64,000 nucleotides of DNA from Aureococcus anophagefferens (Eukaryota; Sar; Pelagophyceae; Pelagomonadales; Pelagomonadaceae). The stretch is from the NCBI RefSeq assembly GCF_000186865.1, contig NW_008705590.1, positions 199,534 to 263,533 on the forward strand, written 5' to 3'. The notes beneath the pieces are model-generated. The model saw only the letters and a program-made list of their open reading frames with translations. It did no database searches and was not told the DNA's origin. Shown here piece by piece: positions 1 to 64,000 of this stretch. The position numbers and the translations under genes were made by a program. Positions within the stretch are counted from its first letter, which is position 1, and each line of letters begins with the position of its first letter.

Positions 1-1229
1 GTGCCGCGGCGCGGATGCAACTTGCAGTGCAAGCATTCACTTGCCGGCCGCAACCCCGGCGCACCGCTCTTCAAAAAACCTCGATCCCGGGCTCGGCGCT
101 TCGGCTGGCTCGGCTTTGGGGCGCGCCGCCGTGCTCCACGCCACCGCCGCGCCCAGGCCTAAGAATTGGCACACACCGGCACCACCTTACCGACTGCGTC
201 CTCGCCAACGGGCGCGGGCCATCTCGACGAAGCGACGCCGCACGACGCACATTTGCAGCGGCCGCGACGACGATACGAAATGCCGCGAGGCTATGGAAAA
301 AAAGTCTTCAGAAATGGTGCAGACCTCGACGAGGTCCCTCGTCATGCCGGATAGAAACGCGTCGCGCAGCGTTACCTTCGCGGCGCGCGTCGGGTCCTTC
401 TGGAGAACCGCGAACGCCGTAACGAGGATCGCGCCGGTCGCCGAGACCGCGGACGCCGAGCCAGTTTCGCTACCAATACTTGGGCACAATGGCTACGAAG
501 TCGTCGAACATGTCCTCGGAGTCGCCCGCGGCTTCAACGCCGTGCGATGGGGCGCCGACGACGGTCCGGAGATGATTTCAGCCCGCGGATTAGCCCGAAA
601 CAGCTTGTTCGGGGACTTTCGGGCCATTGCGCGTCGACCGATCACTGCCAGTGCGTTTCGTGGGGATTTACGAGGACGAGGAGCACTTGCGCGGCCACTG
701 GTGGCTGCATGGGCGACCGCAAGGCGCCGAACGGGCCTCGGGCCCAGAAAGGCCGCGAACCACCGCGGGTCCACCGCGGTCCGGTGCGCCGCCCTCCGGG
801 TCTCGCTGGCGGCTCGCGGGCCCACGGGGCTCACGGGGGAGCCGCANNNNNNNNNNNNNNNNNNNNNNNNNNNNNNNNNNNNNNNNNNNNNNNNNNCTAT
901 TTTTTTGGGCGCGGGGGGCGCCGACTGCCGATCGCGGCGGCGGATCGCGCGGCGACGACGCGTGCAGCGAATTTCGTGAATCGTCGCTCCTCGGCGCGAA
1001 CGGCGCCGTTTTGCGCGAGCCAAGGTGCGTCGGGGCCCTCAGACACGGCCTCGACCGAGCTATGGGGCGGGCGCGGCGCGGGGCGGCGCGCGCAAGGCGC
1101 TGCCGAGGTTGGCCGAACTCGCCGGTTTCAGGCAAAAACGAGGTTGTTCAAGAGCCGAGGGCAAGGCTTGCTTGCCGCCGCTATAGCTACTTGTCGCAGC
1201 TTCTCGCGCCTCCCGCGTGCTTGAAGCGC
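1..1229. other. No confident gene; contains an assembly gap
   Basis: No reading frame here has a recognisable domain. The best coding-like stretch is on the minus strand at about 187-489. It has a hydrophobic segment (ATGAILVTAFAVL) followed by a mixed-charge stretch, with more varied codons than the surrounding shadow frames, and could be an exon of a minus-strand gene. A second minus-strand frame ends with DDFVAIVPKYW and a stop at 470-472. I cannot connect either piece to a start codon or to convincing splice sites, so neither is called as a gene. Confidence 0.3.
847..896. other. Assembly gap (50 N)
   Basis: Fifty consecutive N. The second gap in the window is also exactly 50 N, so both are probably fixed-size placeholders of unknown true length. 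Frames running through it are not meaningful. Confidence 0.98.
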
Positions 1230-1724
1230 ATGCTGCGGCACACAGCACTGCGCTTCGCGCGCGTCGCGCGGCCGCGCGGCGTCCGCGCGCGTCGATGCGC
1301 GCCGACGACGCATCGATGGCCGCCGTTTCAGCCATGCCGCGGCCTCGCGACGGCCGGCGGCGAGGGCGACAAGAAGCCGGCGCCGGCGCCGTCGAAGTGG
1401 GAGAAGATCCGGACCCTGTTTCGGGAGCACGGCGTCGCGTTCGCCGGGGTCTACACGGTCGCGTACACGGCGACCTTCGTCCCGCTCATGGGCGCGCTGA
1501 CCGTCGGGGGCGTCGACGGCCCCGAGCTCGTGCTGTGGGGCGCGGAGCAGCTCCGGATCCCCTACGACCTGACCTGGATCCAGGACGGCCCGCTGTCCAA
1601 GGACCTGATCAACGCGTTCATCGCCATGGAGCTCAACGGCTGGATCGAGTTCGCGCGGCTGCCCGTCGTGCTCGCCGCGACGCCGCGCGCGTCCGCGTGG
1701 CTCAACGCGCGGCGGGGCCGCTAA
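1230..1724 (+). CDS. FAM210/DUF1279-like mitochondrial membrane protein
   Basis: A 164-residue protein. The first ~45 residues are rich in Arg and Ala and almost free of acidic residues, as expected of a mitochondrial presequence. From about residue 53 the sequence KWEKIRTLFREHGVAFAGVY matches the start of the DUF1279 (FAM210A/B) domain, which has one or two membrane-spanning helices; a hydrophobic segment (FAGVYTVAYTATFVPLMGAL) follows. FAM210 proteins act in mitochondrial protein expression in animals, but the role here is inferred only from the domain. I chose the ATG at 1230 because it opens the presequence; the frame runs open further upstream without a domain. The stop lies 11 bp from the stop of the convergent K+ channel gene. 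Confidence 0.75.
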   Translation: MLRHTALRFARVARPRGVRARRCAPTTHRWPPFQPCRGLATAGGEGDKKPAPAPSKWEKIRTLFREHGVAFAGVYTVAYTATFVPLMGALTVGGVDGPELVLWGAEQLRIPYDLTWIQDGPLSKDLINAFIAMELNGWIEFARLPVVLAATPRASAWLNARRGR

Positions 1725-1735
1725 GCACATCGGTG

Positions 1736-3072
1736 TTAGACCCGCGCGGCGGCGTCGTCGGCGGGCATCTCGGGGTTCAGGCAGCAGAACGCGTCGGCGG
1801 CCCGGTTGTCGGCCGCGGCCGCCGCGCGCTTTTTCGCCGCCTTGCGCTCCTTCTTCCGCGCCTTGCGCTCCTTCTTCTTCTCCATGGCCTCGACGATGTC
1901 GGCCTCGCTCGCGCCCGTCATGCGTTGACCGGCCTTGACGATCGTCTCCTCCGCGGCTTCGAGCTTGTCCTCGACGCCCTCGATCAGCGCCTCGGTGGTG
2001 TCGATCGCGTGGAGCGCGGCGCGCTCGAGCGCCTCGGACATGGACAGGTCGCGGCCGACCTTGCTCCGGCTCGCCTCCGCCGACGCCTTGTATTTGGCGT
2101 CGATGAGGTCCAGGTCGTCCTTCGTCAGCTTGCCGGAGCCGTCCGCGTCGTACTCGTCGAACTGCCGCTTGTACTTGAGGATCGTCTCGTCGTCGAGGTG
2201 GCCCATGGCCGCGAGCATGCCCAGGACGTACTCGTTCTTGTCGACGCCGTCGCCGTCCGTGTCGAGGTCCTTGATCATGTCGATGTTGAACGACGCGAGC
2301 AGCTCCGCCTCGCGCGCCTCTTTGCGGATGTCGTCCCCGAGCTTCGACAGCGTCGTGATGGCCGCGGTGACGAAGACGACGCTGAAGAGGACGAAGAAGA
2401 TGAGGAAGACCATGTCCGTCTTCGGGTGGCAGAGCGACAGGTCGCCGTAGCCGACCGTCGTCACGGTCATGAACGTCCACCAGAGCGCGTCGAGATTCCC
2501 CCAGGCGCACTCCTCGTCGCCCGCCGTCGTCATCACGAAGTAGCCCGTGCCGAACAGGATGGGCAGCACGATCTCCACCACCGCGAGCACGCCCTTGACC
2601 CACTGCGGGCTCCGGTTGTCGTCCGGGTTGTTGTCCGCGAGTTTCATGAGGAAGACCATGAGGTGCGTGTGGACGTAGGCGCCGGCGTCCATGGCGATGG
2701 GGAGGCACACGGCGAGGCCGATGAGGATGTAGACCATCATGAAGAGCTTCGCGCTCTTCGTCGTGGGCGACACGTCGCCGTAGCCGACCGTCGTCATCGA
2801 CACCGTCAGGAAGTAGCACGCCTCGCGCACGCTGAACTGCTCCGGGCCGAGGCAGAGCACGAGGCAGCCGAAGGTGTCTGCGCGGGACGCGCGGCCTCGG
2901 CGGCGGGCGGGCGGGGGGGGGGGGCGGGACGCGGGGGGCGCGGGCAGTAGAGGCCGAGCGTGAAGGCGTTCTCGATTGCGTTCTGGATGGGCCGATTTTC
3001 CTGCTCCAGCTGGTGTTTGCGCTGCGGGCTTATCTTGTTGTAGAGGCGCCGCTTCAGGTTCTCCATCCCCAT
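1736..3072 (-). CDS. TPK-type two-pore K+ channel with EF hands
   Basis: Two exons (2946-3072 and 1736-2877) encode 422 residues. The 68 bp intron has a GC donor and AG acceptor, and splicing restores a first membrane helix (about residues 36-55). Two pore loops carry the K+ selectivity signature TVGYGD, near residues 72-77 and 180-185, each flanked by hydrophobic helices. This is the 2TM-P-2TM-P plan of plant vacuolar TPK channels. The cytosolic tail has two EF-hand loops, DTDGDGVDKNE (about 247) and DADGSGKLTKDD (about 283), then a Lys/Ala-rich end. It probably conducts K+ out of an internal compartment under Ca2+ control (family inference). The ATG at 3072 was chosen for its GGCCACC context; the frame is open a little further upstream without another ATG. 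Confidence 0.88.
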
Positions 3073-3293
3073 GGTGGCCGAGAGGACGTGGGACCAGCCC
3101 CAAGTTCGCGGGTGGGTGATGATGATCGACAAATATCCCAGCAGCTTTTCTATTTCCCTGTTTCAGCCAATTGGTTTCAGCGGCTAATGTTGCACTTTTG
3201 AAAATTCCAACGCCGCGCGCGCGATCCGAAGGCCGATGCGCCCACCCGTGGGCCCGTGTCCACGTTCGACCGGAGAAGCTTAGGCGGTCCGAC

Positions 3294-3539
3294 CTACGCG
3301 CCCGACCGCGCGCGGCGGAGGCGGTTGGTCTGGACCTTGGTGAGGCCCGCGGCCGCGAGGGACTTGGCGACGGAGAGCAGGCCGCCTTCGCCGGCGCAGG
3401 CGACGACGGCGTCGCCGGCCAGCGCGGCCTTGGAGCCGATCCGCAGCAGGGTGTCGGTTTTGTCCTCGACGTCCGCCGGCTGAGAGTTCGGAGTTAAGAC
3501 CTTCCTTGCCTTAAAAAGTTTCACTTCTCAGTTCACCAT
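3294..3539 (-). CDS. Small 62-residue protein of unknown function
   Basis: A short minus-strand gene that reads best as two exons: a start codon alone (3537-3539), then a 57 bp GT-AG intron (3480-3536) and an exon at 3294-3479. The product begins MPADVEDKTDTLLRIGSKAA and ends in a basic tail (NRLRRARSGA). The central stretch alternates small hydrophobic residues and Gly (LAGDAVVACAGEGGLLSVAK), vaguely like Alba/SpoVS-type nucleic-acid-binding folds, but that resemblance is too weak to use. The unspliced frame would need a GTG start. The gene is divergent from the cupin gene, with about 95 bp between start codons. Confidence 0.5.
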
Positions 3540-3634
3540 CGACATCATCGACCTGGTGGCAACAAGGTGCCCGCAGAGCGAGCCCGCCGCACGACAACAC
3601 GCGCGGGCTTCCCGCCGCGCGCCGACACGCAAGC

Positions 3635-4105
3635 ATGGCGCCGAAGAAGAAAACAAAACAGCATCCCATCACCGTCGTCCACAATTTCGGCGGCCGGCGC
3701 TGCACGGGCGAGCCGCCGTCGGTGGCGACCTGGGGCACCTGGGACTGCGACCCGTCGAAGACCGGCGCGCCGTCGCAGCATCACGCCTACGGCAAGAGCT
3801 TCCCCTGGACCTTCGACATGGAGGAGAAGTTCTACGTCCTCGAGGGCAGCGCGACGCTCACGCCCGACGACGCCGAGAAGCACGGCGCGCCGGTGACGGT
3901 CGCGGCGCGCGACATGGTCACGGCGCCCAAGGGCTGGAAGGGCACCTGGGACGTCCACTCGCTCCTCAAGAAGCGGTACGCGTTCTTCGACGCCAAGGGC
4001 CTTCGCGTCGACGAGGACGAGGACGAGGACGACGAGGCGCCGAAGCGCGCGCGCGACTCCGACGACTCCGACGACGAGCGCCGCGTGCGGACGAAGGCGG
4101 CGTAA
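3635..4105 (+). CDS. Cupin_3 family small protein
   Basis: A 156-residue single-exon protein. Residues ~45-125 form a single-domain cupin of the Cupin_3 type (ureidoglycine aminohydrolase/EutQ-like). Diagnostic pieces are FPWTFDMEEKFYVLEGSATL, the Asp-Met-Val strand ARDMVTAPKGWKGTW and the terminal strand KKRYAFF. The usual metal-binding His pair is reduced (GAPSQHHAYG precedes the core), so activity is uncertain. A basic start (MAPKKKTKQ) and an acidic then basic tail (DEDEDEDDEAPKRARD) look like a nuclear or nucleic-acid context rather than a secreted enzyme. It converges on the ClpS gene with 37 bp between. Confidence 0.75.
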   Translation: MAPKKKTKQHPITVVHNFGGRRCTGEPPSVATWGTWDCDPSKTGAPSQHHAYGKSFPWTFDMEEKFYVLEGSATLTPDDAEKHGAPVTVAARDMVTAPKGWKGTWDVHSLLKKRYAFFDAKGLRVDEDEDEDDEAPKRARDSDDSDDERRVRTKAA

Positions 4106-4142
4106 GCGTCTATGTCCAGCCCTTTTACACGGTGTGGGGCGT

Positions 4143-4757
4143 TCATTTGGCCGGGAGCTTCTGCGGGCTCGCGTTCGCGGGCTCGCCCTGCCAGGCCTGG
4201 CGGCCCTTGACCCCGGGCACGGCGCGCACGCTCAGGTCGCGGCCCTGGAGCTGCTCCGCGTATTTCAGACACTCGTCGCGCCGCCAGGTGCCCAGACACG
4301 AGAAGCCCTGCTGCATCGCGAAGTCGCTGTGGTCCATCGCGTCGTCCTCGGGCATGGCCAGCACGAGGCAGAGCGCGCCCGCCGCGTAGGGGACGGTCAT
4401 GCGCGGCTTCGCGAAGGTCGAGTTCAGCAGGAGGATGTGGAAGTTGTCCTCGTCGCGGCGCGTCGAGTCCTTGTCCATGGCCCACTCGAACGGCGAGCCT
4501 CCGGCGGACGCGTAGTCGTCGCGCTGCGGGCCGCGCTTCGTCGACCCGCCGGGCGACGCCGTGCGCGGTCGCGTCGTGGTCCGCTCCTTCGTGGGAACGG
4601 AGGCCATCGAGGGCCTCGAAGAAGGAGAAGAAGCCACCCCGTTTTCAAAACACGTCAGCGTTCGCGGAGCGGCGACGGCGCGCGCGCGCGTCGGCGCGGG
4701 CGCGAGGGCAGAGGCGGTCGTCGCGCAGAGCAGCGCCGTGAGCGTCGCGAGCGTCAT
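4143..4757 (-). CDS. ClpS-like Clp protease adaptor, plastid-targeted
   Basis: A 204-residue protein starting with a cleavable signal peptide (MTLATLTALLCATTASALAP), then an Ala/Arg/Pro-rich transit-like region. This bipartite presequence is typical of heterokont plastid proteins, although Leu replaces the usual Phe at the cleavage site. Residues ~100-185 match the ClpS fold: DNFHILLLNSTFAKPRMTV at its start and RRDECLKYAEQLQGRDLSV at its end. ClpS delivers N-degron substrates to the Clp protease; here presumably in the plastid stroma. The substrate-pocket residues cannot be judged by eye. The last ~20 residues extend beyond the domain. Confidence 0.72.
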   Translation of the reverse strand: MTLATLTALLCATTASALAPAPTRARAVAAPRTLTCFENGVASSPSSRPSMASVPTKERTTTRPRTASPGGSTKRGPQRDDYASAGGSPFEWAMDKDSTRRDEDNFHILLLNSTFAKPRMTVPYAAGALCLVLAMPEDDAMDHSDFAMQQGFSCLGTWRRDECLKYAEQLQGRDLSVRAVPGVKGRQAWQGEPANASPQKLPAK

Positions 4758-4895
4758 GTTTCGCGTGCGGAATTGTGTGCAGAGGCGACCGCTCGACTGG
4801 CTGACTGGTTTTTACGGGCGTGGCTCCGACTTGCAGAATTCATTTACCCAATGGTGCCGCACCCGAGGATCTGGGGCTGCCCGAAGACGACGACC

Positions 4896-5681
4896 ATGGC
4901 GGCGCGCACGAAGGTGGACCTCTCCGACGATCCCATGGCGTCCCTCTTCGAGGACGACTTCGTGCCCGCGTCGAAGACGGCCCCGGCGCCCGTCGCCCAA
5001 GCGGCCGAGGAGCCCGAGCTGCGGGCGCTCGACTTTAGCAAGGTCGCCATCAAGGGCGCCGCCGCCCCGCCGAAGCCGGCGCCGACGGCGGCGGCGCCGC
5101 CGAGCGACCGCGTCGTGCGCGAGGACCTGCACGGCGACGACGTGCGCATGGGCCTCGGCGTCGACTTCTCGTCGCTCGCGCCGGCCGTCGGCGCGTCGTC
5201 GGCGGCGCTCGCGGACGGCGCCGCGACGGCGGGCGCGGGGGGCCTCTTCGGCGGCGCGGCCGCGGCGCCGGCGCCCGACGCCGACGCGGACCTCTTCGGC
5301 GAGGCGAGGGCGCCGCGGGGCGTCGTGCTCCGGTCGCGGAGCGACGACGCGGTGATCGACGACCTTTTGGTGGGCAAGATCCTCGAGAAGGAGGACTTCA
5401 GCGGCCTCGCGGCGGACGACTCGCTCTTCGGCGCGTCCGACGTGAAGCGGGCGGGGGCGCCGCCGCCGCCGGCCGCGCGGCCGGACCTCGACCTCGGCGT
5501 CCTCGACAAGCTCGACGACCTCGGCGACCTCGACGCCGCGCCGGCCGCGCCGGCGCGCGCGGCCGCGCCCGCGCCCGCGGCGCCCGCGGCGCCGCCGCCG
5601 CCCGCCGTCGACGACAACTTCGACTTCTCGGCCTACATCGACCAGGCCCAGGGCAAGTCCGGCGGCGGGCTCTTCGACTAG
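4896..5681 (+). CDS. Disordered Ala/Pro/Asp-rich protein with DLF-type motifs
   Basis: A 261-residue protein with no recognised domain. It is dominated by Ala, Pro, Gly and Asp and is probably intrinsically disordered. Short acidic-hydrophobic motifs recur: SLFEDDF near the start, ADLFG, DDSLFGASD, NFDFSAYID and a terminal GGGLFD. Such (D)LF/DxF motifs are used by clathrin-adaptor-binding proteins, so an endocytic or trafficking role is conceivable but not shown. The ATG at 4896 has a strong context (GACCATGGC) and opens the acidic motif region; an upstream in-frame ATG at 4851 would add 15 residues. Confidence 0.6.
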   Translation: MAARTKVDLSDDPMASLFEDDFVPASKTAPAPVAQAAEEPELRALDFSKVAIKGAAAPPKPAPTAAAPPSDRVVREDLHGDDVRMGLGVDFSSLAPAVGASSAALADGAATAGAGGLFGGAAAAPAPDADADLFGEARAPRGVVLRSRSDDAVIDDLLVGKILEKEDFSGLAADDSLFGASDVKRAGAPPPPAARPDLDLGVLDKLDDLGDLDAAPAAPARAAAPAPAAPAAPPPPAVDDNFDFSAYIDQAQGKSGGGLFD

Positions 5682-5734
5682 ACGCGCCCCCGTAATGGCC
5701 AGCGTACGCAGAAATGACCACACACAAAGCCGCG

Positions 5735-6985
5735 TTATGCGTCGCTCTCGGAGTCGCTGGGCGTCGGGCGGCGAGGCGACATGGAGTCGGCCATGGACTG
5801 GAAGATCGACTTCCTCGCCGGCTCCTTGGGGGAAAATTTCGTCGGCGTCCGACTCGCGGCGGCGACGCGGGCCTTGGCGCGCGCGGCCGCCGCGGACCCG
5901 GGCGCGGGCGCGCGGGCCGCGGCGCCGGCGCGCGCGCCCGCGGCGCTGCCCCAGGGCGGCCGCGTCGTCGTCGTCTTCTTCGGCGGCGGCTTCTTCGCGC
6001 CGGCCGGCGCCGCGCGGGCGCGGCCGAAGCGGTCCGGCGCCGCGCGGAACGACGGCGGCGTCGCCCTGGGCTCCGGCTCGCTTCGCGCCTGCGGCGTGCC
6101 GACGCCCCGCGGCTTCCACGCGCGCGCCGCCGCCAGGGGACCGGGCTTCTTGGCGGGCCGTCGCTCGGGGGCGGGCGCCGGCGCCTCCGCCCGCTTCGCG
6201 GCCTTGGGCGCGCCGGTCGCCGGCTCGGGCGCCTCCTTGGCCGCGACGGGCGGCTCCTCCTCGGCGGCGGGCTCCGCCGGCCCCTCCTCGACGACCGCCT
6301 CCTCCTCGACGGCCGGCTCCTCGGACACCTTCGCCGGCGGCCCCGGCGGCGCCTCGACGGGATCCTCCGCTTCCTCCTTCGGCTCGAGCTCCGCGTCGTC
6401 CTCGGGCTTAAAGTCGAACTCCGTCGCGACCTCGTCCTTCGCTTTGAAGTCGAACTCCGTCGCGACCTCGTCCTTCGGCTTGAAATCGAACTCCGTCTCG
6501 TCTTTCGGTTTAGAATCGAACTCCGTCTCCTCCTTCGGTTTAAAGTCGAACTCCGTCGCGGCCTCGTCCTTTGGTTTCGCGACCCCGTCGACGTCGGCCT
6601 GTTCCAACCTCCGCGACAGGCGCCGCTCGCTGCGGCGCCGCTCGTGGTGCGTGACGACGTCGTGGCCGAAGGCGAGGACGAGGAAGAGCCCCCGCTCCGC
6701 GCCGAGGCGCGCGAGGTACGCGAGCGGGAGCACCGCGTAGGAGAAGACGTAGTCGGTCGCGCCCGCGGACGGCGGGAGCAGGAACGCCGCGAGCGCCGCG
6801 CCGTGCTTCGCGAGGGCGTGGCCCGGGACCCAGGTGACGAGCCAGTCGACGTAGGCGTCGTAGAAGGCGAAGCAGCCGTAGACGACCCAGTAGCGCAGGC
6901 AGCGCACCTTGTCCGCCTCGCTCTTCGCCTTCAAGGCGTTGAAGCTCCGCCAGACGCCCCAGAGGGAGATCAGGGCCGTGTACAT
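5735..6985 (-). CDS. HVA22/REEP (TB2/DP1) family ER-membrane protein with repeat tail
   Basis: A 416-residue single-exon protein. The first ~115 residues are the TB2/DP1/HVA22 domain: a charged start (RSFNALKAKSEADKVRCLRY), then hydrophobic hairpins (WVVYGCFAFYDAYVDWLVTW and YVFSYAVLPLAYLARL). REEP/HVA22 proteins shape tubular ER through such hairpins. The rest is a low-complexity cytosolic tail with five or six copies of a (A)TEFDFKPKDE unit near residues 140-200, then Pro/Ala/Glu-rich and basic segments. The tail is much longer than in canonical members (~130-200 residues). The start is the ATG at the beginning of the domain. Confidence 0.8.
   Translation of the reverse strand: MYTALISLWGVWRSFNALKAKSEADKVRCLRYWVVYGCFAFYDAYVDWLVTWVPGHALAKHGAALAAFLLPPSAGATDYVFSYAVLPLAYLARLGAERGLFLVLAFGHDVVTHHERRRSERRLSRRLEQADVDGVAKPKDEAATEFDFKPKEETEFDSKPKDETEFDFKPKDEVATEFDFKAKDEVATEFDFKPEDDAELEPKEEAEDPVEAPPGPPAKVSEEPAVEEEAVVEEGPAEPAAEEEPPVAAKEAPEPATGAPKAAKRAEAPAPAPERRPAKKPGPLAAARAWKPRGVGTPQARSEPEPRATPPSFRAAPDRFGRARAAPAGAKKPPPKKTTTTRPPWGSAAGARAGAAARAPAPGSAAAARAKARVAAASRTPTKFSPKEPARKSIFQSMADSMSPRRPTPSDSESDA
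6411..6575 (-). repeat. Coding tandem repeat (EFDFKPKDE units)
   Basis: Five or six imperfect copies of a 36-48 bp unit in the HVA22-like gene encode Glu-Phe-Asp-Phe-Lys-Pro-Lys-Asp-Glu variants. The copies differ mainly by a Val-Ala-Thr insertion and single substitutions (FKPK, FKAK, DSKPK), so the array is in frame and length-variable by unit. Confidence 0.85.
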
Positions 6986-7211
6986 GGCTCGCGCGCGAGG
7001 AGGTCCGCGCGACGGCGGCGCCGAGGTCGCGCCGAGCTCACGCGTGCGCAGATCCCAGCCGCGAGGCGCGACACGATGCCAGGATTTGTGAAGCCGTTGA
7101 TGCTCTGCACGTTGACGACAAGGCAGTTGGCTGGAGCCAGCCCGTAATCTGGGACGCGCCGCGCGGCGTCGTCGTCGCAGCGCGCGTCTCGACGAAGAGC
7201 GACGCAGCCCG

Positions 7212-10200
7212 ATGGCCGCGACCCTCCCCTACGTCGTCGTCTACTGCAGCAGCGAATCGTCCGAGGCGCCGGCGCGGTGCCTCGAGGAGCCCGGCGGCGG
7301 GTGCTGGGTGTCGGACGCGCGGCACCGCTTCCCCGTCGAGGTCGGGCTCTGGGTCGGCGACGCGACGCTGGAGGCGCTGCGCTTCGTCGCGCACGAGTCG
7401 CTCGCGCCGCGGCGCGTCGAGGTCTACGTCGCGTCCGGCGAGGGCGAGGCGCCGCGCGACGACTTTTCGCGCGAGCCGGAGGCGCTCGCGACGCTGCGGC
7501 GGCGCTGGCGCGGCGAGTACGGCGACGCCGTGTTCACGCGCGTCGGCGCCGTCGACTTCCACGGCGACGCGCGGCGGGACGCGCGGCGGCCCGCGCGGGG
7601 CGGCCCGGAGCGCGAGGCGAAGCTCGCGCGATTGGCGCGGCCCGCGCGGCGCTGCCGCTTCGTGCGCCTCGTCGTGCACGAGCCGCTCACGGCGCTGCGG
7701 CCGGGCGGCTCCTGGGGCGCGACGCCGCTCCCGCTGCGGCGCCGGCGGCAGCACTGCGTCGCGCTCGCCGCGATCCTCCTCCGCGGCGCGGACGCGGAGA
7801 GCCGCCTCGAGGCGTCGCGCGGGAGCGGCGGCGCGGATCTCGCGAAGGAGGCGCTCGACGACGCGGAGCGGGCCTTGGTCGCGTCGGGCGTGGCCGCGGA
7901 CGTCGTCGCGGGGCTCGCGCGCGGCCGCGCGTCGGACCGCGCGGCCGCGCGGCGGTCGAGCGACGCGTCCGTCTCGCGCGCGCTCTTCCCCGCCGCGCCC
8001 GAGCGGCATCCGCCGCCGCAGCGGACGCCGCGCGCGACGCCGCCGCCGGCCGCCGACGACGACGCGCTGCTGCGCTCGCTGGAGACGGGCCTCCATCGAG
8101 CGAAGACCTCCAAGCGCGCCGCGGCCGCGGCCGCCTTCGAGGCGGCCCTGGCCCGGGGCCGCGCGCTCGCGGCGGAGGCGCGCGAGAGCGCCGAGGAGAT
8201 GCGCGCCTGCGCCGCGCGGGACGACTTCGACGGCGCGTCGGCGGAGCAGCGCCGCGGCCGCGCGCTCAAGGAGGAGCGGCTGCGGGTGCTGCGGCGCGCG
8301 CTCGACGACTACGACGGCGACGGCGCGGGCCGCGACCCGCTCTCGCCGCGGCGGCCCGAGGACGACGACGACGGCGACCTGCCCGCGCCGCCGCGCGGCG
8401 CCGTCTTCTGCCACGCCTGGAGCCGGGACGCGGCGGCCGCGCTGCCGGGCGGCGCGGAGCCCGTCGACGCGTCGCGCGACGACGGCGACCTCGCGGCGAG
8501 CCTCGACGCGTCGGGCGCGGCCAAGGAGACGCGGCGCGACGCGACGGACGCCGTCTTCGACGTGGCGACGTCCGCGAAGCTCCGCGCGCGGCGCCGCGCG
8601 AAGCGCGCGTCGAAGGACGGCGACGAGGCGTTCGCGCCGCCGGACCCCGTCGACTCCGAGAGCGACGAGAGCGACGGCGGGGCCGCGGGGTCCGACAGCG
8701 AGCCCGACGCCAACGACATGACGCTGACGGACGCGTCGATGATGACGTCGACCATCGACGGCCTGGCGTCCGTCACGGGCGACGGCGGCGCGCGCCACTT
8801 TCCCGCGGGCGGCGGGTCCTTCGACGCCGCTTTGCCCGTGCTCTCCGCCGACGGCTTCTGGGGCTTCGACGAGCGGCCCCTGGAGCCGCTGGAGGGCGTG
8901 CCGCTGCGCCTCGGCGGCGACGACGGGGACCCGCGCGCGGCCGTCGAGCGGCTGCTCCGCGGGCCCGAGACCGTGTCGTCGCGTCTCGTGCTCTGGATGG
9001 ACAGCGAGAACATCGCGGACGCCGGGGCCGTCGCCGACGCGTTGGGCCAGATGCACGCCGTCGCCCTGTCGCCGCCGCCGCCGCCGCCGGGGGGCTACGA
9101 GGAGTGGGCCGTGCGGCGCGCGCTCGGCGCGGCCGCGCGGCCGGGGCCGGGCGACGACGGCGACGGGCCCTTCTTCGCGCCGCCGCTGGCGGCCCTGCTG
9201 CACGCGCGCGTCGACGAGGACTCGGGCGGCGGCCTGCGGCGCGTGAAGATCGTCGACGAGGCGGCGAAGGACTCGCCGCGCGTCGTGTTGGTTGAGGACG
9301 CGGCGACGGCCGGCGCGGCGCGCGGCGAGGCCGCGCTGCGGGCCGCGCGGTGCCGGGCCGTGGACCGGGCTCTGGTCGCGGCCGTGGGGGACCTCGCCCT
9401 GGCCTTCGCGTGCCAGGGCAACTGGATCATGCGCCGCCAGGTGTTCAACCTGGTCCGCGACGGCGCGTCGCGCGTCGACGGCGCCGCGCTCGGCGCCGCG
9501 GCCGACGACCTGGCGTTGTTCGAGGTCGACGCGGAGCGCACGCGGCGCTACGGCGCCGCGCCGGACGACGGCGGCCGGGGCACGGGCCCGCCGGAGCTCG
9601 CGCCCTTCCGGCGGCGGCGCCTCCTCTTCGCCGCGCTCGTGACGCTCTTGCAACAGGGCCTCGCCGACGCGTCGGCGGACGTCTTCATCGCGGCGAACCG
9701 GCTCCTGGTCGACGTCTTCAAGGGCCGCGCGAAGCGCAACGTCAAGTTCCGGAGCGCGCGCGACTCGCAGAATCTCATCGAGCCGAACGAGATCCGGTTC
9801 ATCGACGCGGGACAGGACGCGGCCGCGTCGCCGCGGCGGCGCGACGACGACGACGACGACGCGCACCTGCGGCCCTGGGAGGTGCTGCGCCTGGGCGTGC
9901 GGTCCACGGGGTCGCCTCTGCGGGAGGCGCTCGTCGCGCTGCGGCGGCTGCTGCCGCTCGTCGCGCAGCGCCTGCCGCGGCTGCGCCGGCGGGACCTGGG
10001 CGAGGACGCCTTCGCGTCCCAGGCGGCGAAGCGCGCGAGCCGCCGGGCGACGAAGACGCTGCTGAAACTGGCGAACCTCCACTGGCTCGGCGCCGCGGTC
10101 GTCGCCGCGGCCGTGCTGCCGCCCGCGCCGCCGTGCGGCGCCGCGCGCGACGTCGCCGGTCTCGACGACCTCGAGACCTACGCGGACTCGGCGGCGCGGC

Positions 10201-11405
10201 CCATCGCGAGCCGGCGCCTCGCGGCCGCGCGGCTCCGGGCGCTCGCGCTGCTGGTGGCGCGGTCGGGCGCGCTCCGGGACTCGCGGCTCGCGCCGCAGGA
10301 CGTCGTCGCGCTCTGCGTCGCGACGCTGCGGCGCGACCCGCGCATGGACGTGAAGCGCGCGGCGGGGGCGCTGCTCGGGGCGCTCTACGCGCGCCTCGTC
10401 GACGACGCCGCGTCCGCGCGCGTCGCGCGCGACGACGACTTTAGCCTCGCGGCGTCTGCGCGCGACGCGCGCGGCGCCGTCGACGCCGCGCTGCGGCATC
10501 TGGGCTTCGAGGCGCCGCCGACGCTGCTCAAGCCCAAGCACCGGCTCCGGGCGGGCGACGACGACGCGGAGACGGACGCGCGCCTCGCGGCGGACCCGAC
10601 GCGGCGGCGCAACGACCCTTCCCTCGCGCCCTGGCTCCTCGGGCCCCTCGCGCGCGTCGACCTCGAGATGGAGCGCAAGTACGGGTCCGCGCCGTCCGTC
10701 GCCGCCGAGGCGAAGCAGCTGAAGAAGGCCGCGCAGGCCGCCGCGGCCGCGCGCGAGGCCGCGGGCCGCGCCGCGGAGCGCTGCGCGCGCGACGCGCACG
10801 CGACGGCGGACGCCGCCATGCGCCGGGCCTACGAGGCGGCGGAGGCCGCGCGCCACCGCGACGCGCGGGACCGCGCCTACCGCGTCGACGCCATCTCCCA
10901 CGTCGTCCACGGGCGCAAGGTCGCGCGCGCGTGGCGCGTCGCGTTCCGCCGCCGCCTCATCGCCGCGCGCGTCCGCGCGGCCGACGACGCGCTCGGCGCC
11001 GCGACGCGGGGCTACGCGGCGGCGGCGACGAAGCGGCGCCCGCTGCCCGCGGCGCTGGCGGACCTGCGCACGCGGAGCGCCGCGTTCCACGCGAAAATGC
11101 TCGACGAGGCCGCGGCGGCCGCCGCGGCCGCGGCCGCGGAGGAGCAGCGGCGCAAGGACGAGGAGGTGAAGGACGTGGAGCTGGCCATGGTCGCGTCCGA
11201 CGCCCTCGACGCGGCGCCGGCGCCCGGCGACGACGGGGCCCACGCCACGGGCGGCGCCACGGCGAAGGCGCCGTCGAGGGCGCCGACGCCGCGCGAGACG
11301 CCGCGGCCCGACGGCAAGGTCCACCCGCTCCCCGCGGACGGCGGCGACGCCGCCGCACCGCCCGCGGCCGGCGACAAGGACAAGAAGGGCTGCGCCGTCA
11401 TGTAA
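7212..11405 (+). CDS. CEP104-like ciliary/centrosomal protein with C-terminal CaaX box
   Basis: One uninterrupted exon of 1,397 residues. The N-terminal ~190 residues resemble the CEP104 jelly-roll: PYVVVYCSSESSEAPARCLE, then LRFVAHESLAPRRVEVYVAS, which parallels the human domain that begins VVVSSSG. A coiled/UVR-like segment follows (~280-370), then an FDERPLEPL motif near residue 551, matching the linker before the TOG-like array in CEP104. Helical TOG-like repeats occupy about 600-1000, then basic coiled coil (~1160-1330). CEP104 caps the tips of ciliary microtubules. The last residues, KKGCAVM, form a CaaX prenylation box, which I do not know from CEP104. The gene is nearly free of Lys-to-Arg balance and has extreme GC3, giving a 1,428-codon antisense open frame that is a shadow. 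Family assignment is by architecture and motifs. Confidence 0.66.
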   Translation: MAATLPYVVVYCSSESSEAPARCLEEPGGGCWVSDARHRFPVEVGLWVGDATLEALRFVAHESLAPRRVEVYVASGEGEAPRDDFSREPEALATLRRRWRGEYGDAVFTRVGAVDFHGDARRDARRPARGGPEREAKLARLARPARRCRFVRLVVHEPLTALRPGGSWGATPLPLRRRRQHCVALAAILLRGADAESRLEASRGSGGADLAKEALDDAERALVASGVAADVVAGLARGRASDRAAARRSSDASVSRALFPAAPERHPPPQRTPRATPPPAADDDALLRSLETGLHRAKTSKRAAAAAAFEAALARGRALAAEARESAEEMRACAARDDFDGASAEQRRGRALKEERLRVLRRALDDYDGDGAGRDPLSPRRPEDDDDGDLPAPPRGAVFCHAWSRDAAAALPGGAEPVDASRDDGDLAASLDASGAAKETRRDATDAVFDVATSAKLRARRRAKRASKDGDEAFAPPDPVDSESDESDGGAAGSDSEPDANDMTLTDASMMTSTIDGLASVTGDGGARHFPAGGGSFDAALPVLSADGFWGFDERPLEPLEGVPLRLGGDDGDPRAAVERLLRGPETVSSRLVLWMDSENIADAGAVADALGQMHAVALSPPPPPPGGYEEWAVRRALGAAARPGPGDDGDGPFFAPPLAALLHARVDEDSGGGLRRVKIVDEAAKDSPRVVLVEDAATAGAARGEAALRAARCRAVDRALVAAVGDLALAFACQGNWIMRRQVFNLVRDGASRVDGAALGAAADDLALFEVDAERTRRYGAAPDDGGRGTGPPELAPFRRRRLLFAALVTLLQQGLADASADVFIAANRLLVDVFKGRAKRNVKFRSARDSQNLIEPNEIRFIDAGQDAAASPRRRDDDDDDAHLRPWEVLRLGVRSTGSPLREALVALRRLLPLVAQRLPRLRRRDLGEDAFASQAAKRASRRATKTLLKLANLHWLGAAVVAAAVLPPAPPCGAARDVAGLDDLETYADSAARPIASRRLAAARLRALALLVARSGALRDSRLAPQDVVALCVATLRRDPRMDVKRAAGALLGALYARLVDDAASARVARDDDFSLAASARDARGAVDAALRHLGFEAPPTLLKPKHRLRAGDDDAETDARLAADPTRRRNDPSLAPWLLGPLARVDLEMERKYGSAPSVAAEAKQLKKAAQAAAAAREAAGRAAERCARDAHATADAAMRRAYEAAEAARHRDARDRAYRVDAISHVVHGRKVARAWRVAFRRRLIAARVRAADDALGAATRGYAAAATKRRPLPAALADLRTRSAAFHAKMLDEAAAAAAAAAAEEQRRKDEEVKDVELAMVASDALDAAPAPGDDGAHATGGATAKAPSRAPTPRETPRPDGKVHPLPADGGDAAAPPAAGDKDKKGCAVM

Positions 11406-11412
11406 AAAACAG

Positions 11413-12696
11413 TTAGAGGTGCGTCAGCGTCTCCCCGTCGTCGTCCCGCTGGTACGCGTCGGCGTCGCCCTGGAGGTGGTAGCCCTGGCCGTCGGGGCCG
11501 TCGAGCGCGTTGAGGTCGCGGATCGCGGCGAGGAGCTGGGCCGTGGCCCGCGCGACGACGGCGTGGCCGAATAAAAAGGTCGCGTCGAAGACGAGGTCGT
11601 GGTACGTCGACGAGAAGAGCTCGGGCGCCGGGCCGCGGTTTTTGACGAGGTTCGCCGCCGTCTCGCCGAGGGCCGCGGTCCAGAGCAGGATGAGCAGCGC
11701 GTTGAGGCACGCGAAGGCGTGGAGGTAGCCGAAGCGCGCGACCTTGGGCTCGTTGCGCGTCCGCACGCCGACGACGCCGACGGCCGCGGCGCCGACGGAG
11801 ACGACGAGGACGGCCGCGGACGTCGCGAAGCCCGCGGCGTAGACCTCGACGTTGACGACGTAGTACAACAACAACACGAAGAGCGCGACCTTCATGGCGA
11901 CGTTCAGCGCCGTCAGGGACACGAGCAGCTGCAGGACGACGCGGCAGAGGCGGAGCACGTGCTCCGACTCGCGCGGCGGGCCGCCCTCGAAGCCCGAGCG
12001 CACGAGGACGTAGCCCCCCGGCCGCACGGCGGGCAGGAGGCCGACCATGGGGCTCGCGGCGCCCGCCGGGGCCCCCGGCGCGTTCGTCTTGAGAACGAGC
12101 GCGACGAGGCCGAGGCCCGCCGCGAGCCCGAACAAGCTGACGATGAACAAATACTCGCCGAGGGACCACCAGGCGCAGGTCGTCACCACGGGCGGCGGCG
12201 CGTAGTCCGCCGGCGGGGCGCCGGGGTACTCGCAGAGGCACCGCGCGGCGCGCCCGCAGTCGACGTCGTCCCAGCGGTCGTCGCCCTCGACGCCCATGGC
12301 GGCGCAGTTCTCGGCGCAGCCCATGAAGTCGTCGGGCGCGTTCTTCTTCCAGTTCGCGTAGGTGCTCGCGCAGGTCGACGAGCTCTGGCGATTCCAGCCC
12401 TCCGCGGGCGGCCGGCCGGGCCGCTGGTAGCGGCCGAGCCACGACGCGCGCGCGCCGCCGCCCACGTCCCGCGCGAGGAAGCCGTTCTCCGCGCCGTCGC
12501 GGGCGCAGGCGAGCGTCGCGTTGAACGACGCGCAGAAGACCGCGTTGCACGTCTCGAAGTCGAAGGACGACGACGACAGGAGGTAGCACCGGCCCTCGCG
12601 GAACGTCCAGTTGCCGCGCGCGGACGACCTGGGGCAGTCGCTCTGGGACGACGCCAGGGACGACGCGCGCCCGACCGCGCCGAGAAGAAGCAGCAT
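11413..12696 (-). CDS. C-type-lectin-domain multipass membrane protein
   Basis: A 427-residue protein with a signal peptide (MLLLLGAVGRASSLA). Residues ~20-170 look like a C-type lectin domain: CPRSSARGNWTFREGRCYLL at the start, spaced Cys residues, and a final block with WDDVDCGRAARCLCEY, matching the usual W-x-D-x-x-C...C end. Hydrophobic segments follow near 195 (EYLFIVSLFGLAAGLGLVAL), 275, 300, 325 and 365, so about five membrane helices lie downstream of an extracellular lectin domain. This pairing suggests a carbohydrate-sensing surface protein (inference). The frame stays open upstream to another ATG (12768), but the chosen start opens the signal peptide. The stop is 7 bp from the stop of the convergent CEP104-like gene. 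Confidence 0.7.
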   Translation of the reverse strand: MLLLLGAVGRASSLASSQSDCPRSSARGNWTFREGRCYLLSSSSFDFETCNAVFCASFNATLACARDGAENGFLARDVGGGARASWLGRYQRPGRPPAEGWNRQSSSTCASTYANWKKNAPDDFMGCAENCAAMGVEGDDRWDDVDCGRAARCLCEYPGAPPADYAPPPVVTTCAWWSLGEYLFIVSLFGLAAGLGLVALVLKTNAPGAPAGAASPMVGLLPAVRPGGYVLVRSGFEGGPPRESEHVLRLCRVVLQLLVSLTALNVAMKVALFVLLLYYVVNVEVYAAGFATSAAVLVVSVGAAAVGVVGVRTRNEPKVARFGYLHAFACLNALLILLWTAALGETAANLVKNRGPAPELFSSTYHDLVFDATFLFGHAVVARATAQLLAAIRDLNALDGPDGQGYHLQGDADAYQRDDDGETLTHL

Positions 12697-12930
12697 CGCC
12701 TGGAAGCGAAGCTGCCCCGACTTCAGTGACGATGGGCACATGCTGCCCGCGTGGAAGACATTCAACATGAGGGGGCAAAGGTCGATCGTGCCGTGGCTAA
12801 CGACGATGATGGGGCAGCCCCCGGGATACAAGGCGCGGAGACGGCGATAGCGCGAACCGTGAACAGCGAGGCGTCGAGCATCTCGACGCTGAAGAACCTC
12901 GCGCCGGGGGACAAGATCAAGAGCCCGGCC

Positions 12931-15065
12931 ATGATCCAGCTCGAGCACTGGGCGCCGACGCCCATCGTCTCGCGGCGCGACCGCCACGCCGCCGAGGTCT
13001 GGAACCCGCACATGGTGAACCGCTTCCCGCCGAAGAAGCCGAACGAGGGCAGCGTCGTCCAGGCGCCCTGGGCGCGGTGCCGCGACAACGTCATCCACCG
13101 CCGCGCGACGCGGCTCGGCGCCGTCGGCGCGCGGCGCGTCGACCCGACGTACCTGCCCGCGCACACGGTCTGCGCCTTCTCCGAGACGGAGCTGGACGCG
13201 TTGCGCGCCATCGGCGGGAGCCTCGCCCACGGCCTCGTCAAGAAGCGGGACGTGAAGCGCCTCATGGCCGCGTGCTTCCCGAACGAGAACGTCGCCGCGG
13301 CCAAGGCGCGCCACTGCGGCCGCGACCTCCACGTGTCCAAGCACCGCCACGGCACGTTCCCGGGCGTCTGCGCCTGGATCGCGACGAGCCGCCTCTCCGT
13401 GAACCGCGCGGCGAAGCACCCGCACAACAACCTGAAGATCCCGCTGCCGCCGTGCTGCGCGAATCCCGCGTGCCGCATCTGCGTCATGTCGCTGTCGCCC
13501 CAGCAGCTCAACGACATGAGCCCCGAGGTGCGCCAGATGTACACCATGTGGCGGTCCCTCGTGGACCACGGCGGCGAGGGCGTGACCTTCAACGGCGTCG
13601 AGGAGTGCCTCGCGAAGCACGGCGTGCCCCTGCCGACGGACGAGGTCGCGGAGGTCTTCGAGCGCTACGACGCGGACGGCTCGAACCATCTCGACTTCGA
13701 CGAGTTCATGGGGCTGCTGGATGATTTACGCGTGGGCGACAAGATCGTGCGCAAGCGCGTCACGGCCTACTCGCTGCCGCCGGAGATCGCCAAGGACTAC
13801 ACGGACGAGGAGGTCGCGCAGCTGGCCCACTCCTTCGGCCTCTACGACGACTCGGGCGACGGCGTCATGGACATGAAGGAGCTCGAGGCGGCCATGGTGT
13901 CCCTGGGCCACTCCCTCGAGGAGCACGAGCTGAAGTTCATGCTGTCCATGGTGTCGATCAGGGCGGGAAAAGGGTGCGACATGCCCAAAGGCTCCTCTCT
14001 CGGCCGCTTTCCACTCGTTTCGGCTGATTCTTGGACGAGCGATCATCTCTCGGAACGGTATCGAAGCGTGGATGCGTTTTGGGGGGGAACGCGCGCCCGC
14101 GGAACACCCCCTTTGAAGCGACGGTGAATCACTCTGTTCCCGCGCAGATCGACACAGACCGGTCGTTCACCGTCGACTTCGGCGAGTTCGCGCAGCTGCT
14201 GAAGCGCATGGTCGACGGCCGGCTCCAGGTCGACGCGTCGCTCATGCACCGCTCCTTTGTCGGCAGCATCGGCGTCGAGCGCCTCAAGGCCGAAGTCGAC
14301 GCGATGCATCACGGCGGGCCCGACGGGTCGTCCGACCTCCCGCCGGGCGTCGCGGAGATCACGCTCCACGCGACGAAGCCCGACCCGACGGTCCAGGCGA
14401 CGTTCCTGGGGGAGGCGCTGCTGGGCACGCCCTACGAGGGCTTCATCCTACGGTTGCAGGTCCAGGCGTCGCCGCGGTACCCGCTCGACGCGCCGCGCGT
14501 CGCGTTCTCGCGGCGCGTCGTCCACGCGAACTTCGACATCGCCATGGCGGGGAACACGCAGCTGCCGCAGCTCATGGCGACCTGGGACGCCGCCAAGGAC
14601 TTGCGGTGGCTCTACGGCCGCATCTACGAACTGCTCCGGAACCCGGAGCCGAATCTCGTGCCGCCGGAGAAGCGGCCCGAGGCCGCGCTCGCGGATTCGG
14701 AGCTCGACGAGGACGGCACGTCGCAGCCGCCGGGCTACGACATGCGCACGAAGCGCAACAGCGACCGCTTCGCCGCGGAGCTGGGGCTGCTCTTCCGCGA
14801 GAAGCCGCGCGTCTACTTCGCGGTCGCGCGGCGCAACGCGAAGAAGTACCTCGAGCCGGACCCCCACGCGTCGCGGCCGACGCGCCTCAACACGCCCGAC
14901 GGGACCGCGGCGCCCCTGCGCCGCGCGCGGGGCGTCGGCACCATGGTCGCGAGCCGCCTCCAGTCCACGGCGAAGCACATGCTCTTCGACGGCCTCAAGG
15001 ACTTCGAGCAGTTCGCCGAGGGCGACGAGGCCGACGAGTTCGGCGGCGAGGAGTCGTCCTGGTAA
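12931..15065 (+). CDS. EF-hand / ubiquitin-E2-variant fusion protein
   Basis: Exons 12931-13950 and 14148-15065, split by an introner, give ~645 residues. After an unrecognised N-terminal third come calmodulin-like EF hands: loops DADGSNHLDFDE (~247), DDSGDGVMDMKE (~305) and DTDRSFTVDFGE (~341, built across the splice junction; Gly-6 is lost). Residues ~380-520 form a UBC fold: RLKAEVDAMHHG, GTPYEGFILRLQVQASPRYP, then WDAAKDLRWLYGRIYELL. The HPN box and catalytic Cys are missing (VHANFDIAMAGNTQLPQL instead), so it should be an inactive E2 variant that binds ubiquitin or an E3 rather than transferring ubiquitin. A basic tail follows. The start is uncertain: the frame is open back to 12751 with coding-like sequence but no in-frame ATG before 12931. 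Confidence 0.72.
13951..14147 (+). mobile_element. Introner, family 1 (197 bp intron, reverse orientation)
   Basis: Phase-0 intron with a GT donor and CAG acceptor. Removing it rebuilds an EF-hand loop exactly (LSM joined to IDTDRSF). The interior matches family 1 in reverse orientation: the shared core CGGCTGATT(C/T)TTGGACGA, then the GC-alternating tract and a diverged TTGAAGCGACGGTGAATCAC end. The inner termini are inverted (GGGCGGGAA / TTCCCGC). Unlike the other copies, the 8 bp flanks are GTGTCGAT on the left and ATCGACAC on the right. These are reverse complements of each other rather than direct repeats. It is also the most diverged copy, so it may be older. Confidence 0.88.
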
Positions 15066-15125
15066 GCTGGGAGCGAATTTTATTTGAGCGACGACGCGAG
15101 TGCGGAGTTACGACGGGGGGGGCTG

Positions 15126-15898
15126 CTAGGGCACGTCCGCGGGGACGGCCGGCGGCGCCTCCGTCTTCGCCTCGCCCTTGCCGGCGCGCTTCTTTTTCCT
15201 CGGTCGGTCCAGGATGCGCGCGGGCTCGATCTCGCCGTCGGCGCCGTCGGCGTTGCCCGGCACGATGAAGTCGCGGAACCGCGCCATGTCGCGCTCGTAC
15301 TCGGCGTCGACGATGATGTTGGGGTAGATGTCGGTCCAGAACTTGACGCGGCCGTAGACCATGATCGCGAAGTCGAGGACGAGGCTCCAGATGGGCACGT
15401 AGTTCCAGCCGACGAGGAAGACGCCGATCGTCAGCGGCAGGTGGAGGATCGCGGCCTCCTTGGCGAGGGGCCAGTAGGCGAGGATCATGCCCATCCAGAG
15501 GCTGTGGGCCAGGATCAGGATCTCGAGCTCGAGCTCCGAGATCTCGTTGTCGATGAGGCTGTGGAGCACGACGAACATGACGACCCACGCGCCGACCTGC
15601 GGACGCGGCGCGCGGTCGGCGCGCGATCGCGCGGCGCGCGGTCCGGACGCGGGTCGCGCACGCCGTTGAGCATCTCGCCCGAGTGGATGATCATCCATCT
15701 GCGGCGGGGGGGGCGCGCGCATCGAGCCGCGGCGCGGCGCGCGCGGCGCGCGGCGCCGGCGGCGCACGCCACGCGGTTGTTCGTCAGGTGCTTGAGCTGC
15801 TTCCGGTCCGTGAACGACAGGTAGTGGTGGAGCGAGAACGGCCCGAAGAGGATCGCTTCGATGTACAAAAAGTACTTGATCGCCGTCGGGATCGCCAT
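15126..15898 (-). CDS. Unknown small multipass membrane protein
   Basis: Three exons (15768-15898, 15662-15698, 15126-15596) separated by 69 and 65 bp GT-AG introns; phases 2 and 0 agree and the middle exon is only 37 bp. The product is 212 residues. Hydrophobic segments include IKYFLYIEAILFGPFSL (start), GAWVVMFVVLHSLI, LAHSLWMGMILAYWPLA, ILHLPLTIGVFLVGWNYV and IWSLVLDFAIMVYG, suggesting four or five membrane helices. A Lys/Arg-rich tail (RPRKKKRAGKGEAK) follows an acidic stretch. I do not recognise the family. The short conserved-looking exon WMIIHSGEMLNG sits between two helices and contains a His/Glu pair that could be functional. Confidence 0.65.
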
Positions 15899-16061
15899 GG
15901 CCGCCGCGCCGACCCGAGGCAGCCTCCGGAGCAGCCCAGAGTGGTGTCCGAAGCAGCGAACTCAATAGAAATTGCCAATGTTGACGTTTTCACGGTAGAT
16001 GCTCGCGATGACGTCGACGACGACGCCCGCCTTCCGAGCGCGCGCGGCGCGGCGACCCCAC

Positions 16062-17121
16062 TCACGGCACCTCGCTTAAGGGGCAGGACTTGTACTTGGA
16101 GCCGTCGGGCTTGACGCAGGAGCGGATCTCGTGCTCGACCTGGACGATGGGCCCCGCGGACGGGTTCTCCGGGTCGACGACGTCGAGGACGCGGAACATG
16201 CACTGGTCGAGGGCCTCGGCCCGGTCGAGGGCGCGGCGCTTGAAGCGGTAGTTGACGAAGCCGAGGCCGAGCGCGGCCGCGCGGTCGTAGCACGCGCCGA
16301 GATCCGCGACGTACATGGACACGTGGATCCCCGCGTTCGTCGGCCGCCCGTCCTCGTCGACGCCGAGCTCCGCGTGTCTCGCCTTGCCGAAGGGCTTCTT
16401 CACGAAGGTCAGCGTCGTCGGCCCGACGTTGAGGATCAGCAGCGAGTCCTCGTAGAGGTTCGCGTCGGCCTCGTCGACGCCCATGACGTCCCTGTAGAAC
16501 CGCCGCACGCCGGCGAGGTCCGCGTCGGGCGACACGTTCAGCGTGATGTCGCTGAATCCCGCGGGCACGCTCGGCGCGCCCGGCTGCGCGCCGCGGTCGT
16601 CCGCGAAGCCGTCGCCGGCGCGCACGACGAACGGCGTGCCCCAGGGGTCGCGCACGTCGAAGCCGTCGGGCGACGGCCGCACGTCGAACTTCGTGCCCCC
16701 CATGATGTCGCGCGCGCGCTCCACGCGCGCCTCCGTGAAGTGGTCGAGCGACGCGTAGGACACGGTGATGCGGCCGTCGAGCGCCTGCGCCCTCGGCTCG
16801 CCCTCTGGGAGGTGGAGCTGGTGGATGCCCGCGTTCGCCCAGAGCGTCTTCTTGCCCGTTTCCACGTTCTCGGCCTTGCGCGGGTCCACGGCGAAGCCCA
16901 GGAAGTCGAAGTAGAAGGCGTGGAGCAGGTCGTGGCGGCCCTTCTCGTGGTTCAGGTTCACGTGGTCCACGAGCAGGATCTCCGTCGCATGTCTCGCGAG
17001 CGCGCGCGCGCGGCGACGGCGGCGCGCGCGACGGCGGCGCGCGCGACGGCGGCGTGTGTTGCAATGCGTGTGTTGCGGTCGCGACCAGCGCGAGAATCGA
17101 GGCCTTGTTGCGAGCAAACAT
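16062..17121 (-). CDS. VOC (glyoxalase/dioxygenase-fold) protein with signal peptide
   Basis: Two exons (17048-17121 and 16062-16992) give 334 residues; the 55 bp intron is GT-AG, phase 2. Exon 1 supplies a hydrophobic signal peptide (MFARNKASILALVATATHAL). The body contains two paired beta-alpha-beta-beta-beta modules of the vicinal oxygen chelate fold. Module 1 starts at ILLVDHVNLNHEKGRHDLLH and includes GIHQLHLPEG and DPWGTPFVVRAG; module 2 starts at SDITLNVSPDADLAGVRRFY and includes GIHVSMYVADLGACYDRA. His and Glu residues at strand starts are compatible with a metal site, but the substrate cannot be predicted. The presequence suggests plastid or secretory targeting. Confidence 0.72.
16996..17046 (-). 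repeat. 15 bp tandem repeat inside the VOC gene intron
   Basis: About three copies of GCGCGCGCCGCCGTC make up most of the 55 bp intron. Without splicing the repeat would encode an Arg-rich or Pro/Ser-rich stretch in the wrong frame, which supports removal as an intron. Confidence 0.8.
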
Positions 17122-17303
17122 CGCGTCGACCTCGAAGTCAACACGGCATCAACGTCCCTACCTTTCAGATCATATCAGTTTACATTTAACTTTCGGGCTG
17201 TTGCGCAGTGTATCAGTACCGATCCGCTGTGATTCGGTATCGACCACATCCCGGCACCGTCGTCGTCCCCGTTGCTTTCGTGCCCCGGGCCCCCGTCCAA
17301 ACT

Positions 17304-19077
17304 ATGGCCGAGCCGGAGCAGCAGCCGGTGTCGTTCGGCGAGGCGCCCGCCGTCGCCACGGCGCCCCTGAGCGCCGAGGCCATGGCGGCCCTGCAGTCGC
17401 CGCTCATGGCGTCGCCGGCGGCCCTGGCCCAGTACGCGAACCTCGGCGCGCTGCCCTTCGCGACGCAGCCGGCGAACCTCGGCGCGCTCTACGGCGCCGC
17501 GGGCATGGGCCGGGGCGCCGAGGGCGGCCTCATGGACATGAGCGCCTACCAGCAGTTCAACGTCGCGAACTTGGCGCAATACCAGGTGCCGCGCGCGCCG
17601 CCCCCCCGCGGCCCCGGGACGCCCCCCCCCGCGGCCGGTGGCGCGACGCGGCGCCGTCGCAGGCCGCCCTCGCGAGCCAGGGCTACCCCGCGGACCAGGC
17701 GAAGCTCCTGAAAAGTCGCGGCATGTACGCCCACAGTCGGGCGGCCGCGTCCGTTCGCCCCCGCCCCGCGCGCGGCGCGGGTCCGGGTTCCGGGGGCGTC
17801 GCGCGCCGGCGCGCCGCGGCGCCTCCGCCGGCGCGCCGCGCCCGGCCCGCGCGCCGGCGCCCCCGCCGCGCGTCGCGCGTCGCGCGCGCGCGCTTTTTCG
17901 AAAACCGCGCCTCGATGACGACGCGACAGGCGTGAACCCGAACCAGCGCCACGGGCGGTGGACGGAGGAGGAGCACCAGCAGTTCCTGGAGCTCATGCAG
18001 AAGTACGGGCGGTCCTGGACGAAGATCAGCCAGGTCATGCTCACGCGGAGCGAGCCGCAGGTCCGGAGCCACGCGCAGAAGCACTTCCTCCGCGTGAACC
18101 GCCTCGAGAAGCAGGCCAACGGCGAGGCCGACGAGGCCAAGGCGCACGCCGACGGCGGCGCCGTCGACGGCGACGGCTACAAGCCCGAGAAGCAGAAGCG
18201 CGCGAAGCGGCGCAAGGTCGACGCGGGCCCGCTGGGCCTCGGCGCGCTCGGCGCCATGGACCCGTCGCAGATGGCGCTGCTGAGCGCGGCCCAGGGCACG
18301 GCGACGTCCGGCGCCCTCGCCGGGGGCATCCCGGCGAACCTGCTCCAGCAGTCCATGGCCGCGCTCCCCGGCGGCGCGCAGTACGTCGCGGCGCCCGGCG
18401 GCGCCTACGGCGGCGCGGCCTTCCTCCAGAACGTGGGCGCGCCCTACACGCTCCAGCAGCTCCAGCAGGCGAGCGCAACGGGCTCCTACGGCCAGTACCA
18501 GTACATGCCCTTCGCGATCCCGTCGTCGAGCGCGGCGGCCTACGGGACCATGGCCCAGGGCGTGAGCTCGGCGACCATCGCGACGACGCAGTCGCCCTGG
18601 ATGACCATGACGGCCCAGGGCGCCCTCTACACGTCCGCGCTGAGCCCCGCGACGACGGCGGGCGACGGCTCGGGCATGGCCGCGGACGCGGCCGCGCTCC
18701 AGGCCGCGGCGGTGCAGGCGGCCGCGGCCGCCTACGGCGCGGTCCAGAGCGACCAGTCCGTCGACGCGTCCCAGATCTCCTACGACCCGGCCGCGGCGGG
18801 CGCCGCCGCCGCCGCCGCCGCGGGCGCGCCGCTCGTCGGCGACCCGGCGGCCTACCAGGCCGCGAGCCTCGCGGACCTCGCCGCGGGCGTCGCGCCGCCG
18901 GCCTTCCACGTCGCGCCGGCCGTCGCCGTCGCCGGCGACGCCGCGGACGCGCTCGCCGCGTCGGACGCCGCCGCGGGCCTCGGGGACGTCGTCGCGCCCG
19001 CCGAGTTCCAGGCCCCGCTCGCCGAGTTCCAGGCCCCGCTCGCCGAGTTCCAGGCCCCCGTCGCCGACAGCCCGTGA
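17304..19077 (+). CDS. MYB-related transcription factor, SHAQKHF class
   Basis: Three exons (17304-17585, 17663-17714, 17930-19077) with phases 0 and 1; introns are 77 and 215 bp; product 493 residues. After an Ala/Gln-rich N-terminus, a single MYB repeat (~residues 115-165) reads GRWTEEEHQQFLELMQKYG, then SWTKISQVMLTRSEPQVRSH and the class signature SHAQKHF (SHAQKYF in plant CCA1/RVE-type factors). A basic segment (KPEKQKRAKRRK) follows and may be a nuclear signal. The C-terminal ~280 residues are rich in Ala, Gln, Tyr and Gly, like an activation domain, ending in four EFQAP(L/V) repeats. Likely a sequence-specific DNA-binding regulator; targets unknown. Confidence 0.8.
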
Positions 19078-19085
19078 GGGGAAAA

Positions 19086-19131
19086 TCAGCCGCCCCAAAG
19101 TCAGCGCCCCAAAGTCAGCGCCCCCAGAGTC
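19086..19131 (+). repeat. Short tandem repeat downstream of the MYB gene
   Basis: Three imperfect ~15 bp units (CAGCGCCCCAAAGT and variants) lie just after the MYB stop codon. The rest of the ~300 bp up to the next start holds a T-rich tract (near 19200) and no recognisable gene. Confidence 0.75.
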
Positions 19132-19377
19132 CGAGCGCCGCGCCCACCGCGCCCGCCCCACACGAACCCCGACCTACGTTTACGGCAATTGTTGTCTCCT
19201 TCTTTCTTTTTTTTGTCTGGGGGTTGGCTCCGTTTCTCGGTGACGTGCGCACGACTGTGGAGCTCGAGGCGTCGAAGGCCGCGAGGCCGACGCTCGCCGA
19301 ATGCTGAAGCCCCGAGAGAGCTGCCACAATCTCAGTCGAGCCGCACTGCACCACCGCGCCGCCTGCCCTGCTGTTGC

Positions 19378-19881
19378 ATGCGCTTCGCGTCGCTGCTCCT
19401 CGCGCAGCAGGTCGCATCCTTCGGCGGCGCGCGGCGGGCCCTCGCGCGCCGGTCCATGGCCGCGCTCTCGGCCGGCGACGGCGAAGCGAGCGACCCGCTC
19501 ATCCAGTACGTCGTGCTGCGCCGGGACCTGCAGGAGTCCGAGGGCTGGCCCCTCGGCGCGCTCGTCGCCCAGGGCGCCCACGCGGCCGTGGCGGCCGTCG
19601 TCGAGTCCATGGGCGCGGACGACACGCGCGCGTACGTCGCGCCCGAGGCGCTCGGGTCGATGACCAAGGCCGTGCTCGAGCTCAAGGGCGAGCCGCAGCT
19701 GCGCGCGCTCTCGGAGAAGCTCGCGGCCGACGGCAGGGCGCACCACCTCTGGGTCGAGCAGCCGGAGAACGTGGCGACGTGCCTCGCGACCGCGCCGGGA
19801 CGCAAGTCCGCGCTCGCGCCCCACTTCAAGAAGTGCCGGCTCAGCTCCTGGCACGCGCCCAAGGGGGAGGCGGCGGCGTAA
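19378..19881 (+). CDS. PTRHD1/Pth2-type peptidyl-tRNA hydrolase, probably organellar
   Basis: A 167-residue single-exon protein. Residues ~38-155 match the Pth2/PTRHD1 fold: LIQYVVLRRDLQ at the start, GALVAQGAHAAVAAVVES (the family's helix with Gln-Gly and His/Ala), LEL plus the basic EKLAADGRAHHLWVEQPENV, and the terminal ATAPGRKSALAPHFKKCRL. Such enzymes release peptides from peptidyl-tRNA. The N-terminus (MRFASLLLAQQVASFGGARR) is hydrophobic then Arg/Ala-rich, fitting plastid or mitochondrial import. Its last codons and the bases after its stop are duplicated downstream of the next gene. Confidence 0.78.
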   Translation: MRFASLLLAQQVASFGGARRALARRSMAALSAGDGEASDPLIQYVVLRRDLQESEGWPLGALVAQGAHAAVAAVVESMGADDTRAYVAPEALGSMTKAVLELKGEPQLRALSEKLAADGRAHHLWVEQPENVATCLATAPGRKSALAPHFKKCRLSSWHAPKGEAAA

Positions 19882-19908
19882 GCGGGCTATGCTTGCGCGC
19901 GGGGGGCG
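19864..19908 (+). repeat. Left copy of ~40 bp direct repeat flanking the NRPS-like gene
   Basis: This copy spans the last codons and stop of the PTRHD1 gene plus ~20 bp. The core GGCGTAAGCGGGCTATG is followed by TGCGCGCGGGGG. The right copy at 23926-23968 matches all but a few positions. The intergenic sequence between here and 20089 contains no other feature I can support. Confidence 0.8.
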
Positions 19909-20088
19909 TTCATTCGCGCGCGGCGTTGCGCCGCCCTCGCCTTCGGTTTAAAAAAAAATCCGCGATGTGTACGTTTTAATGTACGTTGCACCACATGGTG
20001 AGGGCAACGAGCATTTTCATCATAATGCTAAGGCTTGCATGGCAGCCCAAAGATGGCTTCTCCATGCTCTCTGTGATCTCCGAAGGCA

Positions 20089-23000
20089 ATGGCGGTCGCG
20101 GCGACGCGCCAATTCAACCGGCTGGTGGACGACGCGAGCGACCCGCGCGTGCTGATCCAGGACGCGATCCACGCCCAGGTGGCGGCGACGCCGGACCGGG
20201 TCGCCGCCGAGTTCCTGGGCGACGGCCGGTCGCTGACCTACGCGGCGCTCGCGGGCGAGGCGGCGGCGCTCGCGGCGCGGCTCTTCGCCCTGGGCGCGGG
20301 CGGGCGCGACGCGCTGGTCGCGCTCCAGGTGGTCAAGAGCGTGGAGATGGTCGCGGCGATCCTGGGCGTCCTCGACGCGGGCGCGGCGTACCTGCCAGGG
20401 CAGGGAAATAGTGACTCAATTTCGCTTCAATATGAGTGTTCCGCGCGCGCGCGTTCCGATCGCACTCTTTTCCTGCCCAGGTACCTGCCGCTCGACCCGA
20501 CGTGGCCCGCGGCGCGGCGCCTCTTCGTCTGCGACGACGCGGCCTGCGGGGCGCTCGTGGTCAACGGCGACGCGGCGGACGACGACGAGGCCGCCGCCGC
20601 GTTCGAATCGCGCGGCCGCCTCGTCGCGCTGGCCGTCGGCGCGGCCGCCGCGGGCCGCGTCGGCGCGGCCGCCGCGGGCCGCGTCGCGTCTGCGCCGCGC
20701 GACAGCGACGCGGACCGCGCGCTGTGCTACGTCATCTACACGAGCGGGTCCACGGGCGCGCCCAAGGGCGTCATGATCGAGCACGCGTCCCTGCGCTGTT
20801 TGATGCGGCACGCGGAGGCGCCGTACCGCAGAGTCCTCGGCGCGTACGAGTCCCGCGCGCCCGAGCGGTGCGCGATCGCCTTCAACTACGTCTTCGACGC
20901 CTTCCAGCAGTCCTACTTCTTCACGTTGGGGCTCTACGGGGGCACGTGCGTCCTCGTCCGCGACGGGCTCGCGCTCCTCGACGTCGGCGACGACCAGGGC
21001 AGCACAAGAGAGCGAAATTCCCAACTTCAAAGGCTCCGATCTCGGCCAGTTTCCACTTGTTTCGGCTGATTTTTGGACGAGCGATCATCTCTCGGAACGG
21101 CCTCGAAGCGTGGATGTTTTTTCCGTAACGCGCGCGCGCGGCACACTCACGTTGAAGCGACGTCGAATCACTCTCGTGCCGCCCAGGCGACGACGCGCGC
21201 GTGACGCTCCTCTACGACGTCGCGTCGGTCCTCGCGCTCTACGAACGCATGCCGGCCTCGGTCAAGCTCGTCCAGCAGGGCGGCGAGGCCATGACCCTCG
21301 GGGTCGTGCGGCACGCGGCGACCAAGGTCCTCTGGAACTGGTACGGGCCTGTGTGCAAATCAACCAGTGAGCTGGGACGTCGGGGCCAAACTTGAGAATT
21401 CTCTAGCTCGGTCAAATCGAAGTCGATTCGGCTGATTTTTGGACGAATCGATTGCTCTCAGCGAGTTCTCGAAGCACGGCGGAAGTGCTCGTGTCAAAAC
21501 ATTCGAATACGCGCACATTGAAGTCGGGTTGAAGATTTGATTTGCACACAGGTACGGGCCGACGGAGGCGACGATCAACGCGACGCGCCGCGACGTGCCG
21601 CTCGGCCTCCGCGGCGCCGCGCTCCGCCTCGACTCGCTGGGCAGGCCCCTGCCGAACGTGCCGTGCTACGTCGTCGACCCGGACGACGGCGCGCTCCTCG
21701 GCGCGGGCCCCTACGGCGAGCTGTGGGTCGGCGGCGTCCAGGCCGCGCGCGGCTACCTGAACCGGCCCGAGCTGACCGCGGACCGCTTCGTCGACGACCC
21801 CTTCCTCCAGCAGGTGCCGGGCGCCTACGTCGGCGCGCCGCGGAGGGCGTACCGGACCGGCGACCGCGTCCGGTGGCTCGGCGACGGCGAGCTCGAGTTC
21901 GGCGGCCGGCTCGACTTCCAGGTGAAGCTCCGCGGCCGCCGCATCGAGCTCGGCGAGATCGAGCACGCGTGCCGCGACGTCGACGGCGTCCTGGACGCGT
22001 GCGTCCTGCTGCGGACGGACGTCGGCGGCGAGCCGCGCCTCGTCGGCTACGTCTGCCCGTCCGCGCGGGCGCCGGCCGTCGCGGCGGCGCTCGAGGCGTC
22101 GTCGCTGCCGGCCTACATGGTCCCCGCGGATGTCGTCGGCGTCGACGCGTGGCCGCGGACGTCGTCGGGCAAGATCGACCGGAGGCGGCTCGCGCCGCCC
22201 GCGCGCGGCGGCGCGCGCGGCGCGAGCGGCGCCGACGCGCTGCTCGACGCTGTCGGCCGCGCCTTCCGCGACGAGCTCAGGCGCGGCGACGTCCCCTGCG
22301 ACGCGCCGTTCTTCGCGCTCGGCGGAAGTTCGCTCGGCGCCGTCCGCGTGCGGTCGCGGCTCGCGCCAGGGCAGGACAAGGGTGATTCAACGTCGCTTCA
22401 ACGTGAGTGTTCCGCGCGCGCGCGTTCTAGAAAAAGCGTCCACGCTTCGATACCGTTCCGAGAGATGATCGCTCGTCCAAAGATCAGCCGAAACGAGTGG
22501 AAAACGGCCGGGATAGGAGCCTTTGAAGTTGGGAATTTCGCTCTCTTGTCCTGCCCAGGCTCGCGCGCGACCTGTCCGCGGCGGTGCCCGCGGATTTCCT
22601 GTTCCGGCACCCCTCCGTCGCCGAGGCCGCCGACGCGCTGCGGTCCGCGGCGCCGCGGCGCCGGACGGGCGCGGCCGCGCGCAACGCGGCCGCCGCGCGG
22701 CGCTACCTCCGCGAGTCGCTCGAGTGGCTCGCGACGCTCGACGCGGCCGAGACCGCCTTCGTGCGCGCCGGCGCGACGGCGCACGCGACGGCGATCCTGG
22801 GCTGGGGCGCGCGCGCGGGCCCGCGGACGCGATTCGGCGCCGGGTGCCGCGTCGGCCCCGGCGCGCTCGTCGGCCACGACACGTCGATCGGCGCCGACGC
22901 GGTCGTCGGCGCCAACTGCTGCTTCGGCGGCAACGTCGTCGTGGAGCCGGGGGCCGTGGTCGAGGACGGCTGCGCGTTCAAGCCGGGCGTCCGCGTAGGA

Positions 23001-23915
23001 GGCGGCGTCTAGGAGAACCCCCGGGGGTTTCCGTTTTTTGACGGGGTGTCCCGGACGCAGGTCGGAAGCCGCGCGGTCGTCCGCGCGGGCGCGGCGGTCG
23101 TCGCGGACGTCGACGCCGGGACGGTCGTCGCCGGCGCGCCCGCGCGGCCCCTCGCCGACGCGCGCGCCGACGACGACGTCGAGGACGTCGCGGCGGTCGT
23201 CGACGCGGCGTGCGCGGAGATGGGCGCGTGGCGGCGCGAGCGCGCGCGCGGCTGGGCGCCCGGCGGCTTCCTCCGACCCGACGACGGCCGCGCCTTCGTC
23301 ATGGTCTGCGCCGGCGGCCACTGCGCGACGCTCGTCGGCGAGCTCCGCGACCAGGCGCGCGAGCCGTCGGCCGTCTACGACGACGACGCGCGCCGCCACG
23401 GCGGCCGCGTCCTGGGCGTGCCCGTCGCCGGGCCCCTCGCCGACGCGCCCGCGGACGCCGCGTGGGTCCTGGCGCTCGGCCAGAACGAGGCGCGCCGGGC
23501 GGTCGTCGCGCGGCACCCGCGCGCGGCCTGGGCGACGGTCGTCCACCCGACCGCGCGCGTCCACGGGACCGCGACCGTGGGCCGCGGCGTCAACGTCGAG
23601 CCCTGCGCCGTCGTCGGCGCGGGCGCGCGCCTCGGCGACTTCGCGCTCGTCGGCGCGCGCGCGGTCGTCGGCGAGCGCGCGGCCGTCGGCGACTACGCGT
23701 TCGTGGGAGGCGCGTCCGTCGTCGGCGCCGGGGCCACGGTCGGCGACGGCGCCGTCGTGGGCATGGGCGCGGCCCTCCTCCCCGGCGCGAGCCTCGGCGC
23801 GGCCGCGACCGTCGCCGTCGGCTCGCTCGTCCGCGGCGCGGTCCCCGCGGGCGCCGCGGCCGCGGGCGTCCCCGCGGCCGCGCTCGGCGCCATCGCCCGC
23901 ACCCGGCTCGACTAA
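20089..23915 (+). CDS. NRPS-like adenylation-carrier-hexapeptide-NeuD/PglD acyltransferase
   Basis: Six exons (20089-20387, 20481-20986, 21187-21340, 21552-22358, 22559-22994, 23061-23915) splice to exactly 1,019 codons. Four of the five introns are introners; the fifth is an ordinary 66 bp intron. Residues 1-~530 form an adenylation domain with core motifs A3 (YVIYTSGSTGAPKG), A5 (NWYGPTEAT, rebuilt at a splice junction), A7 (YRTGD), A8 (QVKLRGRRIELGEIE) and A10 (SGKIDRRRL). A carrier domain has FFALGGSSLGA (Ser ~577 for phosphopantetheine). Residues ~660-770 form a left-handed beta-helix of hexapeptide repeats. Residues ~815-1018 resemble NeuD/PglD sugar O/N-acyltransferases: an N-terminal nucleotide-binding-like lobe (FVMVCAGGHCATLVG) then hexapeptides. 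No condensation, reductase or thioesterase domain is present. Inference: it activates an amino or other carboxylic acid, tethers it and acylates an acceptor. Substrate-code residues were not decoded. Confidence 0.85.
20388..20480 (+). mobile_element. Introner, family 1, short form (93 bp)
   Basis: Phase-2 intron flanked by a perfect 9 bp direct duplication, GTACCTGCC; the left copy gives the GT donor. It keeps both family-1 ends (AGGGCAGG and CCTGCCCAG) and the left TTCAA-repeat/GC tract, but lacks the central ~100 bp, so it is an internally deleted form. Splicing restores AAYLPLDP, the A2 region of the adenylation domain. The length is a multiple of three with no in-frame stop, so a retained intron would add 31 residues without a frameshift. 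Confidence 0.93.
20987..21186 (+). mobile_element. Introner, family 1 (200 bp, reverse orientation)
   Basis: Phase-1 intron with a GC donor and CAG acceptor, flanked by the 8 bp duplication GCGACGAC. Left end CAGGGCAGC, right end GCCGCCCAG. The interior runs in reverse relative to 22359-22558: CCCAACTTCAAAGGCTCC, then TTGGACGAGCGATCATCTCT, a GC-alternating tract and TTGAAGCGACGTCGAATCAC. Splicing gives LLDVGDDARVTLL in the adenylation domain. Confidence 0.95.
21341..21551 (+). mobile_element. Introner, family 2 (211 bp)
   Basis: Phase-1 intron flanked by a perfect 8 bp duplication, GTACGGGC, which supplies the GT donor. The perfect 15 bp terminal inverted repeat is CTGTGTGCAAATCAA. The interior shares CGGCTGATTTTTGGACGA with family 1 but differs elsewhere. 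Splicing rebuilds the A5 motif NWYGPTE, strong evidence that this is a functional intron. Confidence 0.96.
22359..22558 (+). mobile_element. Introner, family 1 (200 bp, forward orientation)
   Basis: Phase-2 intron with a GC donor from the 8 bp duplication GCTCGCGC; ends CAGGGCAGGACAAGGG and CTCTTGTCCTGCCCAG. Forward interior: GATTCAACGTCGCTTCAACG, GC-alternating tract, AGAGATGATCGCTCGTCCAA, then TTTGAAGTTGGGAATTTCGC. Splicing joins RSRL to ARDLSA inside the carrier domain. Confidence 0.96.
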
Positions 23916-24265
23916 AAAGTGTTGGGGGAGCGGCGGCGCAAGCGGGCTATGTGCGCGCGGGGGCCACGACGCGAGTTCTCTCGAGATACAGGTCGATAGT
24001 GATCTCTTCAACGCGCTGCAGTATCACCTTCGACGGATGCCAGTGGTACAAAGCCCGGCAAATCAAGCATTTCCCCGTCGAAGAGTGGCAACCGATGCGA
24101 GAGCCCGCGGTGCGAGCGAGGCAGCCCGCATCGCTTCGTCCGCTGAGCAGCGCGGCCGCCAAAAAAAAGGCCGGTCGCGTCGCAACAACCAACGCAGTGC
24201 GGAACGTCGCCGAGCGTTTTAGCAGCCCGCATCGGCAGCCCGCTCGTCGCCGCACGCCGCACGCC
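23916..24265 (+). promoter_or_regulatory. Spacer between the NRPS-like gene and the giant gene
   Basis: About 350 bp that must hold the 3' end of one gene and the promoter of the next. Visible content is the right flanking repeat (23926-23968) and less GC-rich sequence around 23985-24100. No promoter element can be identified with confidence. Confidence 0.4.
23926..23968 (+). repeat. Right copy of ~40 bp direct repeat flanking the NRPS-like gene
   Basis: It reads GGGGGAGCGGCGGCGCAAG, then CGGGCTATGTGCGCGCGGGG, and aligns with 19864-19908 with roughly four differences, including a 2 bp indel. Here it is noncoding, beginning ~10 bp after the stop codon, whereas the left copy contains the end of the PTRHD1 gene. 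This copy therefore looks like the duplicated one. Confidence 0.8.
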
Positions 24266-27200
24266 ATGGCGCGTCCGCGCCCCACGACGCTGCTGCTGGT
24301 CCTCGCGCTGCATCGCGCGCGCGCCGTCACCACGGGCCAGTACGGCATCTGTCCCCGGGGCCACGCGTGCCCCGCGGGCTCGGGCACGCCGCTGCCGTGC
24401 CCGGCGGGGAAGATGAGCTACGCGCTCGGCCTCACGAGCCTGAGCCAGTGCAAGGACTGCACGGCGGGCTTCGTCTGCCCCGAGAGCGGCACGGTCAACG
24501 CGACGGAGCCCTGCGCGCCGGGCTTCTGGTGCCCCGGCGGCGACGCGAGCTCGAATCGGAGCTGCACGCTGGGGCATTACTGCGCGGGCGGCGACCGCGC
24601 GCCCGAGCCCTGCGCCGCGGGGTCCTTCCAGAATACGACGGGCGCCGCGAGCTGCCACGCCTGCACGCCCGGGTCCTACTGCGAGCAGGCCGCCATCTAC
24701 CCGCGCGACTGCCCGGAGGGCTTCTACTGTCCCAAAGAGACGACGTACGCGACGGAGTTCGCGTGCCCCAACGGCACCTACTCGAACCGCACCATGCTCC
24801 GGAGCGTCGACGGCTGCGAGCCCTGCTTCGGCGGCCACTACTGCGAGACCGACGGCCTCGGCTGGCCCACGGGCGAGTGCGCGGGCGGGTATTATTGCGG
24901 CCTCGGCGCGAACGTCGCGACGCCCGACGAGAAGCAGCTCGCGACGAGCATCTACCAGGGCGAGACCTGCGCGGACCAGTCCACGGAGGACGACGCGAAC
25001 GGCGTCTGCCCCCGCGGCCACTACTGCCCCGAGGGGTCGACGTCGCCGACCGCGTGCCCGCCCGGGACGCAGAACGGCGCGCTCGGACGCTTCAACCTCT
25101 CGCACTGCGAGCCCTGCGAGGCGTCGTTCTACTGCCCGGACTCGGGCACGATCGACGCGACGATCCCCTGCGAGCCGGGGTTCTATTGCCCGGGCGGCGA
25201 CGTGCAGCCGACCTTGTTGTGCACGGAGGGCCACTACTGCGCGGGCGGCGACGCGGACCCGGAGCCGTGCGCGCCCGGCACGTTCGCGAACGTCACGGGC
25301 GCGTCCGAATGCGCGGCGTGCCCCATTTCGCATTACTGCGAGCTCGCGACGGTGACGCCCCAGTGGTGCCCGAAGGGCTTCTACTGTCCGCTGCACACGC
25401 AGTACGGCTCGCAGCACCCGTGCCCGAACGGGACCTTCACCAACAGGACGCGGCTGGCCCACGAGGCCGACTGCGAGCCCTGTTCGCCGGGCCACTACTG
25501 CGGCGCGCCGGGCCTGCCGGAGCCCCAGGGGCCCTGCGAGGCGGGCTTCTACTGCGCGCTGGGGTCGGCGACGGCGACGCCCGGCGACGGCGAGTTCGAG
25601 CGCTACCTGGGCGAGACGTGCAACGTCATGCGGCCCTCGGAGACGAACGGCGTCTGCCCCCTGGGGCATTACTGCGAAGAGGGCTCCATCGCGCCGACGC
25701 AGTGCCCCCCGGGCACGGAGAGCAAGGCGCGCGGCCTGCACAACGTCACCGAGTGTCGGCCGTGCACGGCGGGCTACGTCTGCCCCGAATCGGGCACGAT
25801 CAACGCGACGATCCCCTGCCCCGCCAATTTCTCCTGCCCCGGGGGCGACATCGTCGCCACCGTCACCTGCCCGGAGGGCCACTACTGCGCGGGCGGCGAC
25901 GCTGCGCCCGCGCCGTGCGAACCGGGCACGTACCAGAACGCGACGGCCCAGGACTCGTGCCTGGATTGCCCCGCAGGGTTCTACTGCGAGCAGGCCACGG
26001 CTGTCCCCCAGATCTGCCCCAGGGGCTACGCGTGCCCGGCGAAGACGGAGTACGCGACGGCGTTTCCCTGCCCGGACGGTTCGTTCGGCAACGGGACCAT
26101 GCTGAACGGCACCGATCAATGCGAGGCGTGCACGCCGGGGCTCTACTGCAACGAGACGGGTTTGGCGGCGCCCGTGGGCCCCTGCGCGGCGGGCTACTAC
26201 TGCGCGTCGGGCTCGAACACGTCGACGCCCGGCGACGGCGAGCACTGGACCTACGTGGGCGAGACGTGCAACTCGCTGCAGCCCGGCGAGCTCTCGGGCG
26301 TCTGCCCCGTGGGACACTACTGCGAAGAGGGGTCCATCGCGCCGACGCAGTGCCCGCCGGGGACGGAGAGCACCGCGCGGGGCCTGCGCAACGTCTCCGA
26401 GTGCCCGCCGTGCTCCGCGGGCTTCACGTGTCCGAACGCGTCGACGGTCGTCGCCTCCAAGCCCTGCGCGCCGCGGTTCTACTGCCCCGGCGGCGACGTC
26501 GTGCCCACGCTCCTGTGCAGCCCGGGCCACTTCTGCGACGGCGGCGACCCGGCGCCCGCGCCGTGTTTGGCGGGGACGTACCAGGACGCGGAGGGGCAGA
26601 CGGACTGCAAGCTGTGTCCTGCGGGCTATTTCTGCGAGAACGCGACGGTGACGCCGGCGGACTGCCCGCTGGGGAGCTACTGCCCCAACGGGACGCGCTA
26701 CGGCGCCCAATTCCTGTGCCCCGCGGGCACGTACGCGAATCGGTCGCTGGACCAACGGCTCAAGACCGTCGACGAGTGCGACCCCTGCCCGCCGGGCTCC
26801 TACTGCGGGTCCCCGGGGCTCGCCCAACCGACGGGCCCCTGCGAGTCCGGCTACTACTGCGCGTCGGGCTCGACGACCGCGACGCCCGGCGACGGCGACG
26901 ACGACACGTACGTCGGCGAGACGTGCGCGGACCAGAGCGACGCGGAGCTCTCGGGCGTCTGCCCCGTGGGCCACTACTGCGAGGAGGGCTCCATCGCCCC
27001 GACGCAGTGCCCGCCGGGCACGGCGTCGAACGCGCGCGGGTTGCACGCGGAGTCGGAGTGCGCGGCGTGCCCGGGCGGGTTTATTTGCCCCGAGAGCGGC
27101 ATGGTCTCGACGAACCAGACCTGCGCCGTCGGGTTCTATTGCCCCGGCGGCGACGTGATTTCGACGCTGATCTGCCCGCGGGGCCACCAGTGCGAGGCGG

Positions 27201-30200
27201 GCACCGCGGAGCCCGTGCCGTGTCCTCTGGGCACGTACAACAACGCGACGGGCGCCACCACGTGCGCGGACTGCCCCGCGGGCGCCTTCTGCCCCGTCGG
27301 GGCCGAGGAGATCGTGCTGTGCCCCCGGGGCTACTACTGCCCGCCGCTGACGGGCTTGGGCGTCGATAACCCCTGCCCGGCGGGCACGTACGATCCCGCG
27401 CGCGCGGGCCTCGGCGGATCGTACGACAACTACACGGGCTTGAAGGAATTGTCGGACTGTACGCCGTGCTCCCCGGGCATGTACTGCGGCGAGGCGGCGT
27501 TGTACCGGCCGTCGGGCATCTGCGAGGAGGGCTTCTTCTGCGCGGCCGGCGCCGCGTCGCCGACGCCGGGGATCAACGACACCTGGGTCTACAACGGCGA
27601 GACGTGCAACGACGCCCTCGACGTCAACGGCACGAACGGCGTCTGCCCGCCGGGCCACTGGTGCCCGTCGAACTGCTCGGCGCCGGAGCAGTGCCCGCCG
27701 GGCACCATGTCGACGGCCCGGGGCCTGCGGAACGCGTCCGAGTGCCTGCCGTGCGAGCCGGGCTTCGTCTGCGACACGGCGGCCATCGTCTACCCCACCG
27801 TGCCCTGCGACCCGGGGTTTTACTGCCCCGGCGGCGACGCCACGGCGACCTTGGTCTGTTTGGCGGGCCACAGCTGCCCCGGCGGCAACGCGGTGCCGAC
27901 GGACTGCGTCGCGGGCACGTACGGCCCACCGAGAATCTCGCGGCGTGCCCCGCGTGCCCCGCGGGCTACTGGTGCCCCGCGGGGTCCATCACGCCGGACC
28001 CCTGCGTGGAGGGGTACTACTGCCCCGAAGGCACGCGCTTCGCCCAGCAGTACCCGTGCCCGCCGGGGAGCTTCTCGACGGGGACGATGTTGGAAGCGGC
28101 GTCTGAATGCACTTCCTCTCCGCCGGGCACGTACTCGCAGGCCTCGGGCCTCACGGCGCCCGAGGGTTTGTGCGGGCCGGGCCACTACTGCGCCCTGGGG
28201 GCGACGAGCCCCCAGCCCGACGGCTCCGACGCGACGGGCGGGCTCTGCGCCGCGGGGTCCGTCTGCGTCGGCGCGGCCCAAGTCCCGAACCCGGACGGCG
28301 TCGACAGCAGCGGCTACCCCTGCCCGCCGGGCCACTACTGCCCCGAGGGCAGCGAGCACGAGGTCGGCTGCGCGCCGGGCACCTACCAGCCCTCGAGCGG
28401 CCAGGGCAGCTGCCTCGTCTGCCCCGCGGGCAAGGTCTGCCGCGGCAACACGACGGTCCCCGAGGACTGCCCGCTGCAGCGCTACTGCGAGGCCGGCTCG
28501 GGCGCCGGCGTGTTGTGCCCCGCCGGGTCCTGGGGCCACGAGACGGCCTTAGAGACGGCATCGGACTGCGCGGCCTGCCCCGCGTCCATGTACTGCGTCG
28601 ACGGGAACGTCACGGGCGAATGCGCGGCGGGCCACTTCTGCCGCAGCGGCGCGGGCTCCGCGACGCCGACGCGCGACGTCGCCGTCGAGGACAAGATGAT
28701 CTACGACGCCAGCGTCTGGTCCGTCTTCACGAACGGCCAGTGCCCGCCGGGGCACTACTGTCCCAAGGCGTCGCCGGATCCCGTTTTATGCACGAACGCG
28801 ACGTGGCGCAACTGGACGCACGCGTCGAGCGTCGACGACTGCGCGCCCTGCCCCGAGGGCTACGAGTGCGTGCCCGGCGACCCCGTGCCCATCCCCTGCC
28901 CCCGGGGCGCCTACTCGCCCCTGGGCTTCGACCCCATCCCCTGCCCGCGCTACACGTACAACAGCGACCTCGCGCAGTACGCGGAGGAGCACTGCAAACC
29001 CTGCCCCGCGGGCGCCTTCTGCGAGTACCCGGGCACGGCCTACCACCAGCAGTACCCCTGCCCCGAGGGCCACTACTGCCTCGAGAAGAGCGACGGCCCC
29101 ATCGAATGCCCGGGGGGCTACTACCAGCCGGAGCTGCGGGCGACGAACCAGACGGCGTGCCTCGGCTGCCCCGCGGACTCGTTCTGCGGGCCCGGGAGCG
29201 GCATCCCCGTGCACTGCGCGGACCCGCGCGGTGAGATCGGCTACTACTGCCCGAAATATTCCGCGAACCGCACGATCTGCCCCGCGGGCCAGTACTGCCC
29301 CGCGGGCGACTCGTACCGCGGCGGCTTCCCCTTCGACTGCCCGGCGGGCTATTACTGCCCCCAGGGGTCGCTGGCGCCGAAGCTCTGCCCCAACGGCACC
29401 TACTGCCCGCCCATGTCCGGCGAGTACCGCTGGTGCCCCCTGGGCTACAAGAACAAGGTCGACGCGAACAACTCGCGGACGTCCGTCGCCGACTCGTGCG
29501 AGGTCTGCCCGCCGGGCACGCACGGCGCGGACCCGAAGCGCCTCGAGTGCGCCGAGTGCCTCCCGGGCTACGTCTGCCTCGGGGAGACGCGGTCCGCGAC
29601 GCCGTCGGACCGCTGGCTCGACAGGGGCTACGAGTGCCCCGCGGGGAGCTACTGCCCCTCCGGGTCCACCATAGAAACGCAGTGCGCGCCCGGGTCGTCG
29701 AACCCGCTGACGGGCTCGTCGAACGCGTCGGCCTGCGTCCTCTGCAACGTCGACGCCTACCAGGACATGGCGGGCCAGGCCTACTGCAAGGAGTGCTCGT
29801 CGACGTCCAAGGCCGTCGGCCTCGGCAACGCGCGGTGCGCGTGCGTGGGCCTGAACCGCGCGTTCCAGAGCAGCGGCCTCTGCCCCTGCGACCCGGGCTA
29901 CGTCTGGTTCGACCCCGTGACCTTCAAGTCGGCGACGACGAACGACGCGTCCGACTGCCAGCCCGAGGTCTACGAGCGGTGCTCCGACGAGAACATGCGC
30001 GACCACCTCGGCCAGTGCACGGAGGAGGACGACTGCTCCGGCCAGTGCGGCGCGTCCGGCGGGGAAAGAGACACGCAGAGCGGGCTCTGCGTGTGTTACG
30101 GCATGCAGCAGCTCGACGAGGAGTGCGACCAGGCCTGCCGCGATTCTTCCGACACCGTGTCCTACGACGCGTCGCTCGGCAGTTTCGTGACCACGGACGC

Positions 30201-33200
30201 GAACGGCACGTCCGTCGCCGTGCCGACGTCCGACTTGGACGGCTACTACGGCGACGTCGTCTGCAACACGGACGACTGCGAGGTCCAGTCCATGTCCGTG
30301 TCGTCGACGTCCTTCGCGGGCAACTACGGCTCCGGCGCGGCGCTCCGCGAGGCGCGGCGGCGCCGGCGGCGTTTGGAGGCGCTCGGCGTCGACCCGGACT
30401 CGGAGTCGCTGCGGCGGCGGCGCCACCTCGCCGAGGACGCGCGACGGCGGGCGACGAGCGCGCACGCCTGGCGGACGAACGAGACCCTGGCGGACCACTC
30501 GCGGCGCGTGCTCCACGAGGCGCTCCTGTCGACGTCGCGCGTCTTAGAGGACGCCGAGGACGACGCGTCGATCTCGAACCCCGTGGTCTGCGTGACCCTG
30601 GGGTCGACGATCCTCTTCGACGTGTCGAACGCCTACTACCCGACCTACGAGTCGTCGTCGCTGCTCAACAGCAACGCGGACTTTGACTACTCGGCGTTCA
30701 CGTCGCTCGCGGAGACGGCGAGCTCGAGCGCGACGGTGAGCTCCTTCGCGTTCACGTTCACGGAGTCGGGGCTCTACGTCTTCTCCATGTCCGCGGCGTC
30801 CGACGTGTTAACGCTCATCAAGGTCATGGACGAGGGCACGGAGTGCTCGACGGAGGCCGCGTTCACGCCGATGACGTCGGCGAACCTCAACGCCGTCGGC
30901 GGCAAGCTCTCCGACGACATCGTGCTGGACCCGGACTGGGAGGTGCTGGGCGGGCTGCTGGGCGGGTTGTCGTTGATGATCTTCGGGGTCATCGGCGCGA
31001 TCTATTATTTCCGGAAGCAGGCCTGGAGCATCAAGACGAAGAAGGGCGCGCGGTACCGCGACCGCGCGAAGCACGCGGACCTCGACAAGCACGCGAAGAA
31101 GGGCGCGGTCTTCCGCAAGGGCGGCGAGGCGTCCGACGGCCCGCCGCTGCGGCCGGGCGCGGGCGGCGCGCGCGATTTGGACGAGGACGACGAGGACCTC
31201 GAGGATTTGGACGAGGAGGAGCTCGCGCGCCAGCTCCAGCGGCACCACGACCTCGTGGAGCAGGAGTTCTTCGGCCAGCGCGAGCTCGTGCGCCAGCTCC
31301 ACGAGGCCGTGACCCACGAGGCCGACGAGCTCAAGCGGCTCGTCGCCGCGTCGCTCGCGGACCACGCGTCGCCGAACAAGGCCAAGGAGGCGCTCCACAT
31401 GCTGCTCCACGGGTCGACGGCGCGGCGGCTCCACGACGGCGCCGCCGCGGGCGCCGAGGCCGAGGTCTTCCGCCTCGCGAGCCAGCTCGCGGTGCTGCTC
31501 GAGGAGGGCGGCGACCGCATGGCGCGCCGCGTCGTCGAGGAGGTCCGCGAGGCGACGGAGGTCGCTTTAGAGGAGCGCGGCGCCGTGCCCGAGAGCGACA
31601 CGCTGCGGCGCGTGCGCGGCGAGGTCGACGCGCTCGTGCGGGTCATCCACGACCAGCTCGTCGCCGGCACGGACGCGGAGCTCCGGCGGCGCCAGAATTA
31701 TAAGGCCGCCTTCGAGGCCTTCGCGGAGGCGCACGGCGACGTCGTGCTGCCCGTGAACGTCGTCGAGAAGATCAAGACGCTCGACGGCTTCGACGACGCG
31801 ACGGACGCGGCCGCGCACCATCTGGCGGAGGTGCTGGCGGAGTTCGAGGGCCGCGGCGGCCACTTTGTGGCCGCGCTCGCGAAGCGGGAGCGCCAGCTCG
31901 CGGCGGACCTCGCGCCGCCGCTCAGCGAGGGCGCGAACGGCGTCCTCGCCTGCGAGCAGGTGAAGCTCGGCGGCGTCGAGACCTTCGCGGACCTCCTGGA
32001 CCAGTTAGCGGCCGCTCTGAGGGCCATCTTCGGCGGCTTCGCGGGCGGCGACGCCGCGGAGCTCCGGCGCAACGCGGCCGCGGCGAAGCGCGACGAGGCC
32101 GAGGCCGCGCGCGCGGACCTCGACGCGGCCGTCCGCGCGGCGCTCGACGACCTGCCGCAGGACGCGAAGCTCGACGAGGTCCAGAACCAGCTCCGCGCGA
32201 TTCTGGAGAAGCTGTCGGGCCAGCCGGGCGGCGCGACGTCCGACCAGATCAAGGACATGATGGACGAGCTGCAGAAGCGGCCCGTGGGGTCGCCGCGCGA
32301 GGCCCACCACGAGATCGACGACGTCCACGCCATCGCCGAGGAGCACATGAAGGTGCTCGAGCAGGGCCTCGACGAGCGCCTCGGCCACGAGGTCGGCAAG
32401 ACGGACCTCGCCGACAAGGACCAGCACATCATGGAGGAGGCCATCGCGGCCTCGAAGGCCGAGGCGGCCCACATGCTCGAGCGCGAGAAGCAGCTCCACT
32501 CCTTCCGCCTCGCGGAGCTCGGCGCGCTCGAGGACCTCGACGAGGACGCCGAGGCCATCCTCGCCGAGAAGCACGCGGCGGAGAGCGCCGCGCTCGAGGA
32601 GCGCCTCGCCGTCGCGGCGGCGGCGGCCGCCGCGGGCGACGACGGCGACGGCGACGGCGACGACGCCGACGAGCCGGACTCGCCGCGCGGCGTCGAAGTT
32701 TCTACGGACGGCGCGCACAACGTGTCGCCCGAGGAGGTCGCGGAGGCCGACGCGCGCGCGGTGCGCGCGGTGCACCAGCGCGATTTAGCTGCTCTGAAGA
32801 GCCACCTCGCCGAGGAGGCCGCGCACAAGAAGGCCGCGCTCCAGCGGCGCCTGGCGGAGCTCCGCGCCAAACGCCTCGCGGCGGGCGACGCGGAGGCCGC
32901 CGTCGCCGCGGACGAGGACGCGGAGACGCGGGCCCTCGCGGCGGCTCTGGCGGACGAGGAGGCGCGCGAGATCGCCGCCGCGGAGTCGGAGCACGCGGAG
33001 CACCTCACTCAGCTCTACGAGGGCGAGAGCGCGGCCGCGTTGGAAGCCGCGCACGCGAAGGAGCACGCGACCGTGAGCCGCCAGCTCGACGCCCAGGCGG
33101 AGCGCGCGCGCGCGGACCTGGAGACGCGCATCGCGCCGCGGCGCCGCGGGCGGAAGAAGCGCGACGTCGAGGACGACCTCGAGCAGAAGAAGAAGGCCGC

Positions 33201-36200
33201 GCTCGACGCGCTCGCGGCGAACCACGGCGCGGAGCAGACCCACATGGCGGCGTCGAACGCGCTCAAGGACCAGCTCGGCGCGTCGCCCGCCGCGGACGCC
33301 GAGGCCGAGCGCCACCTCGCCGCGCGGAAGCTGCACCACGACGCCGCGGGCGAGCGGGCGGGCCTCGACGCGTCGCTCGACGCGGAGCGCCGCGCCAAGG
33401 AGCTGGCGTTGAAGGCGCGATTGGCGGCGCGGCGCCGCGCCGCCGAGCTCGACAAGGCCCACGCGGACGCCGTCGCCGACGAGTCGGAGCGTTTGGCCGA
33501 CGCCGCGCGCGACCGCGCGGACGCGGACCCCGACGACGTCGATTTGCAGCTCGCGGCCCAGGCGGCGGAGCTCAAGGCGGAGCAGGCCGACGCCGCAGCC
33601 ACGAAAGCCCGCGACGCCCTGGAGGCGCTCGACGACGCCGACGGAAACGACGAGGACGCGCTCGCCGCGGAGCTCGCGAAGAGCGCCAACGCCGCGCGCG
33701 CCAAGCTCGACGGCGACCTCGACGCGGAGCGGCGCCGGCGCCAGGCGGCCCTGCGCGCGCGCCTCGAGGCGAAGAAGCGCGCCGCGGAGAACGCCGCGCG
33801 CCAGGCCAAGCTCGCGGCCGACGACGCCGCGCGCGGCGCCGCGGAGCACCCGGACGACGAGTCTTTGAAACGGATGGCCGACGACCTCAAGGCCGACGCC
33901 GAGCGCGCGGCCGCCGACGCCACGGCCGTCGGCGACGTCTTAGCGAAGCTCGACGACGACGAGGCGGCGGCGAACCTCCACGGCGAGGACGACCTCCGGA
34001 GCGGCGCGGCCGCGCTAAGAGACGCGCAGGCCGAGGAGCGCGCGGCCCTCGAGGCCAAGCTTTTGGCGGAACAGGAGCGCAAGCAGGCGGCCTTAGCCGC
34101 CCGCCTCGACGCGCGGCGCAAGCGCGCGGAGCAGGACCTCGCGGCCGCGAAGGCGCGGGCCGACGCCGCCGACGCCAAAGCGGCGCTCGCGGCGACGGAC
34201 GCGGAGGTCTGGAAGGGCACGGACGACGAGGCCGCGCACCTTTTGGAGCTCGACGAGGCGCGCCAGGCCGCCGCCGACGCGCGCGGCGACGTCGCCGCCG
34301 CCGAGGCGGCCGTCGCGGGTTTGGGCGACGACGCGGACGACGCGGAACGCGACCTCGCGGCGGAACTCCGCGCGGCCCGGGACCGCGAGATGGCGCGGCT
34401 GGACGCCGCTCTAGAGGCGGAGCGCCGCGCGAAGCGGGACGCGCTGAAGGCGCGTTTGGAGGCGCGGCGGAAGCGCGCCGCCGAGGACGCGGCGGCGAAG
34501 CGCGAGGACCTGTCGCACGCCAAGGAGGCCGCGGCCGCGGGCGACGGCGACGCGGCCGCGGACGTCGCCGAGCTCGAGCGGGCCGTCGCCGACGCCGAGG
34601 ATGACGTCAAGGCGCTCGAGAAGGAGATCGACGGCGTCGACGTGGACCTCGCGGCCATGGTTGCGGCGAGGGAGGCCGAACAGACGCGGCTCCGCGAGCG
34701 GCTCGAGGCGGACCGCGCGGCCAAAAGAAAGGCCCTGGAGGCGCGGCTCGCCGCGAAGAAGCAGGCCGCCGCCGAGAAGCAGGCGGCCTACGCGGCTCTG
34801 GTCAAGGATCAAGCGGATGCCGTGCCTGGTTCTCCGGAAGAGCAAGCGCTCAAGGACCGCGCCGAGGTCGCGCGCCACGACGTCGAGGCCACGAAGGCCG
34901 CGGTCAAGGGCGCCGAAAAGGCGTTGGAGGCCGTCGACGACGGGGGGCTCCGCGAGCGGACCGCGGCCGACACCGCGGAGCTCGAGGCGCGGCTGGACGC
35001 GGAGCGGCGCGCGAAGCGCGACGGTCTGCGGGACCGCCTCGCGAAGCGCAAGAAGGCCGCCGCCGACGCCAAGGCCGCCGCCGCCGCGCTCGGGAAGAGC
35101 GCGTCGACGCCCGAGGAGCGGGCGCGGGCCGCCGAGGCCGCCGCGGACGCGGACGACCAGGTCGCGGCCGTCGCGGAACTCGAGCAGGAGCTCGTCGAGC
35201 AGGAGGCCGTGGACTTGGAAGCCATGCGACGGGCGCGGGAGCTGGAACGGCAGAAGCTCGAGGACGACCTGAGCCACGACCGCTCGAAGCGCAAGGACGC
35301 GCTGAAGGCGCGCCTGGAGGCGCGGCGGCGCCAGGCCGAGCTCGAGCGCGCGAACAAGGAGGCCAAGGCCCTCGCGGCGCGCCAGGACGCCGACGCCGCC
35401 GCCGAGGCCGGCGACGCGGGCGCCGCCGAGGCCGTCGCCAAGGCCGACGCGCTCGAGCAGCAGGCCGCGGAAGCGTCGGCGGCCGTCGTCGCCGTCGAGC
35501 AGGAGATGGCCGAGGCCGACGACGGCGGCGACGACGACGAGGCGCGCCGGCGCGCCGAGGAGCTGCGGAAATTGCGCGACGCCGAGCTGGAGCGGGTCCG
35601 CAAGGCCATGGAGGACGACCACGCGGGCGCGTCGTCGTCGCTGAAGGCGCGGCTGGAGGCCCGACGAGCGAAGGCGAAGGCGGACGCCGAACGCAAGGCG
35701 TCCGACGCCGCCGACGCCCGCGAGCGGGCCGAACTCGCCAAGGACACGCTCGAGGACCACAAGGGCACGGAGGCCGAGGCGACGCTCGCGCGCGCCGCCG
35801 CGAGCGCCGAGGCCGAAGCGAAAGCGATGAGCGCCGCGGCGGATCACGCCGCGGTCGCGCTCGCGGATCAGGAGAAGGACGACGAGGAGGCCCTGCGCCG
35901 CCAGGCCGAGGAGCTCGCGCGGCGCCGCGACGAGGAGCTGCGCCGCTTGGAGGCCCGGGCCGACGCGGAGCGCGCGCGCAAGAAGGACGCGCTCTCCGCG
36001 CGGCTCAGCGCGAAGCGGAAGCTCGCCGAGATGGACGCCGCCGCCAAGGCCGACGCGGCCCGCGAGGCCAGCGATCGCGCCAAGACGGCGCGCGAGCTCG
36101 CGGAGAAGAGTCGCGGCACGCCGCTGGAGGCATCGACGCGCGAGCAGGCGGACATGGCCGAGGCGTACGCGGACGCGGCGAGTGACGCCGCGTCGGCGGC

Positions 36201-39200
36201 CGTCGAGGCCCTCGAGGCGCTCGCGGAGTCCGAGGCCGTGGAGGAGAAGGCCGTGGATTCTAATTTGCTGAAGAGCGCGGCCGCGGACGCCGAGCGCGTC
36301 ACGGCCGAGCTCGCCGCGGAGCGGGATCGCAAAAAGTCGGCCCTCCAGGCGAAATTGGCCGCGCGACGCAAAGCCCTCGAAGCCAAAGCCAACGAATCGC
36401 GCGACGCCGCCGAGGCCGCGCGTGCGCTGGCCGACGAAGCGGAGGCCGGCGATTCAAACCCCGAGGAACTCAAGGCTCTAAAGCAGGAGGCGGCTAACGC
36501 TGAAGCCCGGGCCGACATGGCGGAAGAGGCGCTCGAGCACGTGGAAGAGATCGACGAGGACGACGACGACGCTGCTCACGACGCCACGGGCGCTGGGGAC
36601 GACTCGAAGGCGCGAGCCCGTGTCCTGCTCGCACGCTTCCGACAACTCCATCTCCTCCCGGGCCCCCTACGTTTAGAGACGCATCACGACAACTCCATCT
36701 ATTGTAGGCTCTCGCGGACGACCTCCGCCGCCGCCGGAACGCTGATTTAGACGCGCTCAACGAACGCCTGGACGCCGAGAAAAACGGCCGGGCCGCTGCG
36801 CTGCGCGCTAGACTCGCCGCTAGAAAGAAAGCAGCCCAGCAGGACGCGATCGCCAAGCGCGCGGCGGCCTTGGCGGCGCTCGACGCGGCCAAAGTCGCCC
36901 AGGAAGATGCGGCGGGGCGAGAAGATCCGGACGAGAAAGCAGCTGCCGAAAAGTACGTAGTCGCGTGCAGAGCCCGCGGACCCACGACCTACGCGCCCGC
37001 GCAGGTTGGCCACGGCGCTCGCCGCGGAGGCTCAAGCTAGCGCGACCGCGGCAACCCTCGCCGAGCAGCAGATCGCCGCGATCGACGACGAGGCGGCCGT
37101 CGCCGAGGAGTCGCTCGATGAGGAGCGCGTTGCCCAGCGCGGATACGTCGGCCCCGCGAGCCGGGACGTTCTGCCCCAACGTAGGTTCCGGCGCGCGCGG
37201 GACGCGGAGCTACAAAAGCTGGAAGGGAACCTGGAATCGGAGCGCAAGCGCAAACACGATAGCCTCGCGGCGCGGCGGGCGGCTCGCAAGAAGCAGGCCC
37301 AGCTCGACGCCGCGGCAAAACAAGCTGCTGCGGAGCGCGCGGCTCGGGAGGCCTCGCACGGATCCGGTGTCCGGTGTCCGGGGTTCGCGATCGAGGTGGT
37401 AGAGAGAACGGCCGAACGTCATGGTCGGTGGTTCGAATCCGGTCCCGTGGTCACGAATCCGGATGGTGGGGTCCCGTGGTCACGAATCCGGATGGTGGAT
37501 GACCACGAATGGTTCGAACCGGTCATAGATGGATGGATTCGAAGCCGCCCCCATCTTACTACCCCCGCAGGCTCGCGAAGGAAGACGCGGAACAGCTGTC
37601 TGGCAGCGACGAAGGCGCGGAGGCGCTCGAGACGGCCGCGCTGCTCGAGGAGGAGCGCATGGCAGCGGTCGCAGAGGCAGAACTAGCTAAAGCCCAGGTC
37701 GTCGAGTTGGAGAAAGCCGAGGCCGCTGAAGAGTGCGCCGCCGTGTCCGTGATGTGGTCTCGATCCGGAATATACCGGACAAAAGATTTTTGGCGGGAAA
37801 ATTTGAAAGGCGGAGTCGCGACGGGGCCCCCGAGGGACCGCGCGAGCCCGCCGGATCGCTCACGCACACGGACAGGAGTCGACGGGGTCGTGCGTCGGAC
37901 TATCGCACCGGGATTACGTTCTCAACGACGTCTTCCGTCGTAGGTCCGGGTGGTACAAGCACGACGACGGCGGCGAGTCGCGGCGGCGGGCGGACGCGCT
38001 GAAGGCTGTGCACGCTCGGGAGATATCGGCGCTCGAGGCGAAGATTGACGGCGAGGCCAAGAAGCAGAAGGACGCTCTCAAAGCCCGCCTCGCTGCCAGG
38101 AGGAAGTCCAAGGCCGACGGTGCGACCGGAGCCGCGTCGGCGCCGGAGGCGTCCGACGCGCCGGCGAGCGGCGAAGCGCACCCCCACGAACCGTCGGAGC
38201 TCGAGCAGATGGCCCTGCAAAACATGCAACTCATGGCCGAGCGGCTGGCGGCCATCGAGGGACTCCTGAGCAAGCAGCGGGAGGAGGCGGCCGACGGCGG
38301 GTCGAGCGCGGACGCTCTGGCTCGCATGGCCCGCGAGCGCGCAGAGGCTCAAGCGGCCCTAGAAGCCAAGGTCGCCGCCGAGAGTCAGGCCCGCGCGCAA
38401 GCCCTGGAATCCGAGCTCGCGGCGACCCGCGACGGCGCGGCCGCGGAGCTCGAGGCTGTGTGGAAATCAACCACTGGTTTGGGCGGTCCCCACCAAACTT
38501 CAGAACTCTCTATCTCGGTCAAATCGAAGTCGATTCGGCTGATTTTTGGACGAATCGATTGCTCTCGTCGAGCTCTCGAAGCAGAACTGAGGAGCTTGTG
38601 TCGAACCTTTCAATTACGAGAACATTGAAGTCGGCTTGAAGATTTGATTTCCACACAGGCTCGAGGACCTCGGCGTCGCGGGATCCGACGTCGCCGACGT
38701 GCTCGGCGCGTCCCACGCGGCCGCGCTCGCCGACGCCGCCGCCGACGATGCCAAGGGAGACGTGGCGACGGCGGATCAGGCCTTCGCGGCGACGATGGAG
38801 GCCGCGCAGTTGACGGCGGCCGCGCGGGCGGCCGGCGACGACGAGGGAGACCTATCGCCCGACGTGCTCGAGGCGCTCCGCAAGAAACACGAGGCGGAGA
38901 AGGCGGCCCTCGACAAGTCTTTGGAGGCAGAGAAAAAGCGGCGCGACGCGCGGCTGGCGGAGCGGCGCGCGCGGCGCAAGCACGCCAAGGAGTCCGGCGC
39001 GGCCGTCCAAGCTCCAGAAGACGAGGACGACGCGGCCCAAGCCCAAATAGAAGAGGACGACAAGCGCGCGGCCCTCGAGGCGAAGCAGAAGCTCGAGGCC
39101 GACAAGACCGAGGCGCTGTTCGCGAAGATCGCCAAGCTCGAGGAGGCCCACGCGGAGCAGACGCGGCTTCTCGAGGAGGCGGCCGCGCGCGAGAAGGCAG

Positions 39201-42200
39201 CGAACAGCGACAGGAAAAGGGTGATTCAACGTCGCTTCAACGTGAGTGTTCCACGCGCGCGCGTACCAGGAAAAGCATCCACGCTTCGAGAGCGCTCCGA
39301 GAGATGATCGCTCGTCCAAAAATCAGCCGAAACGAGTGAGAAACGGCCGAGATAGGAGCCTTTGAAGTTGGGAATTTCGCACCCTTTTGCTCCCAGGCGT
39401 CGAAGCGCGAGGCCATCCTCGCGAAATTCCAGGGCGCGGCGCGCGCGGAGGGCCTCAAGCAGATCGAGGCTTTGGAGGCCGCGCCGCCCGCCGAGGAGCT
39501 GTCCCGGGCCCACGAGGACCACGCCGCGGCCGTCGCCGCGGTCCTCGGCGAGGAGCGCGTCGACCGGCTGAGCGGCGCCGCCGCGGACGAACAACTTGGC
39601 AAAATCATCGCCGACGAGGACGAGCGCCGACAAATCATGGAGGCCGACCTCAAGGCGAAGCGCGCCCTCGAGCGCAATAAGCTCAAGGAGCGGCTCAAGG
39701 CGCGGCGCGCCAAGGCGCGCGCCGCGGGCGAGGGCGTCTCGGACCACGGCGAGGACGACGACGACGACGCGCTGACGCCGGAGGAGACGAGGGAGGAGGC
39801 CGAGGCCCTCGCTGCTTTGGATGCCGAACTCGACGGCGCCGAGGAGACCGCGCGGAAGCAACGAGAGAAGACCGCGAAAGCGACGGTCGCCGCGGCCGAA
39901 AAAGCGCGCCAAGAGGCCGCGGAGCTCTCGGCCGAAGACGCAGAAAGAGAAGCGGCGCGCAAGGCCAGGGCCGAGGCCGACGAGCTCGCCGCGCGGTCCA
40001 AGCTCGACGCCCTCAAGGCGTCCCACGAGGGCGAGGAGGCCGCCGCGGCCGACGCGCTCCGAAGCCGCCGGTCGTCGATGACAGGGCAGGACAAAAGAGC
40101 GAAATTCCCAACTTCAAAGGCTCATATCTCGGCCGTTTTCCACTCGTTTCTGCTGATTTTTGGACGAGCGATCATCTATTGGAACGGTCTCGAAGCGTAG
40201 ATGCTTTTTTTTGGAACGCGCGCGCGTGGAACACTCACGTTGAAGCGACATTGAATCACCCTTGTCCTGCCCAGGTCGATGAACAAGAAGCTCCAGGAGC
40301 GCCTCGCGAAGCGCAAGGCCGAGCTGGAGAAGGCCTCGGCGAGCGAGGAGGACGTCGCGAAGAAGCTCGCGGAAGAACAGCGCCTCGCCGAGGTCGCGGA
40401 CCGCGAGGCCCTCGAGAAGCAGGAGCGCGACGCGGACGACGCGCTCCGCAAAAGGCGTCAGGCGCACGAGCGCGACATGGCCGCGGCCCAGGCGGACCTC
40501 GCGCGGGCCCAGGAGGAGGCGGCCATCGCGGCGACGCGCGAGGCCGCCGTCCAGGCCAAGAAGCTCGCGGAGCAGCGCGCGTCGGCGTCGCTCGCGCTCG
40601 TCCAGGAGGAGGCCGCGGCCGAGCGGCGCCGCGCGGAAAAAGAAGCCGAGGACGCTTTAAAAGCGAAGCAGCTGCAGGCACTCCGGGAAGAAGCCGAGAG
40701 CGACGCCGCCAAGGCCGCCCACACGCTCGCGACGCAGCGCACGGAGCAGCAGTCGAAGCTCCAGAAGCGCCTGCAAGCGAAGAAGCGCCGCAAGAACGTC
40801 GCCGCCGCCGACAAGGAAGAAAAGGACAAGCTCGCGGCCGCGGCCCACGCGCAGCGCGCCGAGGAGGAGCGCAAGGCCCTCAAGGAGAAACAAGAAAAGC
40901 AGGCGGCCAAGCTCAAGCAGCAGATGGACGCCGAGGAGGCCCAGGCGCCCTGGGCCAAGACCCTACAGTTCCGTTTGGAGGCCGCGGGCTACTCCGCGGA
41001 CATGCCCCTGGGCGAGGTCGTGCGCGTGCTGCGCGGCGCGTTAGACGAGGGCGTCGTGCCCGAGGCCGACGAGGGCGCCGCCGTCGAGTTCGTGCTCCAG
41101 AAGCGCCACGCGGCCGAGAGCGCCGCGCTCCTCACGAAGCAGTACGCGGAGCGGTCGAAGTTGCTGGCGTCCGCGTTAAACGATCTGCTGGATGAGAAGG
41201 CGCAGAAGCGATCCGCCATCATGGCCGAGCACGTCGGCGAGCCCGAGCGCGCCGCCCGCTTCGAGGAGCTCGACGCGGAGTTCATCACGAAGCAGGCGGC
41301 GATGCAGGCGGACGTTGCCAACTCCGTCGAGGACCACCACCTCGCCGCCGAGGCCCAGCTGCGCCGGCGCCACATGACCGAGGTCATCGAGACCATGCGG
41401 TTCCTGGAGTCGCTCAACCGGCCCATGAACCCCGGCGCCGTCGACGAGCAGTTCGACGAGGCCGCGCACGAAGCGGAGCTCAAGAAGATGCAGGACGACA
41501 TGGAGGCGGAGAAGGCCGCCCAGCTCAAGAAGATCGAGGACGAGCGCGCCGCCGCCGAGAAGCGCCTCGCCGACGACCACGCGACGAAGATGAAGGAGCT
41601 CGAGGCGGAGCAGGCCGCGGAGGCGGAGCGCGCGCGCGACGACGCCGCGAAGAAGCTCGCGGAAGAGAAGGAGCGCCACGCCAAGAAGCTCGCGGAGGCG
41701 TCCCAGACCGCTTCCGAAGAAGAAAAGCGGCGCCTCATGGAGGAGGCGACGAAGGAGCACGACCGCGCGGAGGCGGAGATCGTCGCGCAGCGGAAGGAGG
41801 CGCACGCGGGTTTGAAGTCGCGCCTCGCGGCCCGCAAGAAGAAGCGCCAGGCCCAGCTCGGCGCCCAGGTCGCCCAGCAGAACGCGGAGGCGAGCCGCCT
41901 CCAGCGCCAGGTGTCCCAGGAGATGACGCTCAAGGCCGAGCTCAAGGGCGCGGAGGCCGCCGTCAAAAGGTCCCAAGGCGACATGTCGCCGCGGATCAAG
42001 AAGAAGTGGGATTTGGCGCTGCGGTCGTCCATGAGCGGCAAGGCGGGCTTCGAGGCCGCCGCGGCGGCGGCGGCGCGCGCGGCGGCGCCGGCGAGCCCCG
42101 GCCCGTCGCTCGCGGACTCGGCCGCGATGGTCGCGGTCAAGTCGAAGCTCGAGAACATCGAGCAGCTCGTGGGCAAGCGCGACGCGTTCACGTCCAAGCT

Positions 42201-43489
42201 CGACCACATCGAGACGTTGGTGTCCCAGCTCGCGACGGCCCAGGCCGAGCTCGCCGCGCGGCCACCGGCCGCGGGCGCGGCGCCGGCTCCCGCGCAACCG
42301 CCGACGTACCAGGACGCCGAGGACCCGCGGCCGCCAGGGCAGCAAAATGGTGATTCAACGTCGCTTCAACGTGAGTGTTCCGCGCGCGCGCGTTTCGGAA
42401 ACAGCACCCACGCTTCGAGGCCGTTCCGAGAGATGATCGCTCGTCCAAAAATCAGCCGAAACGAGCGAAAAACGACCGAGATAGGAGCTTTGAAGTTGGG
42501 AATTTCGCACCCTTTTGCTGCCCAGGCGGCCCCAGCCCGCGCTCGTCGCCGTCGACGCGGCGGACCTGAGCGCGGGCAAGCGCAAGCGCTTCGAGTTCGG
42601 CGAGAAGCTCCTGGCCATGCTCGGCGTCGGCGACTCGCTGTCCCTGAAGGTCGCGGAGAGCCTGCCGCCGAACGGTCTCCGGGGCAACGCGTTCCGCAAC
42701 TCCTACGCCTACGACCCGGAGCGCGCCGAGCTCCACCTCCACCTCAAGCGCCTCGGCACCTTTGGGGACGTGAGCCTCGTGCTCCTCCACGCCGTGTCCC
42801 ACATCAAGGCCAACGCGGCGGACCTGGGAGACGACAGCTCCCCGGCGTTCGTCGCGGAATTCCACCGCAACTTCAAGGTCGTCACGGGCGAGCTCGCCAA
42901 GGCCGAGGCCGCGGCGGAGACCAAGGCCGCCGCGCCTTCGGCGCCCGCGGCGGCGGCCCCGGCGACGCCGCGGACCGCGGCCGCGCGCGCGGCCGCCGCA
43001 CCGCCCGCGGCGCTCCCCGCGGCCGCGGCCGCGGCCGCGCCCCACTTCGCGCCCGTGGCCCTCAACGACCGCCTCGCGCAGTACGCGGCGGCGGCGAACA
43101 ACGCGGACTTTGGCGCGCTCATGGAGCGCTACGCCGCGGAGGCGGACAAGCCCGAGAATACGGTGTCCAAGCTCGAGGCCGCGGAGCAGTCGAGCGAGCG
43201 CCAGCTCGAGGACGAGCGCGCGGCCGCCGCGGCCAAGGAGAAGGACGACCTCAAGCGCCGCATCGCCGAGCGCCGCGCGCGCGCCGCCGGCGGCTCGCCC
43301 GCCAAGGCCCAGGCGACCGTCGACGTCGCGCCCGCGGACCACGCCGCCGTGCCCGCGGCGCGCGCGACGCTGACCCGGGCCCAGGAGTCGAGCTACGCGC
43401 TCGACGCCGCCCACGCCCAGGCCGCGGCCAAGGAGAAGGACGACCTCAAGCGCCGCATCGCCGAGCGCCGCGCGCGCAAGGGGGCGTAA
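24266..43489 (+). CDS. Giant type-I membrane protein: Cys-rich repeat ectodomain, one TM helix, long coiled-coil tail
   Basis: Nine exons, ~5,900 residues: 24266-36621, 36708-36952, 37005-~37355, 37571-37744, 37945ish-38447, 38659-39199, 39397-40073, 40275-42326, 42526-43489; phases agree at the introner junctions, while the introns near 36.6-37.9 kb are less certain. A signal peptide (MARPRPTTLLLVLALHRARA) precedes ~2,000 residues of GCC2/GCC3-type (TNFR/ephrin-receptor-like) Cys-rich modules such as CPPGTESKARGL and FYCPGGD, with many N-glycosylation sequons. A small beta-rich region follows, then one TM helix near residue 2225 (LGGLLGGLSLMIFGVIGAIYYF) and a basic stop-transfer. The cytosolic ~3,650 residues are Ala/Glu/Lys/Asp-rich coiled coil built from ~90-119-residue repeats (KARLEARRKRA). 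The frame shifts once near 27925. Probably a surface or cell-covering protein linked to an internal scaffold (inference). Confidence 0.82.
24330..27900 (+). repeat. ~650 bp tandem repeats of the Cys-rich ectodomain
   Basis: About five and a half copies of a ~217-residue unit. Each starts with a (V/I)CPxGHYC-like block near 24345, 25008, 25652, 26301, 26961 and 27645. Within a unit the order is fixed: CPPGT + ARGL block, FYCPGGD block, GHYCAGGD block, GTY/N-T-G block, CP-T-YG block, N-x-T sequon, PC-GYYC, and TPGDGE/GETC. Units 2-5 are most alike, with EEGSIAPTQCPPGT repeated nearly verbatim, which points to recent in-gene duplication. Confidence 0.88.
27915..27930 (+). other. Apparent one-base frameshift in the giant gene
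   Basis: Upstream the Cys-rich repeats read in one frame to VAGTYGP; from ACCGAGAATCTC onward they continue as TENLAACPACPAGYWC in the frame one base earlier. No GT-AG or GC-AG pair of plausible size fits the change of frame, and the repeat consensus continues with no residues missing. A single-base deletion, real or an assembly error, is the simplest explanation. Confidence 0.8.
36622..36707 (+). other. Intron of the giant gene (86 bp)
   Basis: Phase 0, GT donor and TAG acceptor; it contains in-frame stops. It carries an internal direct repeat GACAACTCCATCT near both ends. It lacks the introner ends and target duplication. A GC donor at 36610, also phase 0, is an alternative. Confidence 0.6.
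36953..37004 (+). other. Intron of the giant gene (52 bp)
   Basis: Donor GTACGT, acceptor GCGCAG, phase 2 on both sides; splicing gives AAAEKLATALAAE. One of several minimal introns (44-57 bp) in the window. Confidence 0.65.
37356..37570 (+). other. Intron with tRNA-like sequence and 29 bp tandem repeat
   Basis: This interval interrupts the coiled-coil frame with uncharacteristic sequence; the acceptor is CCCCGCAG at 37570 and the donor is either GC at 37356 or GT at 37374, both phase 2. It contains TCGAGGTGGTAGAG (37391-37404, box-A-like) and a perfect pol III box B, GGTTCGAATCC (37430-37440), at normal tRNA spacing, plus a possible 4-5 bp anticodon stem. The T stem is imperfect, so this is a tRNA relic or SINE-like piece, not a functional tRNA. 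Two perfect 29 bp copies follow (37441-37469 and 37470-37498), and a second box-B-like GGTTCGAACCG lies near 37510. Confidence 0.55.
37745..37943 (+). other. Probable intron of the giant gene (199 bp), possibly a decayed introner
   Basis: Phase 2 on both sides with a GT donor and TAG acceptor. The length is close to the 200 bp introners and the flanks are partly duplicated (GTCCGTGA / GTCCGGGT). The interior shows no introner family sequence. An alternative pairing, 37743 with 37959 (phase 0), also keeps the frame. Confidence 0.5.
38448..38658 (+). mobile_element. Introner, family 2 (211 bp)
   Basis: Phase 2, GC donor from the perfect 8 bp duplication GCTCGAGG. Terminal inverted repeat CTGTGTGGAAATCAA at both ends; the copy at 21341 has C instead of G at the eighth base, also at both ends. 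Splicing gives AAELEDLGVAG in the coiled-coil tail. Same length and internal order as the other family-2 copy. Confidence 0.95.
39200..39396 (+). mobile_element. Introner, family 1 (197 bp, forward orientation)
   Basis: Phase 0, GC donor. The right flank is GCGTCGAA while the left keeps GCGAA, as if three bases of the left duplication had been lost; restoring them would give the 200 bp family length. The interior matches 22359-22558 closely. Splicing gives EKAASKREAIL. Confidence 0.9.
40074..40274 (+). mobile_element. Introner, family 1 (201 bp, reverse orientation)
   Basis: Phase 2, GT donor from the perfect 8 bp duplication GTCGATGA; ends CAGGGCAGGACAA and TTGTCCTGCCCAG. Reverse interior orientation. 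Splicing gives RSRRSSMNKKLQE. Confidence 0.95.
42327..42525 (+). mobile_element. Introner, family 1 (199 bp, forward orientation)
   Basis: Phase 2, GC donor. Duplication GCGGCCGC/GCGGCCCC with one mismatch. Ends CAGGGCAGCAAAA and TTTTGCTGCCCAG. Splicing joins DPRP to a conserved-looking segment beginning RPQPALVAVDAADLS. Confidence 0.95.
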
Positions 43490-43558
43490 GGGGGTTTTGG
43501 TGTTGTCGTATGATATGCTTCTCCATGAGAAAACCACCCTCCATTAGACCACAGGAAT

Positions 43559-44287
43559 TTACGCCGCCTTCTGGTCCTCGGCGATGGCCGCCGCGATGCT
43601 CCCGAAGAACGAGTCCTCGAACGCGGCCTCGGGCGCGGGCGCGCCCGCGGCGGCGACGGCGTCGCGGACCGTCGCGTCGACGAGGTCGAGCAGGCCCGGC
43701 GCGGCGCCCGTGATGGGCGTCATGACGGCCCGCACGCCCGGGTGCTTGGCCTTGGCCGCCTCGAGCAGCTCCGGCACGTCCTCCGTCGCGTGCCTTCCGG
43801 GGCTCAGGAAGAACGGGTGGCAGACGACCAGATCGCAGCCCTGGGCGACGAGCGCGTCGAAGGCCTCCTCGATGCTCGGGCTCGCCAGCTCCATGTGCGC
43901 CGGCGCGACGACCCAGTCCGGCTTCGCGTGCGACTCGGCGTAGGCCGCGCAGAGCGTTATCAATCGCTCGTTCGCGGCCTCGCGCTTCGACCCGTGGTCG
44001 ACGACCATGACGCCGACGCGCGCCGTCGACGCCTCGTAGGCCATGGGCGACACGCGCGGGTCGATGTCGAAGTCCGCCGCGGGCGGCTCCGAGGCCGCGA
44101 AGGGCTCGCCGTCGAGGCCCAGGCCGTCGGCGAGGTCCATGAGGCGCGCCATGGGGTTCGTGAGGTCGTCGCCGCCGCCGCCCGTCGGCGGCTCGAGCGC
44201 GCGCGCGACGGCGCGCAGGCGCGGCGCGCGGCGCGGCGCGTAGCCCGCCGCGGGTGTCACCACGAGGAGGAGAGCGAGAGGCACCAT
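43559..44287 (-). CDS. CbiX/SirB-like sirohydrochlorin ferrochelatase, plastid-targeted
   Basis: A 242-residue protein. The start codon at 44287 opens a signal peptide (MVPLALLLVVTPAAGYAPRR) with an aromatic-Ala-Pro cleavage site, followed by an Arg-rich transit-like region. The CbiX-type chelatase domain begins at about residue 88 with VGVMVVDHGSKREAANERL, whose His is the expected metal-inserting residue, and continues with APAHMELASPSIEEAFDALV and DLVVCHPFFLSPGRHATEDV, which has a second conserved His. SirB inserts Fe2+ into sirohydrochlorin for siroheme, the cofactor of plastid nitrite and sulfite reductases. Only one domain is present, as in the short plant/bacterial forms. Confidence 0.85.
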   Translation of the reverse strand: MVPLALLLVVTPAAGYAPRRAPRLRAVARALEPPTGGGGDDLTNPMARLMDLADGLGLDGEPFAASEPPAADFDIDPRVSPMAYEASTARVGVMVVDHGSKREAANERLITLCAAYAESHAKPDWVVAPAHMELASPSIEEAFDALVAQGCDLVVCHPFFLSPGRHATEDVPELLEAAKAKHPGVRAVMTPITGAAPGLLDLVDATVRDAVAAAGAPAPEAAFEDSFFGSIAAAIAEDQKAA

Positions 44288-44415
44288 CGCGCCACAGAAA
44301 GTGCTCGGCACAGATCGTGCACTGATTGCACAGCCTGCGCCTCGGGCACGTCGACACCGCGCAGTGCGTCACAAGGCCCGGCCGGGCTTACAAACGGGCC
44401 GGGGAAGGTGGGCGG

Positions 44416-45648
44416 TCAGGAGGACTTGACGCGCGCGAGGATCTCGCAGAGCGTGCGCACGTGGTGCGGGTCGTCCGCGGCCTGGATCGCGTCGGAGAGC
44501 GCCGCGGCGAGGGCGCCGGGGTCGCCGGCCTCGAGGAGCTTCGGCGCCTTCTTCGGCGGCGGCTTCTTCGCGCCGCCGTTCGCGCCGACCTTGGCCCGGC
44601 GGACGTCGCGGACGACGACGCGGCGCGCGGCCCCGCCGGACGTCGGCGGCGGCGGCATGAGCGCGGGCCGCGCCGGCGGCGTGCGCGCCGCCGTCGGCGC
44701 GCGCCGCGGCGGCGGCGGCGGCGTCTTCGCGCGCGGCGGCACGCCCGCCGCGCCGGGCCGCACCCCCAGCGACGCGACGCGCGGCACGAGGGGCTGCTTC
44801 GCGGCGCGCGCGGGCCGCTTCGACGCGTCGGGCGGCGGCGGCGGCGGCGCGTCGACGAGCGCGCGCGACGCCGACGAGGAGAAGGGCGGCGCCTTCTTTT
44901 GGGGCTTCTCCGCGGACGCGGGCTTCCGTTGGGGCGGCGGCGGCGCCGCGGCGGCCGCGGCGGCGCGCGCGGCGACGCGCCGCGGCACCTTGCGCGCCCG
45001 CGGCGCCGCCGGGGACTTGGCCTGGGCCCGCGCGGCGCGCGCCAGCGCCGCGGTGTCGGCGTCGCCGCCGTTCCGCAGGCTCAGCTCGAGCGCGCTGTCG
45101 AGGCTCTCGTTGCGGAGCTCGAGCTGGACGACGCGCGCCGACGTGAGCGCCAAACGCTCCTCGAGGGCCGCGCAGAGCGCCGACTGGTCCTCGCCGTCGC
45201 CCTCCAAAGCGGCGACGCGGCGGAGCTCGCCGTCGCGCGCGTCGAGCGCGTTGTCCAGCTTCGCCGTCGCCACGCTCAGCTGGCGCGCGAGCTCGTCGCA
45301 GCGCGCCCGCAGGCCCGCGCACTCGTCGGCGAGCGCCGTGCGCTGCACGTCCGCGGCCTCGAGGCGCCGCCGGAGGTCGTCGGCCTCCCGCTCGAGCTCT
45401 CTTTCTCGAAACGCGTGCGACCGCTGCACGTCTTCCAGCTTCTGGGACGCGACCTCGCGCTCCTGGGCGCTCGACGCGCTCGAGATCTCGAACTGCAAAC
45501 GGAGCTCGCTCGCTTCGACGAGCGCCGACGACCGCTCCTTCTCGAGGCGGCCGATCTTCGACTGCAAAGCTCTGAGTGCTTGGAGCGCCGCCTTGGTCGA
45601 CCCCGCGGCGGCCTGAGCCGGCGACGGCGGCGGCGCGCCGTCGGCCAT
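44416..45648 (-). CDS. CEP57-like coiled-coil protein
   Basis: A 410-residue single-exon protein. Residues ~18-200 are a continuous coiled coil. Its start, KAALQALRALQSKIGRLEKE, resembles the centrosome-localisation domain of CEP57/translokin (a pattern of L-x-x-L-x-x-K-I-x-x-L-E). The middle is Pro/Ala/Arg-rich and disordered. A repeated KKPPPKKAPK motif precedes a short helical C-terminus (HHVRTLCEILARVKSS). If correct it would be a second centrosome/basal-body gene in the window, with the CEP104-like protein. The coiled-coil similarity alone is weak evidence. Confidence 0.5.
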   Translation of the reverse strand: MADGAPPPSPAQAAAGSTKAALQALRALQSKIGRLEKERSSALVEASELRLQFEISSASSAQEREVASQKLEDVQRSHAFRERELEREADDLRRRLEAADVQRTALADECAGLRARCDELARQLSVATAKLDNALDARDGELRRVAALEGDGEDQSALCAALEERLALTSARVVQLELRNESLDSALELSLRNGGDADTAALARAARAQAKSPAAPRARKVPRRVAARAAAAAAAPPPPQRKPASAEKPQKKAPPFSSSASRALVDAPPPPPPDASKRPARAAKQPLVPRVASLGVRPGAAGVPPRAKTPPPPPRRAPTAARTPPARPALMPPPPTSGGAARRVVVRDVRRAKVGANGGAKKPPPKKAPKLLEAGDPGALAAALSDAIQAADDPHHVRTLCEILARVKSS

Positions 45649-45757
45649 GGTGCTTCTGCTGCTGCGGACGCGGCTGGGCGGGTCGCACGACCTGTTCGTC
45701 CGCGCCGGCGCCAACAGTGGTCGAGCTTGATTTGCCCGCCTCGCTTCACGAAGGCTA

Positions 45758-45860
45758 AATTGCCACAACTTGGCCCACAAGGACTTCAACGTGAAGTTCA
45801 CCATGCTGAGGGCTAAATTGCGCTAAGGGCTTCATGGTGAAGTTCACCAGGCTGAGAGGC
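45758..45860. repeat. Imperfect tandem duplication upstream of the CEP57-like gene
   Basis: Two ~45 bp copies share GCTAAATTGC, then AAGG-CTTC and GTGAAGTTCACCA-GCTGAG. The first copy contains CTTCAACGTGA, the same 11-mer found inside family-1 introners. It lies in the 228 bp between the CEP57-like start and the XRN stop. Confidence 0.75.
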
Positions 45861-45876
45861 TCGGAAAACCCACCTT

Positions 45877-48162
45877 TTAAGAAGGCGACGGCCCCGCGAC
45901 GCGGCGCGCGCGGCGCGGCTTCGCGTCCGGCCGCCGGCGCGCCGGGTGGCGCGGCGGCCGCCGGAACGCCGTGTGGAACTTGCGCGCGCGGAGGTCGCGG
46001 TTCGTGCGCTGCCGCGCGACGGCCGACTCGACGACGTCGCCGCGCGACGCCGGGCCCTCGTCGAGGTCCGTGTCGCTGCGCACGAGGATGCGGGGCGCCG
46101 CGGGCAGGGGCCGGCGGTACCGCGGCGCGCTTGGCGGCGCGTTCGGCCGCGGCGGCGGGTGCCGGCTCGCCTCGTCGCCGTAGGTCCGCCGGTACGTCGT
46201 CCAGGACCGCTGGTCGCCGCCGCCCAGGACGGCGTTGGCCACGTTGAGCGTGCGCGCGACGGCCGTGAGGTAGCTCAGGTCGTCGGCGTCGACGCCCGCG
46301 GCGCGCGCCTCGCACAGATGCGCGTGGAGCGGCTGCAAATTTTCCGGCAGGAGGCGCGTCGTCGCCGCGGGCATGACCGCGCAGCAGTGCACGTCGGCGC
46401 TCAGCGGCTCCGGCGCCCCTGCGACGGCGGGCTTCGCCGGCGCGTGGCCGTCGCGGAAGAGGCGCGCGAGGTCCCGCGCGGACGGCGCGCGCCCCGCGTA
46501 GCGGAACGCGCCGTCGTCCGTGGCGCCCCGGACGTACATGTCGAGGGACCAGGCGAGGCCCTCGACGTAGCGCGCCGCGTCCGGCGCGGCGGGGGTCTTC
46601 CGTCGCTCCGCGCCGTCGGCGGCCCGCGTCTTCGCCCCAAAGGCCGCGTCGTGGAGCAGCGAGGCCGCCTTGGCCTTCGCGGCCTTCTTCGTCGCCGCCG
46701 CGGCGGACGCGTCCAGCACCCTGTCGTCCCCGCAGAGCTCCAGGGACGCGACGCAGGTCCAGAGCCGCGCCTCCGCCGGCGACGCGCCCTTGAAGCCGAA
46801 CTCGAAGGCCACGTCGCCGACCGCGTCCCGGAGTCGGGGCACGGGCCCGGCGCCCGCGTCGCTGTCGTCGAGGCCCAGCGACCGCAGCACCTTCGCCGCG
46901 GCGAGGCGCCGCGCGGCGAGCTTCGAGGACGCCGTCGCCACGCCCTCGTAGCCCGCGACGGCGCAGGTCCAGGACGAGCCCTTGCCGCCCGCCGCCTGCG
47001 AGAATTCGAACGTGAGATTCGCGATGGCCCGCTTGTCCGCGAGCTCGTTGAGGCTTCGCAGGTCGTCCGTCGACGGCGCGGGCTTCGACGGCGTGTTTGG
47101 CGCCGTCGCGCTCCGGAGCGACGCCAGCGTGGCGAAGAACGAAGCGGCGAAGTCGGCCCGCCACTCGGACCGGTCGGCGCCGTAGGCGAAGAAGTGCGCC
47201 TCGTCGCCCGCGTCGCCGCCGAAGGCCAGCTTCGTCTTTTCGTAGGCCCGCAGGCAGCGCTCGAAGGACCCGAACCTCAAGCGCGGCACGTAGTCGTTGC
47301 CCTGGAGGAGCAGTAATACCAGAACGTCGTCGCGCGTTTTGCGGACGGCCGCCGACGGGAAGCGCCTCGCGAGCTCGCGCGCGAGCTGCCACGACGACAC
47401 GACGCCATACGTCGGCCGCTCCAGGGGCCGCAACACAAAAGGCTCCAACAGGCGCTCGTCGGACCCGAACTGGAGCGCGGCCAAAGATTGGAGGACCACG
47501 TCCGCGTCGCCCGACACCACCGCCGCGGTCCCTCTCACCCCCGCGCGCCGGAGCCACTCGACGAGCTTGAGCTCGCCCTCGCCGCCGTGGCGCACGCACG
47601 AAACATACGCCGTCACGTTCGCCAGCGAGTCGCGCCGCGCCAACCTGCTCGCCGCGTAGTGTTCCACCGCCTCCGAAACGAAATCCATGAACGCGGTGCC
47701 CGGCGTGATGAGCAGCGGCGACACGCCGTCGGGGACGCCGGACTTGGCCACGGCGGCCTCGCGCCGCCGGCGCTGCGTGACGATCTTGGCGATGGGCGCC
47801 GCGCCGTCGAGCGCGAGCACGAGGGACGTCGTCGGGCGCGCGACGCGAAGCACGCCGTCGAGCGCGACGAAGAGGCGCTTCACCGCGTCCTCCTCGTCTT
47901 TGGCGCGGCGCGTCGACGTGTGCACGAACTGGTTCACGTCGATGAGCACGTGGTCGAAGGTGCCCTTGGCCGGCGGGCACTGCACGACCTGGCAGGCGTC
48001 GCGGCCCAGCCAGGACTCGGCGAAGAACTGGCCGAAGCCCGCGATGCCGGAGACGGCCGTCGGCGGATGGAGCGTGCGCGACGGCGGCGCGAAGCCGACG
48101 GCGAGGCCCGCGGCCAGCGCCAGCAGCAGCGCGGCGCGCTGCGCCAGAGAAGACGAAGCCAT
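45877..48162 (-). CDS. Plastid-type XRN 5'-3' exoribonuclease with two dsRNA-binding domains
   Basis: A 761-residue single-exon protein. The presequence is a signal peptide ending at LAVGFAPPSRT, a good heterokont plastid site (Phe after the cleavage point). The XRN N-terminal nuclease follows: VLIDVNQFVHTSTR (~75), VLALDGAAPIAKIVTQRRRR, VVSGDADVVLQSLAAL (~219) and LLLQGNDYVPRLRF (~287), carrying the expected acidic metal ligands. Unlike XRN1/2/RAT1, it then has two dsRBD-like modules, ~371-431 (NELADKRAIANLTFEF) and ~445-503 (RDAVGDVAFEFGFKG), each ending in the Ala/Lys-rich helix. The tail is basic and Pro/Arg-rich. Inference: a 5'-3' exonuclease acting on structured organellar RNA. Confidence 0.8.
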   Translation of the reverse strand: MASSSLAQRAALLLALAAGLAVGFAPPSRTLHPPTAVSGIAGFGQFFAESWLGRDACQVVQCPPAKGTFDHVLIDVNQFVHTSTRRAKDEEDAVKRLFVALDGVLRVARPTTSLVLALDGAAPIAKIVTQRRRREAAVAKSGVPDGVSPLLITPGTAFMDFVSEAVEHYAASRLARRDSLANVTAYVSCVRHGGEGELKLVEWLRRAGVRGTAAVVSGDADVVLQSLAALQFGSDERLLEPFVLRPLERPTYGVVSSWQLARELARRFPSAAVRKTRDDVLVLLLLQGNDYVPRLRFGSFERCLRAYEKTKLAFGGDAGDEAHFFAYGADRSEWRADFAASFFATLASLRSATAPNTPSKPAPSTDDLRSLNELADKRAIANLTFEFSQAAGGKGSSWTCAVAGYEGVATASSKLAARRLAAAKVLRSLGLDDSDAGAGPVPRLRDAVGDVAFEFGFKGASPAEARLWTCVASLELCGDDRVLDASAAAATKKAAKAKAASLLHDAAFGAKTRAADGAERRKTPAAPDAARYVEGLAWSLDMYVRGATDDGAFRYAGRAPSARDLARLFRDGHAPAKPAVAGAPEPLSADVHCCAVMPAATTRLLPENLQPLHAHLCEARAAGVDADDLSYLTAVARTLNVANAVLGGGDQRSWTTYRRTYGDEASRHPPPRPNAPPSAPRYRRPLPAAPRILVRSDTDLDEGPASRGDVVESAVARQRTNRDLRARKFHTAFRRPPRHPARRRPDAKPRRARRVAGPSPS

Positions 48163-48236
48163 CGACGCGACGGACTGCAACTTAGAGCCCGCTCTTCAAC
48201 AACGAGCATTTTGCGAGGTGCGGGATCCGCTGCGCG
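48163..48236. promoter_or_regulatory. Bidirectional promoter between XRN and dioxygenase-sulfotransferase genes
   Basis: Only 74 bp separate two divergent start codons, so both promoters must lie here or overlap the coding sequences. It contains CTTCAACAACGAGCATTTTG, an AT-richer island with the TTCAAC element seen at several other gene starts in the window. Confidence 0.5.
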
Positions 48237-50861
48237 ATGGGCGCGATGGGCAGCCTCGCGCTGGTCCTCCTCGCCGCGACGGCCGCCGGCGAGGTGACGC
48301 GGAATCCGACGGCGGCCATCGCCGAGGCCAAGGCCGTCCACGACGCGCGGCTCCGCAAGCACCGGGGCCTGCCCTGGCTCGAGACGAACGCCACGTCCGC
48401 CGCCGCCTTCCTCGCGTCGCGCAACGCGACCATGGAGGCGAGCCGGAGCCTGCTCCCGGCGGCCCTCGAGGAGGCGAAGCGCCTCGAGCACCGCCTGTCG
48501 CTGCCGGCGATCTCGCGGCGCTGGCCCGCTTCCTTACACGTGCGGGGGACGTTCTACATCACCGCGGCGTTCAAACTCCAGCACGACGCGGAGCAGGTGC
48601 GCCACCTCGTCGACGCGCGGAAGCTCCCGCCGGGCTTCGAGCTGCTCGCCGAGGCCTACGACCGGGAGCAGGCGCGGCTGCCGGCGACGAACGGCAGCTT
48701 CGCGCGGATGCAAATCCTGTCGGCGCCCGCGTACGACGGCCTCTACCGCATGTCCAACGCGCTCCTCCACCTCCCGGCGCCGCGGCCCTGGACCGGGCCC
48801 GTGCTCGGCGACGGGTTCCTGGAGCACGCGCAGGCCATCGAGGACGCCTACGTCGCCGAGGCCAAGACGGGAAAGCCGCCCGCGACGTATTTCGACGACT
48901 TCCTCTCGCCGGAGGCCCTCGACGAGCTCTACCATTTTTGCATGGACGCGTCGATCTGGTTCGACGTCAAGCCGGGCTACCTCGGCGCCTACTTCGACGA
49001 CGGCTTCACGGCGCCGGTCCTGCTGCGCGTCGTCGAGGAATTGCGGAGGGCGCTCCCGCGCGTCGTCGGCGACAAGGAGCTGAAGCAGGCCTGGGCCTAC
49101 AAGTACGACTCGTCGCCGACGAACGCGGGCATCAAGGTCCACGCGGACCCGGCGGCGGTGAACGTCAACTTCTGGGTCACGCCCGACGACGCGAACGAGT
49201 CCGGCGACGCCGGCGGCGGTTTGGTCGTGCACCGCACGTACCGGGGCTCCGAGGGCGACTGGAACGGCATCGAGCACGTCGAGGTCATGGAGGACCACCT
49301 CCGGCGCGCCGTGGCCAACGGCGGGCCGGAGCCGCTCCGCGTGCCCTACAAGCGGAACCGCTGCGTCGTCTTCGACTCGTCGCTGCTCCACGAGACGGAC
49401 GACTTCCGCTTCAAGCCGGGCTACCGGAACCGGCGCATCAATCTCACGTTCCTATTCGGCGAGCGGGGCCAGGGCGCCGTCTTCCGCGCCAAGGGGGAGC
49501 AGGAGAAGGGCACGCGCGTGTGCCTCGACGGCTTCTGCGGGAGCGTTCCGCTGAGCGCGCAGGGCGCGAAAGTCGCGCGGCGCGACTCCAGGGCCATCGC
49601 GAATTGCGTCGACGACAAGGTCGCGCTGGGCAAGGGGAAGCGCGACGGCGAGACCATGTTCCTCTGCCTCGGGCAGCAGCTCCACGTGAGGGGCGACGGC
49701 GGTGGGGCGGTCGCGGCGCTGCGCGCGGGCCTGGCCGCGGGCGCGAACCGCTGCGGCAAGGCGCCCGCCGCGTCCGAGCCCGAGTGGCGCGCCTGCGGCA
49801 GCCTGGCCACGATTTTGCAGGACCGCACGGCGGCGTCCGCGGCCTTTTACGCCGACGCGCTCCCCGACGTCTTCCGATGGTACCGCCACACGTACTACGT
49901 CGACGACGCGCAGCTCTGCGAGCTCACGACGCCGGAGCTCGACCGCTGGGCCGGCGCGGGCGCGCCGACGCTCCTCGTCCACGTGCCGCGGACGTCCGGG
50001 ACGACGCTGCGCGCGCTCTACGCGGCGCTCCTCGGCGCGTCGGCCCTCGCGCCCTCCCGCCACTTCACCGCGGCCCAGCTCCGGCGCTGCGGGGGGCTGC
50101 GGAACACCACGACCGTCGCCGTCGTCCGCGACCCCTGGGCGCGGGCCTACAGCTCCTGGACGCATCTGCGCAAGGTCGCGCAGATCTCGGAGCACAACAG
50201 CGACCGCTTCTTCGGCACCTGGCTCCACGAGTTCGAGACCTTCTCCGCCTTCGCGGAGACGGGCGGCCTCGCCGTCGCCGCGAAGATGTGCCCCCACTTC
50301 TTCCCCGCGCTCGACTACGTCGCGGACCCGAAGACGGGCGACGTCCTCGTCGACGAGATCCACCTCTTCGAGCAGCTCCACGCGGGCGACAAGACGAACC
50401 TCGTGCCCCTGCTCGCCGCGACGGGGCTCTTGGGCGTCGCGAGGCGGAAGAACGTGTCCGCGTCCTTCGCGGACAAGGTCCGGCCCCGGGGCGGCCAGGG
50501 GCCCCGGCGCCACTGCAAGCACTACACGCGCCGCGCGGCGGACGTCGTCGCGGAGATCTACGCCGACGACATCAGCGCCTTCGACTACGAGTTCACCTGC
50601 CGCCAGGAGGACTTCTCCCTCTACGAGACGCACGCCAAGTCGTCGCTGACGCTCCACGGCCGCGACCGCGCCGCCGAGGCCGCGAGCCGCCGCGCCGCGG
50701 CGACGATCCTCGCCGCGAAGCGCCGCAGCGCCGCGGCCGAGAACGCGACGGCGCCCGCGCCGCGGGAACTCACCCCGCCGGCGATCCCGCGCGCGCCGCC
50801 GCGGCGCGACGGCGGGCTCCTCCGCGCGTTCGTCGGCGACCGGGGGAGCGTCCGCATCTAA
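48237..50861 (+). CDS. 2OG-Fe(II) dioxygenase / sulfotransferase fusion, secretory
   Basis: An 874-residue single-exon protein with a signal peptide (MGAMGSLALVLLAATAAGEV). The first half contains a 2-oxoglutarate dioxygenase core of the prolyl-4-hydroxylase type: HxD at residues 302-304 (IKVHADPAAVNVNFWV), the distal His ~385 (SSLLHETDDFRF) and the Arg-containing strand ~398 (NRRINLTFLFG). The second half is a Golgi-type sulfotransferase: the PAPS 5'-phosphosulfate loop HVPRTSGTTLRALY (~584), the 3'-phosphate strand VAVVRDPWARAYSSW (~630) and a basic C-terminal region. One secretory protein could therefore hydroxylate and sulfate the same glycan or glycoprotein (inference). A second ATG nine bases downstream is equally possible. 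Confidence 0.85.
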   Translation: MGAMGSLALVLLAATAAGEVTRNPTAAIAEAKAVHDARLRKHRGLPWLETNATSAAAFLASRNATMEASRSLLPAALEEAKRLEHRLSLPAISRRWPASLHVRGTFYITAAFKLQHDAEQVRHLVDARKLPPGFELLAEAYDREQARLPATNGSFARMQILSAPAYDGLYRMSNALLHLPAPRPWTGPVLGDGFLEHAQAIEDAYVAEAKTGKPPATYFDDFLSPEALDELYHFCMDASIWFDVKPGYLGAYFDDGFTAPVLLRVVEELRRALPRVVGDKELKQAWAYKYDSSPTNAGIKVHADPAAVNVNFWVTPDDANESGDAGGGLVVHRTYRGSEGDWNGIEHVEVMEDHLRRAVANGGPEPLRVPYKRNRCVVFDSSLLHETDDFRFKPGYRNRRINLTFLFGERGQGAVFRAKGEQEKGTRVCLDGFCGSVPLSAQGAKVARRDSRAIANCVDDKVALGKGKRDGETMFLCLGQQLHVRGDGGGAVAALRAGLAAGANRCGKAPAASEPEWRACGSLATILQDRTAASAAFYADALPDVFRWYRHTYYVDDAQLCELTTPELDRWAGAGAPTLLVHVPRTSGTTLRALYAALLGASALAPSRHFTAAQLRRCGGLRNTTTVAVVRDPWARAYSSWTHLRKVAQISEHNSDRFFGTWLHEFETFSAFAETGGLAVAAKMCPHFFPALDYVADPKTGDVLVDEIHLFEQLHAGDKTNLVPLLAATGLLGVARRKNVSASFADKVRPRGGQGPRRHCKHYTRRAADVVAEIYADDISAFDYEFTCRQEDFSLYETHAKSSLTLHGRDRAAEAASRRAAATILAAKRRSAAAENATAPAPRELTPPAIPRAPPRRDGGLLRAFVGDRGSVRI

Positions 50862-50869
50862 AAACTGTG

Positions 50870-51937
50870 TTAGGTCGCTTCGTGCGTCCCCGCGACGTCG
50901 ACGACGAGCTTGCCGACGGTGCGCCGGCCGCGGAGCGTGTCGAAGGCCTCGCGGCAGCCGGCGTCGGTGAAGGGCAGGACGGCCTGGACCTTGACCTTGA
51001 GCTCGCCCTTGTCCGCCAAGGCCGCGAGCGCCTCGAGCGCGGAAGCGGCGAACGGCATCTTGATCCAGAAGAGCTCCATCGACCCGAACAGGTTGACCCT
51101 CGCGACGCGCTTGAGGCCCGCCTTGAGCCAGTCCTTCGTCGCCCCGCCGAAGACGACGTAGGACCCGCCCGCGGCGACGGCGCCCTCGAGCTTGGCGTGG
51201 TAGCCCGCGCCGCTGTCCCGCGCGTCCGCGGAGCTCACGCAGTCAAAAATAATATCGAAGGGCGCCTCCTGTTTGATCGCGTCGAAGACGTCGCCCGCCG
51301 CGTAGTCGAGGACGACGTCCGCGCCGAGGCCCGCGACGAAGTCGACGTTGCGCGACGAGCAGACGCCGACGACGCGCGCGCCCCGCGCCTTCGCGACCTG
51401 GACCGCCGCGTGGCCCACGCCGCCGGACGCGCCGACGACGAGCACGCTGTGGCCCGCGGCGAGGCCGTGCTGCTGGAAGGCCTGGAGCGCCGTCGTGCCG
51501 ACGAGGGGCAGCGCCGCGGCCTCGACGTGGCTCAGCGACTTCGGCTTCCGGCAGATCTGGTCGACCGGCGCCCGCACGCGCTCCGCGAGCGACCCCTTCA
51601 TGGGGCCCCGGAGCACGGACGCCGGGTCCGCGGCGAAGCCGTAGACCTCGTCGCCCGCCTCGTAGCCGGAGCCCTTTGGCGCGTCGACGACGACGCCCGA
51701 GAAGTCGAAGCACGGCGTCGACCCGTCGACGCGCCGCGCGGCCCAGCCCATCCACGACTCGGGCACCTTGTCGCCGACGAGGTACTTGGCGTCGACGGGG
51801 TTCACGCCCGCGGCGACGACGTCGCAGAGGATCGCGCCGCGCCGGTAGAAGGTCTTCGCAGACGAGCCCGTCGGCGCGGCGAGCGTCGTGAGCTTGATGC
51901 CCGACGGCGCCAGCGCATCGTAGACGGCGCAGCGCAT
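50870..51937 (-). CDS. Zinc-independent MDR-family oxidoreductase (quinone reductase/RTN4IP1-like)
   Basis: A 355-residue single-exon protein of the medium-chain dehydrogenase/reductase superfamily. The N-terminal GroES-like half reads DVVAAGVNPVDAKYLVGD, then FDFSGVVV and GDEVYGFA. The Rossmann half has the nucleotide loop SVLVVGASGGVGHAAVQVAK (~166) and GARVVGVCSSRN. Zinc-ligand Cys/His residues are absent, as in quinone oxidoreductases. It has an RTN4IP1-like insertion with FDIIFDCVSSADARDSGAGY. NADPH-dependent reduction of a quinone or enone is likely; the substrate is unknown. No targeting peptide is evident. Confidence 0.85.
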   Translation of the reverse strand: MRCAVYDALAPSGIKLTTLAAPTGSSAKTFYRRGAILCDVVAAGVNPVDAKYLVGDKVPESWMGWAARRVDGSTPCFDFSGVVVDAPKGSGYEAGDEVYGFAADPASVLRGPMKGSLAERVRAPVDQICRKPKSLSHVEAAALPLVGTTALQAFQQHGLAAGHSVLVVGASGGVGHAAVQVAKARGARVVGVCSSRNVDFVAGLGADVVLDYAAGDVFDAIKQEAPFDIIFDCVSSADARDSGAGYHAKLEGAVAAGGSYVVFGGATKDWLKAGLKRVARVNLFGSMELFWIKMPFAASALEALAALADKGELKVKVQAVLPFTDAGCREAFDTLRGRRTVGKLVVDVAGTHEAT

Positions 51938-52225
51938 CGACGGATGCTGTGCGATTCTAGCGGTGCGTCGTGCTGCAGCGCGAGTTGGTCACTAGCGGTG
52001 CGTCGTTCTGCAGCGCGCTTGATCACGCCTCCATGCTCCGGTTCACTGGCACCGATTGTTGAACACGATGTTGAAGTCGACATTGAACTCACTTGCCGAC
52101 ACACTCCTCTCTCTCTACTAGAGTCTCTAGAGTGCTCATTAGACGAGCTGGCCCGCCGGCGCGCCGCCTTGGGCGGGCGGCGGGCGCTGGGCCCTCTAAA
52201 GCCGCACCGGACCTTCTCCAAAAAC
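51938..52225. promoter_or_regulatory. Spacer with 35 bp tandem repeat and TTGAA-rich element
   Basis: Two copies of a 35 bp unit (CTAGCGGTGCGTCGTGCTGC...) lie at 51957-51991 and 51992-52026, with a few differences. Downstream, near 52059-52092, three TTGAA cores occur in a row (GTTGAACACGATGTTGAAGT, then CATTGAAC). A CT-rich tract follows near 52105. It lies upstream of the MDR gene and downstream of the GNT-I gene. Confidence 0.6.
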
Positions 52226-53417
52226 TTAGACCCGCGCGTAGTCGGCGCCGCCCATGTAGGCGCGGATCTGCTCCATGTGGGGCGCGAGGAACACGGTCGT
52301 GGGCCCGCGGCGGAAGGCGACGACGCCGCGGTACGCGCCGCGGGGCACGCCGGCCTTCTCGTTGTCCATGACGCCGAGCTTCTTCGCGAGCGCCGGGAAG
52401 CTCCGCGGCCCCCGCGCGGCGACGCCGTCGTAGACGACGCGCGCCGACGCCGGCCTGGCGCCGTCGATCTGCGCGACGTCGGCCTGCGGCGCGGCCGCGA
52501 GGTCCGCGAGGAGCTTCGCGTCCGCGGCGTCGGCCGCCGCGTAGCGCAGGTCGAAGGGCCGCGGTGGCCCCGGCGCGAGCAGGATGTTCGCGAGGAAGGA
52601 GCCGTACTGGTTGTTCGACGTGCCCGTGCGCGAGGCGACGTGGAACGTGCGGCAGACCGCGGGCCGCAGGATCTGCCGGTTCTTGCGCTGCGCGGGCTCC
52701 CGGAGCCAGTCGTCCCAGTAGGCCTCGGGCCACTTCGGCGCGAGCTCGGCCCAGACGTCGGCCGTGATCATCCAGCCGAGGCCCCCGAAGAAGTCGGACC
52801 GCACGACGGCCGACGCGTCCAGCGCGACGTCGACGCGGCCCCTGACGCCGTTGTCGTTCCACGCGGACGCGGCCAGCAGCGTCGCGTCGCCGTCGAGCGC
52901 GGGCGCGACGGCCGCGAAGAAGTCGAAGAAGTCGGGCGCGACCTCGAGATCCTCCTCGAGCACGATGACCCGCCGCGTCGCGTCGTCGAACGCGTCGGCG
53001 AAGGCCGCGCCGAAGTGGCGCGCGAGCTTGTGGTAGCCGTCGCCGCCGCCCGTTTGGTCGTGGACGACGACGCGCATCGGCGCGAGCGCGGGGCCGCACT
53101 TCTTCGCGAGGTAGCTCTGCGCGGCTAAAATCTCCTCCTTGGCCTCGCGCCAGCGCGGCGTCTCGCGGCCGCCGTCCTGGGACACGACGACGCGCGGCCC
53201 GAGCCCGCAGGGGTGGTGTCGGAGCACGCTGCCGAGCGACCGCCGCAGGCTCTCGGCGCGCTCGAACGCGATGACGAGCAGCACCGTGTCGGCGCCGAGC
53301 TTCGGCGTAGCGGTGGCGGCGGCGGCGGCGGCGACGACGGGTCGCGGCGTCGGTCGCGGCGTCGGCCGCGCCGTCCGCGGTGGCGGCGGGTTTGGTTGTG
53401 GCGTCCTGGTCTCCGCG
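52226..53417 (-). CDS. GNT-I (MGAT1-like) N-acetylglucosaminyltransferase, N-terminus lost at gap
   Basis: GT13-family alpha-1,3-mannosyl-glycoprotein 2-beta-N-acetylglucosaminyltransferase, ~370 residues of catalytic domain visible. Motifs in order: ADTVLLVIAFERAESLRRSL, VVVSQDGG, RRVIVLEEDLEVAPDFFDFF (the EED metal-binding motif), LLAASAWNDNG, GGLGWMITADVWAEL, EAYWDDWLR, then CRTFHVASRTGTSNNQY. GNT-I starts complex N-glycan synthesis in the medial Golgi. Upstream of the domain is a Thr/Pro/Ala-rich stem that runs into the 50-N gap at 53418; the membrane anchor and start codon should lie in or beyond it. A frame continues past the gap to ~53680 but is not trustworthy. Confidence 0.88.
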
Positions 53418-53467
53418 NNNNNNNNNNNNNNNNNNNNNNNNNNNNNNNNNNNNNNNNNNNNNNNNNN
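53418..53467. other. Assembly gap (50 N)
   Basis: Interrupts the 5' part of the GNT-I gene. Probably a fixed-size placeholder. Confidence 0.98.
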
Positions 53468-53961
53468 GGCGTCCGCGCGTCGCGCTGCGCTCGAAGCGGC
53501 GGCCCAGCGCCTGCCCGATTGAGAGAGCCGGCCGGCCGGGGGTACTTGGCGCGTCGCCGGAGGCTCTAGCCGGACGCCTCCTGGAAGGCCTCCAGAGCAA
53601 CTTCCAGAACCACCACGAAGACGCACCCCCCCCCCCACACACCACGAGCAGCCCCCACAAAGACCCCACAAAGGCCCCACAACTCATCCCACGACCGACC
53701 CCCGACGCCGCGCCGAGACACGAGAAGACAAGGAAAAGGTGGTGTACGAGAGGGTCCTTTTGCCGGCGCCCCGCGGTGTTGTTTTTTTCGCGGGGCGGCG
53801 GGGCCGACGAGCGGTGCTCGTTTGGGTTCAATTGGGTCGCGTCGCGGGGTGGGCGGCGCGACGGGCCGGGAGGGTCCTCCCGGCGCGCCGCGCCGCGCTT
53901 TCGAGGCGGGGTGGTTCGAGGGTTCGACGAGGTTTCGGAGCTTCGGGGCGGCGGCGGGCGC
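53468..53961. other. Low-complexity spacer, possible GNT-I 5' end
   Basis: It contains a C-rich stretch (about 53620-53700, with poly-C and CCCCACAA repeats) and G-rich sequence near the next gene. No coding region can be supported. It probably holds the missing GNT-I start and both genes' untranslated regions. Confidence 0.4.
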
Positions 53962-54912
53962 TCAGCCGACGACGCGGACGGGGGCCGGGCGGCGGTCGGG
54001 CGAGCCCCCTCGGTCGTCGTCGCCGCCGTCGTCGTCGCCGTCGCACGACGAGTCGTCGCGGAGGCCGAGCGACCACTGCTCCATGGGCGCGTCGTCCTCG
54101 TCGGAGAGCGTCTCGAGGGAGGGCTCGCGGTGGGCGATGGAGGAGGGCATGATGAGGGACGTGGACGTGACGCCCATCTCGCGGCGGCGGCCGAGCTCCG
54201 AGTGCACGAATTTGCTGTAGTCGGACGACCGGTACCAGATGCGGTTCTTCTCCTCCGAGGGGAGCGCCGTGAGGGACTCGGAGCGCACCATGGTCACGGT
54301 CGTGTGGAAGGAGACGCTCTTGCGGATCTTCGGCGCCGCGCCGCGCGACCGCGCGCGCTCGAGCGCGTCAGTGACGTCGTCGGCGGCCGAGCCGTGGTAG
54401 CGCTTCGCCTCCGGCGAGTCGGCGTCGTCCATGTCCTCGTCGAAGGTCTGGGACGAGGGGCCGGAGCTGTCGGAGAGGGAGCTCGAGCCCGCGGACTCGT
54501 CGAAGGCGCTGACGCCGTAGTCGCGCCCGCCGGGCCTCCCGCCGCGCGCCCACGACGGCTCGCTGTGGCTCCGCTTGAGCACGCCCCGGGGGCAGCGCGG
54601 CGCCGGCGCCTGGTCCGGCAGCTCCATGACGCTGTCGGGCGACCGGTCGCGGTCCTCGCGCTCGCAGCTCCGGTCCCGCTGCGGCGCCGGCGCGCCGCCG
54701 GCCGCCTCGTCGAAGCGGTCCGCGGCGCGGCACCGCGGGGGGACGTAGGCGCCGCCGCCCGGGGCGGGGTGGCGCGGCTCGCTCTCCAGGGAGCACTTGG
54801 GCGGCGCCGCGTTGCTTTGAAAGTCCATCTCGTCGGCGAGATGCTCCGCTTGTCTCTGTTGAACGAAAGAGCTGCCGATTTGGTTTCCCATGGGCGTGAC
54901 CACTGCAACCAT
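53962..54912 (-). CDS. Disordered regulatory-type protein with a conserved VSF...WYRSSDY box
   Basis: A 316-residue single-exon protein, mostly Ser, Asp, Arg and Pro and probably disordered. The only conserved-looking part is ~residues 215-265: RKSVSFHTTVTMVRSESL, then EEKNRIWYRSSDYSKFVHSE. A VSF-x-x-x-V strand followed by W(Y/F)-x-x-x-D/E-(Y/F) is a short motif I recall from many uncharacterised stramenopile proteins. Several Ser-rich acidic tracts (SSSLSDSSGPSSQTFDED, ETLSDEDD) and RSHSEP look like kinase sites. The tail is poly-Asp then RRPAPVRVVG. The start is the ATG giving MVAVVTPMGNQIGSSF; the frame is open further upstream. Confidence 0.55.
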   Translation of the reverse strand: MVAVVTPMGNQIGSSFVQQRQAEHLADEMDFQSNAAPPKCSLESEPRHPAPGGGAYVPPRCRAADRFDEAAGGAPAPQRDRSCEREDRDRSPDSVMELPDQAPAPRCPRGVLKRSHSEPSWARGGRPGGRDYGVSAFDESAGSSSLSDSSGPSSQTFDEDMDDADSPEAKRYHGSAADDVTDALERARSRGAAPKIRKSVSFHTTVTMVRSESLTALPSEEKNRIWYRSSDYSKFVHSELGRRREMGVTSTSLIMPSSIAHREPSLETLSDEDDAPMEQWSLGLRDDSSCDGDDDGGDDDRGGSPDRRPAPVRVVG

Positions 54913-55467
54913 GCAATGGCGAGGCTCTTGGGATTGCAAGCGTGCAACTGAGGCCGATTCCGAGTAAGGCGCTGCTTGATGTCGACGACGCGGGTTGTCG
55001 GTGCTCTGATGTACGTGTGGGACGCGACTGCTACGTTGATGACAAGGACCAAATAACACTAACCCTAATGTTCCGCCGGGGTCAGCTCCCTGGAGGACGC
55101 ATATTTCGCGTGAGTGCGAACCCGTGGGAGGAGACATAGATCAAAACGCGCGGTGCGTTCGCGTCGATATAGTCGGGTGCGCGCGACCGAAGCCGACCGA
55201 AGCCGCGGCCGCGGCGCGCCGTTGCCCTCCTCGCCCGACGCAAACGCCTGTACAACGGTAGAAATACACGATGCCGTCCCCGATCACCAGCCTGCGCCCC
55301 TCTGCACGCATCCCCGAGCGAGCCCGGGGCGTCCATCGCGCCGCCCCATGTCCGGAGCTCGTGCCCCCAGGGGAAACGTCGATTGGGCCGGCCCGAAGAC
55401 GTCCGAAGAGCGCATGGTGGGCTGCTCCGAAGAGCGCATGGTGGGCTGCTACAAGTAGCCCCGAAGG
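54913..55467. other. Spacer between the disordered gene and the TBC gene
   Basis: It holds the divergent promoters of both genes. Visible items: AT-richer sequence with CTTGATGTCGACGACG near 54977 and ACGTTGATGACAAGG near 55032, a CTAACCCTAA stretch near 55050 that is too short to be telomeric, and the tandem repeat at 55403-55450. No gene is supported. Confidence 0.45.
55403..55450 (+). repeat. Perfect 24 bp tandem duplication upstream of the TBC gene
   Basis: Two identical copies of CCGAAGAGCGCATGGTGGGC+TGCT end 18 bp before the TBC start codon. Each contains an upstream ATG (frame closed by a nearby TAG), so they may affect translation if transcribed. Confidence 0.85.
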
Positions 55468-56963
55468 ATGGAGACGCCCACGAGGAAGACCCCCGGGATC
55501 CGCGCGCGCGAGCTCTACGAGTCGGGCACCATCGACGGGGCCCAGTACGAGGCCATCGTCTCCGCGGACCGGCGGTTCCAGAAGGAGGAGGCGCGCTGGC
55601 AGGCCGAGGTCGAGGCCCACTACGGCGCGGCGCCGCCGGCGGCGGACTGGACGCTCTGCGGCGGCGGCACGGTCGACGCGGCCTACCCGCCGGGCCCGCC
55701 GCCGCTGATGGTGCCCGTCGCCGTCCAGGAGAACGCCTACGTCTCCGGCAAGGGCTGGAAGCACGGCTGCGAGGCTTTCCGGCGTCGGAAGAAACAAACG
55801 GAAAAGAACACCGAACTACCCCCGCAGGCGAGGCCAACGACGCGCCGCACCCCGACGTCGTCGCCGTGCCCGTGGCGTCGCTCGGCGGGTCCGACGCCGC
55901 GGTCCGCGACGCCGCGGCGGCCGCGGACCGCGAGGCGCGGCACGACGCGCGGCTCGCGGGGCTCTGGCGCGCGGAGCTCGAGAGCGGCTGCGACCTCGCC
56001 ACGAGCCGGCTCTGCCGGGTCCACGAGCGGCCCCGCGCGGGCGTGCCCGCGGCCGCGCGCGCGGCCGCGTGGCGCGAGCTCTTCCTCAAGGACCGGCTCC
56101 ACATCACGCGGGATCTCTACGGCATCCTCAAGGACAAGGCGCGCGCCGCCATGCGCCGCGCCGAGCGCGAGGCGCCGGACGACGACGGCGACGAGGGCGC
56201 GCGCGAGTCCGTCGCGTTCCACGGGCGCGAGAAGTCGCTCGAGCTCCTCGCGCTCGACGTGCCGCGGACGCTCGCGCGCTTCGGGAACCAGAACGCCGGG
56301 TCGCCGGGCGAGCTCGGCGACGCGCTCACGGAGGTGCTCCGGGCCTACGTGCTCCACCGGCCCGACGTCGGCTACGTCCAGGGCATGTCGTATCTCGCTG
56401 CGGTCCTCGTCCTCGCGCTGAAGGGCGACCCCTTCGACGCCTTCGTCGCCCTGGCGAACATGCTCCAGCGGCCCTTCTTCTTCGACTTCTACCGGCTGGA
56501 CTCGCGCGACGTCAAAGCGCGAGTCGGCGTCTTCGACGACGTCTTCGACGCGGCGCGGCCCGCGCTGCGGCGCCGCTTCGCGGGCCTCGGCCTCGACTCG
56601 GGCGTCTTCCTCCTGGACTGGGCCCTGACGCTCTTCGCGAGCGTCCTCGAGGGCGGCGTGCTGCACCACGTCTGGGAGTGCTTCCTCATCGGCGGGCCGC
56701 CGTTCTTCGTCCGCTGCGCGCTGGCCATCCTCGCGGTCCTCGAGCCCGAGCTCCTCGCCGCCCCGGAGATCCCCGACGTGCTCGACGTCCTGCGCAAGCG
56801 GCCGGGGCGCATCGACGACGCGACGCTCTTCCGCGCGGTCGCGCGCGTCGCCGTGTCGCCGGAGGCGCACGCGGCGCTCCTCGCGGGCCGCCGCGAGAAG
56901 CCCCGGCCCCCGGGCGCGCCGCCGGCGCCGGCGCCCTGCCGCTTCGGCTGCGCGCCCATGTAA
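55468..56963 (+). CDS. TBC-domain Rab GTPase-activating protein
   Basis: Two exons (55468-55783 and 55828-56963) with a 44 bp GT-AG phase-1 intron, 483 residues. The TBC domain spans ~residues 165-430. It has the arginine finger in LLALDVPRTLARFGNQ (~250) and the glutamine finger in PDVGYVQGMSYLAAVLVLAL (~288), both intact, then FVALANMLQRPFFFDFYRLD and SGVFLLDWALTLFASVLEGG, VWECFLIGG. It should accelerate GTP hydrolysis by a Rab protein in membrane traffic; the partner is unknown. The first ~120 residues have no recognised domain. The C-terminus PAPCRFGCAPM is Cys-containing but is not a standard CaaX box. Confidence 0.87.
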
Positions 56964-57092
56964 GCTTCCGGAGCTCCTCGGCACGTCTCGAGGGCATTTC
57001 GCCACGGGAGGGCATTCGCGAGACGAGCTCGGCCCTCTCCGGGCGCGAATATCCAGTCGTCGTCAATTTGAGCTCAAGTGCCTGTTCTGGGT

Positions 57093-59020
57093 ATGTCGAC
57101 GCCTACGAAGGACATCTGCATCGTGTGCAACGGGCCGACGATCTTGCCAACCGGGAACGAGCAGCTTGCCGTGTTTATTTGCGAAGGTTGCGCCGGAGAA
57201 GTTCACGGAAAGTGCTCGGGTCTTTGGGCGACGCCAGCGAATCAAGAAGCGCACTACTATTGCGCGACCTGCCTCGCGGACGGCGCTTACACTGGAACGA
57301 ATCCGATTACGCCCACGCCTGGAGTCCGCGGGCGCGATCCCGTACTGGGTTCCGCGAGCGCGAAACGCTACTACTTGGGTGACAACCCGGAATATGAGTA
57401 CGAAGCGTTCGACGTGCGCGGGCCGATCGTGCAGCTCAAATGCGTGAAGGCGCCGGGCGGGCGCGCGAAGGTGTGGATCGGGGAGTACGCCGCGGCGTCT
57501 CCGCGCGCGCGTGTTTCGGGACGACCGCAGTCACCGCGCGCATCCACAGGCCCAAGGCGGTCCACTGGGAGGAGCTCACGGAGGTCGGCGCGGCGCTGTC
57601 GCCGCGGACGCGCCGGCCTACGGACCGCTTTTATCAGCGAGAGGCGCCGCGGCCCAAGGTGCGCCGCCTCGAGCGCGCGGACACGGAGCCTTTGGAAGAG
57701 GTCCGCGGCCTCGCGGCGCGCGCCGACGAGGGCCGCGCGTCTCCCCACGAGGGCGACGACCTCGAGGGCGACGATCTCGCGCCGCCGCCCGAGGGCGCGG
57801 ACCTGCCGCCGGCGGACGAGGGCGAGGACTCCGCGGCCGAGGAATTCGACCGCAAGTCGGCGCCGCGATTCTCCCCCGCGGCGGCCGCGCGGCTCCAGGA
57901 AGCCCTCGAAGTCGCACAGGCGGAGTCGAGCCTCGCCGCGCCGCCGGGGCGGTGGTTCGAGCCCGGCCAGGAGGCGCGGAAAATCCTGCTCGGGACGCGC
58001 GTCCGCGGGATCGAGTACGAGGGCGCGCACCTCAACGTCGACGCGCTCTCGCGGGCGCGCGTGCTGGTGCTGGAAGAAGAAGCGGCCATCTCGAGCACGG
58101 TCGACGACCCATTGCGTTTGAATGACGCGCGGCTTCAACCCGGCATCCTCTGTGAAAAGTACGACTGGACGAAGATCGACGACGAGTCAGACGTCGCCAT
58201 CGTCGTCGAGTGCACGGGCGCGGTCGACTTCTTCCTGCTGGCGCTGTCCGTGTCGGGATCCGTCTCGTCGGCGACGCGCTGCAAGGGCGCGAGTCTGCAG
58301 ACCGCCGACTTTCGGGCGGCAAAGCTCATCGCTAAGCTCAATCACTTCTCCGTCGAGGATTTGCTGGAGAAGTTTCGAGAGCACGCGCCGCGCCAAGAAC
58401 GTTCGCGGCATCGGGTCTCGGACGGATCCATGTATTGTTTCGGCATGCGCTGCGACGCCCGCGACGGCAACACGTTTAGCAGCTATTCCGCGAAAGAAGA
58501 TCTTAAGGCGGACCAAGCCGCGCTCGTTGCCATCGCGTACCAGAATAAGATGCTTGGCGACATCGAAGCGCTCCTTCTCCCTCCGGTCGGCGACGCTCGG
58601 AAACGGCATCTCGCCCTCGCGGACGAGAACCTGAAGCAGTACGGGAAACGCGCGATGATGATCGAAGATAATCCCGGGGGATTGGATGGCTCCGCGTCGC
58701 CCGCCCACGCGTTCACGCGCGGCTACGGCGTCCAGCTGCACCAGGAGATGAGCTCGTCGCTGCCCGAGACCATCTCCTGGCCCGGCGGCCAGGACGCCGC
58801 GCGCGAGCTCGCCGACGGCGCGCTGTGCTTCGCGATCCTCGACGCGGGCGTGCTCCTCGACGTCGGCGAGTCCGCAAAGGGCAGCGGCCGCGTCTGCATC
58901 ATCCCCGGCGACACGTGGCACGCGACCCTGCGCTGCCTCGACGACTCCGGGCGCTACCACAAGGTCGTCGGCACGAGCCTCCTGTCGAAGAACAACCTCC
59001 TGCCGGCGGAGGACGACTAG
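57093..59020 (+). CDS. PHD-finger protein of unknown function
   Basis: Two exons (57093-57484 and 57550-59020) with a 65 bp GT-AG phase-2 intron, 620 residues. Residues ~5-60 form a C4HC3 PHD-type zinc finger: CIVCNG, FICEGCAGEVHGKC, and HYYCATCLADG. The aromatic-cage position carries a Trp (CSGLW), so histone-tail or other peptide recognition is plausible. The remainder has no recognised domain: an acidic linker (GDDLEGDDLAPPPEGAD), then globular-looking sequence with RCDARDGNTFSSYSAKEDLK and a C-terminal hydrophobic region. Parts of the second exon are less GC-rich and richer in Lys, Asn and Ile codons than neighbours. Confidence 0.65.
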
Positions 59021-59082
59021 CGCGCGAGGCGCGCCAATGTACACACAGCCGCACCCACGCTTAATGTAAGAGCCACACCCCC

Positions 59083-61408
59083 TCAGAGCCCCGCGCGCCA
59101 GTTGCCGACGAGCTCGGACACGTAGAGGACGCGGTTGTAGAGGCGTGCGCTCTTGACGACGTCGCCCGCGGCTACGGTCGCCGCCGCGCCGACGTCGCCG
59201 AGCGCCGGCGGGAAGAAGGCCCAGCCCTTTGGCCAGCCGTCGTTGGGCCCGCCGTCGCAGAGCTTGCCGTCGACGGCGAAGAGGATCATCTTGGGCCCGC
59301 CGTCCGCTATTGCCGCGACGTGGTGGTCGCCCGGCGCCTTCAGCCGCGTCGCGCACGTCGGGTCCGTCCAGTGGACGCCCCAGACGCCGGCCGTGTCGTT
59401 GAGGAGGAGCGACACCGTGCCGTTGGCGAAGCCGGTCAGGCGCGCGCCCGCGCCCGCGGCGTCCGTCGCGTCGACGAGGACCGCGGCGCCGGCGACGGCC
59501 GCGAGGCTAGAGACCCAGGCATCAATCGTAAAACCGTAGCGGTCGGACGTGTAGTTCATGAAGTTCGGCAGCGCGCCCGCCGGGAGCGGCGCCGGCGCGG
59601 AGCTCTCCCAGACCACACCCGCCGTCGCGACGGTCTTGGCGGCGTTTTGGCCGTAGAGGCCCTCGAGGAGCGCCGGGGCCACCTCGTGGGTCTTGACCTC
59701 GGAGCCCGGCGCGCCCTTGTAGGCCTCCGTGATGTAGACTTTGCCGCCGTCGGTGACGACGTCGGGGTAGCCGTGGAACTTGCTGTGGACGCGGTCGTAG
59801 AGCGCGAGCTCCGGCTGGCTCCACTTGATCGTGCCGCCGGCCTCGCGGCCGACGGTGAGCCACATGTTGTTGCGGTCCGACACGGTCGCCGCCGCGGCGA
59901 AGGCGCCGAGGGGCTCCGTGTTGTAGTAGGTCATGAGCCAGAGGCCGTTGGGCTGCTTCTTGGGGCTCAGCGGGCCCCGGGGCTGCTTCACCCAGGCCTC
60001 GGACCCGGACGCCCACGTGTCCTCGTAGACGGCGTAGGAGCTGTTCGTCCAGGCGTCCAGGCTCGAGAACTTGGAGGTCGTCGTCCGCGCGTGGCCCATG
60101 TAGCCCTGGTCCGTGCGCCAGAAGAGCGCGAGCTTCGCGTCGCCGTCGAAGGGCAGCACGTGCGGCTCCTCGGTGACGCGGCTCGGCGAGTCGTAGGCGC
60201 CGACGGCGCCGATGCCTGCGGAGGACGACGGGGTCGGATCGCGACTCCGGGCGGGGAAAGGGACGGGGGGAGGCGTCGCGCGACGGGGTCGGATCGCTCC
60301 GCGGAAATAGGAGGGGGCCCGCCGCGCGACGCCGGCCGATGCCGTGGTCGTCGTCCGGCCACATCTCCCAGGTCACCTTCGTCGGGTCGTCCTCCGACAG
60401 CAGGTTCCTCGACGCGAGGACGAAGATCTCCTCGGGCGCGGCGACCGCGTACGTGCCGATCTTCGTGAACGCGAAGAGCGCGGTGCCGTCGTCGAGGACC
60501 TTGACGTGGTCGACCTGCCACATGATCTGGACGTCGCCCGTGCCGTTCTTCGATTTGCTGAAGGAGTTGACGGATTCGATGTAGCCGTAGGGCACGGGGA
60601 TCTCGTAGTGGTCCTCGCTCCACGTCGCGCCCTCGTCGTCGCTGTACTTCCAGACGAACGCGCCGAGCATGTCCGCGCGGAAGCTCGTCGACGGCGCGGC
60701 GCCGGGCAGGTGGCTCACGTTGTGCACGTTCTGGATCCAGACGGCGAAGACGCGGGACCCGTCGGGCCGCGCGACGACGGACCCGTAGGCCGAGACCTGG
60801 GCCGTCGTCGCGTTGCTGTAGGGCTCCAAGGCGACGAAGTCCGTCCACGTCTTCCCCCGGTCCGTGGAGCGCATGCCGACCATGTGCTCGCCGGGGCTGC
60901 CCTCGGCCCAGCGGGGCGCGGCGATGTAGGTCATGACGCAGCTCCACGTGCCGGAGGGGAGCACGGCGCAGTACGGCTGGCACGAGTAGCCGCCGTCCCG
61001 CAGCGTCAGGCCGTTGGGGATCCAGCGCGGGTCGAGGAGCGGGTCCGCGGCGGGCGGCGGCGGCGGCGCGTAGCCGGTCGGGTCGAAGGCCATGAGCCGG
61101 AACTCGCCGCCGCACGTCTCGGTCGCGTTGCCCACGCACGGATCGTCGCACTCGGCGAGCGGCGCCGCGGCCGACGCGTTCGCCAGCGCGTGGCCGCAGG
61201 AGCACGCGTGGCCCGCCTCGACGCCGGCGACCTCGTAGTCGAGCGCGCGGCACTGGGCCGCGCAGTAGCGCACGGTGAGCGCGGCGCAGTCGCCGGTGCC
61301 GGCCTCGCAGACGACGTGGGGCAGCTGGCGGGCGTCGACGCGGTCGACGTAGCACCGCGGCGCGGCCGCGGCGGCGCCGACGAGCAGGGCTACGAAGACT
61401 GAGTGCAT
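59083..61408 (-). CDS. Secreted WSC-domain sialidase-like protein with LamG-like C-terminus
   Basis: Two exons (60343-61408 and 59083-60215), 732 residues. A signal peptide (MHSVFVALLVGAAAAAP) precedes a WSC carbohydrate-binding domain (~18-108) with its Cys pattern (CAAQCRALDYEVAGVEAG, CSCG, CDDPCVGNATETCGG). A sialidase-like beta-propeller (~130-530) follows, with Asp boxes STDRGKTWTDF and SDDEGATWSED, CVMTYIAAPRW, and HGYPDVVTDGGKVYITEAYK. The last ~180 residues (GFTIDAWVSSLAAVAGAAVL ... HHVAAIADGG) resemble a laminin-G/concanavalin domain. It may bind and cleave surface or environmental glycans; exact specificity, and whether the catalytic Arg triad is complete, cannot be settled by eye. 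N-glycosylation sequons are frequent. Confidence 0.78.
60216..60342 (-). mobile_element. Introner-like intron with 8 bp target duplication (127 bp)
   Basis: On the minus strand the intron starts GCATCGGCC and ends CTCCGCAG, and the next exon starts GCATCGGCGCC. The perfect 8 bp direct repeat GCATCGGC flanks it exactly as in the two introner families, and the repeat supplies the GC donor. The interior is unrelated to those families. It contains GCGATCCGACCCCGTCG twice in direct orientation. Splicing gives DDHGIGAVGAYDSP. A third family or a coincidence are both possible. Confidence 0.6.
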
Positions 61409-61544
61409 CGTGCGACGAGATCCGCGATGGCGGCGACGACGGCGAGAACAGGGCTGCCACGAGAAGGCAGTTTCTGAGGCGCCAAGAAGCCTTCAACGTG
61501 ATGAACTTGAAGTGGATCGTTGAGAGAACGACTCTGGGTTGGGG

Positions 61545-62773
61545 TCACAGCGCGTCGTTACCGCCGCGCGCGCGGCCCCGGTCGTCGCGCGCGAGGAGGT
61601 CCCCGAGGGGGTCCTCGGCGCGGATCTTGCCGTCGAGCATGTCCTGGACGGAGAACTGGGACTTGAACTTGTCGCTCGACTCGAGGAACTTCTGCATCAC
61701 GGCGTCGTCGACGTCCATGCCGTCGTCGCGCGTCCAGTCGACGTCGCCGACGAGCGCGCCCGCGGTCTCCGCGGCCGCGGCCTCGCGCGCGCGGCGGTCG
61801 CGCGCGGCCGCGCGGGCCGCGCGGAAGGCGGCGACCTTGGCGCGGAGGCGCAGGGGCGACGTGAAGCGCCAGGGCGCGGGCTCGGCGAGCACGGAGAGCG
61901 CGTCGCCGTCGGGCTTCCGGTCGACCTGGGCAGCAAAAGGGTGCGAAATTCCCAACTTCAAAGGCTCCTATCTCGGTCGTTTTCCGCTCGTTTCGGCTGA
62001 TTTTTGGACGAGCGATCATCTCTCGGAGCGCTCTCGAAGCATAGGTGCTGTTTCCGAAACGCGCGCGCGCGGAACGCTCACGTTGAAGCGACGTTGAATC
62101 ACCCTTGTGCTGCCCTCCGGTCGACGATCACGAGGACGTCGGTCGCGAGGTACATGACGACGAGGTCGCGGGCCCGCGGTGGCGCGAGGCGCGGCAGGGG
62201 CAGCGTCAGGCCGAACACCCGGACGTACATGCCGCCCCAGAAGCGGGGCGCGAGCGCGAGCGTCGCCGAGTCCCGCGGCGACCCGTCGGCGGCCGCGCCG
62301 AACGCGAGGAGCGGCCCGAGCACGCGCGCCTCGCGCTCGACGACGAGGCCGCCGGTCCGCGCGCTCGGCCGGAAGCGCGCGAACGTCGGGAAGAGTCGCC
62401 GCAGGGGCAGCAGCTCCTCCCAGGCCCCCTGGCCCGCGAGCAGCGTCGAGCTCGACCGGTCGGTGACGCCGTTGTTCGTCGCGACGAGCACGTCGATGTC
62501 GCGGCCGATGGCGCCGAGCGACGCCGCGGCGTCGGCCCGCCGCAGCGCGCCGACGACCCGCTCCTCGATGCCCACGACCTTGTCCTGGACGCGGTTCAGG
62601 CGCAGCTGGCCGCTGATCCACGTCTCGTAGTCCGCGTCGCTCGCCGCCTCGAGGCCGCCGACGGGCCGCTCGGCGCACTGCGGGCCGAGCCGCGGCGCCG
62701 GCGACCGCGGCGCCGTGTAGGCCGCGGCGCAGGCCGCGAAAGAAACCGCGGCCAAGCGCGAAATTCTCGCCAT
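61545..62773 (-). CDS. Plastid PAP/fibrillin-like protein (tentative)
   Basis: Two exons (62126-62773 and 61545-61925) split by an introner, 342 residues. The N-terminus MARISRLAAVSFAACAAAYT is a signal peptide followed by a basic Pro-rich region. The central part (~60-230) has alternating helices and strands that loosely match plastid lipid-associated (PAP/fibrillin) proteins: LRLNRVQDKVVGIEERVV, then RFRPSARTGGLVV, and the strand MYLATDVLVIVDRKPDG, which would correspond to the PAP Y-L-D-x-D-L-R-I-x-R-G end. The C-terminal ~110 residues are Ala/Arg/Asp-rich with SDKFKSQFSVQDMLDGKI. The family assignment is weak; the gene structure is strong. Confidence 0.6.
61926..62125 (-). mobile_element. 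Introner, family 1 (200 bp, forward relative to its gene)
   Basis: Phase-0 intron on the minus strand with a GT donor from the perfect 9 bp duplication GTCGACCGG. Ends (minus strand) AGGGCAGCACAAGGG and CCTTTTGCTGCCCAG. The interior is the same as the forward copies in the plus-strand genes. Splicing gives VLVIVDRKPDG. The only family member here in a minus-strand gene. Confidence 0.95.
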
Positions 62774-62868
62774 GCTCACTTTGGCGGGCAACTTGAATGC
62801 GTCAAGGTTCGCATCAACTTGCGATGTTGAACCGACGCCTTGCCCCCCCCCAAAAACGGAAGCGAAGC

Positions 62869-63592
62869 CTATGCGCCCTCGGCGAGCGCCGCGAGGGCCT
62901 GGAGGAGCGCCTGGCACCGGGCGTGGTCCTTGAGGTAGAGGAACCCGACGAGGCACTCGAGGCCGGACGCGTCCTGGTAGACGCGCTTCTCGAGGCGCAT
63001 GGGCCCGCGGCGCGAGACGGCCTGCGCGGGGCGCGCGTCGACGCGGGCGGCGAAGGGCGACGCACGCCGGGCGCCCGCGTTGCGCCCGCGCTTGAACCAC
63101 GCGGCCTCGGCCTCCGTGAGCTCGAAGCCGTCGTCCGCGGGCCCCGCGAGGAGCTTCCCGATGGCCTCGGCCTGCGCCTCGGCCCGGATGGCCTCGACGA
63201 CCTGCGCGGGCGGCGGTCGCCGCGGCGGCGGCCGCGGCGGGGCGCCCGCGCGCGCCCGTTTCTGCTGGTCCACGAGCTTCACGGGCGGCCACAACGTCCT
63301 CGAGCGCCAGAAGAGCTCGAGGACGCTGTCGCCGACGTAGGCCAGCGTGTTCGGCGACAGGCGGCCGATGTCGCCTGCGACGCGCGCGCGTCGCGGCCGC
63401 GGCGCGCGGCGCTTGGCAACTCACTCGGCGCGACGGCGGCGCCGCTGCCCTGAAGCCCATGAACAGCTCCGCGTCGGCCGCGGCGCGCGGGCGCGTGCGA
63501 CAGGCGCCGGTGCTGCCGTGCAGCAACGCGCTCGCGGTGTGCAGCATTGCGACGGCGGCAATAACATGGGCGAAGTGCTTCTCTCGTGCCAT
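62869..63592 (-). CDS. Mini-ribonuclease III (MrnC-like), plastid-targeted
   Basis: Two exons (63421-63592 and 62869-63374) with a 46 bp GT-AG phase-1 intron, 225 residues. Exon 1 supplies a signal peptide (HVIAAVAMLHTASALLHG) and a transit-like region. The RNase III catalytic domain without dsRBD follows: LSPNTLAYVGDSVLELFWRS (the catalytic Gly-Asp), then LTEAEAAWFKRGRNAGARR and DASGLECLVGFLYLKDHARC (the second acidic site, Glu in LECLVGFLYL). This is the Mini-III plan; in bacteria and plant plastids such enzymes trim 23S rRNA or degrade introns. It joins the XRN-dsRBD gene as a second putative plastid RNA nuclease in the window. Confidence 0.85.
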
Positions 63593-63689
63593 CGCAAAGT
63601 GCCTCCGACCTTCGATGTGTTGACGTTCAATATGACGTTCAACGCGTCGTTGGAAACCCCACATTTTTCTCGTGTCCAACCCTGCCCGA

Positions 63690-63788
63690 CACCCGTGCTG
63701 CCCATCCCATTGCAGCAGCTCGGCGCACCCCCCCCCCCCCATCGCCCCATTGCAGCAGCTCGGCGCTACCCCCGCCCCCATTGCAGCC
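63690..63788 (+). repeat. Tandem repeat in the promoter of the last gene
   Basis: Three copies of (C)CCATTGCAGC, two of them extended by AGCTCGGCG, separated by poly-C or CCCCGCCC spacers. The last copy ends six bases before the start codon. Confidence 0.8.
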
Positions 63789-64000
63789 ATGTCCGACGAT
63801 GAGGCCCGCACGGACACCGTCGATTTGCTGCATTCCTATCCCCATCACCAGCCGAAGACCGGCAGCGACTTCATCGAGAGCGAGTACTACACGAGCCTCA
63901 TCTACCTCGCGGCCATCGTCGGCGGCATCGGCGTCATCCTCCTCGTGGTCCACGCGCTCTACCGCATCTGCCTCGCGTGCCGGAGCTGCTGCTGCCGCCG
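63789..64000 (+). CDS. Membrane protein, truncated by the window end
   Basis: A plus-strand start (ATG at 63789) opens a frame that runs without a stop to the last base. It encodes MSDDEARTDTVDLLHSYPHH, then YYTSLIYLAAIVGG and IGVILLVVHALYRICLACRS, followed by a Cys cluster (CRSCCCR). The N-terminus is acidic and probably extracytoplasmic or cytosolic; one clear TM helix (~37-60) is followed by a Cys/Arg-rich stretch that could be palmitoylated. Third-position GC bias fits a real gene. Family not recognised. Confidence 0.65.
   Translation, partial: MSDDEARTDTVDLLHSYPHHQPKTGSDFIESEYYTSLIYLAAIVGGIGVILLVVHALYRICLACRSCCCR

Follow-up and report, generated by a model that had tools for sequence, protein, structure and literature searches.

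Introners are among the few processes that have been caught making introns genome-wide, and those of Aureococcus anophagefferens were reportedly described by Huff, Zilberman and Roy in Nature in 2016. The introners of Micromonas duplicate 3 bp, and their sequence is not known to be related to the two families, A and B, considered here. They resemble ours as introns that spread as repeated elements, in sense and in transcribed regions, in the available text of PMC3879977. For A. anophagefferens itself, introners that derive from DNA transposons and bear direct repeats and TIRs have been published (PMC7789003, PMC9860276, PMC10228655, as excerpted), so the initial annotation, which had pointed to introners in Aureococcus, the host of this DNA, was apt in doing so; the intron-making phenomenon in this alga is already known. 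Because introners are a rare genome-scale case, it is useful for testing to have a clean set of them side by side in one contiguous assembly. The published introners, to which ours are likened by description and not by consensus, come from the same species and are about 210 bp long in the accessible parts of PMC9860276, PMC10228655, PMC9481584 and PMC7789003, and the features shared in those parts are direct repeats with TIRs of constant length, splice-site co-option and insertion in both orientations. The Aureococcus MAG introners (Gozashti et al. 2022, Fig. 2F, PMC9860276, in the portion available) share the genus and an 8-bp duplication; in contrast, they carry both splice sites and add 12 bp to the transcript, whereas the ten introners described below add nothing.

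In the window, the whole 64,000-nucleotide stretch of A. anophagefferens DNA analysed here, all ten segments previously proposed as introners of two families, in four unrelated genes and on both strands, are present:

13951-14147, plus strand: family A introner with beta-first interior; EF-hand gene as host; donor GT and acceptor CAG.
20388-20480, plus strand: family A introner shortened to 93 bp by an internal deletion; AMP-binding (NRPS-like) gene as host; duplication GTACCTGC (8/8); the joined flanks read GAAYLPLDP.
20987-21186, plus strand: family A introner, beta-first; duplication GCGACGAC (8/8); GC donor.
21341-21551, plus strand: family B introner; duplication GTACGGGC (8/8); GT donor; the joined flanks read NWYGPTE.
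22359-22558, plus strand: family A introner, alpha-first; duplication GCTCGCGC (8/8); GC donor.
38448-38658, plus strand: family B introner, in a gene coiled-coil-like by eye; duplication GCTCGAGG (8/8); GC donor.
39197-39396, plus strand: family A introner, alpha-first, with diverged left end; duplication 6/8 (GCAGCGAA / GCGTCGAA); GC donor.
40074-40274, plus strand: family A introner, beta-first; duplication GTCGATGA (8/8); GT donor.
42327-42525, plus strand: family A introner, alpha-first; duplication 7/8 (GCGGCCGC / GCGGCCCC); GC donor.
61926-62125, minus strand: family A introner, alpha-first; host gene also on the minus strand; duplication GTCGACCG (8/8); GT donor.

Family A accounts for eight (about 200 bp, the 93-bp deletion copy among them) and family B for two (211 bp); when the window was compared by BLAST with the fetched loci, no eleventh copy of either family appeared. 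The four host genes carry near-identical introns, and within one gene the interiors of the 20987 and 22359 copies are opposite in orientation. Nine of the starts given in the initial annotation stand; the tenth, placed there at 39200, moves to a best start of 39197 with a 6/8 duplication. Flanking repeats of 8-9 bp had been claimed at most sites, which holds for most of them, at a length of 8 bp, the longer repeats arising from extra neighbouring bases: seven duplications are perfect (8/8), one is 7/8, one 6/8 and one inverted. The count of five GT and five GC donors is borne out, and the acceptor is CAG in 10/10.

We are highly confident that these are MITE introners of A. anophagefferens with a donor made by the duplication and an acceptor made by the element. 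Short non-autonomous DNA transposons (MITEs) with TIRs would insert into genes with an 8-bp duplication, whose left copy would become the donor (GT or GC); the 3' end of the element, a pyrimidine-rich inverted repeat ending in CAG, would serve as polypyrimidine tract and acceptor. With the donor taken from the duplication and CAG from the element, splicing should restore the mRNA exactly. The genome-wide search that the initial annotation had proposed, run here with end patterns, gave matches far above chance: 1,610 for family A in the 49-Mb genome vs 0 for the reversed control, and 1,399 for family B vs 1. Among family A copies with both ends read (n=72), the duplication was 8/8 in 60, 7/8 in 6 and lower in 6; in family B (n=36; six end matches without a partner end are left out of the duplication count) it was 8/8 in 24 and 7/8 in 6. 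Genome-wide, 260 exact copies share one polarity, and in 258 of them the duplication begins with G; the mirror polarity has 2 genome-wide violators at this base, counted without a total. These figures agree with the earlier proposal that the target duplication makes the donor and the element's own end the CAG, and at the level of sequence they support one splice site coming from the element and the other from the duplication. GY is likewise kept in 70 of the 71 family A copies of known polarity in the fetched sample (31/31 and 39/40). Of the two exceptions among the 260 copies, one, L104, reads as a 9-bp repeat beginning GT. Counting against the MITE reading, L103 has C at duplication position 1 and L077 has no alignable duplication. 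Beyond GY, no consensus is visible in the donor at +3 to +6.

So nearly absolute a rule could also reflect target choice instead of selection, the element inserting at GY in a fixed polarity or into transcribed sense strands. This would be compatible with the MITE origin set out above. Besides the rule itself, a sign of some such preference is that non-coding copies are almost absent from the sample though about 30% of 240-bp stretches fail to score as coding; random insertion plus selection leaves that near-absence unexplained, so that gene-targeted insertion must be added. As an account of the GY rule itself, however, we consider target choice unlikely, since the dinucleotides among the 100 copies listed of the first polarity (57 GT, 42 GC and 1 GA) give a GT:GC ratio of 57:42 vs about 0.32:1 window-wide, which looks like selection for splicing. 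A GY-only donor in which GC is about as common as GT, with misfits nearly absent among the exact copies counted, is a possible quantitative addition to the description of these introners.

The coding context was scored with a strand-aware model, as a model trained regardless of strand gave ambiguous scores. Strand scoring took 101 copies, of which 8 fitting both or neither strand were set aside; only copies with at least a 6/8 duplication match entered the coding and arm-pairing sets (70 family A copies in the arm set), which leaves out 13951 and L077, and the 20388 copy is absent from the family A sample because its interior is deleted. The sense strand scored as coding at 89 of the 93 orientable junctions, none was confidently antisense and four were weak (three sense, one antisense), an excess with P ~4e-10 over a background coding rate of 0.69-0.70. 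Sampled copies that are almost only coding and sense would suit a spread through RNA, in which the excised intron is reverse-spliced, reverse transcribed and recombined, as proposed for the Micromonas introners in 2013; a coding and sense bias in Micromonas was indeed read as a transcription- or splicing-linked process in the available part of PMC3879977. Here such a route is very improbable, because the locus-specific 8-bp duplications, present at most sites, and paired TIRs mark DNA transposition and reverse splicing predicts neither, and because the family A interior occurs either way round within sense introns.

For the MITE reading, joining the flanks (120 bp on either side) leaves the best coding frame open at 10/10 window junctions, in keeping with the earlier claim that every junction restores frame and often a known motif. 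The motifs rebuilt on joining are GAAYLPLDP and NWYGPTEA, which we take to be adenylation-domain motifs and the second of which contains the NWYGPTE named beforehand, and MLSM joined to IDTDRSFTVDFGEF. Against it stands the duplication at 13951, where a direct repeat is absent (2/8 match) and the left 8-mer GTGTCGAT matches the right 8-mer, ATCGACAC, exactly once reverse-complemented. In its favour at this site, the A. anophagefferens protein SO694_00006557 (a database annotation, not RNA) is 100% identical across this junction, and in two relatives, P0075 and P0076 (76% and 72% protein identity), the same stretch is uninterrupted. The initial annotation had held that orthologues carrying the same segments without any empty site would speak against it; at the one site examined, 13951, the segment is missing in both relatives and their empty site joins the same residues as the predicted splice. 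Near-identical ORF fragments also occur there, P0077 starting inside the last bases of the 13951 intron and P0078 running into it. The database protein, the empty site and the open frames lend indirect support to splicing in transcripts. That the segments are unspliced repeats within genes or an annotation artefact has a negligible probability, for although the 20388 copy, at 93 bp a multiple of three without an in-frame stop, could be read through in frame, so that its splicing is not proven by frame alone, the length is not divisible by three in eight of the ten segments and in-frame stops occur in seven, yet joining gives an open frame in every case and the relatives' empty site agrees with the predicted splice.

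While the body of family A lies either way round, its outermost bases, CA...AG, keep one direction with respect to the gene, and none of the 70 family A copies reads CT...AG or CA...TG. A tentative reading, which we think has perhaps one chance in three, is that splice polarity is set by these outermost bases and not by the body, the body being inverted between the arms, or the arms exchanged, with the tips fixed. On average the two arms fall short of perfect pairing at 0.97 of 14 positions (3-16; n=70), and they covary at position 9, paired in 66/70 copies (shuffled 35), and at position 11, paired in 63/70 (shuffled 36); such agreement between arms, at variable positions whose bases are in other respects reassorted from copy to copy, would be explained by repeated arm-to-arm exchange. 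On the interior tree, polarity changes 7 times (bootstrap 6-9, shuffled 23), but just 2 of these changes are required by branches with good support; one clade per polarity is not rejected by the AU test (p 0.096), and two quicker trees give 5 and 9 changes. If the tips are indeed fixed, one acceptor-creating change serves both body orientations, and one base at the outer end of the inverted repeat can be what gives a transposon its ability to make introns. A family A body that lies either way round between splice-site tips that keep their direction is a further possible addition and possibly new; neither this nor the near-absolute donor rule appears in the accessible portions of PMC9860276, PMC10228655, PMC9481584 and PMC7789003.

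The putative mobiliser is a hAT-like transposase. Duplications made by hAT elements are 8 bp long. The hAT element Buster1 has the inverted repeat CAGGGCTTC... in the excerpt of PMC4298943, and the family A elements resemble hAT MITEs in their 8-bp duplication and in an inverted repeat that starts with CAGGGC as Buster1 does; they differ in that one end is CCCAG instead of CCCTG and in that no hAT transposase was found. The acceptor may have arisen when an ordinary inverted repeat, CAGGGC...GCCCTG, changed at a single base from CCCTG to CCCAG, and a 0.5-kb cousin, L079, has the perfect repeat CAGGGCAG...CTGCCCTG with an 8-bp duplication. A pattern for an autonomous partner (the inverted repeat with any but the two known subterminal sequences, which by design leaves roughly one in four of the possible subterminal sequences uncovered) matched 11 places vs 8 in the reversed control. 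Only L070 and L079 represent another element that has both repeats, a MITE of 0.5 kb judged by size; L076 and L077 resemble variant A copies, L078 looks like a diverged A copy and L071 like an A copy with an insert, and the remaining five are probably chance. This limited end-pattern search found no long element or transposase with family A ends. The hAT profile PF05699 had no match, and its control likewise matched nowhere. Family B starts with CTGTG and was matched to no hAT end.

Exact family B ends differ at position 2 in 92 cases (mostly with C, some with G or A) and at position 4 in 95 (nearly always with C). We set aside the idea that selection keeps the family B acceptor from pairing, as the variants may descend from few source copies; three CAG-left family B copies had been chosen for carrying CAG and hence are unused as evidence. 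In euglenid nonconventional introns an RNA stem can bring the intron ends together, but these introns lack conserved borders in the available text of PMC6221363 and PMC4770533, whereas here GY...AG is strictly kept. Predicted folds of our introners do pair the arms, but definition of the splice sites by an RNA hairpin is at most an idea, since the one family A copy folded was no more stable than its shuffles (z -0.64) and covariation at DNA ends can stem from transposition. One family B copy, folded in the same way, gave z -3.04 against shuffles.

We read the ten introner segments of the window directly and fixed their borders, and they fall into the two families of the initial annotation: eight are family A, with inverted repeats CAGGGCAGSAMAAGGG... 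/ ...CCCTTKTSCTGCCCAG, and two are family B, with CTGTGTGSAAATCAA... / ...TTGATTTSCACACAG. Most are indeed flanked by a direct repeat as annotated, the 8-bp target duplication matching at 8/8 positions in seven copies, at 7/8 in one, at 6/8 in one and at 2/8 in the copy starting at 13951. The donor counts also agree, with GT in five introns and GC in five, and the element's own end supplies CAG at the 3' end of all ten. Joining the flanks leaves the reading frame open in 10/10 cases, as had been claimed. An in-frame stop lies inside seven of the introns and the length is not divisible by three in eight; only the intron at 20388 has neither property. The window observation is correct and well read; its surprise value is moderate to low, and the phenomenon is already known in this species.

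The abstract of Huff et al. 2016 reportedly describes a splice site co-opted from the duplicated sequence. The annotation's mention of DNA-transposon introners in Aureococcus matches the published record for A. anophagefferens (PMC7789003, PMC9860276, PMC10228655). These sources describe direct repeats together with inverted repeats of constant length (PMC7789003), insertion between nucleosomes (PMC9860276, PMC10228655) and, in an account of Huff et al. 2016, both the co-option of splice sites and insertion in either orientation (PMC10228655); a length of about 210 bp is given in a further source (PMC9481584).

A genome-wide search, run over a 49-Mb assembly of 86 contigs, returned 810 forward and 800 reverse matches to the 33-base end pattern of family A at up to three mismatches (reversed control, 0). 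The 17-base end pattern of family B gave 718 and 681 matches at one mismatch (controls, 0 and 1), where two similar ends per element make the copy number lower than the match number. Both ends were read in 72 copies of family A, and the duplication matched at 8/8 in 60 of them, at 7/8 in six and at fewer positions in six; among 36 family B copies the figures were 24 at 8/8 and six at 7/8, and in two of the remainder the duplication is displaced by a one-base insertion.

That the duplication itself supplies the donor holds well beyond the window. In genome-wide copies with exact ends and CA before the alpha end, the first duplication base was G in 258 and another base in two. One exception (locus L104) can alternatively be read as a 9-bp repeat starting with GT; the other is a family A copy at about 1510-1698 of locus L103, whose 8-bp duplication starts with C and which alone, of the 260 exact copies with this polarity, clearly breaks the rule. 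In the mirror polarity the first base broke the rule in two exact copies only, from an uncounted total. When polarity was assigned from end bases alone in the fetched family A sample, a GT or GC donor was found in 31/31 and 39/40 copies, the misfit being at locus L077. The 100 G-starting copies listed comprised 57 GT, 42 GC and 1 GA. None of these counts presupposed GT or GC in orienting the copies. In a further set of 98 copies, drawn from the two families and oriented by requiring GT or GC, so that the first two columns are fixed by construction, GC donors (58) exceeded GT (40). Neither the 100 listed copies nor the 98 oriented ones showed a donor consensus at duplication positions 3-6 beyond a G+C-rich composition.

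To place the junctions on coding strands, we used a codon model built from 116 long frames, which called the strand correctly for 99.5% of 600 training pieces. With eight of 101 copies impossible to orient and set aside, 89 of 93 junctions scored as coding on the sense strand, three as weakly sense and one as weakly antisense. This is not explained by chance, since sliding 240-base stretches scored as coding in 69% of the window and in 588/840 cases in the locus flanks (P ~4e-10; 8e-7 at 77%, the window share under a laxer threshold). The comparison is mildly circular, the training frames coming from the same loci, and the copies had been oriented beforehand by requiring GT or GC and AG.

The polarity pattern of family A deserves a specialist's look. 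With 70 copies turned to end in AG where possible and the left base unconstrained, the 3' end in gene direction was AG in all 70, and the left start was CA in 58, CG in nine and CC, GA and GC in one each, with no CT; 32 of these copies had the body alpha-first and 38 had it beta-first. Position 2 is unpaired between the arms in every copy (0/70 Watson-Crick), the only such position within 1-18. At arm positions 9 and 11 the base varies but is paired with the other arm in 66/70 and 63/70 copies (shuffled means, 35 and 36). Polarity clusters on trees of the interior, with seven changes (bootstrap 6-9; shuffled 23) compared with 15-16 for arm positions 9 and 11, and nearest neighbours share polarity in 67/72 cases. 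Point mutations would have to make two changes to switch polarity, and CA...TG or CT...AG intermediates would be expected to remain; the 70 copies contain none. A single step would do if the body were inverted between its two arms, or if whole arms were exchanged. Evidence against plain inversion comes from column 186: it lies just inside the beta arm and varies with polarity, a pattern for which arm exchange would account. Two old mirror-image lineages, one clade per polarity, would also be enough, and an AU test did not reject them (p 0.096). A literature search, with most subscription papers outside its coverage, returned no title or abstract start recognisable as body inversion in introners.

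The acceptor may have a simple origin. A rare 0.5-kb MITE with the perfect repeat CAGGGCAG...CTGCCCTG lies at 1499-2000 of locus L079, with a second copy, lacking a matching duplication, at locus L070; it is likely a non-introner cousin of family A. The introner differs from it at the last-but-one base, CCCAG against CCCTG. Pyrimidines already predominate in the inverted repeat read outward (0.77 over the 17 bases that precede CAG), and one change therefore suffices to make an acceptor. If the 0.5-kb element keeps the older end form, as we infer, a CCCTG-to-CCCAG change at the repeat tip would create it, the direction of change being an assumption.

An empty site, whose absence from orthologous genes the annotation named as refuting its reading, is found at 13951, the one of the ten sites compared in relatives. 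The A. anophagefferens protein has ...KFMLSM|IDTDRSFTVDFGEF there, and the predicted proteins of two relatives (76% and 72% identical across the aligned stretch) have ...MLSL|IDTDRSFTVDFGEF, lacking the segment and with no insertion or deletion; their frames are probably genuinely unspliced, judging from short contigs. Two near-identical predicted fragments have the form expected of gene calls made without splicing on natural DNA of A. anophagefferens: P0077 begins within the last intron bases and continues into exon 2, and P0078 is exon 1 running on into the intron. P0078 has MASI in place of the window's MVSI; judged by these protein letters, the donor of its natural allele seems to be GC, against GT in the window.

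At this same intron, the 8-mers at 13951-13958 and 14148-14155 are exact reverse complements, exactly where a direct copy is expected. Had ATCGACAC been copied directly, the donor would be AT; a small inversion that flipped the left 8-mer, for example by template switching in repair, would have given GT. This inverted duplication stays a curiosity: it was seen once in 108 copies (72 from family A and 36 from family B), its core, TCGA, is its own reverse complement, and with the GC allele the inverted match would be 7/8.

The spliced EF-hand protein matches SO694_00006557 of A. anophagefferens with 100% identity across 460 residues, and an unbroken 891-codon frame of the window matches hypothetical protein JL720_1398 of the same species (780 identities in 862 columns, 76 of them gaps); these matches assign the window to A. 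anophagefferens or a strain very close to it. Elsewhere in the window, imperfect coding repeats spaced at about 650 bp occupy 24339-27961, with a 158-bp segment present six times and a 176-bp segment four times; by eye, the host protein appears cysteine-rich. An unbroken stop-to-stop frame of 3,126 codons, coding-like in composition and free of family A and B copies, spans 27370-36747.
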